DNA of 64,000 bases. Source: Tetradesmus obliquus. Taxonomy: Eukaryota; Chlorophyta; Chlorophyceae; Sphaeropleales; Scenedesmaceae. Within the stretch, counting starts at the first letter, position 1, and every line of letters starts with the position of its first letter. The DNA is taken from contig CP126194.1 in NCBI GenBank assembly GCA_030272155.1, forward strand, positions 992,001 to 1,056,000, read 5' to 3'. A program made the translations under genes and the position numbers. The notes beneath the pieces were generated by a model. The model saw nothing but the letters and a program-made list of their open reading frames with translations, ran no database searches and was not told where the DNA came from. Of this stretch, positions 1 through 64,000 are shown in pieces.

Positions 1-110
1 CCGTGCACTTTCAACGTGGTTGAGTACTGCGTCGTACTGCGTCGAATCAACCAGCATTGACATCAACGGGTCAACCTAGTTATTTCAACACTCTTGATCT
101 TTCTGACGAG

Positions 111-331
111 GTACTTCACGCACCAGGAGCTGCACAAGCTATCCTGCTTCTGTGACACTGCAGCTGCTCCCTCTGGTCATGCTGCTGCTTCCACCATCCC
201 TGACGCTGTATATGCGTTCCCGCTGTTGCTGCTGCTGCTGCTGCTGCCGCTGCTGCTGCTGCTGCTGCCAGCTACTTCACGCACCAGGAGCTGCATGAGC
301 CCTTCAAGTGGGACCCCGCAGCACCGCGCAC
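111..331 (+). repeat. two acceptor-side copies of the exon start at 467
   Basis: The first bases of the exon at 467 (CTACTTCACCCACCAAGAGC) recur as near-identical copies at about 111 and 272. The second copy extends through the codons for FKWDPAA. The copy at 272 keeps an acceptor-like CTGCTGCCAG in front. Neither copy continues in an open frame into the rest of the gene, so both look like non-functional duplicates lying in the upstream intron. Spacings are about 160 and 196 bp. Confidence 0.8.
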
Positions 332-466
332 CATGAGTTCTTTCGCTGCTTTCTTCCTTGCCCCTGTCATGGACCCTCGTATGTCGCTCAATCGTTGTCG
401 CTGCTTCTGCTGCTGCTGCTGCTGTTGTGCTTGGACTGCAATTGTGTTTGCTGCTGCCGCCCGTAG

Positions 467-1597
467 CTACTTCACCCACCAAGAGCTGCACGAGCTCTTC
501 AAATGGGACCCCGCAGCGCTGCGCACCAGCGAGACGCAGCAATTGCTCACTCAGCAGCACTCCCGCAGCGCTGAGCTGGCAGCAATCTCCAGCCATGTGG
601 CGTGGCTGGAGGCACACGCTCTCTGTGCAGGCACCAGTGAGCATGGCATGTTGTTTAGCCACCAGGACCCTGAAGGGAAGCACCTGCAGCTGGACCTTAA
701 ACACCTAAACCCAAACCACGTGCCAGGCTCTGCAGCAGCGGCAGCAGCAGGGTTAGGGATCAGTGGGTATGGCCGTGGAGGGTCCAGGCCGGTTGCAGGC
801 GCAGGAGCAGGAGCAGCAGGGCCTTCGGCGGCTGAGCTCAGCAACATGATGTCATCGCTGAACATTGCAAGCAGCAGCAACCGCGGTGGCGCTGCTGCTG
901 CTGCTGCTGCTGGCAACGGGGCAGCAGGCGGGAGTCCGCATCAGCAGCAGCAGCAGCAGCAATTGAAGCAGCAGCAGCAAGAGAGGCTGCAGGCGGAGGT
1001 GCAGCACCTGCAGTACCAGCTGGGCCGTGTGAGCACTGACCTGGCCACTGTGGGGCCGCGCCTGCCTGATGGCGGCAGCAAGGTGCGGCGCATGACGCAG
1101 AATGGTTTTGCTGCACAGTTGCGTGGCACAATTGCCGTGAACTGCATGTTGCATCGCTGCCTGTATGGCTGGTGAGCGTGCAGTGCGCAGCGCAGCTACT
1201 GTCGAGTATGCTGCATGGCTGCATGACTAGCTGGTGTTCCTGCTCAGTTGAGACTGCAGCAGTGCTGCTGAAAGTCACATGGTTCACTAGTGCAAGACGC
1301 ATCGTTTGCTTTCATCGCCATGTGGTGCCACGTGTGTTACAACAGGCTGCACCAACTCCCCCTTTTTGTGCATGTGTGCGCCTGTTGTCTGCTGCTGCAG
1401 CTGAAGGCCCGACAGCTGGAGCTGCAGGATGCACTGGGGGCAGCGCAGCAGCAGCTACAGCAGCTGCAACCCCAGCACCCTCAGCAGCAGCAGCAGCAGC
1501 AGCTCGGACAAGCAGCTGCTGCTGCAGCTGGAGTGGTTGCTGAGCCCAGGTCTCATGCTCTTGCTGACATCACCAACAGTGAGCACAGCTGGGATGC

Positions 1598-1630
<33 letters not shown>

Positions 1631-1736
1631 TGCTGCTATTTGCCAGCCGCTGAGGGCGCCTGCGTTAGATCTGCAACCAAGCAGTGCAGGTGGCAGCAGG
1701 CTAGCTGCAGGACACCAGCAGCCACAAGCAGGCAGT

Positions 1737-1771
<35 letters not shown>

Positions 1772-2312
1772 CTACGGCTTCCCTGGCAGCAGCCAGTGGC
1801 AGCAGCAAAGGGTGCCGCCGCCACCCCCACCCCCTAGGCCTCCCCAGCAGCAGCAGCAGCAGCAGCAGCGGTACCCGCCACTACCCCCACCGCCACAAGC
1901 TGCTCAGAGGCAGGAGGAGCGGCAGCTGCCACCACCACCACCACCACCTCCCCAACAGCAGCAGCAGCAGCAAGGGTTTAAGCAGAGCAGCAGCAGCAGT
2001 GGTAGCCGCAACAGCAGCAGCAGCGCCTCTCAAGCAGCAGAGACAGACAGGCAGGCCCCTCCTGGTGTGACAACCTTGGACGGGCGCGTGCCAACAATGT
2101 CGCAGCTGCAGCAGCGCAAGCACGTGCTGAAAAAAGCGCTGCAGGCTGGGGATAAACTGAAAGAGCAGCTGCGGCTGCAGGGGCAGCGGCTGCCGGCTGA
2201 CAAGCAGCAGCAGTGGGCTGCCATGTATGCTGAGTACAAGGAGATCAAGGCGGCTCTGGCACTGGCGCAGGCTCAGCAGCAGCAGCAGGTTGAAACGATT
2301 GACCTGACCTGA
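467..2312 (+). CDS. SNF2-family DNA-dependent ATPase, ERCC6L/CHR24-like, C-terminal part (5' end outside window)
   Basis: Two exons are visible, 467-1082 and 1401-2312, joined in phase 0 (donor GTGCGG, acceptor CTGCTGCAG). The first begins with YFTHQELHELFKWD and continues to HVAWLEAHALCAGTSEHGML. This matches the conserved segment that follows the helicase C-terminal lobe in ERCC6L/PICH and plant CHR24 (family pattern ...QELRELF...HIAYLQSLGIAGISDHDL). The ATPase lobes themselves would lie before base 1 and are not seen. The rest is low-complexity Ala/Gln/Pro sequence with long CAG-encoded Gln runs, then a helical basic stretch (QQRKHVLKKALQAGDKLKEQ) and the terminus ETIDLT. Family members translocate on DNA and act in chromatin or ultrafine-bridge processing; that role is inherited from the family, not shown here. 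The Gln/Pro tracts are unusual for the family. A TGTAA motif lies at 2331-2335. Confidence 0.65.
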
Positions 2313-3213
2313 GGGGCGGGGTTGCCCGTGTGTAATTTTCAGAATGTGAGGGGCAAGTTGTATCTGAGGAGGCACGATGGCGTTGATGCTATGGCTTGAT
2401 GGGTAACATGATTATTATGATGATCTGTGGAGGCGCCCGGAGTGGTATGGTGGGCATGCGTGTATGCCCGACAGAGTCTGGCCTGACAAGGTGTATCAAC
2501 AGTTGAAGCCATTTGAAGCTCCCCTGCCGCTTGATTCAGGTGGCCGGAGCCGCGTTCTAGCCAGCCAGTTGCATTTGAGTAGCCTCCAGTATCTATGGCA
2601 TGCAGTGTAGCAGTGCTGCATGCAACCCGCAGTGCAGGGCTGCTTATTCACAGCATCTGCCAGTTCAACTGGCCAGTGGCCACTGGCTGGCAGCCAGCAG
2701 TGTTGCAAAGCTATTCGGCAAGCATATAATCTGTTCGGAGTCTGCCCGAAGAACATGCACGTGATGCTGCTGACGTCAACACACACGTACGTCCACATAA
2801 GCCAGTCATCGATCCCTTGATGACGACCCGTGATGACGCCCCCGCCACTGTCAGAATCGCCCGCCACCGGGAGGAAGCTGGTGAAGCTAAGAGTATCCTT
2901 AGTCAAGATATGTATCAATGCTTACTGCTGGCTTCCAGCGTCTGCGCGTCCTATTCTTCATGAATCGCGCTCTAATTCGATGTCGGTGGCCAAAACAGTG
3001 CGCTTTCAGTGCATACAGAACGTACAAACAAATATAAGTTAAGATTTCTGATCAACATCAGCAGTCGCTGACCTGCGAGGCTCCGCTCTTATGCAAAAAA
3101 GCCGGCAAGCCTTGAAGCAGCTTGAAGGCAAACTTTAGAGCCTTTTCTTTGTCTGCTTCAGTGAATCCGAGCACCACTGAAGGGTGCAAGGCGACTTATT
3201 CAATACTATTACG
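2313..3213. other. intergenic region between the SNF2 and Cys-rich/LRR genes
   Basis: It holds the likely 3' end of the SNF2 gene (TGTAA at 2331) and the presumed promoter of the next gene. No convincing exon is seen. A perfect 16-bp palindrome, GCCAGTGG/CCACTGGC, lies at 2672-2687 inside a larger imperfect dyad. Confidence 0.6.
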
Positions 3214-3275
3214 ATGCACGTTGCAGCACTGTTTCTGCTGCTGTCCATGATTGCAGCGACAGCAGCAGCAGCAGC

Positions 3276-3309
<34 letters not shown>

Positions 3310-6300
3310 GTAGCAGCAGCAGCAGGTGAACCCCAGGATGAAATACCTGCCACAGGCACGATGCCCACTGATGCCAGGTCACAACACGTACAAACACTAC
3401 CACGTCTTCCCTCCGAGCTCGGAGTACTCAAGTACAGCAGGATCATTGGCCGCACAGATGTGCATGCTGGCCGAGTCGGACTCCTATCAGACCGTCAGGG
3501 CCTGAGCCCCCAGACACTACTACAGGCACGTGGCAGCGCACTGCATGTGCATGCGCCTGTTGCGCATGTGGTACCTGCAGCCACGACACTGTACGCACAC
3601 ACTACCTGCGGAGTATCCATGCCAGCATGAACCCAAGCTGTGTGGTGCCGGGCGCTACTTCACATGTCCATCGGGATGGGACCCACCATGTTTTGGAAGC
3701 TGCTTCTGCCAAGCTTGCAGCGTCGGGTCCTTCAAGCCAGCCCACATCATGAACCTCACCATTGGAGAATTGCGCAAGTGGTCTTCTTACCGCTTGGGCT
3801 ACTATCAATGCTGGCCATGCTGCACATGCAACCCAGATGGCTACACCACTGCATCCACTGGCAGTACATCAGGCAAGGCATGCAGTGTGTGCATGCCAGG
3901 CTATGGGCGGCATGAGCAGGACGGCGGAGTGCCGCCGTGTGTCTGCCTACCCTGCCCTGAGGGCACCTACTCAGGCAAGGATGCATCCATATGCTGGGAG
4001 TGTTGCATTTGCCAGATGTGCTTCGGAAGCACGCAAGTTTGAATGGATCAAGCATAAGACTCAGGGGATGTACAAGCTCACTGTACATGTTGGTGCAGCT
4101 AGCGCCGCTGGCATGTGCACCACGTTGCGCAAGCAAAGCGCGCTACGTCAGGCATAACATTGCGTGTGTGTGGTGCTGTTAATATTCAAGCACGTGTCCA
4201 GCAAGTGCTCTTGCCATACGCCCAACCAACAGCCTCAACTATTATGTTCTTGTAGGCGCATGTATCTGGTGTTTGTGCCGTGTCCCTGCAGCGTAGCTGT
4301 GCGCAGCTACTGGGAGGGGCAAAACTACGTCTGAACTTGAGCGGTCTGTGTCAACCTTGCTGCCATCCTGCCATATTGCTTGTGGTGCAGCTGGTGGGCC
4401 TGCACCACTGGCTTGCACAGCCTGCCCCCCAGGGTTGACTACACCGCCTGGCACAAGGTTCACCAATGTCACTGCATGCTCTATACGCCAGCAACCTCCG
4501 ACAACAAGCAATGATGATGTGGCTGTCACGAAGTTGAGCATAGGAGCAGGCTATTCTGCTTCTTCCGCCACAGCCAACATATCTGAAATCAGCAATATCA
4601 CAACATCACAGCATGCCAATGGCGTGGCAATCACCTGCTCCGCTGGACAGTACCATTCGCCCTTGCGGCACCGGTGCAAGCCGTGTCCAAAAGGCAGCTA
4701 CAGCGCAGGCGGCTCATCAGTGTGCAAGCCATGTCACCCACACTACACAACACCAACAAGTGGTGCGTCATCTGCAGATGATTGCACTGGCTGCCCCCCT
4801 GGCTACGGGAGCAGACCTGACAGTCCCAGTTGCGTGTGTGGGCCTTGCTTTCAAGGCACATATTCAGGTTAGTGCCCAGCACAACAGTTGTGACGTACAT
4901 GTGTGCCGCGTTTAGTATGTACTACGACATTCTGTTGATTTAGCATGGCGCGCGAGCATACAACAGTTGAGAGCTTTTAGGCGAAGGCTAGCTTGGATTG
5001 CAGCCTACAAGCATGCTAGCACAGCCTACAAGCATGCTAGTTTAAACACTTGTAAACTATCAAAACACATCGCCATCCCAGTGCCGCAATTCATGTGTTT
5101 CCTGTACTGGTTGCCGACCATGGATTCACAATTCGAAGCTTCTACTGATGTGATTGTACAATCAACATGTTGTCCGCACATGCTGCATGTTGTGTTTCAT
5201 GCATGGCACGTGTTTGTTGCGGCTACTTCAGGTGGTTTGCCAGCGCAGCAACCGTGTACTCCTTGCCCCGGCACATGGACAACACCCGGCAATGCATCCA
5301 CAAGCTTGAAGGATTGCAGTGTGCCAGTGCGTGATGCTGCCATCAAATATGCTTTGCTGCGTGGCGCTAAGGAGCTGGGGGCCCCCAGCCCGGGCAGATC
5401 CTAGTGAGGGAGTGTTTGACGATTGGATTCCACAAGGCGACATGTGCAGCTACCTTGGCGAGTTCTGGACAGGGATACATTGCGAGGATTCCGGAGACCT
5501 ATTAGAAAAGAGTATCTACATTCGCCTGGAATTCGCAAAACCACTAACGGGCAAACTGCCTAGTTCCTGGGGTGCGATTGGCCGGCAGCTGAAGTCCATC
5601 ACCATGATGTTTGGCGACGGCTGGTATGCAACTGACCGCTGGGGCATAGTGACCAACGAGTCATGCCAACTTGTCAGTCCATACGTTCCAGAGGCGTGGT
5701 CCAACTTCACTCAGGTGGGACATGTGCAGCTGTCCAACCTTGGACTGCAAGGTCCGGTGCCACTCCACATCTTTGGTAACATGCCTGGCCTGTTCACCCT
5801 TGACCTAGCTCACAACCAGTTCAGCACTCTGCCCGCACCACAAAAAGGCCGCTTCAAAAATTTGAACCAGCTGCTTGTACCCTACAATCTTTTGAGTGGG
5901 CGCTTACCTGACGTGAAACCGGGGGCGTTTCCTCACGTGTCATGGATCGACCTCAGCCACAACATGTTGACCGGCCGCGTGCCAGCCTCTTGTGTTGCCA
6001 ACCTGAAGGCGTTGTTTAGCCTTCACTTGGACCACAACATGCTGGACACGCTAGCCATAGGGCCAAACAGCTTCCCATAGCTTTGGTGGTTGACGATGGC
6101 CCACAACAGACTGGCAGGCAAGATGCCGGAGGTGTTGCTGCTGCAGAGCTTAGAGCAAGCGGACTTGAGCCACAACTTGCTGACGGCGCTTCCAGACGTG
6201 TGGTGGCACAACATGCCAACAAACAAACATCGGCACGACTATGCGGAGGTGGTCGCTTCACACAACAAGATAGCGGGCTCGCTGCCACCCTTGGTGTCAG

Positions 6301-7097
6301 CAGCAGGGGCCAATGGCACATTCAAGCTGTCCGCTGACCTCTCGTTCAACGAGCTCAGCGGCAGCATCAGCGCAAACGTACGGGAGGCGGGCACAGCCCG
6401 TCAAGGCCACCTTCTTGCAACCCATAACAACCTCAGCGGTAGGCTGCCTGTGAATCTGATGCACTGGTTTAGTGGCGTGGTGGACTTGAGCTACAACATG
6501 TTGAGTGGTGCGTGTTGCCCTGAGGAGTGGCATCGCTGGGAGTCCATGGACCGTTTGTACCTTGATCACAACATGTTGCATGGCCCGCTGCCGTCCATCT
6601 ACAGTAACTGGAGTTGTTTGAAGGTGTTAGACCTATCCTCCAACCCGCTGAACACCACAATTCCACCGAAGTTCTTGGGTACATACAGCTACAAGCAAGT
6701 CGAACTTGATGGGCGTGTGATTGAGGAACAGGGCGCGATACGTGAAGTGTACCTGAACAACTGCTCCCTACATGGGAAACTGCCCAGGACATGGTTGAAA
6801 CCCTTTCTCAAGCATGGGCGTGCGCTTGCTATTCATGACAATCGTGACTTGGAGGGCTGCCTCCCACTGCAATGCCAGTGGGACGCAGGTTACTGTCTGG
6901 ACACCTTTCTAGTCAGCCGCGACGCATCATGCGACACATGTGTCGGGTTTGACTGCAGTCAGGTTGACAGTTGGCCGCAACGTTGTGACACATGGTACGC
7001 GTGGCCTAACGAAGCAGGCTCAGCCGGTGGGGTATGCGCTGGGGATTGGTGTGCAGCAATCGCCCATACACGCGTGATTGGCATGTGTCAGCCCTGA
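3214..7097 (+). CDS. secreted Cys-rich (GCC2/GCC3-like) plus leucine-rich-repeat protein, probably disrupted
   Basis: It starts at an ATG followed by a signal-peptide-like MHVAALFLLLSMIAAT and an Ala run. Cys-rich modules follow, of the ephrin-receptor-like type (C..C..G.Y......C..CP.G). The module exons join cleanly: an exon ending at 3974 (GTYS plus one base) to 4391-4867, then to 5232 onward; both joins recreate the same motif (GTYSAGG, GTYSGGL). The first of these introns has a GC donor (GCAAGG). Plant-type LRRs with N-x-L-x-G-x-(I/L/M)-P spacing run from about 5520 to 6700, followed by a Cys-rich tail (CDTCVGFDCS). There are two lesions: the frame changes near a G/C homopolymer at about 5375-5390, and an in-frame TAG sits at 6078-6080 within a perfect LRR. 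The join between the signal-peptide exon and the first Cys-rich exon (around 3326 to 3536) is uncertain. No transmembrane segment or kinase is seen. It may be a pseudogene, an allele with a stop, or a sequence error. Confidence 0.6.
3975..4390 (+). other. GC-AG intron in the Cys-rich/LRR gene
   Basis: The exon ends ...TACTCAG and the intron starts GCAAGG. It ends ...TGTGGTGCAG before CTGGTGGGCC. The next intron of the same gene, after the paralogous module, uses GT at exactly the same alignment position (TATTCAG then GTTAGT) and the same phase. The protein motif across the splice is conserved, so the GC donor looks genuine. Confidence 0.65.
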
Positions 7098-7620
7098 CCG
7101 GGGTGCATGATGATCATGACCCCAAGCAAAGGCTTTTGGCTATTGATTTGCGACAACGTGCTATCTGTTGGTGTGGTTTGCACTTAGAGCAAGCTGCCGG
7201 TGAGGTGGGGTGCCGTTGCGCACCGCAGTAAGACGTCTCTGGATATAACATGAGAGATTTGGTGCTCAAGGGTGTGCAGTGTGTTTTCGGTGCTCACTCT
7301 CCTTTTTTGGTCTCAGACCTGTGTTCAACCTGTTGTGGCTCATACCATCCAAGATGGTGCCAAGACCCACATGTAACTATCCTCTTTCAAAGGCTTTGAA
7401 TAGAGCACCAGCGTTTCGGACGTTCTGAGGCTCTGACAGATTGTTCTCCCACAGGTATGTAACTATTTGCTTGGTCGCTGGTAACATGTTTTTCTAACAT
7501 CAAGGGTGAGAACTCGTGAGGGTTGCACATGTGCATGAGTTTAGTAAGTGGTTTTCCAGGAGGTCTCATGATTGCTCGTGTATGGACAACCCTGGATGGC
7601 CGCGTGCCAGCAATGGCACC
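7098..7620. other. 3' flank of the LRR gene
   Basis: No gene is recognised. TGTAA motifs at about 7373 and 7457 are candidate polyadenylation signals of the upstream gene. The segment leads directly into the 191-bp satellite. Confidence 0.5.
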
Positions 7621-7639
7621 AACCACTCCCAAGTGAACG

Positions 7640-9135
7640 TTTAACCTTGAGTGAATGTCAGCTACATGTGTAGGTTGCACCGGGCATGGGGGTTTCAACG
7701 CGTTTCAGCGCGTTTCAGCGCTTTTCACCGCATCCGCACCACATCTTCACCGCAAGGCTGCCGGCCAATTATCCTGACTGCCTGCCTGCTTCATGCGTGT
7801 AACAGAGTTATAACAACACTAATAACTTGGAAGTAAACAGCTGGGCTGCAGGGAAGGTCAGCTGAAGGTCAGCTGCATGCATAGGATGCACCAGGCATGT
7901 GAGTTTCCGCGCGCTTCACCGCATTTTCACCGCATTTGCACCGCAAGGCTGTAGGCTGCTTATCCCAACTCCCTGCCTGCTGCTCGCGTGTTTTTGAGTT
8001 ATAACAACACCGACACATTGGAAATGAACATTTGGGCTGCAGAGAAGGTCAGCTGCATGCGTAGGATGCACCAGGCATGGGGGTTCAGCGCGCTTCACCG
8101 CATCTTCACCGCATCTTCACCGCATTCGGCACCGCAAGGCTGTAGGCTGGTGATGCCACCTCCCTGCCTGTTGCCCGCGTGTTACTGAGTTATAACAACA
8201 CTAATACCTCTGCAGTGAGCGTTTGGGCTGCAGAGAAGGTCAGCTGCATGCGTAGGATGCACCAGGCATGGGGGTTCAGCGCGCTTCACCGCATCTTCAC
8301 CGCATCTTCACCGCATTCGGCACCGCAAGGCTGTAGGCTGGTGATGCCACCTCTCTGCCTGTTGCCCGCGTGTTTTTGAGTTATAACAGCACTAATACCT
8401 CTGCAGTGAACGTTTGGGCTGCAGAGAAGGTCAGCTGCATGCGTAGGATGCACCAGGCATGGGGATTCAGCGCTCTTCACCGCATCTTCACCGCATCTTC
8501 ACCGCATTCGGCACCGCAAGGCTGTAGGCTGGTGATGCCACCTCCCTGCCTGTTGCCCGCGTGTTACTGAGTTATAACAACACTAATACCTCTGCAGTGA
8601 GCGTTTGGGCTGCAGAGAAGGTCAGCTGCATGCGTAGGATGCACCAGGCATGGGGGTTCAGCGCGCTTCACCGCATCTTCACCGCATCTTCACCGCATTC
8701 GGCACCGCAAGGCTGTAGGCTGGTTATGCCACCTCTCTGCCTGTTGCCCGCGTGTTTTTGAGTTATAACAACACTAATACCTCTGCAGTGAACGTTTGGG
8801 CTGCAGAGAAGGTCAGCTGCATGCGTAGGATGCACCAGGCATGGGGGTTCAGCGCGCTTCACCGCATCTTCACCGCATCTTCACCGCAAGGCTGTAGGCT
8901 GGTTGACCCAACTTCCTGCCTGCTTCCAGAGTGTTATTGATTCAATCAACACCATTACCTTTGAAGTGAACGTTTGGGCTGCAGGGAAGGTCAGCTGCAT
9001 GCGTAGGATGCACCAGGCATGTGAGTTTCAGCGCGCTTCGCCGCATCTTCACCGCATCTTGACCGCATTTTCAACGCCAGGCTGTAGGCTGGTTATCCCA
9101 ACTTCCTGCCTGCTGCCCGTGTGTCATTGAGTTAT
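7640..9135. repeat. 191-bp tandem satellite, about 8 units, alternating A/B higher-order pattern
   Basis: The landmark AAGGTCAGCTGCATG recurs at about 7865, 8045, 8236, 8427, 8618, 8809 and 8987, with exact 191-bp spacing in the central part. Units alternate between a type with GTGTTTTTGAGTTATAAC and a type with GTGTTACTGAGTTATAAC, giving A-B-A-B-A from 7988 on (382-bp higher-order unit). Each unit contains an internal run of the 11-12 bp motif CTTCACCGCAT. The outer units are shorter or longer and more diverged. No long reading frame survives across units because 191 is not a multiple of 3. Confidence 0.9.
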
Positions 9136-10590
9136 GCCCATTCTAAAATAGTTTCCCATTTGTTACATGGCGCCAGCTGGGCACATTTAAGCTGCCACGT
9201 TAGCTGTGAGTGGCAACTGAGCAGTGTGTTGCCGTGCACTTTGTCACTTGCGCGAAGTGCAACTGCTTTGCAGCTGGGGAACACAGCCTGTTGACATTTC
9301 ATGGTAGTGTAGGTGGGTGAAAAACAACGTCCTACGATGGTACTGTTACCGCTCAGCGCCGTGTCATGCCATGATCTGCAGCAGTGCTGCCTGCCACACA
9401 TTTTGATCAGTAGCTCAGCGCTGAGCCAACTGCTGCATACAACAAGTCATGCTTCGAACTGTCCCAAGAGCGCAACTGCAGCAGTGGCAACAGGCGGCAT
9501 GCGGCTGTGACAGCTGAAACCAAGGGACTTGAAACTGGCTGCCGGTGTGGCAGAACGTGTGCAACTGTCAACTGCAAGTCAACTACATCCAAGGGTAATT
9601 CCTGCTGGCAGCTGCCCTGCAGGGAAAGGTTCTGCCCTCTAGAGGAGGCTAGCATGCACCATGCACTGCACAGCTGCCAAAGGAAAGGCTGCTCACCCCT
9701 TCACTGAAGCATGGCCTGGCAAGCAAGCTGCCAGATGTATGGTACGTATCATGCCATGATGCTGTGCGTACAGCCACACCAGAGACAGTCACAGGCAGCG
9801 ATGCACATGGAAACATACTGTACAGTCGCTGCTGCCGTCATTGCACATGGCACACGCAGCCCAATACTCCTTCCCCCTGAACATGTTTGTACACCCAACG
9901 CCCCTAACAATCCCTGCTAGAGCGTTTTGCTGGAAACAAGCAACAACCAGCCGCTGACAAAGACAACACACTGAATCCTGCAACACATCGCGCAACAACA
10001 GGCGACGGGAGCACTGACAACAAACCTGAACTAGCTGTGTCTTATTTACTCTGCCGGAGCTGGGCCTGTGCCACCAGCGTTAGCAGCAACGCCAAAACAC
10101 AGTGTGCTGCTTCACTTGAGCAGAGGTCCTGCTCAGTTGAACGCAACCAACCTCACAACAATCTGCAAACCATTATGCTGCTAAGATAGCATTGCACAGG
10201 TCCATGCACATGGCACAAACGCTGCCCACCAGCAGTATCATGCTGCATGATCCTGAGCCTGCCACAGCAGGATCGCAACCTACAAGCTAAGTTGGGTTTG
10301 CCAACAAAACAGTGATACCAAAGGCATAATCTGAGCATGCGCATTGAACGGAGTATCTTGAGGGCACTATGACCCACGCTGCCCCGCACAGATCTGCATG
10401 CAGCTGACCCAATCACACTGCACTCCACACACAACCTTTGGCAACCCTGCACAAACCAGCATACGATCGAGCATACGGGTCAAGCGTACAGTCACACATA
10501 CAGTCAAACACAAAATCACACATATAGGCAAACCAACAGTCAAATACACAGTGAAACACACAGTGAAGGCTTTGCAGCGCGCCTGCTGCT
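9136..10590. other. intergenic region without a recognisable gene
   Basis: Only short open frames are present, without family resemblance or splice support. At about 10490-10570 there is a degenerate A/C-rich minisatellite with a roughly 10-12 bp period (variants of ACACAGTCAA). Confidence 0.5.
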
Positions 10591-10595
10591 GCGGC

Positions 10596-10856
10596 TCAGG
10601 CAGATCCAGCTGGTGCCTGCACAGCTGCCAGCCTGCCAGTCCCACGCTCCTCACCCCTGCCCTCGCCTGCACTCTGCAGTATGGCAGACTTAGGCTGGGC
10701 CTCCTCCAGTTGCTGCTGCTGCTGCTGCTGTGGGCCATGCTCACTTCCCTCCTTGCTCTCCAGCTCTGCTGCTGGCGCTGCCGAGTTGTCGGCAGCAGCA
10801 TCTTCAAGCTCCACCAGAGCTTTTTCAAAGCTGCTGCCATCAGAGGAGCCACCCAT
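10596..10856 (-). repeat. copy of the 3' end of the Ala-rich terminal exon, downstream of its stop
   Basis: On the minus strand this reads GGSSDGSSFEKALVELEDAA through to VQAPAGSA and a stop. It parallels the true terminal exon at about 11140-10895 (GGSSDGSFEEALEEFEEG ... VQAPAGPV). The offset is about 280-300 bp. It lies after the stop codon of the main gene, so it is probably 3' untranslated sequence. An additional alternative terminal exon is possible, because an acceptor-like CTGCAG precedes it. Confidence 0.65.
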
Positions 10857-10894
10857 GCACTGACATGGTTCTGCAGCACCTGCCCTGCGGCCGC

Positions 10895-11282
10895 CTAGAC
10901 AGGGCCTGCTGGTGCCTGCACAACCGCCTGCCTGGCATCGCTGCCTCCCTCAACCTTGCTGTCGCCGTCGGGCTGCTGCTGTGTTGCACCCTGCTCACCG
11001 ACCTCCTTCCGCAGAAGCTCTGCTGCTGCTTGTGCTGCTGCTGAGGCATCAGGTGCTGACTTGTCATCATCATCATCAGCAGCAGGCCCCTCCTCAAACT
11101 CTTCCAGTGCCTCCTCAAAGCTACCATCAGATGAGCCACCCGGCTCCGCTGCTGCTGCTGCTGACCCTGCTGCTGGCTCCGCTGCTGCTGCTGTTTGCTC
11201 AGCCGCACCCTTTTGCCCAGCCGCACCCTGTCCTGCCGCATCATCTGCTGCAGGTTGGCCCTCGTCCTCATTATCGCCTGCA

Positions 11283-11321
<39 letters not shown>

Positions 11322-11952
11322 CCCGCCCTGGCATCAGCTGGCAGCAGCGGACCCTCCTCAGGATCAAAAACAGCAACATCAGCATCGTCTGCTGCTGCCA
11401 CTGCAGGATCTGCTACAGACTCTGATGGCTCTGCCTCTGCTGCTGCGGGCGCTGCCTTCTCAGCTTTGCCTGTGCCCTTGACATCAGCACCAACTTGAGC
11501 CCCAACGTCACCATCGTCACCATCGTCACCATCACCTGCGACACTGCTGCTGCTGCTGCCGCCGGCCCTGGCTTCTGGCGGCAGCAGTGGAGCCTCCTCA
11601 GGATCAAAGCTACCCTCATCAGCCTCAGCGACATCTACACCTCCTCCTGCAGCTGCTGCTGCTGGCTCTGCTGCTGGTGCTGCAGGATCCACACTCGGTG
11701 TTGCTGCCTCCCCTGGCTGCTTTGCAGCAGCAGCTGCAGCAGCCACCTCAGCAGCAGGCTCCTCATCAATCTTCTCATATGGTGTGGCTGCTGCTGCTGC
11801 TGCCAGCGCTGCTGGTGCCGGCACTGCCCTGCCTGCTGCAGACACAAGGAAGTAGCCAGCATCAGTGTCAGCCCTATGGATGTCTAGCCTGTTTGCTGCA
11901 GCAGCACTGCCTGCCTTTGCTGGATCTGCACTGTGCATTGCCCTGCCCACTT

Positions 11953-11985
<33 letters not shown>

Positions 11986-14266
11986 CTGGCTGCTCGCCAC
12001 TCTGCTGTCGCTTGAAAGCAGCGTCTGTGTCAGCAGAGTTGACCAAAAAGTAGCCAGCGGTGGTGTCTGCGCGGTGCAGGTCGTGAGGAGCAGCAGCACC
12101 ACCACTGACACCTTCTGCTGCTGCTGGGATCTTGGCAGCAACAGCACTAGCAGAACCCATGCTGGCCTTGCTGCTGCTGCTGCTGCTGCCACTTGCGCCT
12201 GAGCTGGGGCCTGCCCCCTCCTCTGCTGCCAGCAATGGCACCAACTCACTCGCTGCTTCTGCTGCATCTCGTGCCAACAGCGCATTGTCTGCTGGTGCAT
12301 TCCCACCTCCTGTTGGTGCTGCTCCATGAAACCCTGGAAAGGCCTTGCTTGACTCACTGCCTGCGGATGCCTGTGTGCCTGCTGCTCCATTGCTACCGCC
12401 ACCATCTCCTCCTGCTGCTGCTGCTGCATCATCCAGCTCTCCTGGTGCTGCCGACAGCCCTGCAGTGAGGCTGATGCTGTCGGTGCGCCGCCTGGCCAGG
12501 TCCAGGGGGGAGCCCAGCTGATCTAGCGCGGCCGCCGCCGCTGCCAGGTTGCTGCAGGGGCAGGCAGACATAACAGAAACTCAGAGCGTCAACAATAGGC
12601 TGTTTGCATTCCCATACAGATACACTCAGCTATCGCAGTGTTTGAATGCATGAATGACTACTGGATGTGTGCATTCCCAAAAGAAGAACTGCAGCTGGTG
12701 CAATTCAGGGATGCAGGAACATCCTGTGGTGCTCCTGCATGCAGTTCAGCACTTGGTGAGCTCTCCAGACTGTCTTCACCATACTACAAAAGTAACGAGG
12801 GAGTAGACACAGTGGAGCAGCACTGCTTTGTAGCGCTCCACCCACCTGTGCAACACCTCCTCTGAGGCGCTCGCCAGGGGCATGGTGCATGTTCAGATGC
12901 CAATCTCTGATGGGGGTCTCTTACACAGAGGTACAGGCGTCACCACAATCCCACCCACCTGTGCAAAACCTCCTCTGAGGCGCTTGCCAGGGGCACAGCC
13001 ACACCACCTAGCATTGCCAAGCTCTCAGCACCAACAGCAGCAGCAAGCCCAGCAGCCGCCTCCGCAGTAGCTACTGCTGCCGCTGCCTCTGCCGACTCCA
13101 AGCCTGCTGCTGCTGCCATTGCTGCTGCCGCATCTTGCGCCACGATCTCTACTGCAGCAGCCGCAGCAGCTAGCTCAGCTGCAGCAGCTGCTGCACCGTT
13201 TATCGGCTGCATTGCAGTTGAGTCAGGTGTGAGGCTCCCGCTTTCTGCTGAACCCTCTAGCACCGCAGGTAAGCCCACGAACCACGCTGGAGGTGTGACG
13301 CCTGCTGCTGCCGCTGCTGCTGCCACTGCTGCAGGACTCAGCGGACTGCTTTGCCCTTCCGCTGCTGCTGCTGCTGCTGCCGCTGCTGGCAAGATTGCAG
13401 AAAGTGGTTGCAGTGCATAGGGTGAGGATCCAGCGCGCTGCGGCTGCAGCGCCAGCTGTACCAGCAGCGGATCAAAGGTGTTTGAAAGCGCCATACCCTG
13501 CATCATCAACTCCTCTGCTGAACTCTCATACTGCCGACGAGCTGCTGCTGCTGCTGCTACTGCTGCTGCTGCTGAAGGGTCCAAGGTTGCCGCTGCAGGG
13601 GTGTGTGAGGAATTGCCGCCGTTGCTGCTGCTGCTGCTGAAGGCCACATCAGGCAGTGGCTCCGCTACTGCCACTCCAGAAGGAGCCATGATGGGAATCA
13701 CTAGCGGCAAATCACTTTCTGACAGCTCGAGCACTTCTGCTGCTGCTGGAGATGGTGTGGGATCCTCCTGCATTGCTGTCGCTACCGGCATTGCTGCTGC
13801 GGCTGCTGCTGCCGCTGCTGAGTCGGCCTCTGCAACTGCTGCTGCTCCACTGAACATAGCAGCCGCAGCCTCATTCATCATCGCTGCAGTGTCTGTGTCA
13901 CCTTCAGCAGCAGCTGCAGCCGCTGCATCTGCTGCTGCCGCTGCTGCATTGGCCAGCATTGCCTGTCCTGCAAAGGCCGGCATGCCAGCCAGTGCAGCAG
14001 CTGCAGAGGGGACTAGCATCTGTGGCACACCGCTGCTGCTGCTGCTGCCGACCATGCCAGAGGCTGGCAGCATTGCATCAGGCATGCCAGCCAATGCAGC
14101 AGCTGCAGAAGGGTCTAGCATCTGCTGTGTACCACTGCTGCCGCTGACATTGCCAGTTGCCGGCAGCAGCGTTGCCTGTGCAACATCTCCAGGTGCTGCT
14201 GCTGCTGCTGATCCAATGCTGACTGCCGGCACACCGTGCAGGGCAGCAGCAGCTGCAGGATCAGCC

Positions 14267-14297
<31 letters not shown>

Positions 14298-15611
14298 TGT
14301 TGCCACCGCCCATCAGCAGTGCAGGCGCAGGCAGCGGCACTGCGGTACCGCTGCACATTGCACCCAGAGGTGTAGCACTTGCTACAGCAGCATCCGTTGC
14401 TGCTGCTGCTGCTGAACCTGCAGCCTGTGGTAAAGCTGCTCCACTCAAGCTATCTGGCACTCCTGCTAGTGCTGCTGCTGCTGCAGCACCAGCTAGCATT
14501 GGGCTGCTGTCAAAAGCCAGGCCACTTGCTGGTGCTGGCAGCCCCAAAGAGACTGAACTGGGCAGTGCAGCTGCTGTTGGTGCTGGCGCTGCAGCAGAGC
14601 CAAAGGCTAAGGCAGGCACAGCTGATAGTGCTGCTGCAGCTGTGGAGTCTGGCAGTTGTGCGGCACTGCTGCTGCTGCTGCTGATGGCAGAAGATACAGG
14701 AGCAATGCCAGCGCCTGACGCTAGCAGAGGTGAAGTTGCTCCCATGGCTGTGATGCCACTGCTGCTGCTGCTGCTGCTGCTGCCAGCTGCTGCTGCTCCA
14801 GCTGGGTAGCTAAGCCCCTCCAGTGCTGCTGTGTCAGCAGTGATGTAGGTACCCTGGTTTGATGCCGGATTCGACCCACCTGCTACTGCTGCTGCTGCTG
14901 GTGGTGCTGCTGCTGCTGCTGCCGGCACATCCACAGGCAGGGGGTTGGGTCCAAACAGCACATGGTCTGCTGCCCCGCTGCTGGCTACTCCCTCACTGCC
15001 TGCCTGGATCAGCTGCGCTGCAGCAGCACCCTGCAGGAAGGCCCGGCCTGCTGCTGCTGCTGCCGCATCTGGCAGTGCTGCTGCTGCTGCCGCATCTGGC
15101 AGTGCTGCTGCTGCTGCCGCATCTGGCAGTGCTGCTGCTGCTGCCGCATCTGGCAGTGCTGCTGCTGCTGCCGTTGCTGCTGCTGCTGGTGGTGGTGGTG
15201 TGGCTGTATCTGTGGTGGAGTCTTCTGCTGCAGCCGCCAGCTCTACTGCAGGCGCAAATGGCTGCAGGGCTGCTGCTGCTGCCTCTGGAGTTGCGGCTGC
15301 TGCTGCTGACTCAGATGCTGAGTCAGAGGGTGTCACCAGCAGGGCAGGGTTGAGCTCCGCAGCGTCACCACACAGGCTGGCAGTGCTGCTGGACTTGCCG
15401 CTGCCACCATGCTGCTGCTGCTGCTGCTGCTGCTGTTCAGGGGTTGCGCTGCTGCCCTGCAGTAGGCGCTGCTGCATAAGCAGCGCATTGGCGGCTGTGG
15501 CGGCCTGGGCAACAGCAGCATCTACCGCTGCTGCTGCTGCTGGCAGGTCTGCTGGTTCTGTGTCACCTGATGTTGCTGGTGTCAGTGCTGGCAGCACTGC
15601 AGGTGCTTCGG

Positions 15612-15665
<54 letters not shown>

Positions 15666-15922
15666 TTACAGGTGGCGTCACCATCGCCGCACTGCCTGCC
15701 GGCGTCAGTGCTGGCAGCACTTCAGGCCCTGCATCCACTGCTGCTGCTGCTGCTGCTGCTGCCTCACTGGATGAAGCAGGTGCAGGAGCAGGTGCCGATG
15801 CAGGCGCTGGCGCTGCTGCCGCTGTTGCTGGTGCTGGTTCTCCTACAAAGTCACCCGCTGACAACAAGTCTGCTTCCTGCAGGCTGCCAAAGACAGAAGT
15901 GCGCAGCTCACCTGTCTGGCTG

Positions 15923-15958
<36 letters not shown>

Positions 15959-16035
15959 ACTGCCTGATGCACCAAGTCAAAGATGGCCCTAGTGGCAGCA
16001 GCAGTAGGTGGGGCACCCGAACCCAGTCCACCTGA

Positions 16036-16070
<35 letters not shown>

Positions 16071-18407
16071 GCGTTGGCTGGGCAGCAGCTGCAGGCTGAA
16101 TGCCAGCACCATCATCAGCAGCAGCAGCATCTGGCAAAGCAGGGACCTCTGCAGAGTCAGCCTCAAACTCACTGCTGCTGCTGTCATTGCTGCTGACGTC
16201 ACTGACAAAGCCGCTGCTGCCGCCCCCCTGTGCATCACTCGCCGCGCTGCTGCTGCTGCTGCCCTCTCCTGCAGGGGGTGGGGTGGCTGGAGGGGTGGGT
16301 GGTCTCCTGAACCTTCTCTCCTCACTAGCAACAGTAGCAGCAACAAGAGCTGCTGCCAGCTCTCCACTAGGAGGGGGACTAGCATCAGTGATACCGTCTG
16401 CATTGCCAGCAGCAGCAGCAGCAGCCCTGCTGCTGCTGCTGCTGCCAGGGTCCCCAGACCCTGCTGCTGCTGCCACAGCCTCCTGAGGGACAGTAGCAGC
16501 AGCAGTTGCTGCGCTGCCATCTGCTGCTGTTGATGCGGTAGAGGGGCCTACATCCACAAGTGACAGCCATGCAGGCTCCACTGCTGCCAGCTCAGCAGCA
16601 GCAGCCATACCTGTCAGCCCTGTGCCTCCTGCTGCTGCACTGCCTGGGCCACCTGTTGGACCTACTGCTGATGATGTTCCTGGTAGCCCGGCAGCTGCTG
16701 CTGTTGCTGAGTCTGCTGCTGCTGCTGCTTGTGGTGCGCTTGCGTCAGTTGCTGTGCTGCTGCTGGGTGATGGTGCAGTAGCCGGCCCCACATCAACCAT
16801 TGACATCCATGCAGGCTCAAAAGCTGCCAGCCGCATAGCAGCAGCAACACCCTTGGGGCTACCTACAACTTCACCCCTTGCTGGTGCTGCTGCTGCTGCT
16901 GCTGCCGCTGCTGCTGCTGCCCCTGAGCCCTCCTTGTGCAGCTTCTGGTCAGCTGCTGCTACTGCTGCTGCCAGTTTTGCTGCTGCTGCGATCTGCTCAT
17001 CCGTCGGATCCTCAATGCCAGCAGCAACAGCAGCAGCAGTACCTATTGTACCCTTACCCGGCCGGCCTGGACTAGCCATACAACCACCTGCACTACTGCT
17101 GCTTCTGGTGCTTTCATGTGCAGCAGATTGATCAGCAGCAGCAGCAGCAGCAGCAGGTGCCACATCCACCAGCTGCCCCCAGGCAGGCTCCAACTGGCCA
17201 GGCACTGGCTCAGTGCCTGCTGCTGCACCTGCTGCTGTTGCGGCAGCAAATGGATCACCGAGTGCATTGGAACCTGCACTTCCAGACCCTGCCGCCACCG
17301 CTGCTGGTGGTGGTGTGGTTGCAGCGTTAGAAGTGCCCGACCCTGCTGCTGCTGCTGGCTCCTTTTCTGCTTTGAAGCTTGTGGTGCTGTCCCTCAGGTA
17401 GGAGGCAGCACCTTGCACCACATGCTGCTGCTGCTGCTGCTGGTGTGCAACAGCAGCAGCATCTAAAGCAACGCCGGGCTCTGTAGCCACAGCAGCCAGG
17501 TCAGCAGCAGCAGCCACACCCTGGCCCAGGTGCACCAGCGCCCCTGCTACTGCTGCTGCACGTGCAGCAGCATCATGTGCAGCCAACGCCACCCCAACCT
17601 GGTCACCACCACCATCACCTGCTGCTGCTGTTGGAGTACCAGCAGCAGCAGCAGTGTCTGATGCAGTACTGCTGCTGCGTCCTGGGCCAGTTGCCACTGT
17701 AGCAAAGCCTGATGCTGAACCCTGGTCGCGTGCCGACACTGTCTCTGGTGCCGGCACTGAGCCTGTGCCCCCTACACTGCTACCACCGCCAGCTGCTGCT
17801 GCTGCTGCTGCTGCTGCTGAAGCCGATTCATCCGCTGCTGCTGCTGCAGGTGTGGCCTCCGGTGCAGTTGTTGTGCCTTCAGGTCCTGCCAGCTGCCCTG
17901 CTGAGCGCAGCCGCTCAAGTGTCTCTGCAATCTGCTGCTTGTCTTCCTGCGGCACATGACCTGGCGGGGCGCTGATGTCATCACCTGCTGCTGCTGCTGC
18001 TGCTGCTGCCAACGGCTCCAAGCTAGCCACATGTCCGCAGCAGCCAGATGCTACTGCTGCAAAACCGCCTGTGGCACTGCTGCTGCTGCTGGCATCAGCA
18101 GCAGCAGGATTTGCCAGCTGCTGCAGCTGCTGCTGCGTGCTGCTGGCAGGCACGTTCAAGCAGCTAGAGTCAAAGTCAACAACAGCAGCAGGGTCAACAG
18201 CTGCCTCTGCTACATTAGCAGCAGTGCGGACACCCAGGCCGCGCGTGCCGTGCAGTGCTGCTGCTGCCGCTGCTGCTGTTGCTGCTGCCGCGTGGGTGGT
18301 GTAGACCTGGTCTGCTGTCTTGGTGGTCTCTTGGATGGTGGTGGCGAGGTGTGCTGCTGCTGTCTCGACAGTTGATACAGCCAGGGGTGCCTGGGCACGG
18401 GCGGGCA
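10895..18407 (-). CDS. giant alanine-rich low-complexity protein, main part (two exons)
   Basis: Exon 18407-12959 (5449 nt) joins exon 12551-10895 in matching phase 2: ...ASEEVLHR, then NLAAAAAALDQLGSPLDL. The reading frame is uninterrupted by stops for over 7 kb. Composition is dominated by Ala, Ser, Gly and Pro encoded by CAG-phase repeats, with embedded non-trivial motifs that recur. EPAW(M/L)S(M/L)VDVGP occurs twice plus a related EPAWGQLVDV; DPSAAAALAGMP occurs several times; LPALTPA occurs twice; HRADTxAGYFLV occurs twice; FDPEE(A/G)PLLP occurs twice. The repeated motifs, not the Ala runs, argue for selection on the protein. Family and function are not recognised. Codon phase suggests the 22316-23550 exons are its 5' part, giving about 2,750 residues. 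The opposite strand is also partly open, which is a side effect of the repeats. Confidence 0.5.
12841..12885 (-). repeat. donor-side copy of the 18407-12959 exon end
   Basis: The last bases of the large exon plus its donor (minus strand: ...GAGGTTTTGCACAG then GTGGGTGG, at 12959) recur 113 bp further into the intron as ...GAGGTGTTGCACAG then GTGGGTGG. The codons for ASEEVLHR are preserved. Confidence 0.8.
15050..15180 (-). repeat. 27-bp tandem repeat encoding ALPDAAAAA inside the Ala-rich gene
   Basis: Four tandem copies of a 27-bp unit containing CCGCATCTGGCAGTGCTG encode LPDAAAAAA-type repeats in frame on the minus strand. Confidence 0.8.
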
Positions 18408-18499
18408 CTGCAGCATGTAGCATGAGCAACCAACAAGCACACATCAGTGCGAGGTTACTGCTGGTGTTAACAGGACATGGCTAAATTCCGCTGCACAGC

Positions 18500-18845
18500 A
18501 CAGCCCTGCAGTGAATGTTGAAGTTGAAGGTTGTGGGGGTTGTAAAGGAGAGGTGCCAGGGCCAGGGGTACCTGGGCACGGGCAGGGCCTCCTGCAGACG
18601 ACATCACATTTGCGAGAAGGCATACACACAATAAGCAAGGTGCTGCTGGCGTGAACATGAAAGGGCTACAGCAGCTGCACATCACATTGCTGCGGTGGAT
18701 GTTCAGCAGGCATGGTTGCAAGAGTTGTGGTGGAGAGGCAGGCTGCTGCTGCTGTCTCGTTCGTCCCCACATGCCTGCTGCTTGAGCTTGTGCTGGTGTG
18801 CGTGTGGGGGATGAAGCACATGACAAGCAAAGCAAGAAGTCGAGG

Positions 18846-18850
<5 letters not shown>
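18500..18850 (-). repeat. two acceptor-side copies of the exon start at 18407
   Basis: The exon start (minus strand: CTGCAG, then a segment encoding PARAQAPLA...VETAAA) recurs as CTGCAGGAGGCCCTGCCCG at about 18600-18520 and, more degraded, around 18790-18700 (QAQAAG...ETAAACLSTTTLAT). The copies are about 180-200 bp apart. Confidence 0.65.
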
Positions 18851-18879
<29 letters not shown>

Positions 18880-18959
18880 TGCAATGCTTCTTCTTCGTGT
18901 GATCCCATGGCCCGCGTTAGCGGCTGCAACGCCGCTGTTGTAAGCTAGCAGCGCCAAGC

Positions 18960-21700
18960 TGTCAGAAAAACTCGCTGCGTTTGGCCGCATGCAAACAGCA
19001 ATGCACCCATTCAGCGAAGGCGCTGCCGACGTTGATGCTGCGCTTGACGGCGCCTCATCATCATCAGCAGGGCCGCCTCTGAACGGACAAACTAACGAGG
19101 GCAGCAAGGCTGCCCCCCCAAACAGGTAGGCAACGACACCACATCACTCTCTAGACACACGTGCAGCATGTGCCAGAGTCGCAGCCAGGAAACCATCTTC
19201 CTGTGCAACGTATGTGGCAGTGTACCACATGAAGACAATTGTAGGAAACACAACTTCATCTCCAGCAGGGCTGCCTCTGCACTGCAATAGTCAGGCGACA
19301 CCGCTGTGGAGGCTAGCAGTTTGCCAATCTGGTAGCAATTCCCGCCGCACTTAAAGACAGACCAAAACAGCAATGCGTCCATGTAGGGGAGGCGCTGCTG
19401 GAGATGATGCTGCACTTCGTGTTACAACTTCACCTTCAGCAGGGCCGCCTCTGAAGGGGCGTGCAAATGACGGCAGCAAGGCTGCCCAAAACCAGGCAAG
19501 CAATAACAAAGCAACACCGCCTAAACACGCATCCAGCATGTGCCTGCCTCACAGCCGGAAAAAAACATGTGCATGTGCAACGTGTGTGGCAGTGCACCTC
19601 ATGAAGACAACCCATGAAGCAAACTTCATCATCAGCAGGCCTGCCTCTGCACCGCAATGGTCATGCAACACCGCAGTAGAAGGCTAGCAGTTTCCCAATC
19701 TGGTAGCAATTCCCGCCGAATTCAAAGACAAGCCTCAACAGCACTGCAGCCATTCAGAGGAGGCGCTGCTGGAGATGATGCTGCACTTCATCGTGATGAT
19801 GTTCCAAAAGTGTTCCAAAAGAGTTCCAGCAGTGTGATATCAAACAACAAAGCCATTCAGAGGAGGCACTGCTGAAGACGATGAGGCGAGTCAGCACGAT
19901 GATGTTCCAAAAGTGTCGCAAAAGCGTTCCAGAAGTGACGACAAGCAATGCAGCCATTCAGAGGAGGCGCTGCTGGAGATGATGGTGCGCTTAGACACAC
20001 GCCATCAAGACTCAGCAGGGCCAACCCTGCACGGGAACAGCAATCAAGGCAGCAAGGCTGTCTGGAAAAACAGGCACGCAACAACACAGCAGCGTTGTGC
20101 CAACACACATCCGTGTGCAATGGGCATTGCTGCCGGGGCTCGGAGATCCAGTGCAATGTGTGCCGCAGTATACAACATGAAGTCAAATGCTGCCTAAGTA
20201 CATTAGGTGCAGTTGATCTGCATGCCAAAAGCAGTGCACTCATTCAAAGAAGGCGCTGCTGAAGTTGATGCTGCGCTTGATGGCGCCCCACCACCATCAG
20301 CAGGGCTGCCTTTGAACGGGCATCATAATGAGGGCAGCAAGGCTGCCCAAAAACAGGCAAGCAATAACAACACCACACTGTCTAAACACGCATCCAGCAT
20401 GTGTCGGAGTTGCAGCCAGGGACCCATCTTCCTGTGCAACATGTGTGTGGCAGTGCACCGCATGAACACAGTTTCATGAGGGCACAACTTCAACTCCAGC
20501 ACGGCTGCCTGTGCACCACAACAGTCATGCACCGCAGTAGACACCGCTGTACAATGCCAGCAGCTTGCCAACTTGGTAGCACGCCCGCCGCATTTGAAAA
20601 CAGGCCAAAAACAGCACTGCAGCCATTCAGAGGAGGCGCTGCTGGAGATGATGGTGCGCATAAAGACGCGCCAGCATCAACCAGCAGGGCCACCCGACCG
20701 AAGAAGCCGCCCAGCACCCCACCACCAACACCACCATCACCGGTATCAAAACCAGCGCCCTACAGCCGCGGAGTAATCCGCCGCACAACTCATAACAAAA
20801 CCTGCTGCTCGTGCAGACAGGTCGACAGCAATGCACCCCTTCAAAGACGAAGCTACTGAATGTGAGGCTGTGCACAGCACGTGCTTTGCCGCGTACAGCT
20901 TCACATTTAGCAGGACCGCCTCTGAACAAAACAGAGTACGATTAATTACTAGCCACCGATGTGGTAGGCATGTAGCTTTATAAGATGATAGCACATCCTG
21001 CTTTGTGTGAAGACAGGCCAACAGCTATGCACTTCTTCAGAGACGGCGCTGCTGACGCAGATGCTGTGCGTGTCAGGCACATCCATCCATCGAAAGCAGG
21101 GCCGCCTCCAAAGAGGACACAATGTGACCAGCCAGGACGCCAGGACAACTGCCAACAAACAGGCTTGCAGCAACACAACAGACCTTGTAATATCAAAGGC
21201 TAGCAGCTTGCCAAGCTGGTAGACAGACTCGCTGTGTTGATTGTATTGACAACTTGTGACAACCTGCCTGAAGCAATATGTTGAAACAATGCACCCCTCA
21301 GGCAATGCACCCCTGCAGAGGAGACACTGCTGAAGCCGAGGCCGCGTTTGAAGCCGCGGCTTCTTTTTCAGCAGGGCCGCCTCTGAACCGGCACAGTTAT
21401 GAGGCTGCCTCTCCCCCTCAATAGTCATGCAACACTCCGGGAGAAGGCTAACAGATTGCCAACCTGCTGAAATTCCCGCGGCATTTGAAAACAGGCCAAA
21501 ACAGCCATGCACCCATTCTGAGGAGGCGCTGCTAGAGATTATGCTGCGCTTCATCACGATTATTTTCACAGTGTTAGAAAAGAGTTCTAAAAGTGTAGTA
21601 ACAAGCAACGCACCCATTCAGAGGCGGCCCTGCTGGAGAGGATGGTGCGCCTGCAGACGCTCTGCCTCATCCAGCAGGGCCGCCTCTGCACAGGAGCAGA
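18960..21700. repeat. array of foldback (inverted-repeat) units, about 10 hairpins, partly with ~370-bp period
   Basis: A left arm close to TTCAGAGGAGGCGCTGCTGG and a right arm close to CAGCAGGGCCGCCTCTGAA are reverse complements separated by about 30-40 bases. Pairs occur at about 19010-19085, 19381-19460, 19951-20030, 20241-20318, 20623-20700, 21034-21112, 21311-21392 and 21615-21690. Lone left arms lie at about 19752, 19854 and 21511. Several hairpins sit in a longer unit of about 370 bp (near 19010, 19381, 19745 and again 20241/20623). That unit also carries a recurring Cys-containing plus-strand stretch (FLCN-C----H pattern). No coding frame persists across units. Confidence 0.75.
20690..20790 (-). 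repeat. distant degraded copy of the exon end at 22316
   Basis: A segment with CAGCCGCGGAGTAATCCGCC, preceded by a CCACCACCAACACCACCATC-type run, matches part of the 22.3-kb exon (codons for ADYSAAGEG). It lies about 1.6 kb away, inside the hairpin array. Confidence 0.6.
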
Positions 21701-21909
21701 CAAAACAAGGCTGCAAGGCTGCCCAAAAACCAGGCACGCAACAACCAAACAGCACCGTGTCAACAGGCATCCGTGCGCCATCCATGCTGTGCCATGGGCG
21801 CTGCCGCCTGGGCCTGGTGTTGGTGTGCAAAGTGTGCCGCAGTGTACCATATGAAAACTAATCCTCCCCATCAGGTGCAGTTGCACCTACTGCGGCTCAC
21901 TCACTCACC

Positions 21910-22190
21910 TGAATACATTGTGGAGGCGCCGCCCAGCATCCCACCACCACCACCACCACTATTATCACCACCATTAAGTAAAAGCCTCGCCAGCCGCGGA
22001 GTAATCCGCCAGCGTGATAACGTCATCCCCGACCAGCTCACCTGAATGCAGTGCAGAGGAGCCGCCCAGCATGGAGGCACCACTGTCACCAGCGTCACCA
22101 GCAGCAGCGCCCTCGCCAGCCGCGGAGTAATCCGCCAGCGTGATGACGTCATCCCCCACCAGCTCCCCAATGGCCAGCCGCCGCTCGCAA
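21910..22190 (-). repeat. two tandem donor-side copies of the exon end at 22316
   Basis: The exon's last part (GELVGDDVITLADYSAAGEG) recurs in order at about 22165-22050 and 22045-21950, each followed by a CATTCAGGTGAG-type AG/GT junction. The first copy keeps the frame through ML-GG-S; the last is truncated (AAGEAFT, then a stop). Confidence 0.85.
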
Positions 22191-22315
22191 TGGTGCCGCT
22201 TGAGCTATAAAGGCAAACGGCCATACACACCATGACTACCGCAGTACGTTTGATCACCACAAAGTGCAGCAGGGCCTGCGCTGCACCTACTGTTATCGAA
22301 TAAAAAACAACTCAC

Positions 22316-22783
22316 CAGCAATCCTTGTAGAAGGGAAACCCAGCATGCCAGCAGCATCACCAGCGTCACCAGTATCGCCAGCGCCCTCGCCAGCCGCGGA
22401 GTAATCCGCCAGCGTGATGACGTCATCCCCGACCAGCTCCCCAGTGGCCAGCCGCCGCCCCGCAATGGTCACCTTGCCCTTTGAGGGTGCTGACGTCAGC
22501 TCAGGGGGACTCTTGTAGCCAGTGACCAGGTGCTTTTGCTGCCTGCTACTGCTGCTGCTGTTGCTGCTGCTGCTGTGGTCTGCTGCATTGGGGGTGCTAA
22601 CAGTGGCTGTTGAGAGGAGCTCATAGTCCTGGGGTGCAGCAGCAGCAGCAGCAGCCTCTGGGGGTGGCCCGGCAGCAGCTGCAGCAGCAGCGGGCGTGAG
22701 GGCAGCGTCTGCTGCTGGTGCTGGTGCGGCGCTGTCGATGACCTGCTGCAGCTCACTGGCTGAGGGCAGCAGGGCTGCTGCTG

Positions 22784-22845
<62 letters not shown>

Positions 22846-23550
22846 CTGCCTTTGGCGGCAGCAGCAGCAGTTGCGCTGCTGCCTTCAGGTGCTAGCTGGT
22901 GTGCGCTGCCTGCCTCAGCTGACCCTTGATCAGCGATTACAGCAACATCGTCGGCACTGCTGCTGGGTGCAAGTTGAGATCGCTTGGTGTGCCTGCTGCT
23001 GTTAGGATCACTGCCACTGGCTGCTGTTGCTGCAGGAGAGCGCATCATACTGCTGCTGCTAGCGCAGCTACTGTTGTGAAACGGCCCGGGCTGCTGCTTG
23101 TTTTCTGCAAGCAATTGCACCGATACCCCATACAAGGGCAAGCCCTTGCCTAAATGTGCTCAAGGGGAAACCCGGCTGCTCTGGGACTGCAACACCTGCC
23201 AAGTGCTGAGGTACTGCTTTCAAGCAGTGCTGCTGCGCTGACAGCCGCGCAGGGGGCAGCGGCAGTGCTGCCGTGCCGCTCTTCCTGTTTGGCGTGCTAC
23301 TGGCGTACTTCTCTGACGCAGAGGAAGATGAAGTACTGCAAGTACGCTGTCCTGCAAGCCAAGGCGGTAACGGTTGGCAGAGCAGTGCAGGCACATGCAA
23401 TGCATGCAGCGTCAGTTGCCTGCTGAGTAGGCGCAGCAAACAACAGTCAAGCAGCAGCTGCCAAGCTGCGCTCTTGGCTTGAGCAAGATTCTGTGTGTAG
23501 CTGCTGATATTATGTGCCAAGCTACTGATCAGGCTGGAATTTATGGACAT
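22316..23550 (-). CDS. Ser/Ala/Gln-rich protein, probably the 5' exons of the giant Ala-rich gene
   Basis: The model has exon 23550-23196, starting at ATG (MSINSSLISSLAHNISSY), and exon 23104-22316, starting after an acceptor CTTGCAG. Both sides of the join are phase 1 (...QHLA, E, NKQQPGP). The second exon has a 19-Gln run at about 22842-22780 and the most complex segment KGKVTIAGRRLATGELVGDD followed by ITLADYSAAGEG. The segment with VTIAGRRLATGELVGDD is the only part that looks like a conserved domain edge, and I do not recognise it. Its end is in phase with the exon at 18407. The first exon is the weaker call. Confidence 0.4.
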
Positions 23551-24388
23551 GCCACAGGTGCAGGCAGCAGTTCAGACTCGCATGTGCTGGGTGTGCATGC
23601 TAGCTCAGAAGGAGCAAAACTGTATTGAGTGACAGCAGCCGCAGCAGACAATAAGATCATACAAATTTACTGCTATTTTGCTTGCACAAGCGTCTGCACA
23701 GTTCCTGAATTCATCACAGTGGCGACTTGCCTGTTGCTCTGTCTATCAGCTGTTTGCACAAACTGCAGGGTAGCCGTGTGCCTGTCACAAGGATGGTCTT
23801 TCAAACGCGTCGGAACTTGAAATAAGCACTAGGTCGATCGTGCGATCGGCGTCAAATAGGCATGGAACATGCCATGACTTGGTGGTATCATACGTTGGAA
23901 ACAGGTTGAACCCTTACGTGCTGCGCGCCTGCAACGCAGTCTGGCTTCAATGCAAATTACAAGGTAAAGTGAATCAAGTACTCTTAGAGCCAGCATCGAT
24001 GTTTGGCAAACTACAGCACTAAGGGCTGCCACGTGCACGACTGTTCCTACTAGTCGTGCTGCCGCTCATGTCACGCTGGCCTCCAATAAGTAAAACATGC
24101 ACTGTCTTAAGACTGATACAAGCAATCTACGCTCCTGCAACTCTGTGGAACTGTAACGTTTGTCATTGTTCCGACATGTTCCGTGTAGATGTCCTTGGGA
24201 GCCGATCAGAGGGCATGCTTGTTACCTTTGGCTGTCCTGATAACTTTTTACTGTCTGGCCCGTGTTGGTACTGGCTGTGTCGAGTTGGTTGCTGGCATCG
24301 GTCACGTCTTCCTTGCGAGGAGTCCTTTGAACCCCCTTCGACAGCTGTTTATAGTTCTTTAATAGCTTCTTTAGCCTTCAAGAGCGTC
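23551..24388. other. divergent intergenic region upstream of the deformylase gene
   Basis: It separates the minus-strand Ala-rich gene start from the plus-strand PurU start, so it should contain both promoters. No exon or repeat is seen. Confidence 0.5.
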
Positions 24389-27187
24389 ATGCAGCTCATG
24401 CGCAGCCAGCAGTGCCAGCGGCACTGCAACAGCAGCAGCAGCCGCACTCCGGCAGCAGCACCTAGAGCAGCAGCTGCGTCAGCACGCAGCAGGCAGCGCC
24501 AAACACCCGTGCCGCGAGTAGCAGCTCCTCAAGCACCGCAGCTACTCTCCAGCCTTGAAGAAAACGGCGTTGGCGCTGCTGGCACCACTGGGGTGCTGCT
24601 GGTCCAGTGCCCTGATGCCAAGGGTGTAGTTGCAGCGCTTGCGCAGCTGCTGTTTGGCTTCAACTGCAACATCCTGCAGAGCGATCAGTTCAGCGATGAG
24701 ACGATTGCGCCGAGCCGCTTCTTCCAGCGTATCCACTTTGACTTCAAGGATATTTCGGTGGGCACGGGCAACCTGGCAGTGCTGGAGACTGCCGTGGCTG
24801 ACCTGGCCAAGCGCTACCAGATGGACTGGAAGGTGGGTTGACTTGCATTTCATTGGATTTGAGTTGTTCTTTGAATATGTTTGAACAGGCAGCAGCGTTG
24901 CGGCTTGTGCTGAGGAATGTAAGAGCTTCCGTGCATGTTTAGCAGTTGCTACTACACCCTGCATGCAGATGGGCTGGAAGGTGCTGGCAGCTGCTTGCAA
25001 CAAGTGGGTTGGTTGACAGCAGCATTGTGGCACGTGCAACAGCGATATGTGTATGTGCATTCAATAACATTTGCTTCGAGCCTCTGCAGCAGCCTGGCGC
25101 AGCACTACCAGCTGTGCACAGGCAAGGCAATAGCAGCTGCATGCTGCAGCAGGCGCATGTAATGCGCAGGCTGCTTTCACTTTCACTGGCAACCACCAAG
25201 CAACATATGCAACACTCTTTTCCTCCTCTTTGTTCTACAATCCGCTTACTGTGTATGCCTAATCATCTATATGCATCCTTGCCTGTCCCCGCAGATCTCG
25301 TACCGCACGCAGCGCAAGCGCATGGCGCTGCTCGTCTCCAAGATGGACCACTGCCTCTTTGACCTGCTCATCCGGCAGCGCAGCGGCGAGCTGCATTGCG
25401 ATATTCCGGTCGTCATTTCAAACCATCCGGATCTAGGGCACGTGGCGGGCATGTTTGGCGTGGACTTTGAGCACCTGGGGTTCAGGCGGGACATTGATAA
25501 GGTGGCGGCAAAGCAGCAGCAGGAAGCAGCCATACAGCGGGTGAGTACCCGAGGAGATGTGACATAAGAGCTTGACTGAAGTGCCTGCCGTTGCATTGAT
25601 GCATGTGCTGCCTTTTGGGTGGATAAGGTGGCGGCCAAGCAGCAGCAGGAGGCGGCCATACAGCGGGTGAGTCAGTGCGCTAGGGCTTGGCTGCAGAGGT
25701 TGCAGTCGGTCTGACGCATGCGCTGCGTTTGGGGTGAATGCTCGTCAGTGGCGTGGCAGAAACGCAGCTTGAGCAGCATGAGTAGCAACTGGGAACAGCT
25801 TGCTTGCAACTTTTCAACCGCACTGGGTTCCAGCTGCTGAGGCGCTGCTGTTGCTGCTGCTGCTGCCTGCAGGTGCTTGAGGAGGCGAATGTGGACCTGA
25901 TAGTGCTGGCTAGGTGCGGCACAGATGCAGATGCAGACGCACACTCAGCAGCAGCAGCAGCAGCAGCAGGCTCAGAGGCAGCAGGCGCAGACGCAGACTC
26001 AGCAGCTGCAGCAGTTGTTGGTGGTTGTGAGGCTGCCGCTGAGGCCTGAGCAGCAGCTGCAGGCCGTGCTGTGTTGCGTCATGGGTCATGCATGCACCGC
26101 AGTCTGCAAGCAGGGCACTGCTTCGGCACGCAGCGTGTTCTGCATCTGCTTGCGCCTGATGTATGTCAAAGTAACCCCTCGTCTCCTTCTGCCTCTGGCG
26201 TTCTGCTGCTGCTGCTGCTGCTGCTGCTGCAGGTACATGCAGATCTTCAGTGAGGAGTTTTGTGAGAAGAACTGGGGCCGCACCATCAACATCCACCACT
26301 CCTTCCTGCCAGCATTCGAGGGAGCCAAGCCATACCACAGGTGCGGCCAGGGGGGCAGCAGCCGGCTATTCCACTGCTTGATGTGTACAGCAGCAGCTGC
26401 TGCCAGTACCAAGGCAGGTGCAGCCGCGGCGGCAGCAGGTGTTCGTGCAGGGGTGGTGCTGCAGCAAGGCGGTTGCGGCAACTGTGCTTGCATTGGTGCC
26501 AAGGAAGGCAGACAGCAGCAGGAGCAGCAGCTGCCAGCGGCTGCACACACTTCAGACTAGGCCCGCGACGGGCCTTGCCCTGCAAAGTGCATCGGTACAG
26601 ATGCGTCGACGCACATATATATTCGAAGTGTGTATTCATCCTCGCAGGGCGCACGAGCGTGGCGTGAAGATCATTGGCGCCACTGCGCATTACGCCACCA
26701 GCGAGCTGGACGCGGGGCCCATCATAGAGCAGGACATCACGCGCATCACACACAGGGACAGCGTGCAGGTGCGAATGTGGATGAGTGCACCTCTTGAATG
26801 TTTGTTGAAGCCAGAGGGCGGCTGGGGTACTGTCGTACAGCATGACACACAAGCATCACACACAGGGTGCAGGTGCGCATCATTTTATTTATAGTGATAT
26901 GTACTCTTATGCGCACATGTTGTGATTGCTGGCTGCAGAACATGCTGCGCAAGGCCCTCACGTTGGTCGCAACCTAGAGTGACTCAGCATACACTGACTT
27001 ACAGACGTAGTGAGCACAGGATCAACACCCTCGACTGACACATTGTGGCTGATTTGCTGTCCCGCAGGACATGGTGCGCAAGGGGCGTGACCTTGAGCGG
27101 CTGGTGCTGGCGCGTGCGGTGCGCTGGCACGTGAACGACCGCGTGCTGGTCACACCCACGGGGCGCACCGTGGTCTGGCAGGACTAG
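24389..27187 (+). CDS. purU: formyltetrahydrofolate deformylase (10-formyl-THF hydrolase), organellar
   Basis: Six exons join without phase conflict: 24389-24832, 25295-25540, 25873-25913, 26233-26340, 26648-26768, 27068-27187 (359 aa). Residues 1 to about 60 are Arg/Ser/Ala-rich, as in a mitochondrial or plastid transit peptide. An ACT domain follows ([20 protein letters not shown]...[11 protein letters not shown]), then the formyltransferase-fold hydrolase domain ([24 protein letters not shown]). The catalytic triad of the family is present: Asn263 and His265 in NIHHSFLP, and Asp301 in ELDAGPII. The enzyme hydrolyses 10-formyl-THF to formate and THF and balances one-carbon pools; in plants it supports photorespiration (established for the family). 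Introns 2 and 5 contain copies of the neighbouring exon ends. A candidate TGTAA lies at about 27842. Confidence 0.93.
25622..25674 (+). repeat. donor-side copy of PurU exon 2 end
   Basis: The last 47 bases of exon 2 (encoding [15 protein letters not shown]) plus GTGAGT recur 128 bp downstream in intron 2 with only a few changes. The sequence between the two donors has an in-frame stop soon after the first one, so using the second donor would truncate the protein. Confidence 0.9.
26849..26977 (+). repeat. copies of PurU exon 5 end and exon 6 start inside intron 5
   Basis: GCATCACACACAGGG followed by a GTGCAG/GTGCG donor at about 26853 repeats the exon 5 end at 26743 (offset 110 bp, with a 6-base deletion). 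CTGCAG followed by AACATGCTGCGCAAGG at 26939 repeats the exon 6 start GACATGGTGCGCAAGG at 27068 (offset 129 bp). The single intron therefore carries both a donor-side and an acceptor-side copy. Confidence 0.85.
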
Positions 27188-28167
27188 CGGCTTTACTCTT
27201 CTTGGCTTGTGCGGAGCTGATCTGTTCTCTTACCTTTTTTCTTTGGATTGGCTTGATGCACGTCTTGGCCAGTCAGTGGCTTGTGCTCGGTTAGGCCAGG
27301 GGCTGGGTGGTTGCCTGGCTTGAGTTGCCTGCATGCCTTTAAAAGTACGTGCACACAATTGATTTGGCGGCGTTGCGCCGCATGCAGGCAGGCAGGCAGG
27401 CACGCAGGCAGACAGGCACGCTCTTTTGCAGCCTGCATGCGGCATGTGGGGCGCCCGCAGGCACATGCACTGCACTGCTGCTTCTGTCTGAGGTCGTCGA
27501 CGGCCTGTTGTCCTGTTAACAGACGGTTAACAACTCTTCTGTTAATGACGCGGGCCATGGCCGGCAGTGCACATTGCGCCTGCAGCTCCACATTGTCATG
27601 ATTGCAGGGGCTGGCACTGCTGTTGCGAGCACCATCAACATATAGAATATCTGCAGGCTGCTAAGCCTTTTCTGCTGTCCCGCATTCTTTTGGTCTTGCC
27701 TACACTGTGGTGGCACCTGGAGGGTGTGTGTGCTGTGCTGACTCAGCGGTGCCGGTGTCAAGGTGTGGCAGACAACTAGCTGGTCCAGCAAGCATCTTGA
27801 CGGTTGGTCATCACCTCAGTGACTTGTGATATGCGATACGGTGTAACCGTTTTGAAATCGCCAGTTCAAGAGCCAGGTGGTATGCCATTTGGTGGTGCAC
27901 AGTCACCATGCTCAGCATGCAGCAGTGCTGCATGGGCAGTACTGTCACTTGTCATGTTCTGCAAAGCCAAACATTCTGCAACCGCCGTTATGACAGCAGC
28001 TTCCTGCCAATCTACGGGCTCTTTAGTCGGTTGACGTGCTCATGATATCGCTACCTTGTTTCCCACTCACCACACACTTGCACGTCTCCCAGCGACCGGT
28101 CGTTCCCTTTCAGCCACAATAGTTTGATTCACAAACGATCCACGGCTTATATCAAGCAGCAGTAGAT
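27188..28167. other. intergenic region between purU and msrB
   Basis: It contains a short GCAGGCAGGC microsatellite at about 27383-27420 and a TGTAA at about 27842. No exon is recognised. The last few hundred bases are the presumed msrB promoter. Confidence 0.5.
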
Positions 28168-28914
28168 ATGCTGCTCAGCAGAAGGGTGTTTTCTGGAGTG
28201 TCTTGCTCCTCAGTGAGCAAGGCACAGCCCGTGCGTGTCTACACTCAGGTGCAGCGGAGGTCGACGTCCGTAGCTGTTCGTGCATCTGCTGAGGAGACAT
28301 CGCAGGCTGCCAGCGAAGACAGGTGGGACACTGTGTCTGCTGATGTGTGGAACACATGCTGCTGCTGTGTTGCATGTGTGGTCGCATGGTGGTGGTGCCA
28401 GCCAGCATGGTTGCAGCAGCCTAAGAGACGGCCTTAAAAACAGAGTGCAGCAGCAAAGGGTGGTGCAGCAGCCATGGATTTGCGCAGTTGAGGCCTGCCA
28501 CTCAGCATTGCCTAGCAAGCGCCACAACACATGGGCACGCTAGCAGTGGAGCTGCGCACACCTTTGCAACAGTCCCAGCAGCTGTGGCCTTGACAAAGCC
28601 CCATTCCAAGTACACACATGCGCACAACCCGCCTGCATGCTTGAGCAACACAAAGCTTGTACAACAGGCAAACCCGCCCTGGTCCTGCATGTCTTGATTG
28701 TTACACACAATGGTGTGTGTTGCTGCTGCGTCCGCCATGCCTTGTTGTTTTTAGGCCTGGGCTGTCGAGGCGCGTGCTGCTGGGCGGGAGCCTGTTGTCA
28801 GCAGGCGCTGCTGGCGCGGCATATGCAGCAGAGGAGCAGGACGAGCGCAAGGGAGAGGTGCGGCCCCACACCAACTTGCACAGATACAAAAGTGTGTTGG
28901 CGTGTATCAGTTGT

Positions 28915-28950
<36 letters not shown>

Positions 28951-29161
28951 TTGTGGTTACCCAGCGCAAAACCTGTCATTATTACGGTGCTGTGCTGGTG
29001 GCTGCTGGCATGCTTGGCCGGCACTGTCAGCAGGATACGCAAAGCAAGCAGCAGAAACAACACAACACAACCAAAACAGAGTTTGCTTGAGGCAGTGTGG
29101 AGTGCGCCACCTCTCGAGCCAGATACACTGCACAGCAGCTGTGTGCTGAGCATGTGCGGTC

Positions 29162-29252
<91 letters not shown>

Positions 29253-30494
29253 AGGGCGTGGTGCGCAGCGATGAGGAGTGGAAGGCGGCGCTGTCACCTG
29301 GGCAGTACTTCATCCTGCGGCAGGCAGGCACGGAGCTGCCTCGTAGCAGGTGGGTGCAAGAGCTTGCATCTGCTGCCGCCTACCCAGAAGCAGCATAGCA
29401 AATGAACTGCTGGAAGTCACATCAGTGGCGCCCATTTGATTTGTCACGACACCCAAGCTGAGGTTGCCATTGCCAGCTGAGCACATACCTTGATTTTGAT
29501 CAGATTCAGCTTTTGAGAAGAATGCAGCCTGGCTTGCTCAGCAAAGGATGGTAGATCTGCCCAGCAGCACACGCATCTCAATGCAGCTGAGAGTTGACTA
29601 ACAATTGCTGCTGCCACAACTGTTTGCCTCCCTGCAGCCCGCTGAACAACGAGAAGCGCCGCGGGCAGTTTGTGTGTGCGGGCTGCGGCACCCCGCTGTT
29701 CTCATCTGAGGCCAAGTTCAACAGCGGCACGGGATGGCCCTCCTTCTACGAGCCGCTTGACGGTGGGCTTAATTGTATATTGTTTGTTATACTGTTTTGT
29801 GTCTTTGAGTGTCTCAGCATGTGGCTGCTACAGACCTGGGCTGTGTGGGGTGACAGCGATGACTCTGTCGCCTGTCGTGATGAGGGACAGGTCTGTCGTT
29901 GCCAGGGCGCCTGCTCCTCTGTCAGCTGACTCGTTTACTTGCATGCTCCATGCTCACGCCAGGCACACACTGCCATGGCTTGACACCCAATGTATTTCAT
30001 CTTAGTCTGCACGGTGTGCAGCATCTGCTGAGCAGCTTCAACTTGCACCTTGCGCCCCCATCATGTCCACCGCCACTTTCTGCCCTGTGCCCCTGCTTTC
30101 CTCCATCACTTGCAGGTGTTGTGGTGGAGACAATGGACAGCAGCATATTCTTTAAGCCATGCCTCAAACCCTTGCTTCCTGCTATCTCCGCCCCGCCGCT
30201 CCGTTCACATCGCAGGTGTTGTTGTGACGATGGACGTTGGATTCATTTTCATGGCAAACCCTGAACCCTTGCTTCCTGCCTTCTCCGCCCCGCCTCTTCG
30301 GTCATTTTGCAGGCGCTGTGGTGGAGACGTCGGACAATAGCATCTTCTTCATGCCCCGCACCGAGGTGCGCTGCAAGTCCTGCGGGGGCCACCTGGGCCA
30401 CGTGTTTGACGACGGGCCCCCACCCACTGGCCTGCGCTACTGCATGAACGGCCTGGCGCTGGACTTCAAGCCTGCTGGCGCACAGACAGCTTGA
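28168..30494 (+). CDS. msrB: peptide methionine-R-sulfoxide reductase (MsrB), plastid and possibly thylakoid-lumen targeted
   Basis: Five exons in consistent phase: 28168-28322, 28755-28857, 29255-29349, 29638-29762, 30313-30494 (219 aa). Residues 1-51 are a Ser/Arg/Val-rich transit peptide. Residues 56-76 (SRRVLLGG...AAYA) form a twin-Arg, hydrophobic, AxA-ending segment typical of Tat-type lumenal signals. The MsrB fold follows ([33 protein letters not shown]), with two zinc Cys pairs (CAGC, CKSC) and catalytic Cys203 in [10 protein letters not shown]. The enzyme reduces Met-R-sulfoxide in proteins using thioredoxin-type donors. Intron 2 ends in about 90 bases of CTG repeat directly before the acceptor. 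Intron 4 holds two copies of the last exon's start. A TGTAA lies at 30750-30754. Confidence 0.93.
29162..29252 (+). repeat. (CTG)~30 run forming the 3' splice region of msrB intron 2
   Basis: An almost pure CTG repeat with one interruption (CTGTTG) runs up to the acceptor CTGCAG and exon 3 at 29255. It replaces an ordinary polypyrimidine tract. Confidence 0.9.
30111..30312 (+). repeat. two acceptor-side copies of the last msrB exon start
   Basis: The functional acceptor and exon start (TTTGCAG, then GCGCTGTGGTGGAGACGTCG at 30313) is preceded by copies at 30115 (GTGTTGTGGTGGAGACAATG, encoding [12 protein letters not shown]) and 30215 (GTGTTGTTGTGACGATGGAC). Spacings are 100 and 98 bp, and the CCTTGCTTCCTGC-CTCCGCCCCGCC linker is also repeated. 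Confidence 0.9.
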
Positions 30495-31078
30495 TTGTGG
30501 TTCATGTTGAGGTGTTAAATCAGGCAGCTGAGGAGAGGGAGGGGCAGGGTGAGGCGGAATTTTTGAGTGGAAGGGTTCAGGGCCTGGCTGGAGATGGCAC
30601 TGGGGTGCAGGTCGCACTACACGCAGTGTCGCACTATGAACATGGCGATGGGTACTATGGCACAAGTTCACCAGCTCCTGCAGTTGGATTGAGGTGGATG
30701 ATAATGACTGCCAAGTTCTGTGGTGATTGAGGGTTGAGTTATCACACATTGTAAGGGAGAGAGAGCTTGCCACATGTGATTGCTGGTGTTCTGTTCCAGC
30801 ATCCGGCCCGTTTAGTGCAGTCTTACTGACAGTAGTGATTTACAGCTTTGAAACGGTACATTTGAACTGCTCGAAGCTTTGTGATCAGTTAGATGCGCGC
30901 GGCACTGTGGAACAGAACAACAACCAAAGCTCGTTCCGAGTAATTGCACATCGTTGAAGTGGCTACAGCCCCAATACTCTCAGATATATAGCATAGAGTA
31001 GCATCTAAGCAGCCTTACAGCCTTGCAAGGCTGCAATTGCAGCCAAGTCAGCAAGGAATCAGCAGCAGCACCATCACC
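30495..31078. other. msrB 3' flank and promoter of the carrier gene
   Basis: It carries TGTAA at 30750-30754. No exon is seen, and the last ~100 bases before the ATG are CAG/CAC-rich leader. Confidence 0.5.
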
Positions 31079-31639
31079 ATGCCTGGCGCTGCAAGCAGCA
31101 GCGCCCCAGCAAAGGGCTCAGACAACAGCCAGTATGTGTTCCTAGCTGGGGCTATCAGTGGTGTGGCAGAGGGCGTAACAATTCAGCCGCTGGAGATGCT
31201 GAAGACGCGCTTCCAGATAAACCAGGGTGCACACCTGCGCATCATCCCCACAGTCAAAGGTGCGCAGCGGCGCAGCTGAGCTGCAGCATAGGCCAGCAGC
31301 AGCATGGACACAGACTGACTGGCTGGTTGGCACTCGGTCATCAGCTATATTGGTAGTATGACAGCACACCACCCACGCCTAAGCTCAGGACAGCCCGCCC
31401 GCTGTCAGGGTGTTGGCAGGCAGGACTGACAACAGTAGCAGAAACAGCAGCTGCTGCAGCTGCTGCTGCAGACGTACACATGGTTGGTGCTTCCAGCTGA
31501 AAGGCCTGCCGCTGCAGTCTTGCAGCTTCTAAGTTGGTGCAGCAGCTGACAGCAATCCTGCAAGCTGGCTGCAAGCACCCAACAGCATTGTTCCACACAC
31601 CACTCGCCTGAAATCCTATCATCAAGGCGTGCTGTAACA

Positions 31640-31671
<32 letters not shown>

Positions 31672-31846
31672 GCTGCTGTTTCCTGCGAGCGCTGCTGCAG
31701 AGATCATAGCTGAGGGTGGGCTGCGGCAGCTGTACCGTGGTGGCGCTCCTGAGATCCTGGGCCTCATACCCCGGGCAACAGCAGCGCTGTCCACCCTGGA
31801 GTTTAGCAGGCGGCTGTTCAGGTGGGCTGCAGCAGCAAAGCCATTG

Positions 31847-31893
<47 letters not shown>

Positions 31894-33970
31894 GGCGACA
31901 CAACGCGTCTTGCACGTAACCTGTAGACCAGCATAACATGGGAACCAATCTGTGCAGCTGCTGACACATCGGCACTCCAGCATGTCGTTATGTCTGTGTG
32001 CTCATCAGCAGTGATTGCGTAGAGCACAACCCTGAACTGGCAACACAAAAGCTGCCTACAGCCAGCGGGAAAGCTTATCAGTCCCTTCTGCCTTGCTTCC
32101 TGGCCGCCTGCCTGCCTGCCTGGCTGTTATAATGTTATGTTATGTGTCCCAGGTCGTGGCATGACGGGCAGCTGCCCACGCGCTACGCGTACCTGTCTGG
32201 TGCGCTGTGTGGCGTCACTGAGGGCGTGGCCTTTGCGCCCTTCCAAGTGATCAAGGTGAGGCGATGTTTGTGCTGGTCACACAGAGTATTGTGTGTGCTA
32301 CTGCAGGCAGAACAGCAACGGGCCCGCTGCATGATATGCACAGTGGCTCCTTGCAAACAGGAGGTGGCTGCATGCACTGTGGCATAGGCTGCAGTATGTC
32401 CTTATGCGCAGCAATGCAGCCCTGGAAATGCAGGTGCGGCTCATGGCCAAGGAGCACTCCACCAACCGCTACAGCAGCAGCCCAAACTGCATGCCTTGAA
32501 TACATAAAGTAACAGAGTGTGCTGCCCTGCAGGTGCGGTTGATGGCCGAGGAGCACCTGGGCCGCTACCGCGACAGCAGCTTGGATTGCCCATTGCTGTT
32601 TGTAATAAAACAAATAACTGTTATGATAACATATGCTGCCCTGCAGGTGCGGTTGATGGCCAAGGAGCACCTGGGCCGCTACCGCAACAGCAGCGACTGC
32701 CTCAAACAAGTGCTACAACAAGAAGGCCCCGCAGCCCTCTTCATAGGCCTCGCCCCCACACTGTACCGCAACTGCATTTGGAACTGCCTCTATTATGGGT
32801 CTATGCATGCGATCGACCAGCAGTTGCCGCAGCTTGAGAGTCATGGCGCGGCGGCTGCGCGGCAGCTGGCAATTGGCACGGCGGTGGGCGTGGCGGCGAC
32901 GTGCGCCAACGCGCCGTTTGACGTCGTGAAAAGCAGGTGCGGGGACTCATTGTGCTGCAATGTGTGGCATATATGCTGCTGCTTCGTGTGCGGTGGGCGT
33001 GGCGACGACGTGCGCTGAAGCGCCGTTTGACGTCGTGAAAAGCAGGTGGGGTGCGAGGGATGTGAGGTGCAGTATGCGTGGGGTTGTCGACTAATAGTGG
33101 TAGCTTATAGGCAGTCTGCATGCAAGGCAACGTGTGGCAGTCACAGACATTGCTGGATATTGTCATTGATGTGATATGCAGGCTCCAACACACGAATGCA
33201 TGTCTCCGTCCAGTATGATTCATCTGTCTCTGTGTGACTGCCGCAGGTTCCAGAGCCAGCTACCAGGCCAGGCCAAGTACACAAGCGTGCTGCAGTCGCT
33301 GCGCACCATTGCGGCTGAGGAGGGCCTGCCTGCGCTGTACCGCGGCTTTGTGCCCAAGGCGCTGCGCCTGGGGGTGGGGCAGAGCGTGGGGCTGGTCATG
33401 TTTGAGCAGGTGGGAGGAAGCATGAGGGCGGCTGCGGTGGTGTTGACAGAGAGATTGCAGTCAATTGCATGCACGCAGGCTATTGAAGCATCCTAGAAAG
33501 TCAGGTTTGGTGTTTTCCTAGAGCTAGGGTGATTGAGTAGAGTTAGGGTGATCTGGTAGGGTTGGGCGGAAGGGCAGAGCGTGGGGCTGGTCATGTTTGA
33601 GCAGGTGAGTGGGATGGGGTGCTTGAGTTGTAGAGTTATAGGCCATCTGCGTTTGTTGGGGTGCGGTGAGGTGGCCAGAGTGCTCAGCTGCTTTGTCGTG
33701 CTGGTGTGTGTCTGGAAATAAGCAGGGAGAGGCTGCACTTAACGCTCACACGGATCCCCACAACATGCCAGTGATGGTGCATGCTGCGCCAGAGACGTCA
33801 GCTTGTGGCAGCACCTGTGCGAACTACTTCTCACACGGTGCAATGCTGTGCCTGCTGCCATGCACCGTCATGTGCTGCGCTGGTTGCCCCTGCAGCTGCT
33901 GCGTGTGTTTGGCGTGAGCCAGAGCCAAGTGGAGCGGGAGTTCAGCGAAACCCTGGCCATGGAGGTCTAG
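31079..33970 (+). CDS. mitochondrial carrier (SLC25), 2-oxodicarboxylate-type
   Basis: Six exons in consistent phase: 31079-31259, 31701-31821, 32153-32255, 32647-32936, 33247-33409, 33896-33970 (310 aa, normal for SLC25). Three repeats carry the signature P-x-(D/E)-x-x-K: QPLEMLKTRFQI, APFQVIKVRL and APFDVVKSRFQ. Each is followed by a G-x-x-x-LYRG-type element (GGLRQLYRG, GLPALYRGFVPKALRLG). Signature details, especially PFDVVKSRFQ..PGQ.KY and GFVPKALRLG, resemble the oxoadipate/oxoglutarate carrier branch (SLC25A21/ODC). Such carriers exchange C5-C7 oxodicarboxylates across the inner mitochondrial membrane. Substrate assignment is inference; SLC25 family membership is firm. Introns 3, 4 and 5 and the 3' flank contain exon-end copies. 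Confidence 0.9.
32434..32600 (+). repeat. two acceptor-side copies of carrier exon 4 start
   Basis: The exon start GTGCGGTTGATGGCCAAGGA (32647) recurs at 32434 (GTGCGGCTCATGGCCAAGGA) and 32533 (GTGCGGTTGATGGCCGAGGA). Each is preceded by an acceptor-like TGCAG, and spacings are 99 and 114 bp. The copy at 32533 would be open for about 20 codons. Confidence 0.92.
32989..33050 (+). repeat. donor-side copy of carrier exon 4 end
   Basis: The segment encoding GVAATCANAPFDVVKSR plus donor recurs 109 bp downstream (CGCCGTTTGACGTCGTGAAA then AGCAG/GTGGGG), with a TGA replacing one codon. Confidence 0.92.
33565..33612 (+). repeat. donor-side copy of carrier exon 5 end
   Basis: The exon 5 end encoding GQSVGLVMFEQ plus donor (33377-33415) recurs identically at 33574-33606 followed by GTGAGT (offset 197 bp). 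The second donor is closer to consensus than the first (GTGGGA). Confidence 0.92.
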
Positions 33971-34002
33971 GTCTGGCAGCAGCAGCAGCAGCAGCAGGAG
34001 CG

Positions 34003-34082
34003 CTGTCAGCTGTTTGGCAGCACCTGAGAGCCAGAGCAAAGTGGAGCGCGAATTCAACGACGCACTGGCCATGGAGGTGTAG
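34003..34082 (+). repeat. copy of the terminal carrier exon after the stop codon
   Basis: The terminal exon segment (QVEREFSETLAMEV, stop at 33968-33970) recurs 112 bp downstream as KVEREFNDALAMEV followed by TAG at 34080-34082. Confidence 0.9.
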
Positions 34083-34084
34083 CA

Positions 34085-34116
<32 letters not shown>

Positions 34117-34130
34117 AGCGGCAGCAGCAC
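34083..34130 (+). repeat. (GGC)n trinucleotide run
   Basis: About 40 bases of GGC repeat directly follow the duplicated stop codon of the carrier terminal-exon copy. Confidence 0.9.
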
Positions 34131-34877
34131 CGGGCCGTCAATCAGGTGGCATCACAGCGGCAGCTGCGACAGCAGCGATCCAGGCAGCAGGCTAGCACCC
34201 TTGCAGCAGCACAACCTGCAGGTCAGAGGCGGTATGCTTGCCCTGGGCAGCATGCTGTGTTCCAAAGGTATTGAAAGTGGCTGGTGCTTGGCCGTGGTTG
34301 CTGTGCAGGCTGTGTACATTAGCAGCGGAGCAGCAGCCGGCTCGTGTGCATTGCACGCTGGCGTCTACGGCTTGTGATTGGCTTATTCATGTATGCATCA
34401 AAGTGATGGCTGAGCAGGCAAAGGAGAGCCTGAAATGCATTAACATGGATTATTGTCAGGCGGTGATCTTCTGTGTTGCAGCTGCAGTTTGGTTTGTGGG
34501 CCTGGCGGTGTATTGCCAGGAGTGTTGCCTGGTCTAACATTGACCCTCGTGCTGGCCTTGTGCACATAGTGAGCTGCAGCTGGCAGCAGCCAGCCCCGCT
34601 ACAGTCTGTGCTGTAGCAAATGCTTGTATTCAGCGTATCATCGTGCCAGGCCATGCTGCAATGCCTGTACAACAGCAGGGCTGTCAGGTTGGGTTCTGGG
34701 TAGGGTTTGGGACCGAGTTATGCTGTGGTGCTGGGTCTGGGAAGCAAGCAAGCTGCTCGCGTAGCTGCGTGACGGCTCTTATTTTGCGTTGTTGTTTCAG
34801 CTGCGGTGGCAAGCCGCCTGGCTGACTGCCAACTTGTCTTCGGTATCTCCTCTCTCAAGGCAGCCAGCAGCCGTACC
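34131..34877. other. intergenic region between the carrier and the methyltransferase gene
   Basis: No exon is recognised. It is the carrier 3' flank and the presumed promoter of the downstream PRMT gene. Confidence 0.45.
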
Positions 34878-36753
34878 ATGGACTTGAACAAAGTGCTTAC
34901 GATCGCAAGGCGGGAACTAGCTGATAACAAGGTATTCAGTGCGGAGGTTCGACTTACACAAGAGACGAAGGCCTCACGGATTCATTTGCAGCTGTCGTCC
35001 AACTGCTACTGCTTGCTGCCTGTCAAAACACTTCACCTCTTCAACACCCACGTGTAAATGCTAGCTAAAGACAATATAACACACACGGTGTCCATACAAA
35101 CAGCAGCCATGAACTGGTGTGGCTCAGGATGCTGCACTGCTGCTGCATCTCACTGCCATGTACTGCTGCCACCACTGCTGCTGTTCCTGCTGCTGCAGCC
35201 GGATGTGGCAGTCAAGCTGCTCTCGGCAGCATCACGCCGCTATGCAGACGCTCCAGAGGTGTGGTACTACCTGGGCACTGCCCTGGGCAAGCAGGGCGGC
35301 CAGGATGGCAGCTGCTGCATCTGCTTCCTGAGAACACTGCAGCTGCTGGGGCCGCAGCCTGAGGGCCAGGTGAGAGCAGCGCTTGCTGGTATGCTAGCAG
35401 TGGCGGCTTGTGGTAGCGCCTTCTTCGATATTTTGGTGAATGTTGCAGTAGCTGCATGCGGGTAGATGTGCACAGCCATGTGACACCTTGAATCCTTGCT
35501 GTAGTGGCTTGCACATGAGAAGCACGTCTAGATGTACCAGGAGGTACGTGTATATGTGTGTCAACACGAAAGCTACAGCAACTGGCCCTGCTCTGCTGCT
35601 GCTGATGCTGCCACTGCTGCTGCTGCTGCTGCTGCAGGGCCACCAACTGATGGCATCCATTGCAGCAGACAACTGCTGGCTCATGGCTAACAGCAGCCTT
35701 CCCCAGGCCTGGCCGGCAGCAGCAGCAGATGCAGCATTGCAGGCAAAGTTTGCTGCGGCAGCAGCACACATCACCAGGCAAGCAATGCAGCAGGCAATGG
35801 CAGCACCCAGCAGCAGCAGCAGCAGCAGTGATGTAGATGCAGCAGCTGAGCCTCATGTGCAGCTGCTGGTAGTGGGAGGGCTGGGGTTGCAAGCAATGCA
35901 GCTAGCAGCAGCAGCCTCGAGTGTGCAGAATCAGCTGCTGAAAGCACCCCAGCAGCAGCAGCAGCAGCAGCAGCAGGAAGGTGCCGCTGTGCCCTCTATG
36001 GCGCTGAGTTTTGTGCCCACAGATGGCCTGACAGCACATTTAGCTGGGCAGCTGTTTGCTGACAATGATGTGGATGATATCATTGATGTGTGCTCGTGGA
36101 CTGAACTGTGGCAGCAGCAGCAGCATGACAGCGGCAGCAGCACTGAAGCAGCACCAGGAGGAGAGGCAGTCTCATGTGCTGCCCTGCTGGCTGGTTGCAT
36201 CCAGCCAAACTGGAGCAATGCAGTAGCAGCCTGCAGAAGCGCATGCAGGGGTCTAGCCGGCCTCACCTCCAGCAGCAGCAGCAGCAGCAGCAGCACTACA
36301 AGCAAGGCCTGTGTGTTGAGCCCTGCAGCCATCAGGGTTTGGGCCGTGCCCGTGTCCTGCAAAGACCTGCTGAACCTGAATGAGGTGGACTTGCAGGAAA
36401 TTGCACAGCAGGCGGCTGGCGGCTACAGCTATGCGGCTGCCAATGCAGCGCTGCGCCGCAGCAGCAGGGCTTGCCAGGTGTCACGCTTTGCGCCGCAGCA
36501 GCTGGCAGAGCCGGTTGTTGTGCTGGAGGTGAAACTGCAGGATTTGCTGCACAGCTTGCAGCAGCAGCAGCAGCAGCAGCAGCAGGGCAGTGCAGAGGGC
36601 AGCTCAGCTACATCAGCAGCACTTGCTGCTGCGCTGTGCTCTGGACGGTCGGCAGCAGCCAGCACTGCTGTGTCACTACATACCTCAGGGAGGCTGGACT
36701 GTGTGGTGTGGTGGCTGGAGTTCGAACTAGCGCCAGGCTGCAGTGTGACCTTT

Positions 36754-36784
<31 letters not shown>

Positions 36785-37028
36785 GCAGGGCGCCTGGGCT
36801 CAGCAGTAGCAGCAGCAGGAGCAGTGCAGGTCAGGCAGATGTGTTGCGGCCGCATGTGTGGCAGCACGTGCAGTATCTGCCTCAGCAGCAGCAGCAGCAG
36901 CAGGGGGATGAAGGTGGCAGCAGCAGTGCACTGGCAGCAGCATGCTGTCAGGGGCAGCAGGTGTCTGCTGGCCAGCAGCTGCTGCTGCGTGTGGAGGCAT
37001 CAGCTGAGCAGCTCAGCATGTCTCTGTT

Positions 37029-37059
<31 letters not shown>

Positions 37060-37244
37060 GGAGCAGCAGCGGATGGTGGCATGAACAACCTGCCAGAACA
37101 GCTGGCACAGCTCAACCTGCAGCAGCAGCAGCAGCAGCAGGAGGGGGCAGGGGATATCCTGCCTTACCACCTGTCTATGCTGAATGACCACGCACGCACC
37201 AGAGCATATGACCAGGGCATATCAGCAGCAGTGCAAGAGCTTCT

Positions 37245-37276
<32 letters not shown>

Positions 37277-37353
37277 CTGGTGCTGGCTCCGGCGCTGCTG
37301 CTGTTGTGTTGGATGTGGGCTGTGGGACTGGGCTGCTGTCCATGATGGCAGCC

Positions 37354-37402
<49 letters not shown>

Positions 37403-38709
37403 ACGGGCGCGCTGCCGAGCGGCTTCAAATAGTCGGTGAGTCAGCTTGCGTGTCCTAGGGAGACCGCAGTGCATGGTGTACATGGGTGTTGTACGTGCGC
37501 TGCCGGCACCTTGTGCATGGCAACAATGGTCAAGCAATACTGCACATGCTCAATTCCTGCTGCTCATGTTAATGTTGACGCGACGCTTCTGCTTTGGCCC
37601 TCTGACAATTGCGCCGCCGCGCTGCCTGCCCTGCTGGCCGTTCTCTTGCTGCAGCATGTGAGCGTGAGCCTGCCCTGGCGGCTGTTGCGCAGCAGCTGGT
37701 GGAAGCACACGCCATGCAGCAGCAGATTGCAGTGCACCAGAAGCTCAGCAGCCAGCTCACACTTGCTGCTGCTGCTGCTGCTGACACGCCAGATGCTTCA
37801 AAGCCAGCAGGACAAACAAAAGCAGGGGAGGTTGCTCAGATCAGCAGCGGCAGCGGCAGCAGCATGGCAGCAGACATGCCAGCAGCAGCAGCACTCGTGG
37901 TGCATGAGATCTTTGGAACTGACCCTCTCAGTGAGCACGTGCTGCCAGCTCTGCGGCAGGTGCAGCAGCAGCTGGCAGCGCCAGGCACGCGCTTTGTGCC
38001 TCGTGCAATCCGAATCATTGCTGCTGTGGCAGCATGCCCGCCGCTGCAGCAGCGGCTGCGGCTGCCGCAGCAGCAGTCTGGCGGCAGCAGCAGTCTGTCG
38101 TTTGATGTATCGTCGCTGCTGCTGCTGCAGCCGCGCAAGCTTGAGCTGCAGCTAGATGACTTGGCGGGGGAGCTGCTGCTGCTGACAGCTCCTGCTTCTG
38201 TTTTGGAGTTTGACTTTGAAAAGGATTGGCCGCTGCGGCTGAATGGGCAGGTTGATGTGAAGCAGCAAGTGCTTGAGGAGGCACTGGTTTTAAGTAGCTG
38301 GATGGAGCAGCAGCAGCTGCAGCCGCAGGGGCAGCAAGTGACACCCCAGCAGCAGCAGGGGCCGGGTCTTGTGACGCAGCAGGCTAGGAAGAAGGCACAG
38401 CAGAAGAAGGCAGCGGCAGCAGCAGCCAAGGAGCTCTGTGTAGTGTCCTGGTTTGAGGCAGACTGTGGGGCTGGAGGCTGGCTGAGCACAGCACCTGGCA
38501 CTACAAAGTATGGTCACTGGCAGCAGAGTGTGGAATTTGTGGCGGCGCCGCCGGCTGCTGCTGCTGTTGCGGCAGCAGTGCTGGGAGGTGGGCTGGCTCC
38601 GTTTGATGAGGATGAAACTGATGACAGCGTCGGCAGCAGCAGCAGTAGCAGCCTTAGCTTGCGTGTCAGTTGGGCTGTGGACAGGCTGAAGTTTGGCCTT
38701 ACTGCTTGA
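34878..38709 (+). CDS. protein arginine N-methyltransferase, PRMT7/PRMT9-like with tandem modules
   Basis: Four exons in phase: 34878-34931, 35199-35369, 35638-37435, 37655-38709 (1,025 aa). The N-terminus looks like a tetratricopeptide unit (AVKLLSAASRRYADAPEVWY). A degenerate Rossmann-like stretch follows (QLLVVGGLGLQAMQLAAAAS) with a first beta-barrel (LDCVVWWLEFELAPGCSVTF). The canonical module comes next: YHLSMLNDHARTRAYDQGI, SAM motif I VLDVGCGTGLLSMMA, acid loop ACERE (split by the last intron), and a double-Glu-like loop VVHEIFGTDPLSEHVLP. A second barrel closes it (VVSWFEADCGAGGWLSTAPG). Two-module architecture and an N-terminal TPR fit PRMT7/PRMT9. The clear SAM site is in the second module. 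Many CAG-encoded Gln runs are inserted in loops, inflating the length. The family transfers methyl groups from SAM to Arg side chains. Confidence 0.82.
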
Positions 38710-38986
38710 GGTGGCTGCCAGCACATTGTGCAGCTGAATATTTGATCCCATGTAGTGGTTGTTGTTTATTGTCTCTGCCTGGTAGCGCCCTGTTTCAGCT
38801 TATGATAAATCTCCGCAATTTTGATTTACGTTGTGTTCTTCGGAGATGGGTTTTTTTCTGGTGGCCAAGACGGACACAACCACCAGATCACATGTGTAAC
38901 AGTGCCAACTGTGTTGGCAAAGCCCTAGTCTGGTACTTCTGCTGCATCGGCCATGTTGAAGTGCGTGCAACTACTGCATCGCAAAG

Positions 38987-41083
38987 ATGAATGCGAAAGA
39001 AATGATTTCGCTTGCAAACGGCATGGATCTGCCACTCATTGGCCTGGGCACATTCAAGGCGCGCGGAGAGTCTGTAAAGCTAGCAGTCCGCACAGCTCTA
39101 CAGCAAGGCATCCGCCACATAGATACTGCTTCGATCTACAAGGTAATGAAATTGGCCACCTACGGCTGTTGACACACTAGTCCTCGGCAAACAGCACCAA
39201 CAGTAGCACGAGTAGCAGCAGCAGCAGCAGCAGCAGCCGGGGGCAGCAGCAGCAGGCAAACTGCTATGGAGTGTTTTACTGATACTGTTCACCAGCCCCT
39301 TTTTTGTCAAACCCGCAGAACGAGGAGGACATAGCAGCAGCGTTAAAAGAGCAGGGCGTATCCCGCCAAGATGTGTTCATCACGAGCAAGGTGTCGCCGT
39401 ATGAGCAGGGCACTGGGCAGGCCACACGGGCCTGCCAGCAGATACTGCAGCGGCTGCAGACAGACTACGTGGTGAGCAAAGATTAGCTGTTTACCCCTGC
39501 GGCCGTGACTCGCATGTCAGCACACTACACAGCAACAGCTGCTGTGTTCATACACACAGCACTCCTTGGCAGTGCTTGTTCAATGTGAAGTGCCATTGAG
39601 CACCAGCCAATCCCTGGAGAACGCCATTTGCTGCATCTTCGGCAGCAGTGTTAGGCAGCAGCGAAGCAAGCAGTGCCATGAGCACGCTGATGGGTGTTTT
39701 CTTGCAGGACTTGATGCTGGTGCACTGGCCTGGGGTGGCGCGCACCGACGCCGCCTCACCCCACAACGCTGAGATGAGGTGGCAGACATGGCAGGTGGAT
39801 CAAACGTAACATAAGTGACAGAGTTTGACTGCTGTAACCAGTTGTGCAGCTGCAGTGGCGCTGATGCTGCCTCACCCCTCAATGCTGCACAGCACCAGCA
39901 ACAGGCAAGTCACTTTGAGTTGCTCCAGCAGCCCTGCCTGGCCCTGCCTGCTTCCTCATACCTGGCTACTGCATACCTGCAGGTACTGCAGCAGCTGCAG
40001 CAGCACTGCCGCCCTGTCTGGGCACGACTCCTCTTTGTAGCTGCCGGTTCTATGCCGCTGCCACTGCTGCCACTGCTGCTGCTGCTGCTGCCTGCAGGTG
40101 TTGGAGCAGCTGCAGCAGCAGGGCAAGGCACGTGCCATAGGTGTCAGCAACTACAGCGCAAGCCACCTGCAGGAGCTGCTGACTCGTGCTGCAGTGAAGC
40201 CAGCAGTGAACCAGGTGCGTGCCTTGCGCGTGCTGGTGTGGGTTGTGCAGCAGTGAACCAGCAGTGAACCAGCAGTGAACCAGCAGTGAACCAGGTGCGT
40301 AGCAGCTGGCACGTGGACGTTTGCTGCTAGCAGCTGCAGCCAACCGCAGCAGCTGGGCAGAAGTAGCAGATGCGCCTTGTTGGTTTTTCAAGTCCTGTAA
40401 TGCATAGTTACTGCGTGTCATCTTATGATAAACCTGTGTGCTGCGCTGCTGTGCCGTACAGTTTGAGCTACACCCCCGCAGACAAGAAGTAGCACTGCGG
40501 CAGGCCTGTGCAGCAGCAGGCGTGGCTGTTGTGGCGTATGCCAGCCTAGGCTGCGGGGACCTGCTGCAGCAGCCTGTGGTGCGGCAGGTGGCTGCACGCA
40601 CAGGCAAGACAGAGGCACAGGTGGGCTACTGGTCATGCAGCAGTGCTGGCTGCATGCACGATGCATGTTTGATCAAACAGCTGGGCTGCAGGGGCTCTGG
40701 TAGCACTGGCAGCGTGCATGTTGCGTGCTGTGGCGATGGAAACTGCTGTCTCGTGCAAGTTCAAAAATGCAACTTTTTGAGATCCCTACGTGTTGTAACC
40801 CAGGACAGGTGTGATGCTTGGACAAGCAAGAGCAGGTCCCATGCTGGCTTGTGCCCTGTGCCGCAGTGAGTGGATTGCACGTGCTCCGCTGCCGCAGGTG
40901 CTGCTGCGCTGGGCGCTGCAGCAGGGCTGTGCAGTCATCCCCAAGTCGGTGCACCCGCAGTACATCCAGCAGTACAGCCCGCAGCAGCTGCTGAGCTGGC
41001 AGCTGGCTGATGCTGACGTGGCAGCGCTGAATGCACTGGAGGACGGCCACAAGTACTGCTGGGACGCATCCAACATCTTGTAG
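38987..41083 (+). CDS. aldo/keto reductase
   Basis: Six exons in phase: 38987-39142, 39319-39471, 39708-39794, 40098-40214, 40462-40620, 40898-41083 (285 aa). The TIM-barrel AKR signatures are present: [58 protein letters not shown] and [12 protein letters not shown]. The catalytic tetrad is Asp46, Tyr51, Lys76 and His109. These enzymes use NADPH to reduce carbonyls; the substrate cannot be read from the sequence, but overall form is close to 2,5-diketogluconate reductase-type members. It starts only 277 bp after the PRMT stop, with a TGTAA at 38894 in between. The donor of exon 3 (GTGGAT) is weak. Introns 3 and 4 hold exon-end copies. Confidence 0.92.
39855..40030 (+). repeat. donor-side copy of AKR exon 3 and acceptor-side copy of AKR exon 4 in intron 3
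   Basis: GTGGCGCTGATGCTGCCTCA at about 39855 repeats the exon 3 segment GTGGCGCGCACCGACGCCGC at about 39738 (offset about 117 bp, strongly diverged). CTGCAG then GTACTGCAGCAGCTGCAGCA at 39983 repeats the exon 4 start GTGTTGGAGCAGCTGCAGCA at 40098 (offset about 115 bp). Confidence 0.75.
40240..40300 (+). repeat. 12-bp repeats copied from AKR exon 4 end, ending in a second donor
   Basis: The exon 4 end CCAGCAGTGAACCAG/GTGCGT (40203-40220) is followed within the intron by four tandem copies of CAGCAGTGAACC, the last again running into CAG/GTGCGT at about 40294. Confidence 0.85.
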
Positions 41084-42677
41084 GAGCAGTGGGAGTTTGC
41101 TGCAGGGTTGTGGCGATAGGCTAGGCTAAAGGTGTGAATGACTGGTGTGAATGACGATTGCTGGTGAATCAAGAGTTTGCAGGCAATCGTAGGAGTCAAA
41201 GAGTCGTGGCTGCAACGCTGTAGCTATTGTCAGGCTGTGTTACAGGCTGCTGGTGTGAATGAAGGGTGGCTGGCAAACATCTTGTGCAGGAGCTGCTGCT
41301 GGTTCTTAAAGCATTGATACAGCCAGAAGCATGTGCAGCACTTGTGAGACACTCTAATGTCTGCACACAGCATTCCTTGTTGGCTGCTGTTGTTGCAGTG
41401 TTGCTTGTGAATGGCACATATGTCATATGGCATATGTCATGCATGAAGGACGCACGACGTGAAGCTGTCGGCGGGCTGTCTGTGCAAATGACAGTGTTCT
41501 ATTCATGCTCTATTGGGCAATTTACGTTTATGACACAATATTTGCGTCAGTTGCATGCAAGCAGGCTATAGATATGTGAAGCATCCAAGAGGTTGTGCTG
41601 AAGCATGTTAATGTCTCTAACCATTGCACTCTGTTTCCGGTGACGCCCACCAATTACAACTGCTTCACATGACCCCGTCATCATGATGTGTGCTGATCAG
41701 TTACGCCAATCTCACAGCTGGTGCACAAGGATTTCTAAGATCACTGTGCCCTGTACACTAGCTTACAGTACTGTACAGTGATCTTAGCAATCTGTCTGCA
41801 CCCTGGTGATGGCCAGCGCAGCAATTCGGATGAACTTATGCCCAGAGCATGGACTGTCAGTTTCCAACCTAGAGCTGAACACCAGTCCAACAGCTGGCAG
41901 CTACTTGGTATCCATTACAGCAGTACATCCACAGCTGCTCATTATGAAAGTCGTGTATTCCAACACCAACAACAACACCAGTACTACGGTGGTAGTACCA
42001 CAGTACAGGACGGACCTGCATCAGGCACTAGCCCAGCGACCCGATATACTGCTCATGAGGGAACACACTTTGCAAAGCACAATGCAACACAGTGCGTAGG
42101 CGCAATGTGCATGTGATGGGTCCGGTGCGTCGCTGCTGCTGTCGCTGCACGGTGCAGCCGCTGCATCAAATGCACTCCCTGTGCCTGCCGTAGTCCCCAA
42201 TCTCACAGCTAGTGCAAATAATCATCTGAATCATCTGACAGCTGGTGCAAATCATCATCTGACTGCGACAGCAGGTCCCCAGCTGCACAAGCTGCAAACA
42301 CCTACCCTCCCCACACACCCTCACTCCTACCCCCCCCCCCCCCTCCCCGGCTATACCCCACCCTTCACCCACCCACCCACCCTACCACCCCCCTTCCCCC
42401 TACCTCCCTTCTTACCCTGGTCTCCCACCCCCTTCCTTACCCCCTCCAAAGAAGCTGCACATGGCTACACCAGCGCCGCACAGCGCTCAACACATTTCAG
42501 ATAACCGTGTGAGGACGCAATTCTCCTGTTTTGTTCTACAACAAGCAATACCAGGGCATTAAAAAACGACGTTTTGCCTCAACAAGCAACTGTGGTGGCT
42601 CAGCCGCAGCCCCTCGAGGGTGAGCTAGCTCAGCATGCCGCCAGCTTCTTTTTCACGTACTTGACCCAGTCAGGCTT
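41084..42677. other. intergenic region with inverted repeats and a pyrimidine tract
   Basis: Near 41272 the sequence GCAAACATCTTGTGCAGGAG resembles the AKR gene end (CCAACATCTTGTAGGAGC at 41073), possibly another terminal-exon copy. A 13-bp inverted repeat lies at 41735-41787. CTCACAGCTGGTGCA-type short repeats recur at about 41710, 42202 and 42238. A C/T-rich tract lies at 42296-42450. No convincing gene is seen. Confidence 0.5.
42296..42450 (+). repeat. polypyrimidine (C-rich) tract with a C14 run
   Basis: About 150 bases are almost entirely C, T and scattered A, with a run of 14 C at about 42331-42344 and many CCC/CCCC blocks. The complementary strand is strongly G-rich. Confidence 0.85.
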
Positions 42678-42925
42678 CTAGGTATTGCTGCTCTGGCAGA
42701 GCTTGAAGAACGCCTCGTCCTCCAGGCTGCTGTCCGTCACCCACGCCTTGAGGGGTCTGCAGACGCAGCCAGAGGAGCAGCATTGAGAGCAGCAGGCATC
42801 ATTAGTCGACGGCAGATGACGACAACAGATAAAGGAACAAGTTAAGCACAAGAGCGACTGATGCCACAGACGGCACTTGGAACGGCAACTTCTGATGCCG
42901 CGGGTCTTGATGAGAGTCAGAACTG

Positions 42926-45097
42926 TCAGAGCAAAACACAGCAATGTAACTTGTGTGCCGCAATTGCGGGCCCATAGTGTCTGAACATTGAAAGCCTGCG
43001 CACACAACGTCGCTGCAGGCCATAGCAAGGCAGCACCAGGGAGGTCAGCAGCCGCATAACGAGGCATCCAACTAGGCCACGCTGGGCAGGCCTGCTCACT
43101 GTCATCTCATCCGGGTTGGTGTCCTTGTCGATGCCACCAGGCTTTGCTGCACAAGCTGCACATGTGAGGGAGTCCCCAGTCACAACCACCTCCAGCTGCG
43201 GCAGCGGCGCCAGCAGCAGCAACTCATCGCGTCCCAGCGGAGGCTGTCCCAGGGACAGACCTAGATATATCAGTCCTGTCAAGGTAGCAATATATGGCAA
43301 AGCAGCAGCACTGCGCAGACCACACTCCTCCAAATGTAACTCCTGCAGCCGCTTCAGGTGCTGTGCCAGGACAGCGGCTGCTGTGTCATCAACACCGGCA
43401 GCCCCAGTCAGCATTAGCTTGGTGAGGCTGGTGAGGGCCGTCAGGTGCAGCGCATCTCCGCAGCTGGCCGGGTGTCCACTTTCAAGGCACAGCTCCTGCA
43501 GGCGAGTAAGGCCAGTCAAGTGCGCACACAGCTGCATACTGTCATGCACAATGCGCCCATCGATGACCAAACATGTCAGGCTGGTTGCTGCTGCAAGCCC
43601 TTGCAGCAGCAGAAGGCTCTGCGTGGGGTCCAGGCCGCCTCTCTCTTCCAAGTCATCACCCACTTGCAAATACAGGGAGTGCACGGCTGACAGATGCTGC
43701 CAAGCTGGTGCTGCCTGCACAGCAAATGTAGCATCATATTGGAGGCTGATATATGTGAGTGCTGTCACTGCAGACAGTGACACCAGCAGCTGTGGCTGCT
43801 GCAGGCAGTTGCTGGCCGTTAAGCGTTGCAGCTGCTGCAGCGCTGTCATGTTCAGGTGCTGCATGCTGGCTGCTGCAGCAGCTGCACCAGGAGCAGGAAC
43901 AGTAGCAGTGGTCAGTGCACTGAGTACTGTAGCTACCAGTGCTTCTCCAGGCGGTGTAGTATAGACGCCAAGAGTCAAAGCTGTCAGGCTAGCTGGTAGA
44001 CTTGAGCCAGCTGCTGCGCTGCAGTCAACAAGCAACAGGTTTAGATCCCGCAGGGCTGTCACGTGCTGCAGCGTAATTCGTGCTGCACCACCGTTGCTGA
44101 CTTTAAGGGTCATCTGCTGCAGCTGTGGCGGCAGCATTTGCTGGTGGCAGCTGCCTGCAGCCTGGCAGCTTGTCCTGTCTGAGTCAACGCTTAGGCCTGT
44201 GAGTTTCGCCAGCTGCCCCACTGCCGCCATGCACGCGTCTCCCACTGATCCAGCCAGCTGCAGGCTGCGGAGGTTGCTGAGCTGCGTAAGCGCAGCAGCG
44301 ATGCTGCTGCTGTTCAAGTCAAGGCTGCTGCGCCATGCGCTGCTGTGCTGCAGCTCCAACCGTGTCAGCGCTGCCGCAGGCAGTGCACACAGCAGTGCAG
44401 GGCTCCTGACGATGCGTGTGCTGAAGCTGCGGAGCTGCGCACCGGCTGCTGTCTGCAAGCTGAGGGTAAGCAGCTGCTCAGCTGTGTCAAAACAAGTGTC
44501 TGAATCTCTGAATTCACATCTCCATAGATGGGGGTAGTAGACTTCGATTGATGACACCAGCCCTGCCTGCCGCTGCAGCCAGCTGCAAATGAGGGCTAGC
44601 TTGTGGATGCCTTGGATGCGCAGCGGCGGAACTGTTCTGATGTGCAGGTTCCCTGCAGCACTCTGCTGCAATGCTGCGCGCCAACTTTTGCAGGTCTGCA
44701 GCAGGCTGCACACTGTCTTGCTGTCGCTGCTGACAGATGGGTGCCGCATCAGTGCTTGCAGGGCGCGGAATGAGGTGACCTGCAGGGCAGCAGCAGGCAG
44801 CAGTGGGAGCAGGTGTCACTTGCTGTGGTTGAGGCGGTGTCACGCAGCTGTCTCAGCGTTGCTCAAGCACAATAAATTTTGGGCGACCACAGACGCAGCC
44901 AGGTGACACCATGTTGCAGCTGCAGCTAAAGCCATGGTGCACTGCTGACTGAAGTAGCAGCAAGCTTGCCTTAAGGCAGAGAGCTTTCAGAACCTCGGCT
45001 CACATGAAAAGACTCTAACCAAGAATCAGTTTCAGCGCACCTGACATTCTGCTTCGAGACCATCTTGGCTGATGACGGAGGCCCTAGTCGTGTCCAT
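42926..45097 (-). CDS. F-box/leucine-rich-repeat-like protein
   Basis: Exon 1 (45097-45041, MDTTRASVISQDGLEAECQ) joins exon 2 at 44779 in phase 0, giving VTSFRALQALMRHPSVSSDS, then KTVCSLLQTCKSWRAAL. That is the second half of an F-box-like motif. About a dozen irregular LRRs follow (LRSLQLAGSV, LTKLMLTGAAGVDD, LQELHLEECGLRSAAAL, LIYLGLSLGQPPLG). Such proteins usually select substrates for SCF ubiquitin ligases; here this is only by resemblance. The 3' end is unclear. The frame stays open to 42926, but a donor (ACA/GTGAGC at 43100) and a possible last exon at 42756-42678 (KAWVTDSSLEDEAFFKLC) exist. The phases do not fit with certainty. Confidence 0.7.
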
Positions 45098-46052
45098 CGT
45101 GTTCCGCGCGGCCGCGGCGGGATTTGGATGGGATGGAGCACGTCTCACTGATATAACTAACTGATATCAAGCCTTTGGAGGACTAGGTGTTGTTGACAAG
45201 CTGAATGGATTGCCAACGGCACCGTCCGGGCTGCAGCTGTTGTCGTCACCGGTAGATTACAGGACAGGCTCAAAAGGGGGCTTATTAGAGCACACAAGTC
45301 ATATCAAAACAAAAAATGTGACAGGACAGGACGAATTACACCGCCAAAGGTTGCATGTTGCAGATATAACGGGAGCTGCTCCCTGGGCAGCTGGGGCCGG
45401 CTGGAGCCGGGAAAAGGCCTGAACCCGGCCCGGCTGGGCGGCAAGACCGGGCGCTCACTGGCACCGTCAAGGGACTCGATCATGCAGTTCTGAAAGGAGT
45501 AATTTTGTAAGCATTTGATACTTCAAATTACATTCCAAGGCAGGAGCAGGCAGAAGCCGATGGGCTAATCATGCTTACCCATGCTGCACTTGCCGGTTGC
45601 GACTGGAACTGCAGTTCCAACTGGCTGGGCGCAGTCAGTTCGCTGGGTGGGCTGTGGCTGTGTGTGCCAGTGCCACTTGCGATGGCGAGTGCACCAAGCA
45701 TCAGTCCATAGTTTGCAGCTGTGACAATGCAACTGGACGATCCAACCCTTGCAAGGGCTATCACTGATAACGGTGTGGCACACCAAGTGTTGTCACACTA
45801 CAGCACTGCAGTTGCCAGCAACAGATGGCTGTGGAACAATCAACTCGCTTGATTCACCAGATTGCCTCCAAGGCATGGACGGCAATACTGAATCCTAGCT
45901 GCCTGGAATAAGATACTGCGCACTGACAGTGTTGAAACAGGCAACGAGCATGAATAATACTATGTTGTGTACAGCAGCTGCTGTGTACAGTTGCTGTCAT
46001 TGCAGCTGCGCAACCGCCGCATTCAAATCCAGCAACTGTCACCATGCTGCGC
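45098..46052. other. intergenic region between the F-box/LRR and CFAP69 genes
   Basis: It contains the F-box gene promoter and the CFAP69 3' flank (TTACA at about 45529, i.e. TGTAA on the minus strand). A C/G-rich imperfect repeat of GGCTGGGGCCGGCTGG type lies at about 45385-45450. No exon is seen. Confidence 0.45.
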
Positions 46053-49000
46053 CTACAGCTCCGCCTTCTCCCGATCTGGCGCTGCTGCCACCGCTGCGCT
46101 GATGCTGCTGGTGATGCTGTGCGCCAGCATGTCCTCCTTGCGCTCCTTGGCTGCCAGGCGCTCACGCATCGTCAGCTTGACAGAGTCCTTCTGCCAAATC
46201 TGCAGGCCCACCATCAGCAGCGCAGCTGCAAGCATTGATGTTACGCACTACTTTTAGACATGAGAGCACACATAAACAGCTCACAGACACCCGCACAGAG
46301 TGCTAGCCGCCGTCTTCGACACATCAGCCCATCCCTGTGACCGACCACAGCGTGCGCTCTAACATGCTGCATCAGTGTGATCACCACCATCGTGTTCAAG
46401 CATGCTGCAGCCACAGCCTTACACCGTGTTAACTGGCATTTATGCCACACCAAAAACCAGCAGGCTCGTGAAACCTCATCTCACCTTTGACTGGGCATCA
46501 GCCGCTGCCTGTGCCAGCATGGTATCATAGCCCGCCTGCTCAGCAGCCAGCTGCTGCTGCCTGACCGCAGACAGCAGCGCAGCTTGCTCGCTGCGGACCT
46601 GGTGCGCAATCAGCTCAGAGTGCTGGATGCCAGACACAACCCGCAGCCTGCAAGCAATACCAGCAATACCAAGTGAGCAGAGCAGCAGCAGGATCAAGCT
46701 CAGCCACACACCTGCTATGCTACTACAGGCCCCACTTGTGTGTTGTCCTCCAGGTGCAGCCTGGCTTGCAAACCAGTGGCGTCCAAGCAAATCTCCACTG
46801 GCAGGTGACCTTGTGCTTCAACTGCACACCGCAGGCATGCACTGCAAGCGCCTGTACTGCGCTCATCAGCAGCCTGCTCCTGCTGTACACACTGCCGCCA
46901 CTCACTTGTCCTCCTGCGTGGGGCTCAGCCCCGCCGCCTCAAAGTCTGCCGCGATGCCCTGCCACACCTCGCCCTGCCTGAACTTGAGATACTGCCAGAT
47001 GAAGGCCAGCGCGGCAGCATCAGCGGGGGCCAGCCGGCTGGACAGCCCGGCCAGGTCCAGCTGCGCAAAGCAGGCGTACACCTGCAGATGCAATTGCAAG
47101 CAGATGCGCGTTAGAATTCAGACGTGCATGATTTGTGGTAAGGTATATTCCTACAATGCCTGCAGCTGCACTTGACCGCATACTCAGAGCTGCTGCAGGT
47201 GTTCCATCAGCATGCCCACGAGCAACTCGCGGCAGCCTGCCACGCATGAACCATCCCCTTTGCACTGCAGCTTCTCACAACAACCGCCCACCTTGTCCAT
47301 CAAAAGGTCTGGGCAGCTTGCCTGCGCAATGCGCTGCAGCACCGCCTTGCGCCCGCTCTGCAGCACGCCATAGCCGCCAGCCACGCCCACCTCCCCCACA
47401 GCCCACTTTGTACGCTCCCCGCTGCCTGCCAGGGGCCTGCTGGGGTTGGCCAGCAAGCCATCTGGCCCTGACAGGCCCCTTGCCTGGTCCTGCTCCCGCC
47501 AGATGCCAATTAGCAGCTGCGCAGCATTCACTTTGGGCGGCTGCGGCGCGCCGAGGCTGCCAGCTAGGCCAGCAGAGCCAGCGCTCAGGCGTGCTGGTGC
47601 GGCTGCTGCTGACAGCAGTGAGGTGCTGCTGGTGCTATCTGGGCCTGCTGCTGTGTTGCTGCTGGTGGCTGGCGCATGCCACTCCAGGAAGAAGGGGTGG
47701 GAGCGCTTGTCAGCCAGCAGGTCCGCCAGCACCGACAAAGTGACAGGCCTGCAGCATACGGGAGGTGTATGCGGTCACTGCTTCAGCATACGTACTTGTT
47801 TTGTGTGTTTGGGTCTGATACACCCAGCACAACCAGCACCAGGCTCGGAGCCCGCAATCATCACCCCGACAAGGCTACAGCAGGCTTGCAGATACAGCTC
47901 GCCCACCGGCTGCCGCCGCACCTCAGGTACTGGTTGCCGCGCTGCAGCAGCGCCAGCAGCACGTCCATGCCGTCCAGCGCCAGCAGCTGCGCGCGCGATC
48001 TGCCGCTGGGCAGCACGCAGCGCCACAGCGCGCCCAGCGCAGCCAGGCCGGCCAGGCTGGGCTGGGTGGCGTCCGAGTCCAGCACGCTGCAGCCGCACCA
48101 CATCAAACATACGGTTTGATGCTGAGGAAGGTGACGGCAACCACATGCACGATGCACAAGCTGCTGCATGTGCCTGCATGACGCTGCCTGTTGACACGGA
48201 ACATGTTGTATGCTCGTTTCTCAATCTGGATGTGTCAACACACTGATTGCATCGCCACACTCACTCCTGGCACTCCTTGAGCAGCAGCCCCACGCCGTCC
48301 GCCTGCCGAACTTTGCTGGTGACGCCCCTGCCACCAGCCTCACACATGTCAGCCAGCACCAGCAGCAGCCCCTGCCGCGCCGCAGCAGCATCCCCGCACA
48401 CCGGCGCCTGCAGCAGCTGCAGCAGCGCCCCCACCAGGCCCTGCTCTGCCAGCGCCTCCGCCATTGCTGCATCGCCAGCAACCAGCCGCTGCAGCAGCCT
48501 CAGCGCTGGCTCAATGCTGCTGCTGCTGAGCCGGCCAGAGAACGTGCCGCCCCCACCTGACACAAAGCCAGTGGCCTGGAGGCTGGGGCTGCTGGTAGCT
48601 GCAAGAGCTGCAATGCCACCACCAGCCTGGCTCCGGCCCCCTGGGCTGCTGCAGCTGCGGGGCGCCCACTCAGCGCTGCAGTTGCTGCTGTAGCAGCTGC
48701 TGATGTGGCGGACGAGGACTTTGGCGCCGCCGCAGCTGCAGAAGTCTGGCTTGCAGAGTGGCGCCAACTGCAGTGGCAGGCACAAGACAGGCAAGAGGCA
48801 GAAAATGGGGCCGCGCAGCCTTCCATCCCAACGTTGGTCCACTCGGCTGCAGCTGCCAGGAGAGGAAAGTTGAAGTTTTTGCTGCTGGCGGTTGTAGGCT
48901 GCAGGTGTAACTTGGACTACTAGCCTGAGTATGATTCAAAGGGAGTTGCTGCTGCTCACCTGCTGCAGCACAGACCAGGTGCTCTTCCTCATTGCCAGCA

Positions 49001-51563
49001 GCTGCTCGGGATTCCACCTGCCAACCGCAAAGCAGCCATGCACCGCGGACTCATCCACCACCAGCAGCAGCGCCCGCAGCAGAGCAGGCGCCACAGCAGC
49101 CAGGCAGCCGCCACTGCCAGCTGCTGCATTGCCTAGGATGCCCCACAGCAGCAGCTTCATCTCATGGTCTGCATCTTCGCTGGTGATTGCACCCGGCGGC
49201 ACCAGCTGGCTGCTGGGCTGCAGCTCTGGGGTGGTGGCAGCTGCCAGGGCAGTTGGCAGGAAGCTGGCAGTGGCGAATGCTGCACAGCAGCAGGGGATGT
49301 TGCTGAGGTGCTGCAGCACTGCCAGCACGTCATTGCGCCGCTCCTTGGCCTGCAAGATTAATATGACATAGCACGGTGATGATGTGCGCAGAGCATGTTG
49401 ACGCATGTTGCAGCCTGGCTGTGGAGTTGCTGCCACTATGCATGTGCCTCAAGCCTCGGGAATACACGGCGTCTCTTGCAACAACACACGCAACACAGAT
49501 GCAAGCCGTGCGGGTCCCAATCCTCACCTGCTTGCTGCAGGTGATCTGCAGCTGCTGCTTGAACAGGCAGCCCAGCACCTCTACTAGCTGAGTGGCAGCT
49601 GAGGCATGCCCATCTCCTGCTGCACAGTGGCAAGGCCTGCAATTGTCTGCATGCTCTGCTGTGGCTTGTGCACTGTCTGGTCTGCCAGTGGCAGCTGTCA
49701 TCGCTGCTTCCGCTGCTTGATGTGGCATCACAGGTGGCACGCTGGTCGCTGGCCTGCTATTGCTACAGCTGGTGTTACACGACTGCCGCACCCAAATGTC
49801 AGCAGCAGCTGCTGGCGTGGCTGATAGCTGCCATGGTGGCTCTCCTGCAGAACCCGGCACCTGGTGCTGCTTCCCGATCTGCTGTATTTGCTGCTGTGTC
49901 TGTGGGACTGCGCTGGTTGCTCCTGCTGCTGCTGACAATGCCTGCTCTGCTGCATGTGGTGCAAGCTCCAGCATGTTCCACAGCAGCTCAATCACCCGGT
50001 TCATGAGCTTACCTTCCTGCCCGCTGTTGCTGGCCATAAGCATCTGCAGCAACTTTGTTACAGCTGGTATGATGCCATGCTGCAGCAGCTGCTCACTGAG
50101 CTCAGCTGAATAGGAGAAGTTTGCCAGGCCAGACAGCAGCGCAGCTGTGAGGCTGCTCTCCGCATTGCAATGTGCCTGGTTGCCACTGACTGGCCTGCTG
50201 CTGGTCGTGCTTGCAGGACAGCTGGCACCAGCACAGCCACTGCTGCTGCTGCTTTCACTTGGATGGCTGAGCACTGAAATCAATAGGGCACACACTGCTG
50301 GAGCCACCTTTCTTATTGCAAGCAAGCTGCGCGTGTAACAAGCAGAGCGAGACAGGGTGGCGACAGCGCCAACTGGTTCGCAGTGGGACAGTGTGTGCAG
50401 TGTAGTATGTCAAGGCATGCGCTGTAGGTGTGCTGCAGTGTGCTGGCATGCAGGTGTTGCTGCTGGTGCTGTGCCTTGCACTGTTGTTGAGCTATACAAT
50501 TTGCACACTATGCCCACCTTTGATGTGTGTGGTACACCCGCCTGGCTGATTGCAGGTCTGCAGTGGCTGCTGCGCTGGCTGCTGCTGCTGAACTGGCCTC
50601 CAGGGCTTCCGGCAGTTCTGGGCGGTTGTTGTATGCAGATGAGAAGTCTGCCAGCATCTGCATAGTGTTGAAACACAACACACCGCCATCTGCTTGCAAG
50701 CACTTACTGTATCGATACATCGGCAAGCATGATGCATGTTGGTCCATGTGCAGCTGCTCATAGGCCATACTGATGTGGTGTTACTGCTGCTGTACAGTGT
50801 GCATGACAGCCGGCACCGTTGCATCATCAGCAGCAGCAGCACCGCACATGCTGCTGTAGCAAATGGCCTACCTCAGCTGTGCACTCCTGCAGCTGCTTTG
50901 GCATGCCTGGCTGCAGCACTGCAGTCAACGTATGCAGCACTCCACCGATGATGCCCAGCAGCTTCAGCTCATCTGCTGAGCTCTGCTTGCTGTAAGGCTT
51001 GGCAAGTGTCCTGCAAGCAGCAGAGTGCACAGCTATGTGTCATGTAGCTTTTCATGATCCTCATGAACACAATTCTGGCCGCTTACTGCCTGTTCTGCCT
51101 GTTATTGTTTTTGGCTTTGAGCCACTTGAAGCGCTTTGCAAGTCAAACGTTGGCTGCAGTAACGTGGAGCGTGCTCGCTGCTTGCACAATGGGGTTCCAG
51201 GTACAGGCCTGTAATTGACGATTGGCTTTGCAGGCTGTAGTGTCTGACTGGCCTTCTGATTTGCATGCAGTAGAAAAGCAACATGGAATTAAGTGAGTGT
51301 TGCACTGAGATGTACACCAGTGTGCTCTTCCTTTACCTGACGAGGATGCATGCTGGGTCCAGGAACTGAGCTGCGCCCTTGCTGATGAGCTCCAACGTCA
51401 CTTCCAGCACTTGTATTACCGCTGGAAGATCCCTGACTGAAAACCCGGAAGCATTCTGCCTGCACAGTGTATGTATGGCTGCAACATGGCGCCCATGCAG
51501 CCGTTCTTCTCCATGCTGCGACAGGAACAGCCTGACTGCCTTTTCCAGCTCATTGGACGCCAT
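46053..51563 (-). CDS. CFAP69: cilia- and flagella-associated protein 69 (CFAP69/FAP69)
   Basis: Eleven exons read without phase conflict: 51563-51337, 51010-50872, 50657-50542, 50326-49528, 49349-48960, 48767-48265, 48086-47922, 47748-47292, 47081-46906, 46647-46485, 46199-46053 (1,093 aa; human protein about 940). Landmarks run in family order: N-terminal MASNELEKAVRLFLSQH...LHGRHVAAIHTL; ELLWNMLELAP; AKERRNDVLAVLQHL; MKLLLWGILGNAA; HPFFLEWHAP; AAQLLIGIWREQD; FRQGEVWQGIAADFEAAGLS; C-terminal IWQKDSVKLTMRERLAAKER. These match CFAP69, an armadillo-like protein of the ciliary central apparatus needed for flagellar assembly or motility (known from mammals and Chlamydomonas FAP69). Exon 3 appears to use a GC donor (CCAG/GCGGGT). 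No exon-end copies were noticed here, unlike the neighbouring genes. Confidence 0.9.
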
Positions 51564-52310
51564 TTCGACGGGACAAATCTGTTAATGGCTCATTATTACA
51601 ACAAATAAAGTATGTTTGAATCACAAGTGTTCAAAGCTGAAGCAGGCAGGCCCAGTTCTTTTGGTGCAAGGATATCGAGCTGAGTCGATTTGGTTTCCTG
51701 CGGCTCGCGAAGTCCATACAAAAACTATGAATCCGTTGCTTTGTTGAAACATCAAAGGTATGACTGGGTTTGCATGATCCTGTAAGTGACAAGTGGTTGA
51801 CTGACTGGCTGACTGACGTCGGTTTCCTGCTCAGAAGATGCCCACTTTGACGTAAGCTACCAAGTTCATCGATCTCCACCACTTAGTTTACAAAACATAG
51901 ATTTAGGATTCTCTCGTTGCCTTGCTATGCCTTGAACGCCAATTCTGTCTCGGTTGGCTGTTTGTGGCCAGCAGGATACGCTAGCAGGCACGAACTAGTT
52001 AACACATCAATAAATCGCTTGTTCGTGATTCTGGCACATGCAGCTTGCACTGCCACGGTCGTACGTCAATCTGGGAACCGAGGCCGCGTGCAACCGACAT
52101 CAGCAGAACAGCGGCCATTGACAGCGAAAAGCAGAATACATTCATCATAATACTGCAAATTAGTTACGGTATGTAACTGCGCATACCCGGACAGGCGCAT
52201 CAGGTGGGTAACAGACCGGATCACCCCACAAGCCTGCCATCACCGCTCAGACCACCAGCACCTAGCACGACCTGTTGACCTGACTATCCTCAACCCACAT
52301 TGTTGCAGGC
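51564..52310. promoter_or_regulatory. divergent promoter region between CFAP69 (-) and the Gln-rich gene (+)
   Basis: About 750 bp separate the two start codons, so both promoters must lie here. The segment is visibly more A/T-rich and free of CAG runs. No specific site can be named. A splice acceptor (TTGTTGCAG) lies just before the Gln-rich ATG, so an upstream exon may also be hidden here. Confidence 0.45.
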
Positions 52311-54281
52311 ATGCAACAGGAGCATCAGCTGCTCCGTGAAGGTGTCCCTGCTCAAGTGCCAGTCCAGCAACCAGTCAGCCCCCCAACTGCGGCGCACCCA
52401 CTGCCAACAGGTGTACTGCCCCCACAGCTTCATCCAGACTACCAGAACATCATGCCAGCCGCTTACAACCAAGAAGTCATAGGTCGCGAGCTTGCTTGGG
52501 ACAACACAGGCCAGCAGTACGTTTCAGTGAACGTCACAGTGAACATCCCACCTGGCTACCAGCAGCAGCAGCAGCAGCCAGGGCAGATGCAGATGATGGC
52601 ACAGCCGCCGCAGCCTACTCTGCTGCAGCAATGGCAGTCCAACAGCCCTTTGTCTGAGCAGCAGCAAGTGCACAGGCAGCTGCAGCCACAGCACGTGCAG
52701 CACAGCCCTGTTGCTCAGCAAGGGCTTGCATGGGCACAGTTGGAGCAGCGGCCAGACCAGATCCCTTTCTGGCAGTCACCGCAGGCACTTGTGGGAGGTG
52801 AAGCAGCAGCAGGCACCTTTGTCTCAGCTGCTCTGCCTGCAATGCAGCATGTGCAGCTGCAGCAGGGCACGCTGCTGGCAGCACAGCCACAGCAGCACAC
52901 CAGGGTCCTGCAGCTGCAGCCGCAGCAAGTGCTGCAGTACATCCCACAGCAGCAGCAGCAGCAGCTGCAGGAGGTACCAGCGTACGCACTGATACTGCTG
53001 CCACCTGGAGCATCAGTGATGGACCCACAGCAGCAGCAGCAACAGCTGCAGCTGCAGCCACTGATGATGCAGCCTGAGCTGCTGGCTCAAGCCGCAGGCG
53101 CAGCTGCCAGCTTGCAGGCAACCGCTCCTGCAGCCCATCGCAAGACACGCAGGGGGCCCAACAGAGGCAGAAGCAAGCAGAAGAAAGCTGATGCGGCTGA
53201 GGCTGGCAAGGAAGCTGCTGAGCCAGGCAGCTTGCAGGAAAGCCAGCAGCAGCTTGCAGGAAAGCCAGTAGCCCGTGTCACTTCCGACTCCGCATCATCA
53301 CGCCCCACAGCAGACTCCAGCTGCTCTGGTTCAGGCAACTCAGGCAGCCAGGGAGGCAGCGCTGACTCAGCATCTGCTGTGTCAGCAGGAGAGGCTGGCA
53401 TAGGCTCGCCAGAGAAGAAGCGGGTGCGCAGGCGTGGCAGGAGGGGCAGGAAGGGCAGCCAGGAGACAGCAGGCAGTCAGCAGGAGCAGGGAGATGAACA
53501 GGGGGAGGGCCAGGCATCAGCAGATCCCCTGCTGACTGAAGGCGCATCAGCAGCGGCAGCTGCAGATGCTGCCGGTGCTTCGGCTTCAAACAGGCAAGGG
53601 CAGGCGGTGCAGCAGCAGGCTGGCACATCTTCGCAGGCAGCTGCAGGCCAGCAGTCCCAGCAGCAGCAGGCCAAGCGCACAAGTGGGCTGTCACACAGGC
53701 AGCGCTACCGGCGCAAGCAGTGGGAGCTGCACAGGGCGATGGAGCAGCAGCGCTCCGAAGCAGAGGCGCAGGCGCAGCTGCAGGCGCAGCAGCTGTTGCT
53801 GATGCAGGGCCAGCCCCGCGTGCAGGTGCTGGCAACGCCGCCGCAGCTGCCGCCTATGTGGCAGGAGTTGCCAGCTGGTCAGCTGGCTGCTACAGCCGGC
53901 CAGCTGGCTGTGGTGCAGCAGCTGCAGGGGTCTCCGTTACTGCCAATGGCATCTGCCGGCATGGTGCCGCCAGGGCAGCTGCTTGGATCACCCATGGTGG
54001 GGGGTATGCCATCCATGGTGTCTGCTGCAGTGCCTATAGAGGCGCAGCGGGCGCAGCTGCTAGCCGCAGCTGCTGCATCTGCAGGTGTGGCGCATGCTGA
54101 ACCTGCAGGTCTGGCAGAGGCTGTTGCTGGTGCTGTACAGGCGGTAGGGCCTAGCTGGATCGCTGGCAGCCACCACCACCAGCAGCAGCAGCAGCAGCAC
54201 GCTGAAAGGCAGGCAGCTGAGGGTGCAGGCCACGTTGATCAGAACTTGGATGAGTGGCTGTCAAAGCTGCTGGAGCTATGA
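52311..54281 (+). CDS. glutamine-rich protein with basic patches, function unknown
   Basis: A single open frame of 656 codons starts at an ATG (MQQEHQLLREGVPAQVPVQQ). The N-terminal half is Gln/Pro/Leu-rich. The middle has basic patches resembling nuclear localisation signals (HRKTRRGPNRGRSKQKK and KKRVRRRGRRGRKG) separated by Ser/Gly/Glu-rich sequence. A third basic segment (SHRQRYRRKQWELHRAMEQQ) leads into a probable coiled coil. The protein ends with an acidic-hydrophobic tail (DQNLDEWLSKLLEL). Composition fits a nuclear regulator with Gln-rich activation-type regions, but no DNA-binding fold is recognised. An acceptor-like TTGTTGCAG two bases before the ATG means the true start may be in an upstream exon. 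Confidence 0.65.
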   Translation: MQQEHQLLREGVPAQVPVQQPVSPPTAAHPLPTGVLPPQLHPDYQNIMPAAYNQEVIGRELAWDNTGQQYVSVNVTVNIPPGYQQQQQQPGQMQMMAQPPQPTLLQQWQSNSPLSEQQQVHRQLQPQHVQHSPVAQQGLAWAQLEQRPDQIPFWQSPQALVGGEAAAGTFVSAALPAMQHVQLQQGTLLAAQPQQHTRVLQLQPQQVLQYIPQQQQQQLQEVPAYALILLPPGASVMDPQQQQQQLQLQPLMMQPELLAQAAGAAASLQATAPAAHRKTRRGPNRGRSKQKKADAAEAGKEAAEPGSLQESQQQLAGKPVARVTSDSASSRPTADSSCSGSGNSGSQGGSADSASAVSAGEAGIGSPEKKRVRRRGRRGRKGSQETAGSQQEQGDEQGEGQASADPLLTEGASAAAAADAAGASASNRQGQAVQQQAGTSSQAAAGQQSQQQQAKRTSGLSHRQRYRRKQWELHRAMEQQRSEAEAQAQLQAQQLLLMQGQPRVQVLATPPQLPPMWQELPAGQLAATAGQLAVVQQLQGSPLLPMASAGMVPPGQLLGSPMVGGMPSMVSAAVPIEAQRAQLLAAAAASAGVAHAEPAGLAEAVAGAVQAVGPSWIAGSHHHQQQQQQHAERQAAEGAGHVDQNLDEWLSKLLEL

Positions 54282-56964
54282 AGAGTGCTTGGGATAACGT
54301 TCGTTGTCGGTGTTCTGCAATACGTGCCTGAATCTGCTGTTGGCGTGTGGCGCATTTCCTCCTGGTTGCTTGACCGGAGACTGGCCCTGAAGCATGCTTG
54401 ATTGCATGCGAGAAGCAGCAGTGACTGGGTGACAGCGGCAGCTGCTGCAGCCGCTGCCGTTGTTGGCAGTTGAGCGCGCTGGTGCCGCAGTCACCTGCTG
54501 CTACAGCCTGCAGGATGTGTCTCTTTTGCTGTGCAGGATGTCTGCTGGTGTTACGCAGGCACTCACTGCCGCGACCCCATGTGTCTGCCAGGTGTGTCTG
54601 TGCGCATAAACCTTATGCATGCCGTGCATTCATGTCAAGTACTTTGTTACAAAGTGTCTTGGAGTTGAGGAAGGCAGGCGCCATCTGACTCCAATGATGT
54701 GGGCAGAGTTGCATCGTGCCATGTTCGTGGTGGAGGTGATTTGCAGCCTGGTGATCTGCACTGCTTTCTGCTTCAGCATCCTGTTCAAAACGCGGTCTCA
54801 TCGCCGTTGCTGTGGGCCATGCTGCATCAGCTGGCAGACCCTGGCCATTGTTTTCTTTCGCTAACTAAACGGAGTGTATAGCGGCTGACACAGGCAACCT
54901 TTGAGCTGTGTCCCATGCCGCAGCTGCATGGTCACTAATGTGCTGCCTGCCGTCATACTCGGCAATGCAGCACCACCCTACTGTTGAACCTGCAGTGCTT
55001 GGCACCTGCGTTGCAGACCAGCTGACATGCACGCGAGTTGTGTGCTGCAACCTACAAATCTGTTGTTTTCTCCTAGACGCATGGCTGTTCAGCAAGAGTT
55101 GCGGCTAATGCCAACTGTTTGTGTGTTGGGTGCATCACCTGCTTCAGGTGTTAGAGCTGAATACAGAATCAGAGGTGTACTTATGATGCGTGCTCTGGAA
55201 ACTGGGGCCTCAAATGGGCCTCATTTACATATACAAACTACAATACTGTTTTATTTAGCAGAAGACATTCAATTTGATGTGCTGGTTCTGATGTGATGCA
55301 GCTGCGCAAGCACAGTCTCTGTGGCTGTGGCTGCGCAGTTTTCCACTGGAACATGTGCTGTGCTTTGGCTGTGACTTGTGCAGACAGGACATACACCAAA
55401 CAGGCAACTAGTGTTTGCTGTGCTGACGCTCAGATAACCATTGGTGGCGCTGGAAACCTTTGGTATTTAATTGCTGCCCGTGGTTGAAGGCTTACATATA
55501 CATATGACCATTTGATTAGTTTCATTACCAGTTTTATCACCATTACGTGACATTTAATCTATTGACCCTGACCTGACCTGCATAGACTGTGATTGTACAT
55601 GTGGTGAGATGCCTGGCAGTGTGGCCAGCCTCTGGACACGTGTGTGCATGGTGCTGTGCATCTTGTTGTTCTTGGTGGCTGCATCCAGCCAGCAGGTATG
55701 ACGAGATGCAGCAGTAACGCAGCAGCACCTGTGTATGTAGCGTTCAATTGGCTTTATGGCGCCTGCAGGTGTTGCTGCCGTGTGTGGCGCCCGACTTGCG
55801 TGTGCGCTGATTTCATCACCTCTTTTATGACCAGTGACTTTGATGACGTGAGGGCTTGGGCACTTGCAACTGCGCTGGTGAATGGCCAGGCGTTGCAGTG
55901 GCGGCAAGCTAGGAGAAGGATGGTATTCTCGCAAGTTGTGGATTGATCCAGTTCCTGAGTGGGCTTTCACTCTTTGCAGGATGGTGCCCAGGCATGTGGA
56001 TGCAGGGTTTCTGGCTGACTGACTGACTTGCTGACTTTGACTTTGGTTTGACTGCTACGTATGACAGTCGACTTTGGCTGCTGACGATGTGTGTCACATT
56101 GCGTGCTGAACAGCAATCGTGCCTGCAGCTAGAAGTTGTGGACTTAGTCCTTACCTGGTCGTGGTGGCCTGCAAGCCAAATGACGGCACAGGCATGGGCG
56201 TTCAGGAGACCCTCCGCTGAGTCCAACTTCTTGAGCTACTGGCCAGTTGCTGGCAAGCAGCGATCAATGGCATGTGTGGTGACCTTTTCACATGACCTTG
56301 ATCAAGGTATACAACTGCCATGACTTTACGCATAACTATCAGATTGCGTGTAACGGGCTAGCTGACATGCAGCGTTCTACACAAGCCTTGAAGGCCTTGT
56401 GCCTGGGAAGCCTTCACACAACATGGGTATGCGGCATCATGAGTCTAGAGTACGCCCCAACTGGCCTGCAGGCTGTCATTTCTTGGCAGCTTTTAAGCAC
56501 CGGCAAGCGAAAAGAATGAATCAAATTAATCCTTTATTTTGCGTTAACTCAGCTATGAGAACACCTAGGCAGCCTCAAAGGCAGTGGAGGTTGTTGTCCA
56601 AGGCTTGCATTCAAGCCACCGTGGGTCCCCTGCCTCAGCACACATTGACAGTGTCACATGCTTGATCATGTAACCTTTGTGTTATTCGACAAAATGTGCT
56701 TATATTGCTGCGCAATCGCGTGGACGATGTGGTAAAACTGGCCACACCACAGCCCGTGTCACAAGTCCGACAAAGGGCGGGAGCCTGCACCTGACAGCAA
56801 TCATTACATGCCTTGCCGTGCATGCTTGCATGTGTTTGTTGCACCTTCGCATTGTTTCCCAGACCTGGTCGACACGCAGCTGTACAGTCTCGGTGATTCT
56901 AAATAGGGTGCTGGAGGCCCAGGGGCGTTGCCAATCTATTTAGTTTGTCGTATCATCAGACATT
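54282..56964. other. intergenic region without recognised genes
   Basis: Several short open frames exist, but none shows a family motif, splice-consistent exons or repeats. Local short tandem stretches such as CTGACTGACTGAC near 56015 are present. Confidence 0.5.
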
Positions 56965-57890
56965 ATGGGAGGTGAGGGGCGGCGTCGCAGCGGGAAGAGG
57001 CTCGACAGATGCAGATAGGATTGTTGAAGCAGTTGACGCAGCTGGGGCTCTCACTTAAGCCGCACGCCTGCTCGTCATGAGGTTATGACTCATAAACTAT
57101 TTGTTTCTCTTGCTTTCTGCTGCCTGCAGCCTTATTCAGCTGCTGCAGACCCGAAAAGGCGTCCCCGTCTGCTACGCAGCCACTGCTGTCCTCCGCTCCC
57201 GAAGCCGCGGCAGCAGTGCCATACGCTGCACCAGCTCAGGAATCTGCTCCTACCAAGAGCTGCTGTGGTGCGGAGAAGGCAACAGCAGCCCAGGAGCCAG
57301 TCAAGGCAGCAGATGTTCCCACCATTCCTCCACCTCCTGAGCCTGCAGCCCCAGCTGCAGCAGCAGACGAGGCGCCAGCAGCTGCTTCTGACGCAGCAGC
57401 TGGCCCTCCTGCAGCAGATGCACAGCAGGTGCTGATCAACCTTGCTGACTCACAGCCAGCACAGGCCCCAGCACCAGCTGCTGTGCTGGAGCCAGAGGTG
57501 CCAGCAGCAGTGGAGGCAGCACCTCCTGCTCCTGCAGCTGTTGAGCCGGCTCAAGAAGCACCAGCAGCTGAGGCAGCAGCAGCTGTGGAGCCTGCTGCAC
57601 CCTTGCAGGAGGCCCCGCAGGAGGTAGCAGCTCCTGCAGCCCAGGCAAAGGAGGAGGCTGCCGTGGTTGAAGAGCCACCAGCTACAGAAGCACCACCTGC
57701 AGCAGGGCAGACAGCAGAGACCTCAGCAGCAGCTGAGGCAGCTGGCAGCGCTGGCCGTGGTGGTGGCAAGCGTGGTGGCGGTGGCGGCAGGGGTGGTGCT
57801 GCTGGCGGCAACAGGGGCGGTGGCGGCGGCGGCAACAGGGGCGGTGGCGGTGGTAGGGGTGGTGGCCGCAGGGGCAAGGGCAGGAAATAG
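56965..57890 (+). CDS. RGG-box protein with predicted N-myristoyl/palmitoyl anchor
   Basis: The model is a 7-nt first exon (56965-56971, ATGGGAG, donor GTGAGG) spliced in phase 1 to 57130-57890 (acceptor CTGCCTGCAG), giving 255 aa. The joined N-terminus reads MGALFSCCRPEKASPS: Gly2 with Ser6 fits the N-myristoylation pattern, and the Cys pair behind it fits palmitoylation. A long Ala/Pro/Glu/Gln-rich region follows. The C-terminus is an RGG/GGN-rich tail (AGRGGGKRGGGGGRGG ... GGGRGGGRRGKGRK) typical of RNA-binding or arginine-methylated proteins. Without the micro-exon the large exon has no ATG near its start. Role unknown; a membrane-tethered RNA-binding protein is inference. The PRMT gene upstream is a plausible type of modifier for RGG tails, but no functional link is shown. 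Confidence 0.6.
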
Positions 57891-60219
<2,329 letters not shown>

Positions 60220-60806
60220 ATGTCATTTTCACCTATTGTGTTACCAACCAAGCCATGGGGTACAGCCAGACCACCTCAATCCAAACCAAGTGATGCCTTC
60301 AAGCCGGCAGCCAAGTACCAGGTACGCAATCACCCAAAAGACTCATAAATGTCACGTTAGTAAGCCAGGTATAGCAACAACCAAAGACACTGCGCGGCAG
60401 CATTGATGAGCTGCAAGTCTTGCTCAAAGCATGCTGGAAATGCGTGGCAAACTCCTGCCCGCCCCAGCAGCTGGCGGGTGCATACATGCAGCATGCATGC
60501 CCCGCTTTTCAAACGCTCCAATTTGTCATGGGGAAGCCCATATAGCCAGGCACAGTTGATCAGCGGTCAACTGTGACAGCTGCTTCTGTGTGGCTCACAC
60601 CCAAACTCAGCAAGTACTCAACATGCAACAGGCCATCACGACACATGCATCTGTGCAGGTGCCGGCTTCAGACATCAGTGGGCAGCTGCTCTGTAACAGC
60701 ACAAGGGTACACCCTGATGACACACAGCCGGCTGAGACCACAGCAGCTGGGTGCAGCAGCGCTGGGCTGCAATACAATTTGAATGCAAACCAAGTTCAAG
60801 TCCAAG
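60220..60806 (+). CDS. possible first exons of an unrecognised gene
   Basis: Exon 60220-60321 starts at an ATG (MSFSPIVLPTKPWGTARPPQ, ending AAKYQ, donor GTACGC). It joins exon 60659-60806 in phase 0 (acceptor CTGTGCAG; VPASDISGQLLCNSTRVHPD), which ends in phase 1 before GTTAAA. Composition is that of ordinary soluble protein, not repeat-derived, which supports coding. No family is recognised. It may continue to the 61886-61974 exon. Confidence 0.35.
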
Positions 60807-61885
60807 GTTAAAGCAAACAAAAGGACTTTGGCAGCCTCTTTGTGGCATCAACTGGAGCTTGTGTCATTCAAGCTTGCAGGCTCCATGGTGCAAAACACAA
60901 GTCAAGCATCGAGCAGACAGCGACACTGGCTGTACAGCTGCAGCTGCAGCCTGCCTGCATGGCTGCTGGGCAGCTGCAATAGCTGCTCTTCAAGTAGCAA
61001 TGAAGCAAGCTCGCAATGGGCAAGCCTTGCCTGTGACACACACCGAACATTCCAACACAAAGCACCAAGTCAGCCGGCCACGCTCGGAAACAAGTATACA
61101 AAGCAATGCTTGGATCGCCCTCCATGAGGGACAGTAAGTAAGACAGCCGAGGGACAGTAAGTAAGGCAGCCGAGCAAAAAGTAAGCAACAATGCGTAACT
61201 CTGATCCAACACCGGCTGGTCCAGTGAGCAGCAGCGTAAGCGCCGCACAACGCCAGCCACAGCTGTGGCACCTGCATCCTGCTTGCGCGCTGCTTCAAAC
61301 CCAGTGGCGGGTGCGCAGCTGCGCTGTTCAGTACACCAGCGCTGCACTCCAACAATTCCACTACTGCAACTACGGCATTTCACTGGTGACACACATGATA
61401 TGACAAGCCCAGCCAGCTGCCAGTGCCAGTAGATGTCAAACTGCAGCTGGTTTTTTTTTCTGCCTAGCTGCTTGCAACACTCATTGCAGTGCCGCATTGT
61501 GGGCAAGTCTCAGTCTGAGGTGCTTAGCTTGGCACCAATGCACCAGCTGTTGCACTGCCAGCTGCCTGTGCAGTGCACACCTTGGTAAAGTGCATAAACC
61601 CCAGCACATGCTGCATGGTTGCAGGGCCTTGCTGGTAGCTTCCAGCATGACATCAGCCAAAATACGGCCTGTCTGTGGATTCTTTCCAGCCAAGCACTGC
61701 TGCATGCATGCATATGCAACCCAAGAATGTTATTTAACGCATTCAGCGATCCACGTGCTGCGGCAGGATTCGATCCGCTGATCTGCTGCTCTCCTGTGGA
61801 CCAACCCCGCTGCAAGCAGCTTATTGAACGGAACGTGAATAACGCCTGTCCAATTGTGCGCAAACCCAGATTCCATGCCATGCAG

Positions 61886-61974
61886 AGAGCAGCTTGTAGC
61901 GGCCATGACGGCACAAAAAGTCAAACAGCACGGTATGCAGCTCAAGCACAAGGAGCGATCCCTTGCAGCACTAG
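61886..61974 (+). CDS. possible isolated exon of the same unrecognised gene
   Basis: After an acceptor ATGCAG the frame reads EQLVAAMTAQKVKQHGMQ ... ERSLAALG and stops at a strong donor GTGAGT. The helix-forming, charge-patterned sequence looks like coiled coil. The connection to the exons at 60220-60806 requires at least one more exon that I could not place. The following 69-bp repeat array would then lie in the next intron. Confidence 0.3.
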
Positions 61975-62470
61975 GTGAGTGTCTGTGTCTTAACACTGGA
62001 GACAACACATACAATCAATCACTGCAGTCTGATATGCTATGCCTGGCCTCCTCACATTCAACAGGCTGTGCACAGTCAGTAACACATTTCCAAGTTGCTC
62101 CTGGCACTCTTTCGCATCTCCATGCAGGATTGTATGTGCTTATACATACCCCGCATGCCAGCAGCACAACACCACAGCGTAGAACAGCAGCACGATGCAC
62201 AACAAGCCACACTCCAAATTCTATGCCTATCAGTCTGTGCTCACCCGGCCATGCTCGTAACCAGTCTGCCACCTAACCGCACCCAGCATGCCTACTCTGG
62301 GAATAGCAGCACGATCTGTGTGCATACTGACCATGTTCACCATTTTGTGCCTCATGATCTGTGCACTCCCTGCCATGCGCATCAGTACGGCTGCTGGAAA
62401 GTGTGCCACACCCAATCAAGCATGCAAAGGTAACACCCAGCTACGCCAGGCGGCACTCCTCTTTGGTACA
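61975..62470. other. region without recognised genes, upstream of the 69-bp array
   Basis: No exon, RNA gene or repeat is recognised. Confidence 0.45.
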
Positions 62471-62476
62471 GAAAGC

Positions 62477-63690
62477 TCAGCAGCAGTTGTGCTGCTGAAT
62501 CCACCTCACAACGCCAGGTGGCACTCCACTTTCCCATACTGTTTGCAGCAGCAGTTGCGCTGCTGAAGACACCCCAACAACGCCAGGGGGCACTCCTCTT
62601 TTGGGTACTGTTCCGCAGCAGCAGTTGTGCTGCTGAATCCACCCCAACAACGCCAGGCAGCACTCCTCTTTCGGATACTGTTTGAGAAGCAGTTGTGCTG
62701 CTGATTCCACCCCCAACTTCGCCAGGTGGCACTCCACTTTCGGATACAATTTGAGAAGCAGTTGTGCTGCTGAATCCACCTCAACAACGCCAGGTGGCAC
62801 TCCTCTTTCCTGTACTGTTCGCAGCAGCAGATGTGCTGCTGAATCCACCCAAACAACGCCAGGTGGCACTCCACTTTCCCATACTGATTGCAACAGCAGT
62901 TGTGCTGTCGAAACCACCCCCAACAACGCCAGGCAGCACTCCACTTTCTGATACTGCTTGCAGCAGCAGCTGTGCTGCTGAAGTCACCCCCAACAACGCC
63001 AGGTGGCACTCCTCTTTCCCATACTGCTTGCAGCAGCAGTTGTGCTGTCGAAACCACCCGCAACAACGCCAGGCAGCACTCCTCTTTTGGATACAGTTGA
63101 GAAGCAGTTGTGCTGCTGAATCCACCCCCAGCAACGTCAGGTGACACTCCACTTTCCCTCACTGTTTGCAGCAGCAGTTGTGCAGCTGAAGCCACCCCAA
63201 CAACGCCAGGCAGCACTCCTCTTTTCTCTACTGTTTGCAACAACAGTTGTGCTGTCAAAACCACCCCAACAACGCCAGGTGGCACTCCACTTTCCCATAC
63301 TGTTCGCAGCAGCAGTCGTGCAGCTGATACCACCAAAACAACGCCAGGCAGCACTCCACTTTCCCATACTGATTGCAACAGCAGTTGTGCTGCTGATTCC
63401 ACCCCAGCAACGCCAGGTGGTACTCCACATTCCCATACTGTTCGCAGCAGCAGTTGTGCTGAAGCCACCCCAACAACGCCAGGTGGCACTCCTCTTTCGG
63501 ATACAGTTGAGAAGCAGTTGTGCTGCTGAAGCCACCCCAACAACGCCAGGGAGCACTCCTCTTCCCCATGCTGATTGCAGCAGCAGTTGTGCTGTAAAAC
63601 CACCCCCAACAACGCCAGGTGGCACTCCACTTTCCCATACTGTTTGCAGCAGCAGTTGTGCTGCTGAATCTGCCCCCGGCAATGTCAAGG
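62477..63690. repeat. 69-bp minisatellite, ~18 units, each with a CAG/CTG hairpin
   Basis: Starts of the shared motif CAGCAGTTG are at about 62481, 62549, 62619, 62687, 62756 and so on, giving 68-70 bp spacing. Each unit contains CAGCAGCA-GTTG-TGCTGCTG (an 8-bp stem with a 4-base loop), followed by an AACAACGCCAGG(T/C)(G/A)GCACTCC core and a TTTCCCATACTG-type end. Because 69 is a multiple of 3, long frames stay open on both strands (for example 63630-62506 on the minus strand). Confidence 0.92.
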
Positions 63691-64000
63691 GCACTCCAAC
63701 TTTTGATACACCAGACCCAGCAGACATGATGCAGACACATGCAGAGATGGGCTGGTTTGCAAGGCCCATATGCCTTGCTGCAGCCTGATGCAGTCAATGT
63801 CACTGCCACACACAAAAGACCACGGGTTTTCAGGCGATTTGAGCCTGTCCACCACTTTTGAGAACTTTCCACCCCTCCTCTGAGACGTTTCTGTGCCTAA
63901 AGCATGAAGCTACTGCTGCTAATGCACTGAACTGAGAAGAGCACGCCTGCGTTGAGCAGAGCAGAGCGCGCAGCAAAGTGGAGAACTGACTACACCCAAC
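63691..64000. other. flank of the 69-bp array
   Basis: Unique sequence with no recognised feature; it runs off the window end. Confidence 0.5.

Follow-up and report, generated by a model that had tools for sequence, protein, structure and literature searches.

Tandem copies of exon edges at splice junctions of Tetradesmus obliquus carry an exon-like part that looks protein-constrained

Tandemly duplicated exons that are spliced in a mutually exclusive way are adjacent coding copies that differ by synonymous changes, and introner elements are additions to introns at many sites of a genome. The "patch-mediated" duplications of rice are small tandem duplications that arise from break repair. Published accounts describe small tandem duplications that follow the repair of breaks (PMC8355091), the gain of introns by tandem genomic duplication, in which a duplicated exonic AGGT supplies the donor and the acceptor of a new intron (PMC3443670), and a case of such gain in potato RdRp (PMC4974935). 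The window analysed here, a stretch of 64,000 nucleotides from Tetradesmus obliquus, contains copies of exon edges, termed echoes, on the intron side of splice junctions. As in the intron gain described in PMC3443670, a short tandem duplication bears splice-site sequence; unlike there, an existing junction was duplicated together with intron sequence and no new intron arose. Like the break-repair duplications of PMC8355091, the echoes are direct, short and local, and one fresh case has small terminal repeats, whereas the tie to exon edges and the protein-like constraint are features of the present copies. As in tandem exon duplications, coding sequence is present in neighbouring copies that show synonymous differences; in contrast, the exon edge alone is copied and the second splice site is absent. 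They share with introner elements the addition to introns at many places, here in a green-algal-looking genome, but their spacers are not a shared sequence family.

Offsets of the confirmed echoes in the window ranged from 80 to 356 bp, and exon-edge copies were found in all genes for which the preliminary description had reported them. In the mitochondrial-carrier gene (plus strand; family supported by a Pfam search of the protein), CAG plus exon start occurs three times at an acceptor (32429..32694; starts 32434, 32533, and 32647), the last copy continuing into the exon. One carrier donor (32881..33051, last exon base 32936) recurs within the intron at 109 bp downstream, another (33377..33607, last exon base 33409) has an identical copy of 36 bp located 195 bp downstream, and the terminal exon with its stop codon (33916..34082) is followed 112 bp downstream by a copy that likewise ends in a stop. 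In the MsrB gene (30110..30355, plus strand; SelR domain found by Pfam), the intron end together with the exon start occurs twice more upstream of the functional acceptor, at offsets of 97-100 and 197. In the PurU-like gene (plus strand; Formyl_trans_N found by Pfam), a donor (25496..25672, last exon base 25540) is copied 126 bp downstream with a partly alignable spacer, and the copy of a second donor (26768, within 26722..26887), some 104-111 bp away, is weaker and contains gaps. The aldo/keto reductase (AKR) gene (plus strand; Aldo_ket_red found by Pfam) has an acceptor (39983..40127, exon start 40098) copied 115 bp upstream and a donor (40191..40300, last exon base 40214) copied 80 bp downstream. 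On the minus strand, a donor of the Ala-rich gene (12838..12995) is copied 113 bp deeper into the intron, and the 5' part of this gene (21985..22470), which adjoins a repeat-rich intron and does not enter the corrected census, has exon-edge copies at offsets of 126, 274, and 400. The Ala-rich gene also contains in-frame repeats within one long ORF, distinct from the junction echoes. Finally, a gene labelled SNF2 (109..528, plus strand, exon start 467) has two upstream copies at offsets of 195 and 356; this label was left unconfirmed, as the 102-residue piece tested matched no Pfam family. As described before, the copies straddle the boundary and the outer copy is the one joined to the exon body.

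The census comprised 314 kb (the window, 200 kb of contig C1, and 50 kb of contig C9) and used gene models self-trained without RNA. In the corrected census, an exon edge with its splice site was copied on the intron side at 67 of 586 tested junctions (window 8/85, C1 29/394, C9 30/107), and the swapped-region control gave an expectation of 1.8 for the 593 junctions of the first census. The first count, 74 of 593, had included seven junctions in satellite or repeat-rich regions of the window, all with hits, which were removed. All or some of these seven are still contained in the offset list, the array count, the intron-gain test, the comparison of exon and intron identity, and the AG/GT and GC counts, and they are absent from the synonymous counts, the second-splice-site test, and the spacer-family test. 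This confirmed that junction echoes are real, far above chance, and present beyond the window. The earlier statement that introns carry them systematically holds as far as echoes are pervasive; it does not hold for every intron, as these counts show.

Boundaries were also compared with other positions: in one common test, copies were found at 70 of 571 junctions versus 5 of 649 intergenic and 4 of 346 deep-exon positions. Among deep-intron positions outside the echo copies, the number was, by our reading, 3 of 345. A control with intron segments (22/532) was uninformative because units covering such segments usually span the junction as well. Inverted copies were found at none of 585 junctions. 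A general scan gave 19 inverted pairs at 30-300 bp (unfiltered) versus 122 direct pairs in a count from which simple repeats, the region at 18.9-22 kb, and two satellites had been removed. In the window, an ungapped scan gave 392 direct pairs within 1.5 kb, including two satellites and one repeat-rich intron, versus 4 pairs at 5.0-6.5 kb. According to the ends of the gene models, which are poor, none of 27 start codons and none of 26 stop codons had copies, and two terminal-exon copies were seen directly (33916 in the window and C9 1524, both read by eye). An assembly artefact that set two alleles or reads side by side would agree with the allele-like way in which the copies differ. Given the regular arrays of up to eight copies, reached outside satellites, the constant offset range, and the recurrence of the pattern on all three contigs, such an artefact is extremely unlikely.

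The reported clustering of offsets was reproduced, with the nearest copy at 80-150 bp in 50 of 66 cases, mostly near 110-150 bp; in the first census some offsets lay near double the latter range. Spacer similarity was compared on both sides of the copies after omission of 12 of 44 pairs that could not be typed. For donor-type pairs it was -0.016 versus a null of -0.104 (SD 0.079, n = 17) on the predicted side and -0.126 versus -0.113 on the wrong side; for acceptor-type pairs it was -0.035 versus -0.081 (SD 0.073, n = 15) on the predicted side and equal to the null on the wrong side. Since similarity was raised only on the side predicted for tandem duplication, the unit that was tandemly duplicated consists of the exon edge and the intron edge next to it. 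The preliminary description was right on this point, and also in that introns grow, every copy adding intron length. An origin from a paralog elsewhere was rejected for the one locus searched, as the carrier echo stretch found only itself in the whole genome among the matches listed. A spacer-borne mobile element or introner family was likewise rejected, the spacers having only 10 short (18-27 bp) matches elsewhere in the 314 kb, from 4 of 34 loci.

Duplication directed to junctions, for example by transcription- or splicing-linked breaks with staggered-end fill-in repair, and followed by neutral decay, would account for the excess at junctions over intergenic and deep-exon positions, the lack of inverted copies, and the narrow size range. 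One 84-bp duplication (C9 20022, read by eye), whose copies are identical and which is bounded by direct repeats of 5 bp, points in the same direction; it is a single fresh case, older breakpoints being blurred. However, the two terminal-exon copies, judged by eye, have no splice site, and neutral decay would yield neither the gap between exon and intron conservation nor the synonymous bias reported below. We therefore regard this scenario as quite improbable as it stands, and the rarity of duplications away from junctions leaves room for junction-directed formation.

The tandem duplications had been discussed as a route to intron gain, by which tandem genomic duplication of AGGT-containing exon segments would produce a new intron each time. 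Their abundance at AG/GT-like junctions is in line with this. However, the signature of a duplication-born intron (upstream exon end equal to intron end, or intron start equal to downstream exon start) was present in only 6 of 450 introns with 1.0 expected, and, judging from their positions, no fewer than four of these (two ABC, carrier, AKR) are echo copies that the gene models wrongly took for exons. In the census before correction, neither AG before the donor (24/39 echoed versus 147/258 other junctions) nor GT after the acceptor (10/35 versus 68/261) was clearly in excess, and no internal AG/GT donor-acceptor combination was found inside the units beyond chance. The latter result also led us to reject splicing that would start inside a copy and end at the corresponding position of its neighbour. 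Moreover, the duplicated units hold an existing junction with intron sequence and not exon alone; apart from the six introns above, the donor and acceptor of one intron were not seen in two copies of one segment, nor was AGGT clearly enriched at echoed junctions or in the units. Intron gain is thus a highly unlikely explanation.

The two parts of the copies differ strongly in conservation. Intron-side identity exceeded the 95th percentile of unrelated introns (0.675) at 15 of 34 loci, with 1.7 expected; at the remaining 19 the intron parts were no more alike than this value, which makes the supposed recent origin doubtful. Exon-part identity of at least 0.94 together with intron identity of at most 0.675 was observed at 74% of 19 junctions, versus 3-7% in a neutral simulation. 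Copies and exons differed by 86 synonymous and 37 non-synonymous changes and no stops at 34 loci, a synonymous share of 70% versus 39-46% expected for inert copies. Each difference was scored singly. Of 36 locus clusters, 34 entered this count; in the remaining two, no stretch of 20 positions that was free of gaps contained a placed junction. After removal of 30 CpG-context transitions the counts were 61 and 32, and copies labelled non-exonic only gave 74 and 37 at 27 loci (bootstrap 57.5-76.0%). An earlier, laxer codon test had given a weaker bias (99 synonymous versus 74 non-synonymous, 57%, in 54 pairs). To call the copies degraded is therefore misleading, since the exon-like part is conserved far more strongly than the intron part and has mostly synonymous changes. 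This part looks protein-constrained, which is unexpected for intron sequence. At c1 83226 there are no differences in 47 exon bases at an intron identity of 0.57, and in the c1 166387 array near-identical exon parts of 36 bases stand next to unrelated introns. Identical exon parts beside unrelated introns speak against the reading preferred below, which would there require introns to evolve much faster than synonymous sites. Copies 1 and 2 of the c1 62911 array, which also count against it, show the reverse pattern, with 6 synonymous changes in 68 exon bases and 1 change in 53 intron bases.

Gene conversion between the exon edge and its copies, with selection acting through write-back into the exon, would keep exon parts alike independently of intron parts, as is seen in general and in the c1 166387 array. 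By our reasoning, however, conversion alone would put the synonymous share at about 28%, and selection through write-back would be too weak at the observed divergence unless the effective population size were very large; no conversion tract was demonstrated either. This explanation is considered unlikely. GC-biased conversion was rejected, the GC content of 45 exon bases showing no clear difference (donor 0.636 versus 0.617, acceptor 0.644 versus 0.634).

A protein meaning could also be kept if the copies were alternative exons or splice sites in use. The synonymous bias would favour this, as would the splice dinucleotides, which 37 of 40 copies retain. In contrast, a second splice site at the other edge (score of at least 5) was found in 3 of 18 donor-type copies (34% by chance) and 2 of 16 acceptor-type copies (19% by chance), and mean scores at this edge were 2.27 versus 3.08 in random intron for donor-type and -0.07 versus 1.20 for acceptor-type copies. 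Cassette exons were rejected on these grounds. For tandem exon duplication, the copies thus have the protein constraint (86/37, 34 loci) but not an acceptor and a donor each. Offsets modulo 3 (remainders 0, 1, and 2 in 17, 29, and 19 of 65 by our count) showed no excess of multiples of three. Of 40 copies, 7 had frameshifting gaps and 2 had in-frame gaps only, as expected if the copies themselves are untranslated. Alternative use, including the suggestion that echoes feed alternative splicing, is very doubtful as judged from sequence.

The reading that we prefer, tentatively and at somewhat less than an even chance, is that of junction-spanning arrays with fast turnover, whose copies were until recently functional exon edges in other haplotypes. 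It builds on the tandem layout, the junction enrichment, the differential conservation, the synonymous bias, and the absent second splice site, all observed directly. Units of about 80-150 bp would be tandemly duplicated across the border between coding and non-coding sequence, in almost all cases a splice junction; the copy joined to the exon body would code and the others would be spliced out within the intron. In agreement with this, neither the SppA protein nor the carrier protein needs the extra copies for its alignment to solved SppA or carrier chains. Arrays would grow and shrink by unequal exchange and intron parts would drift, often until unalignable. Most copies would have been functional at exon edges of another haplotype and would have reached their intron position in a recent unequal exchange, and exon parts would be alike, with mainly synonymous differences, because of this recent function. 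Frameshifts and non-synonymous changes would mark the inert time since the exchange. On this reading, the diversity of the population would be high and the copies would be inert in RNA. A broader version, which we consider rather unlikely, is that junction-anchored arrays form a genome-wide standing reserve of near-functional exon edges, cycling between functional and intronic position by unequal exchange and showing amino-acid-level constraint without translation in place; they may be seeded by junction-directed duplication.

If the preferred reading is true, about 1 in 9 tested junctions in 314 kb (7% in C1, 28% in C9) has a duplicate in reserve, each step of intron growth adds about 120 bp, and resemblance to protein-coding sequence is no longer proof of an exon. 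The arrays would offer a system for watching splice-site choice amid duplicate sites and for asking whether tandem exchange holds non-coding copies under selection. Gene finders will mis-call exons in such a genome, as our own models did in the SppA and ABC genes.

Tandem repeats of an exon edge together with its splice site, placed on the intron side of the junction (echoes), were found at 67 of 586 junctions (35 of 293 donors and 32 of 293 acceptors), at 36 separate loci. The window, on contig 4 of an assembly of 104.66 Mb in 17 contigs, was compared with 200 kb of contig C1 (57.6% G+C) and 50 kb of contig C9; for Tetradesmus obliquus UTEX393, a genome of 107.7 Mb with 57% G+C is given in PMC5966456. 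Gene models came from a simple gene finder trained on these 314 kb themselves, which converged on 451 introns (median 223 bp) with the donor consensus CAG|GTGNG and the acceptor consensus TGCAG|G. For each junction, a query of 45 exon and 8 intron bases was compared with the 900 bases that follow on its intron side. The first census yielded copies at 74 of 593 junctions, with 0.30% in a swapped-region control; removal of seven junctions in satellite or repeat regions of the window gave the corrected census, in which the nearest offset had a median of 126.5 and lay between 80 and 150 in 50 of 66 cases.

An ungapped scan of the window, with satellites counted in, detected 392 direct pairs within 1.5 kb versus 4 at 5.0-6.5 kb. 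The pairs named in the preliminary description were located in the carrier, MsrB, PurU, AKR and Ala-rich genes. In the carrier gene, acceptor copies lie at 32434, 32533 and 32647, the donors at 32936 and 33409 are copied at 33045 and 33604, respectively, and the terminal exon is present with its copy. Pfam upheld the gene labels for the carrier, MsrB (SelR), PurU (formyl transferase, PurU-like) and AKR (aldo/keto reductase) but returned zero families for the piece labelled SNF2.

Among 122 local direct pairs, 85 straddled a predicted junction, versus 41 after label rotation (SD 5.7; maximum 65 among 300 runs); the others were exon-exon (13), exon-other (13) or non-exonic (11). In a uniform test, matches were obtained for 70/571 junctions, 17/345 deep-intron, 5/649 intergenic and 4/346 deep-exon segments, and 14 of the 17 deep-intron matches fall, by coordinates, inside copies of echoed junctions. 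No inverted copies of junctions (0/585) and no matches to exon segments centred 100 bases into the exon (0/169) were found; a general scan with simple repeats left in gave 19 inverted pairs at 30-300 bp. Exon-side copies occurred at 13/585 junctions and are read as arrays whose copies the gene model labelled as exons. A duplication process directed to junctions, compatible with other readings, may also contribute.

Intron gain by duplication, suggested earlier, was not borne out: of 450 introns, 6 carried its signature against an expected 1.0, at least 4 of these 6 are echo copies mis-called as exons, and AG|GT showed no clear enrichment. A copy either begins at or ahead of the CAG and exon start, or finishes with the exon end followed by GT; across 40 pairs, the exon bases covered numbered 11-81 (median 41.5). 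The duplication takes in the intron part as well as the exon edge; similarity of the spacers is elevated on the expected side only, and intron identity exceeds the null 95th percentile at 15/34 loci. Within the 314 kb, the spacers do not form a sequence family. Some arrays are full tandem repeats, with three copies at C1 62911 and eight at C1 100157. In the C9 sample, an ABC transporter exon start stands six times in series (L022, bases 134-1100); exon variants are common to copies 2 and 5 and to copies 4 and 6, whose spacers are far less alike. A terminal exon occurs four times in tandem in the same stretch (bases 1524-1980), by eye with a stop codon closing each. The SppA gene (C9, L025-L026, 36.9-46 kb of the 50-kb stretch) carries echoes at many exon edges, and its protein without the extra copies aligns with solved SppA chains; automatic gene finding puts false repeats into this protein.

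The exon parts are much better preserved than the intron parts. Among 72 junctions, a set still including all or some of the seven later removed, 19 had exon identity ≥0.94, and at 74% of these intron identity was ≤0.675, versus 3-7% when neutral evolution was simulated with generous indels. Differences between exon and copy at 34 loci fell on codon positions 1/2/3 as 18/20/85 and comprised 86 synonymous and 37 non-synonymous changes and 0 stops. This synonymous share of 70% compares with 39-46%, depending on transition bias, predicted if the copy is inert and the adjacent exon constrained (p 4e-8 or less). The bias persisted among the 27 loci with the copy labelled non-exonic (74/37 synonymous/non-synonymous; bootstrap 57.5-76.0%) and with CpG-context transitions removed (61/32); the counts were 99/74 and 167/92 in looser sets of 54 and 65 pairs, each with 3 stops. 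Between copies (one pair per locus, 14 loci) the counts were 46/34, where two inert copies predict 28.5% synonymous.

Splice dinucleotides were unbroken in 37/40 copies, roughly as reckoned from copy divergence, a frameshifting gap occurred in 7/40, and no second splice site was found on the copies. Both the frameshifts and the lack of a second splice site speak against translation of the copies in place; even so, the copies have the look of sequence with a long coding past. The simplest account we can offer is that they were formerly coding and moved between haplotypes. Unequal exchange among the haplotypes of a highly diverse population would shift functional exon edges to intronic array positions, where they would decay; such exchange would also account for introns that are no longer alignable. 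Gene conversion with write-back selection, likewise compatible with other readings, may also play a part. A full-text literature search returned no published account of such junction copies among the matches listed.

Other repeats in the window are a satellite array at 7914-9135 (191-bp unit, 6.5 copies, inner 11-bp repeat), a diverged repeat of about 370-bp period within the modelled Ala-rich gene (18987-20700), a 69-bp tandem array of 17 copies at 62478-63670, mis-called as a gene by the gene finder and therefore excluded from the counts, and a perfect (GT)98 run at 58701-58897.
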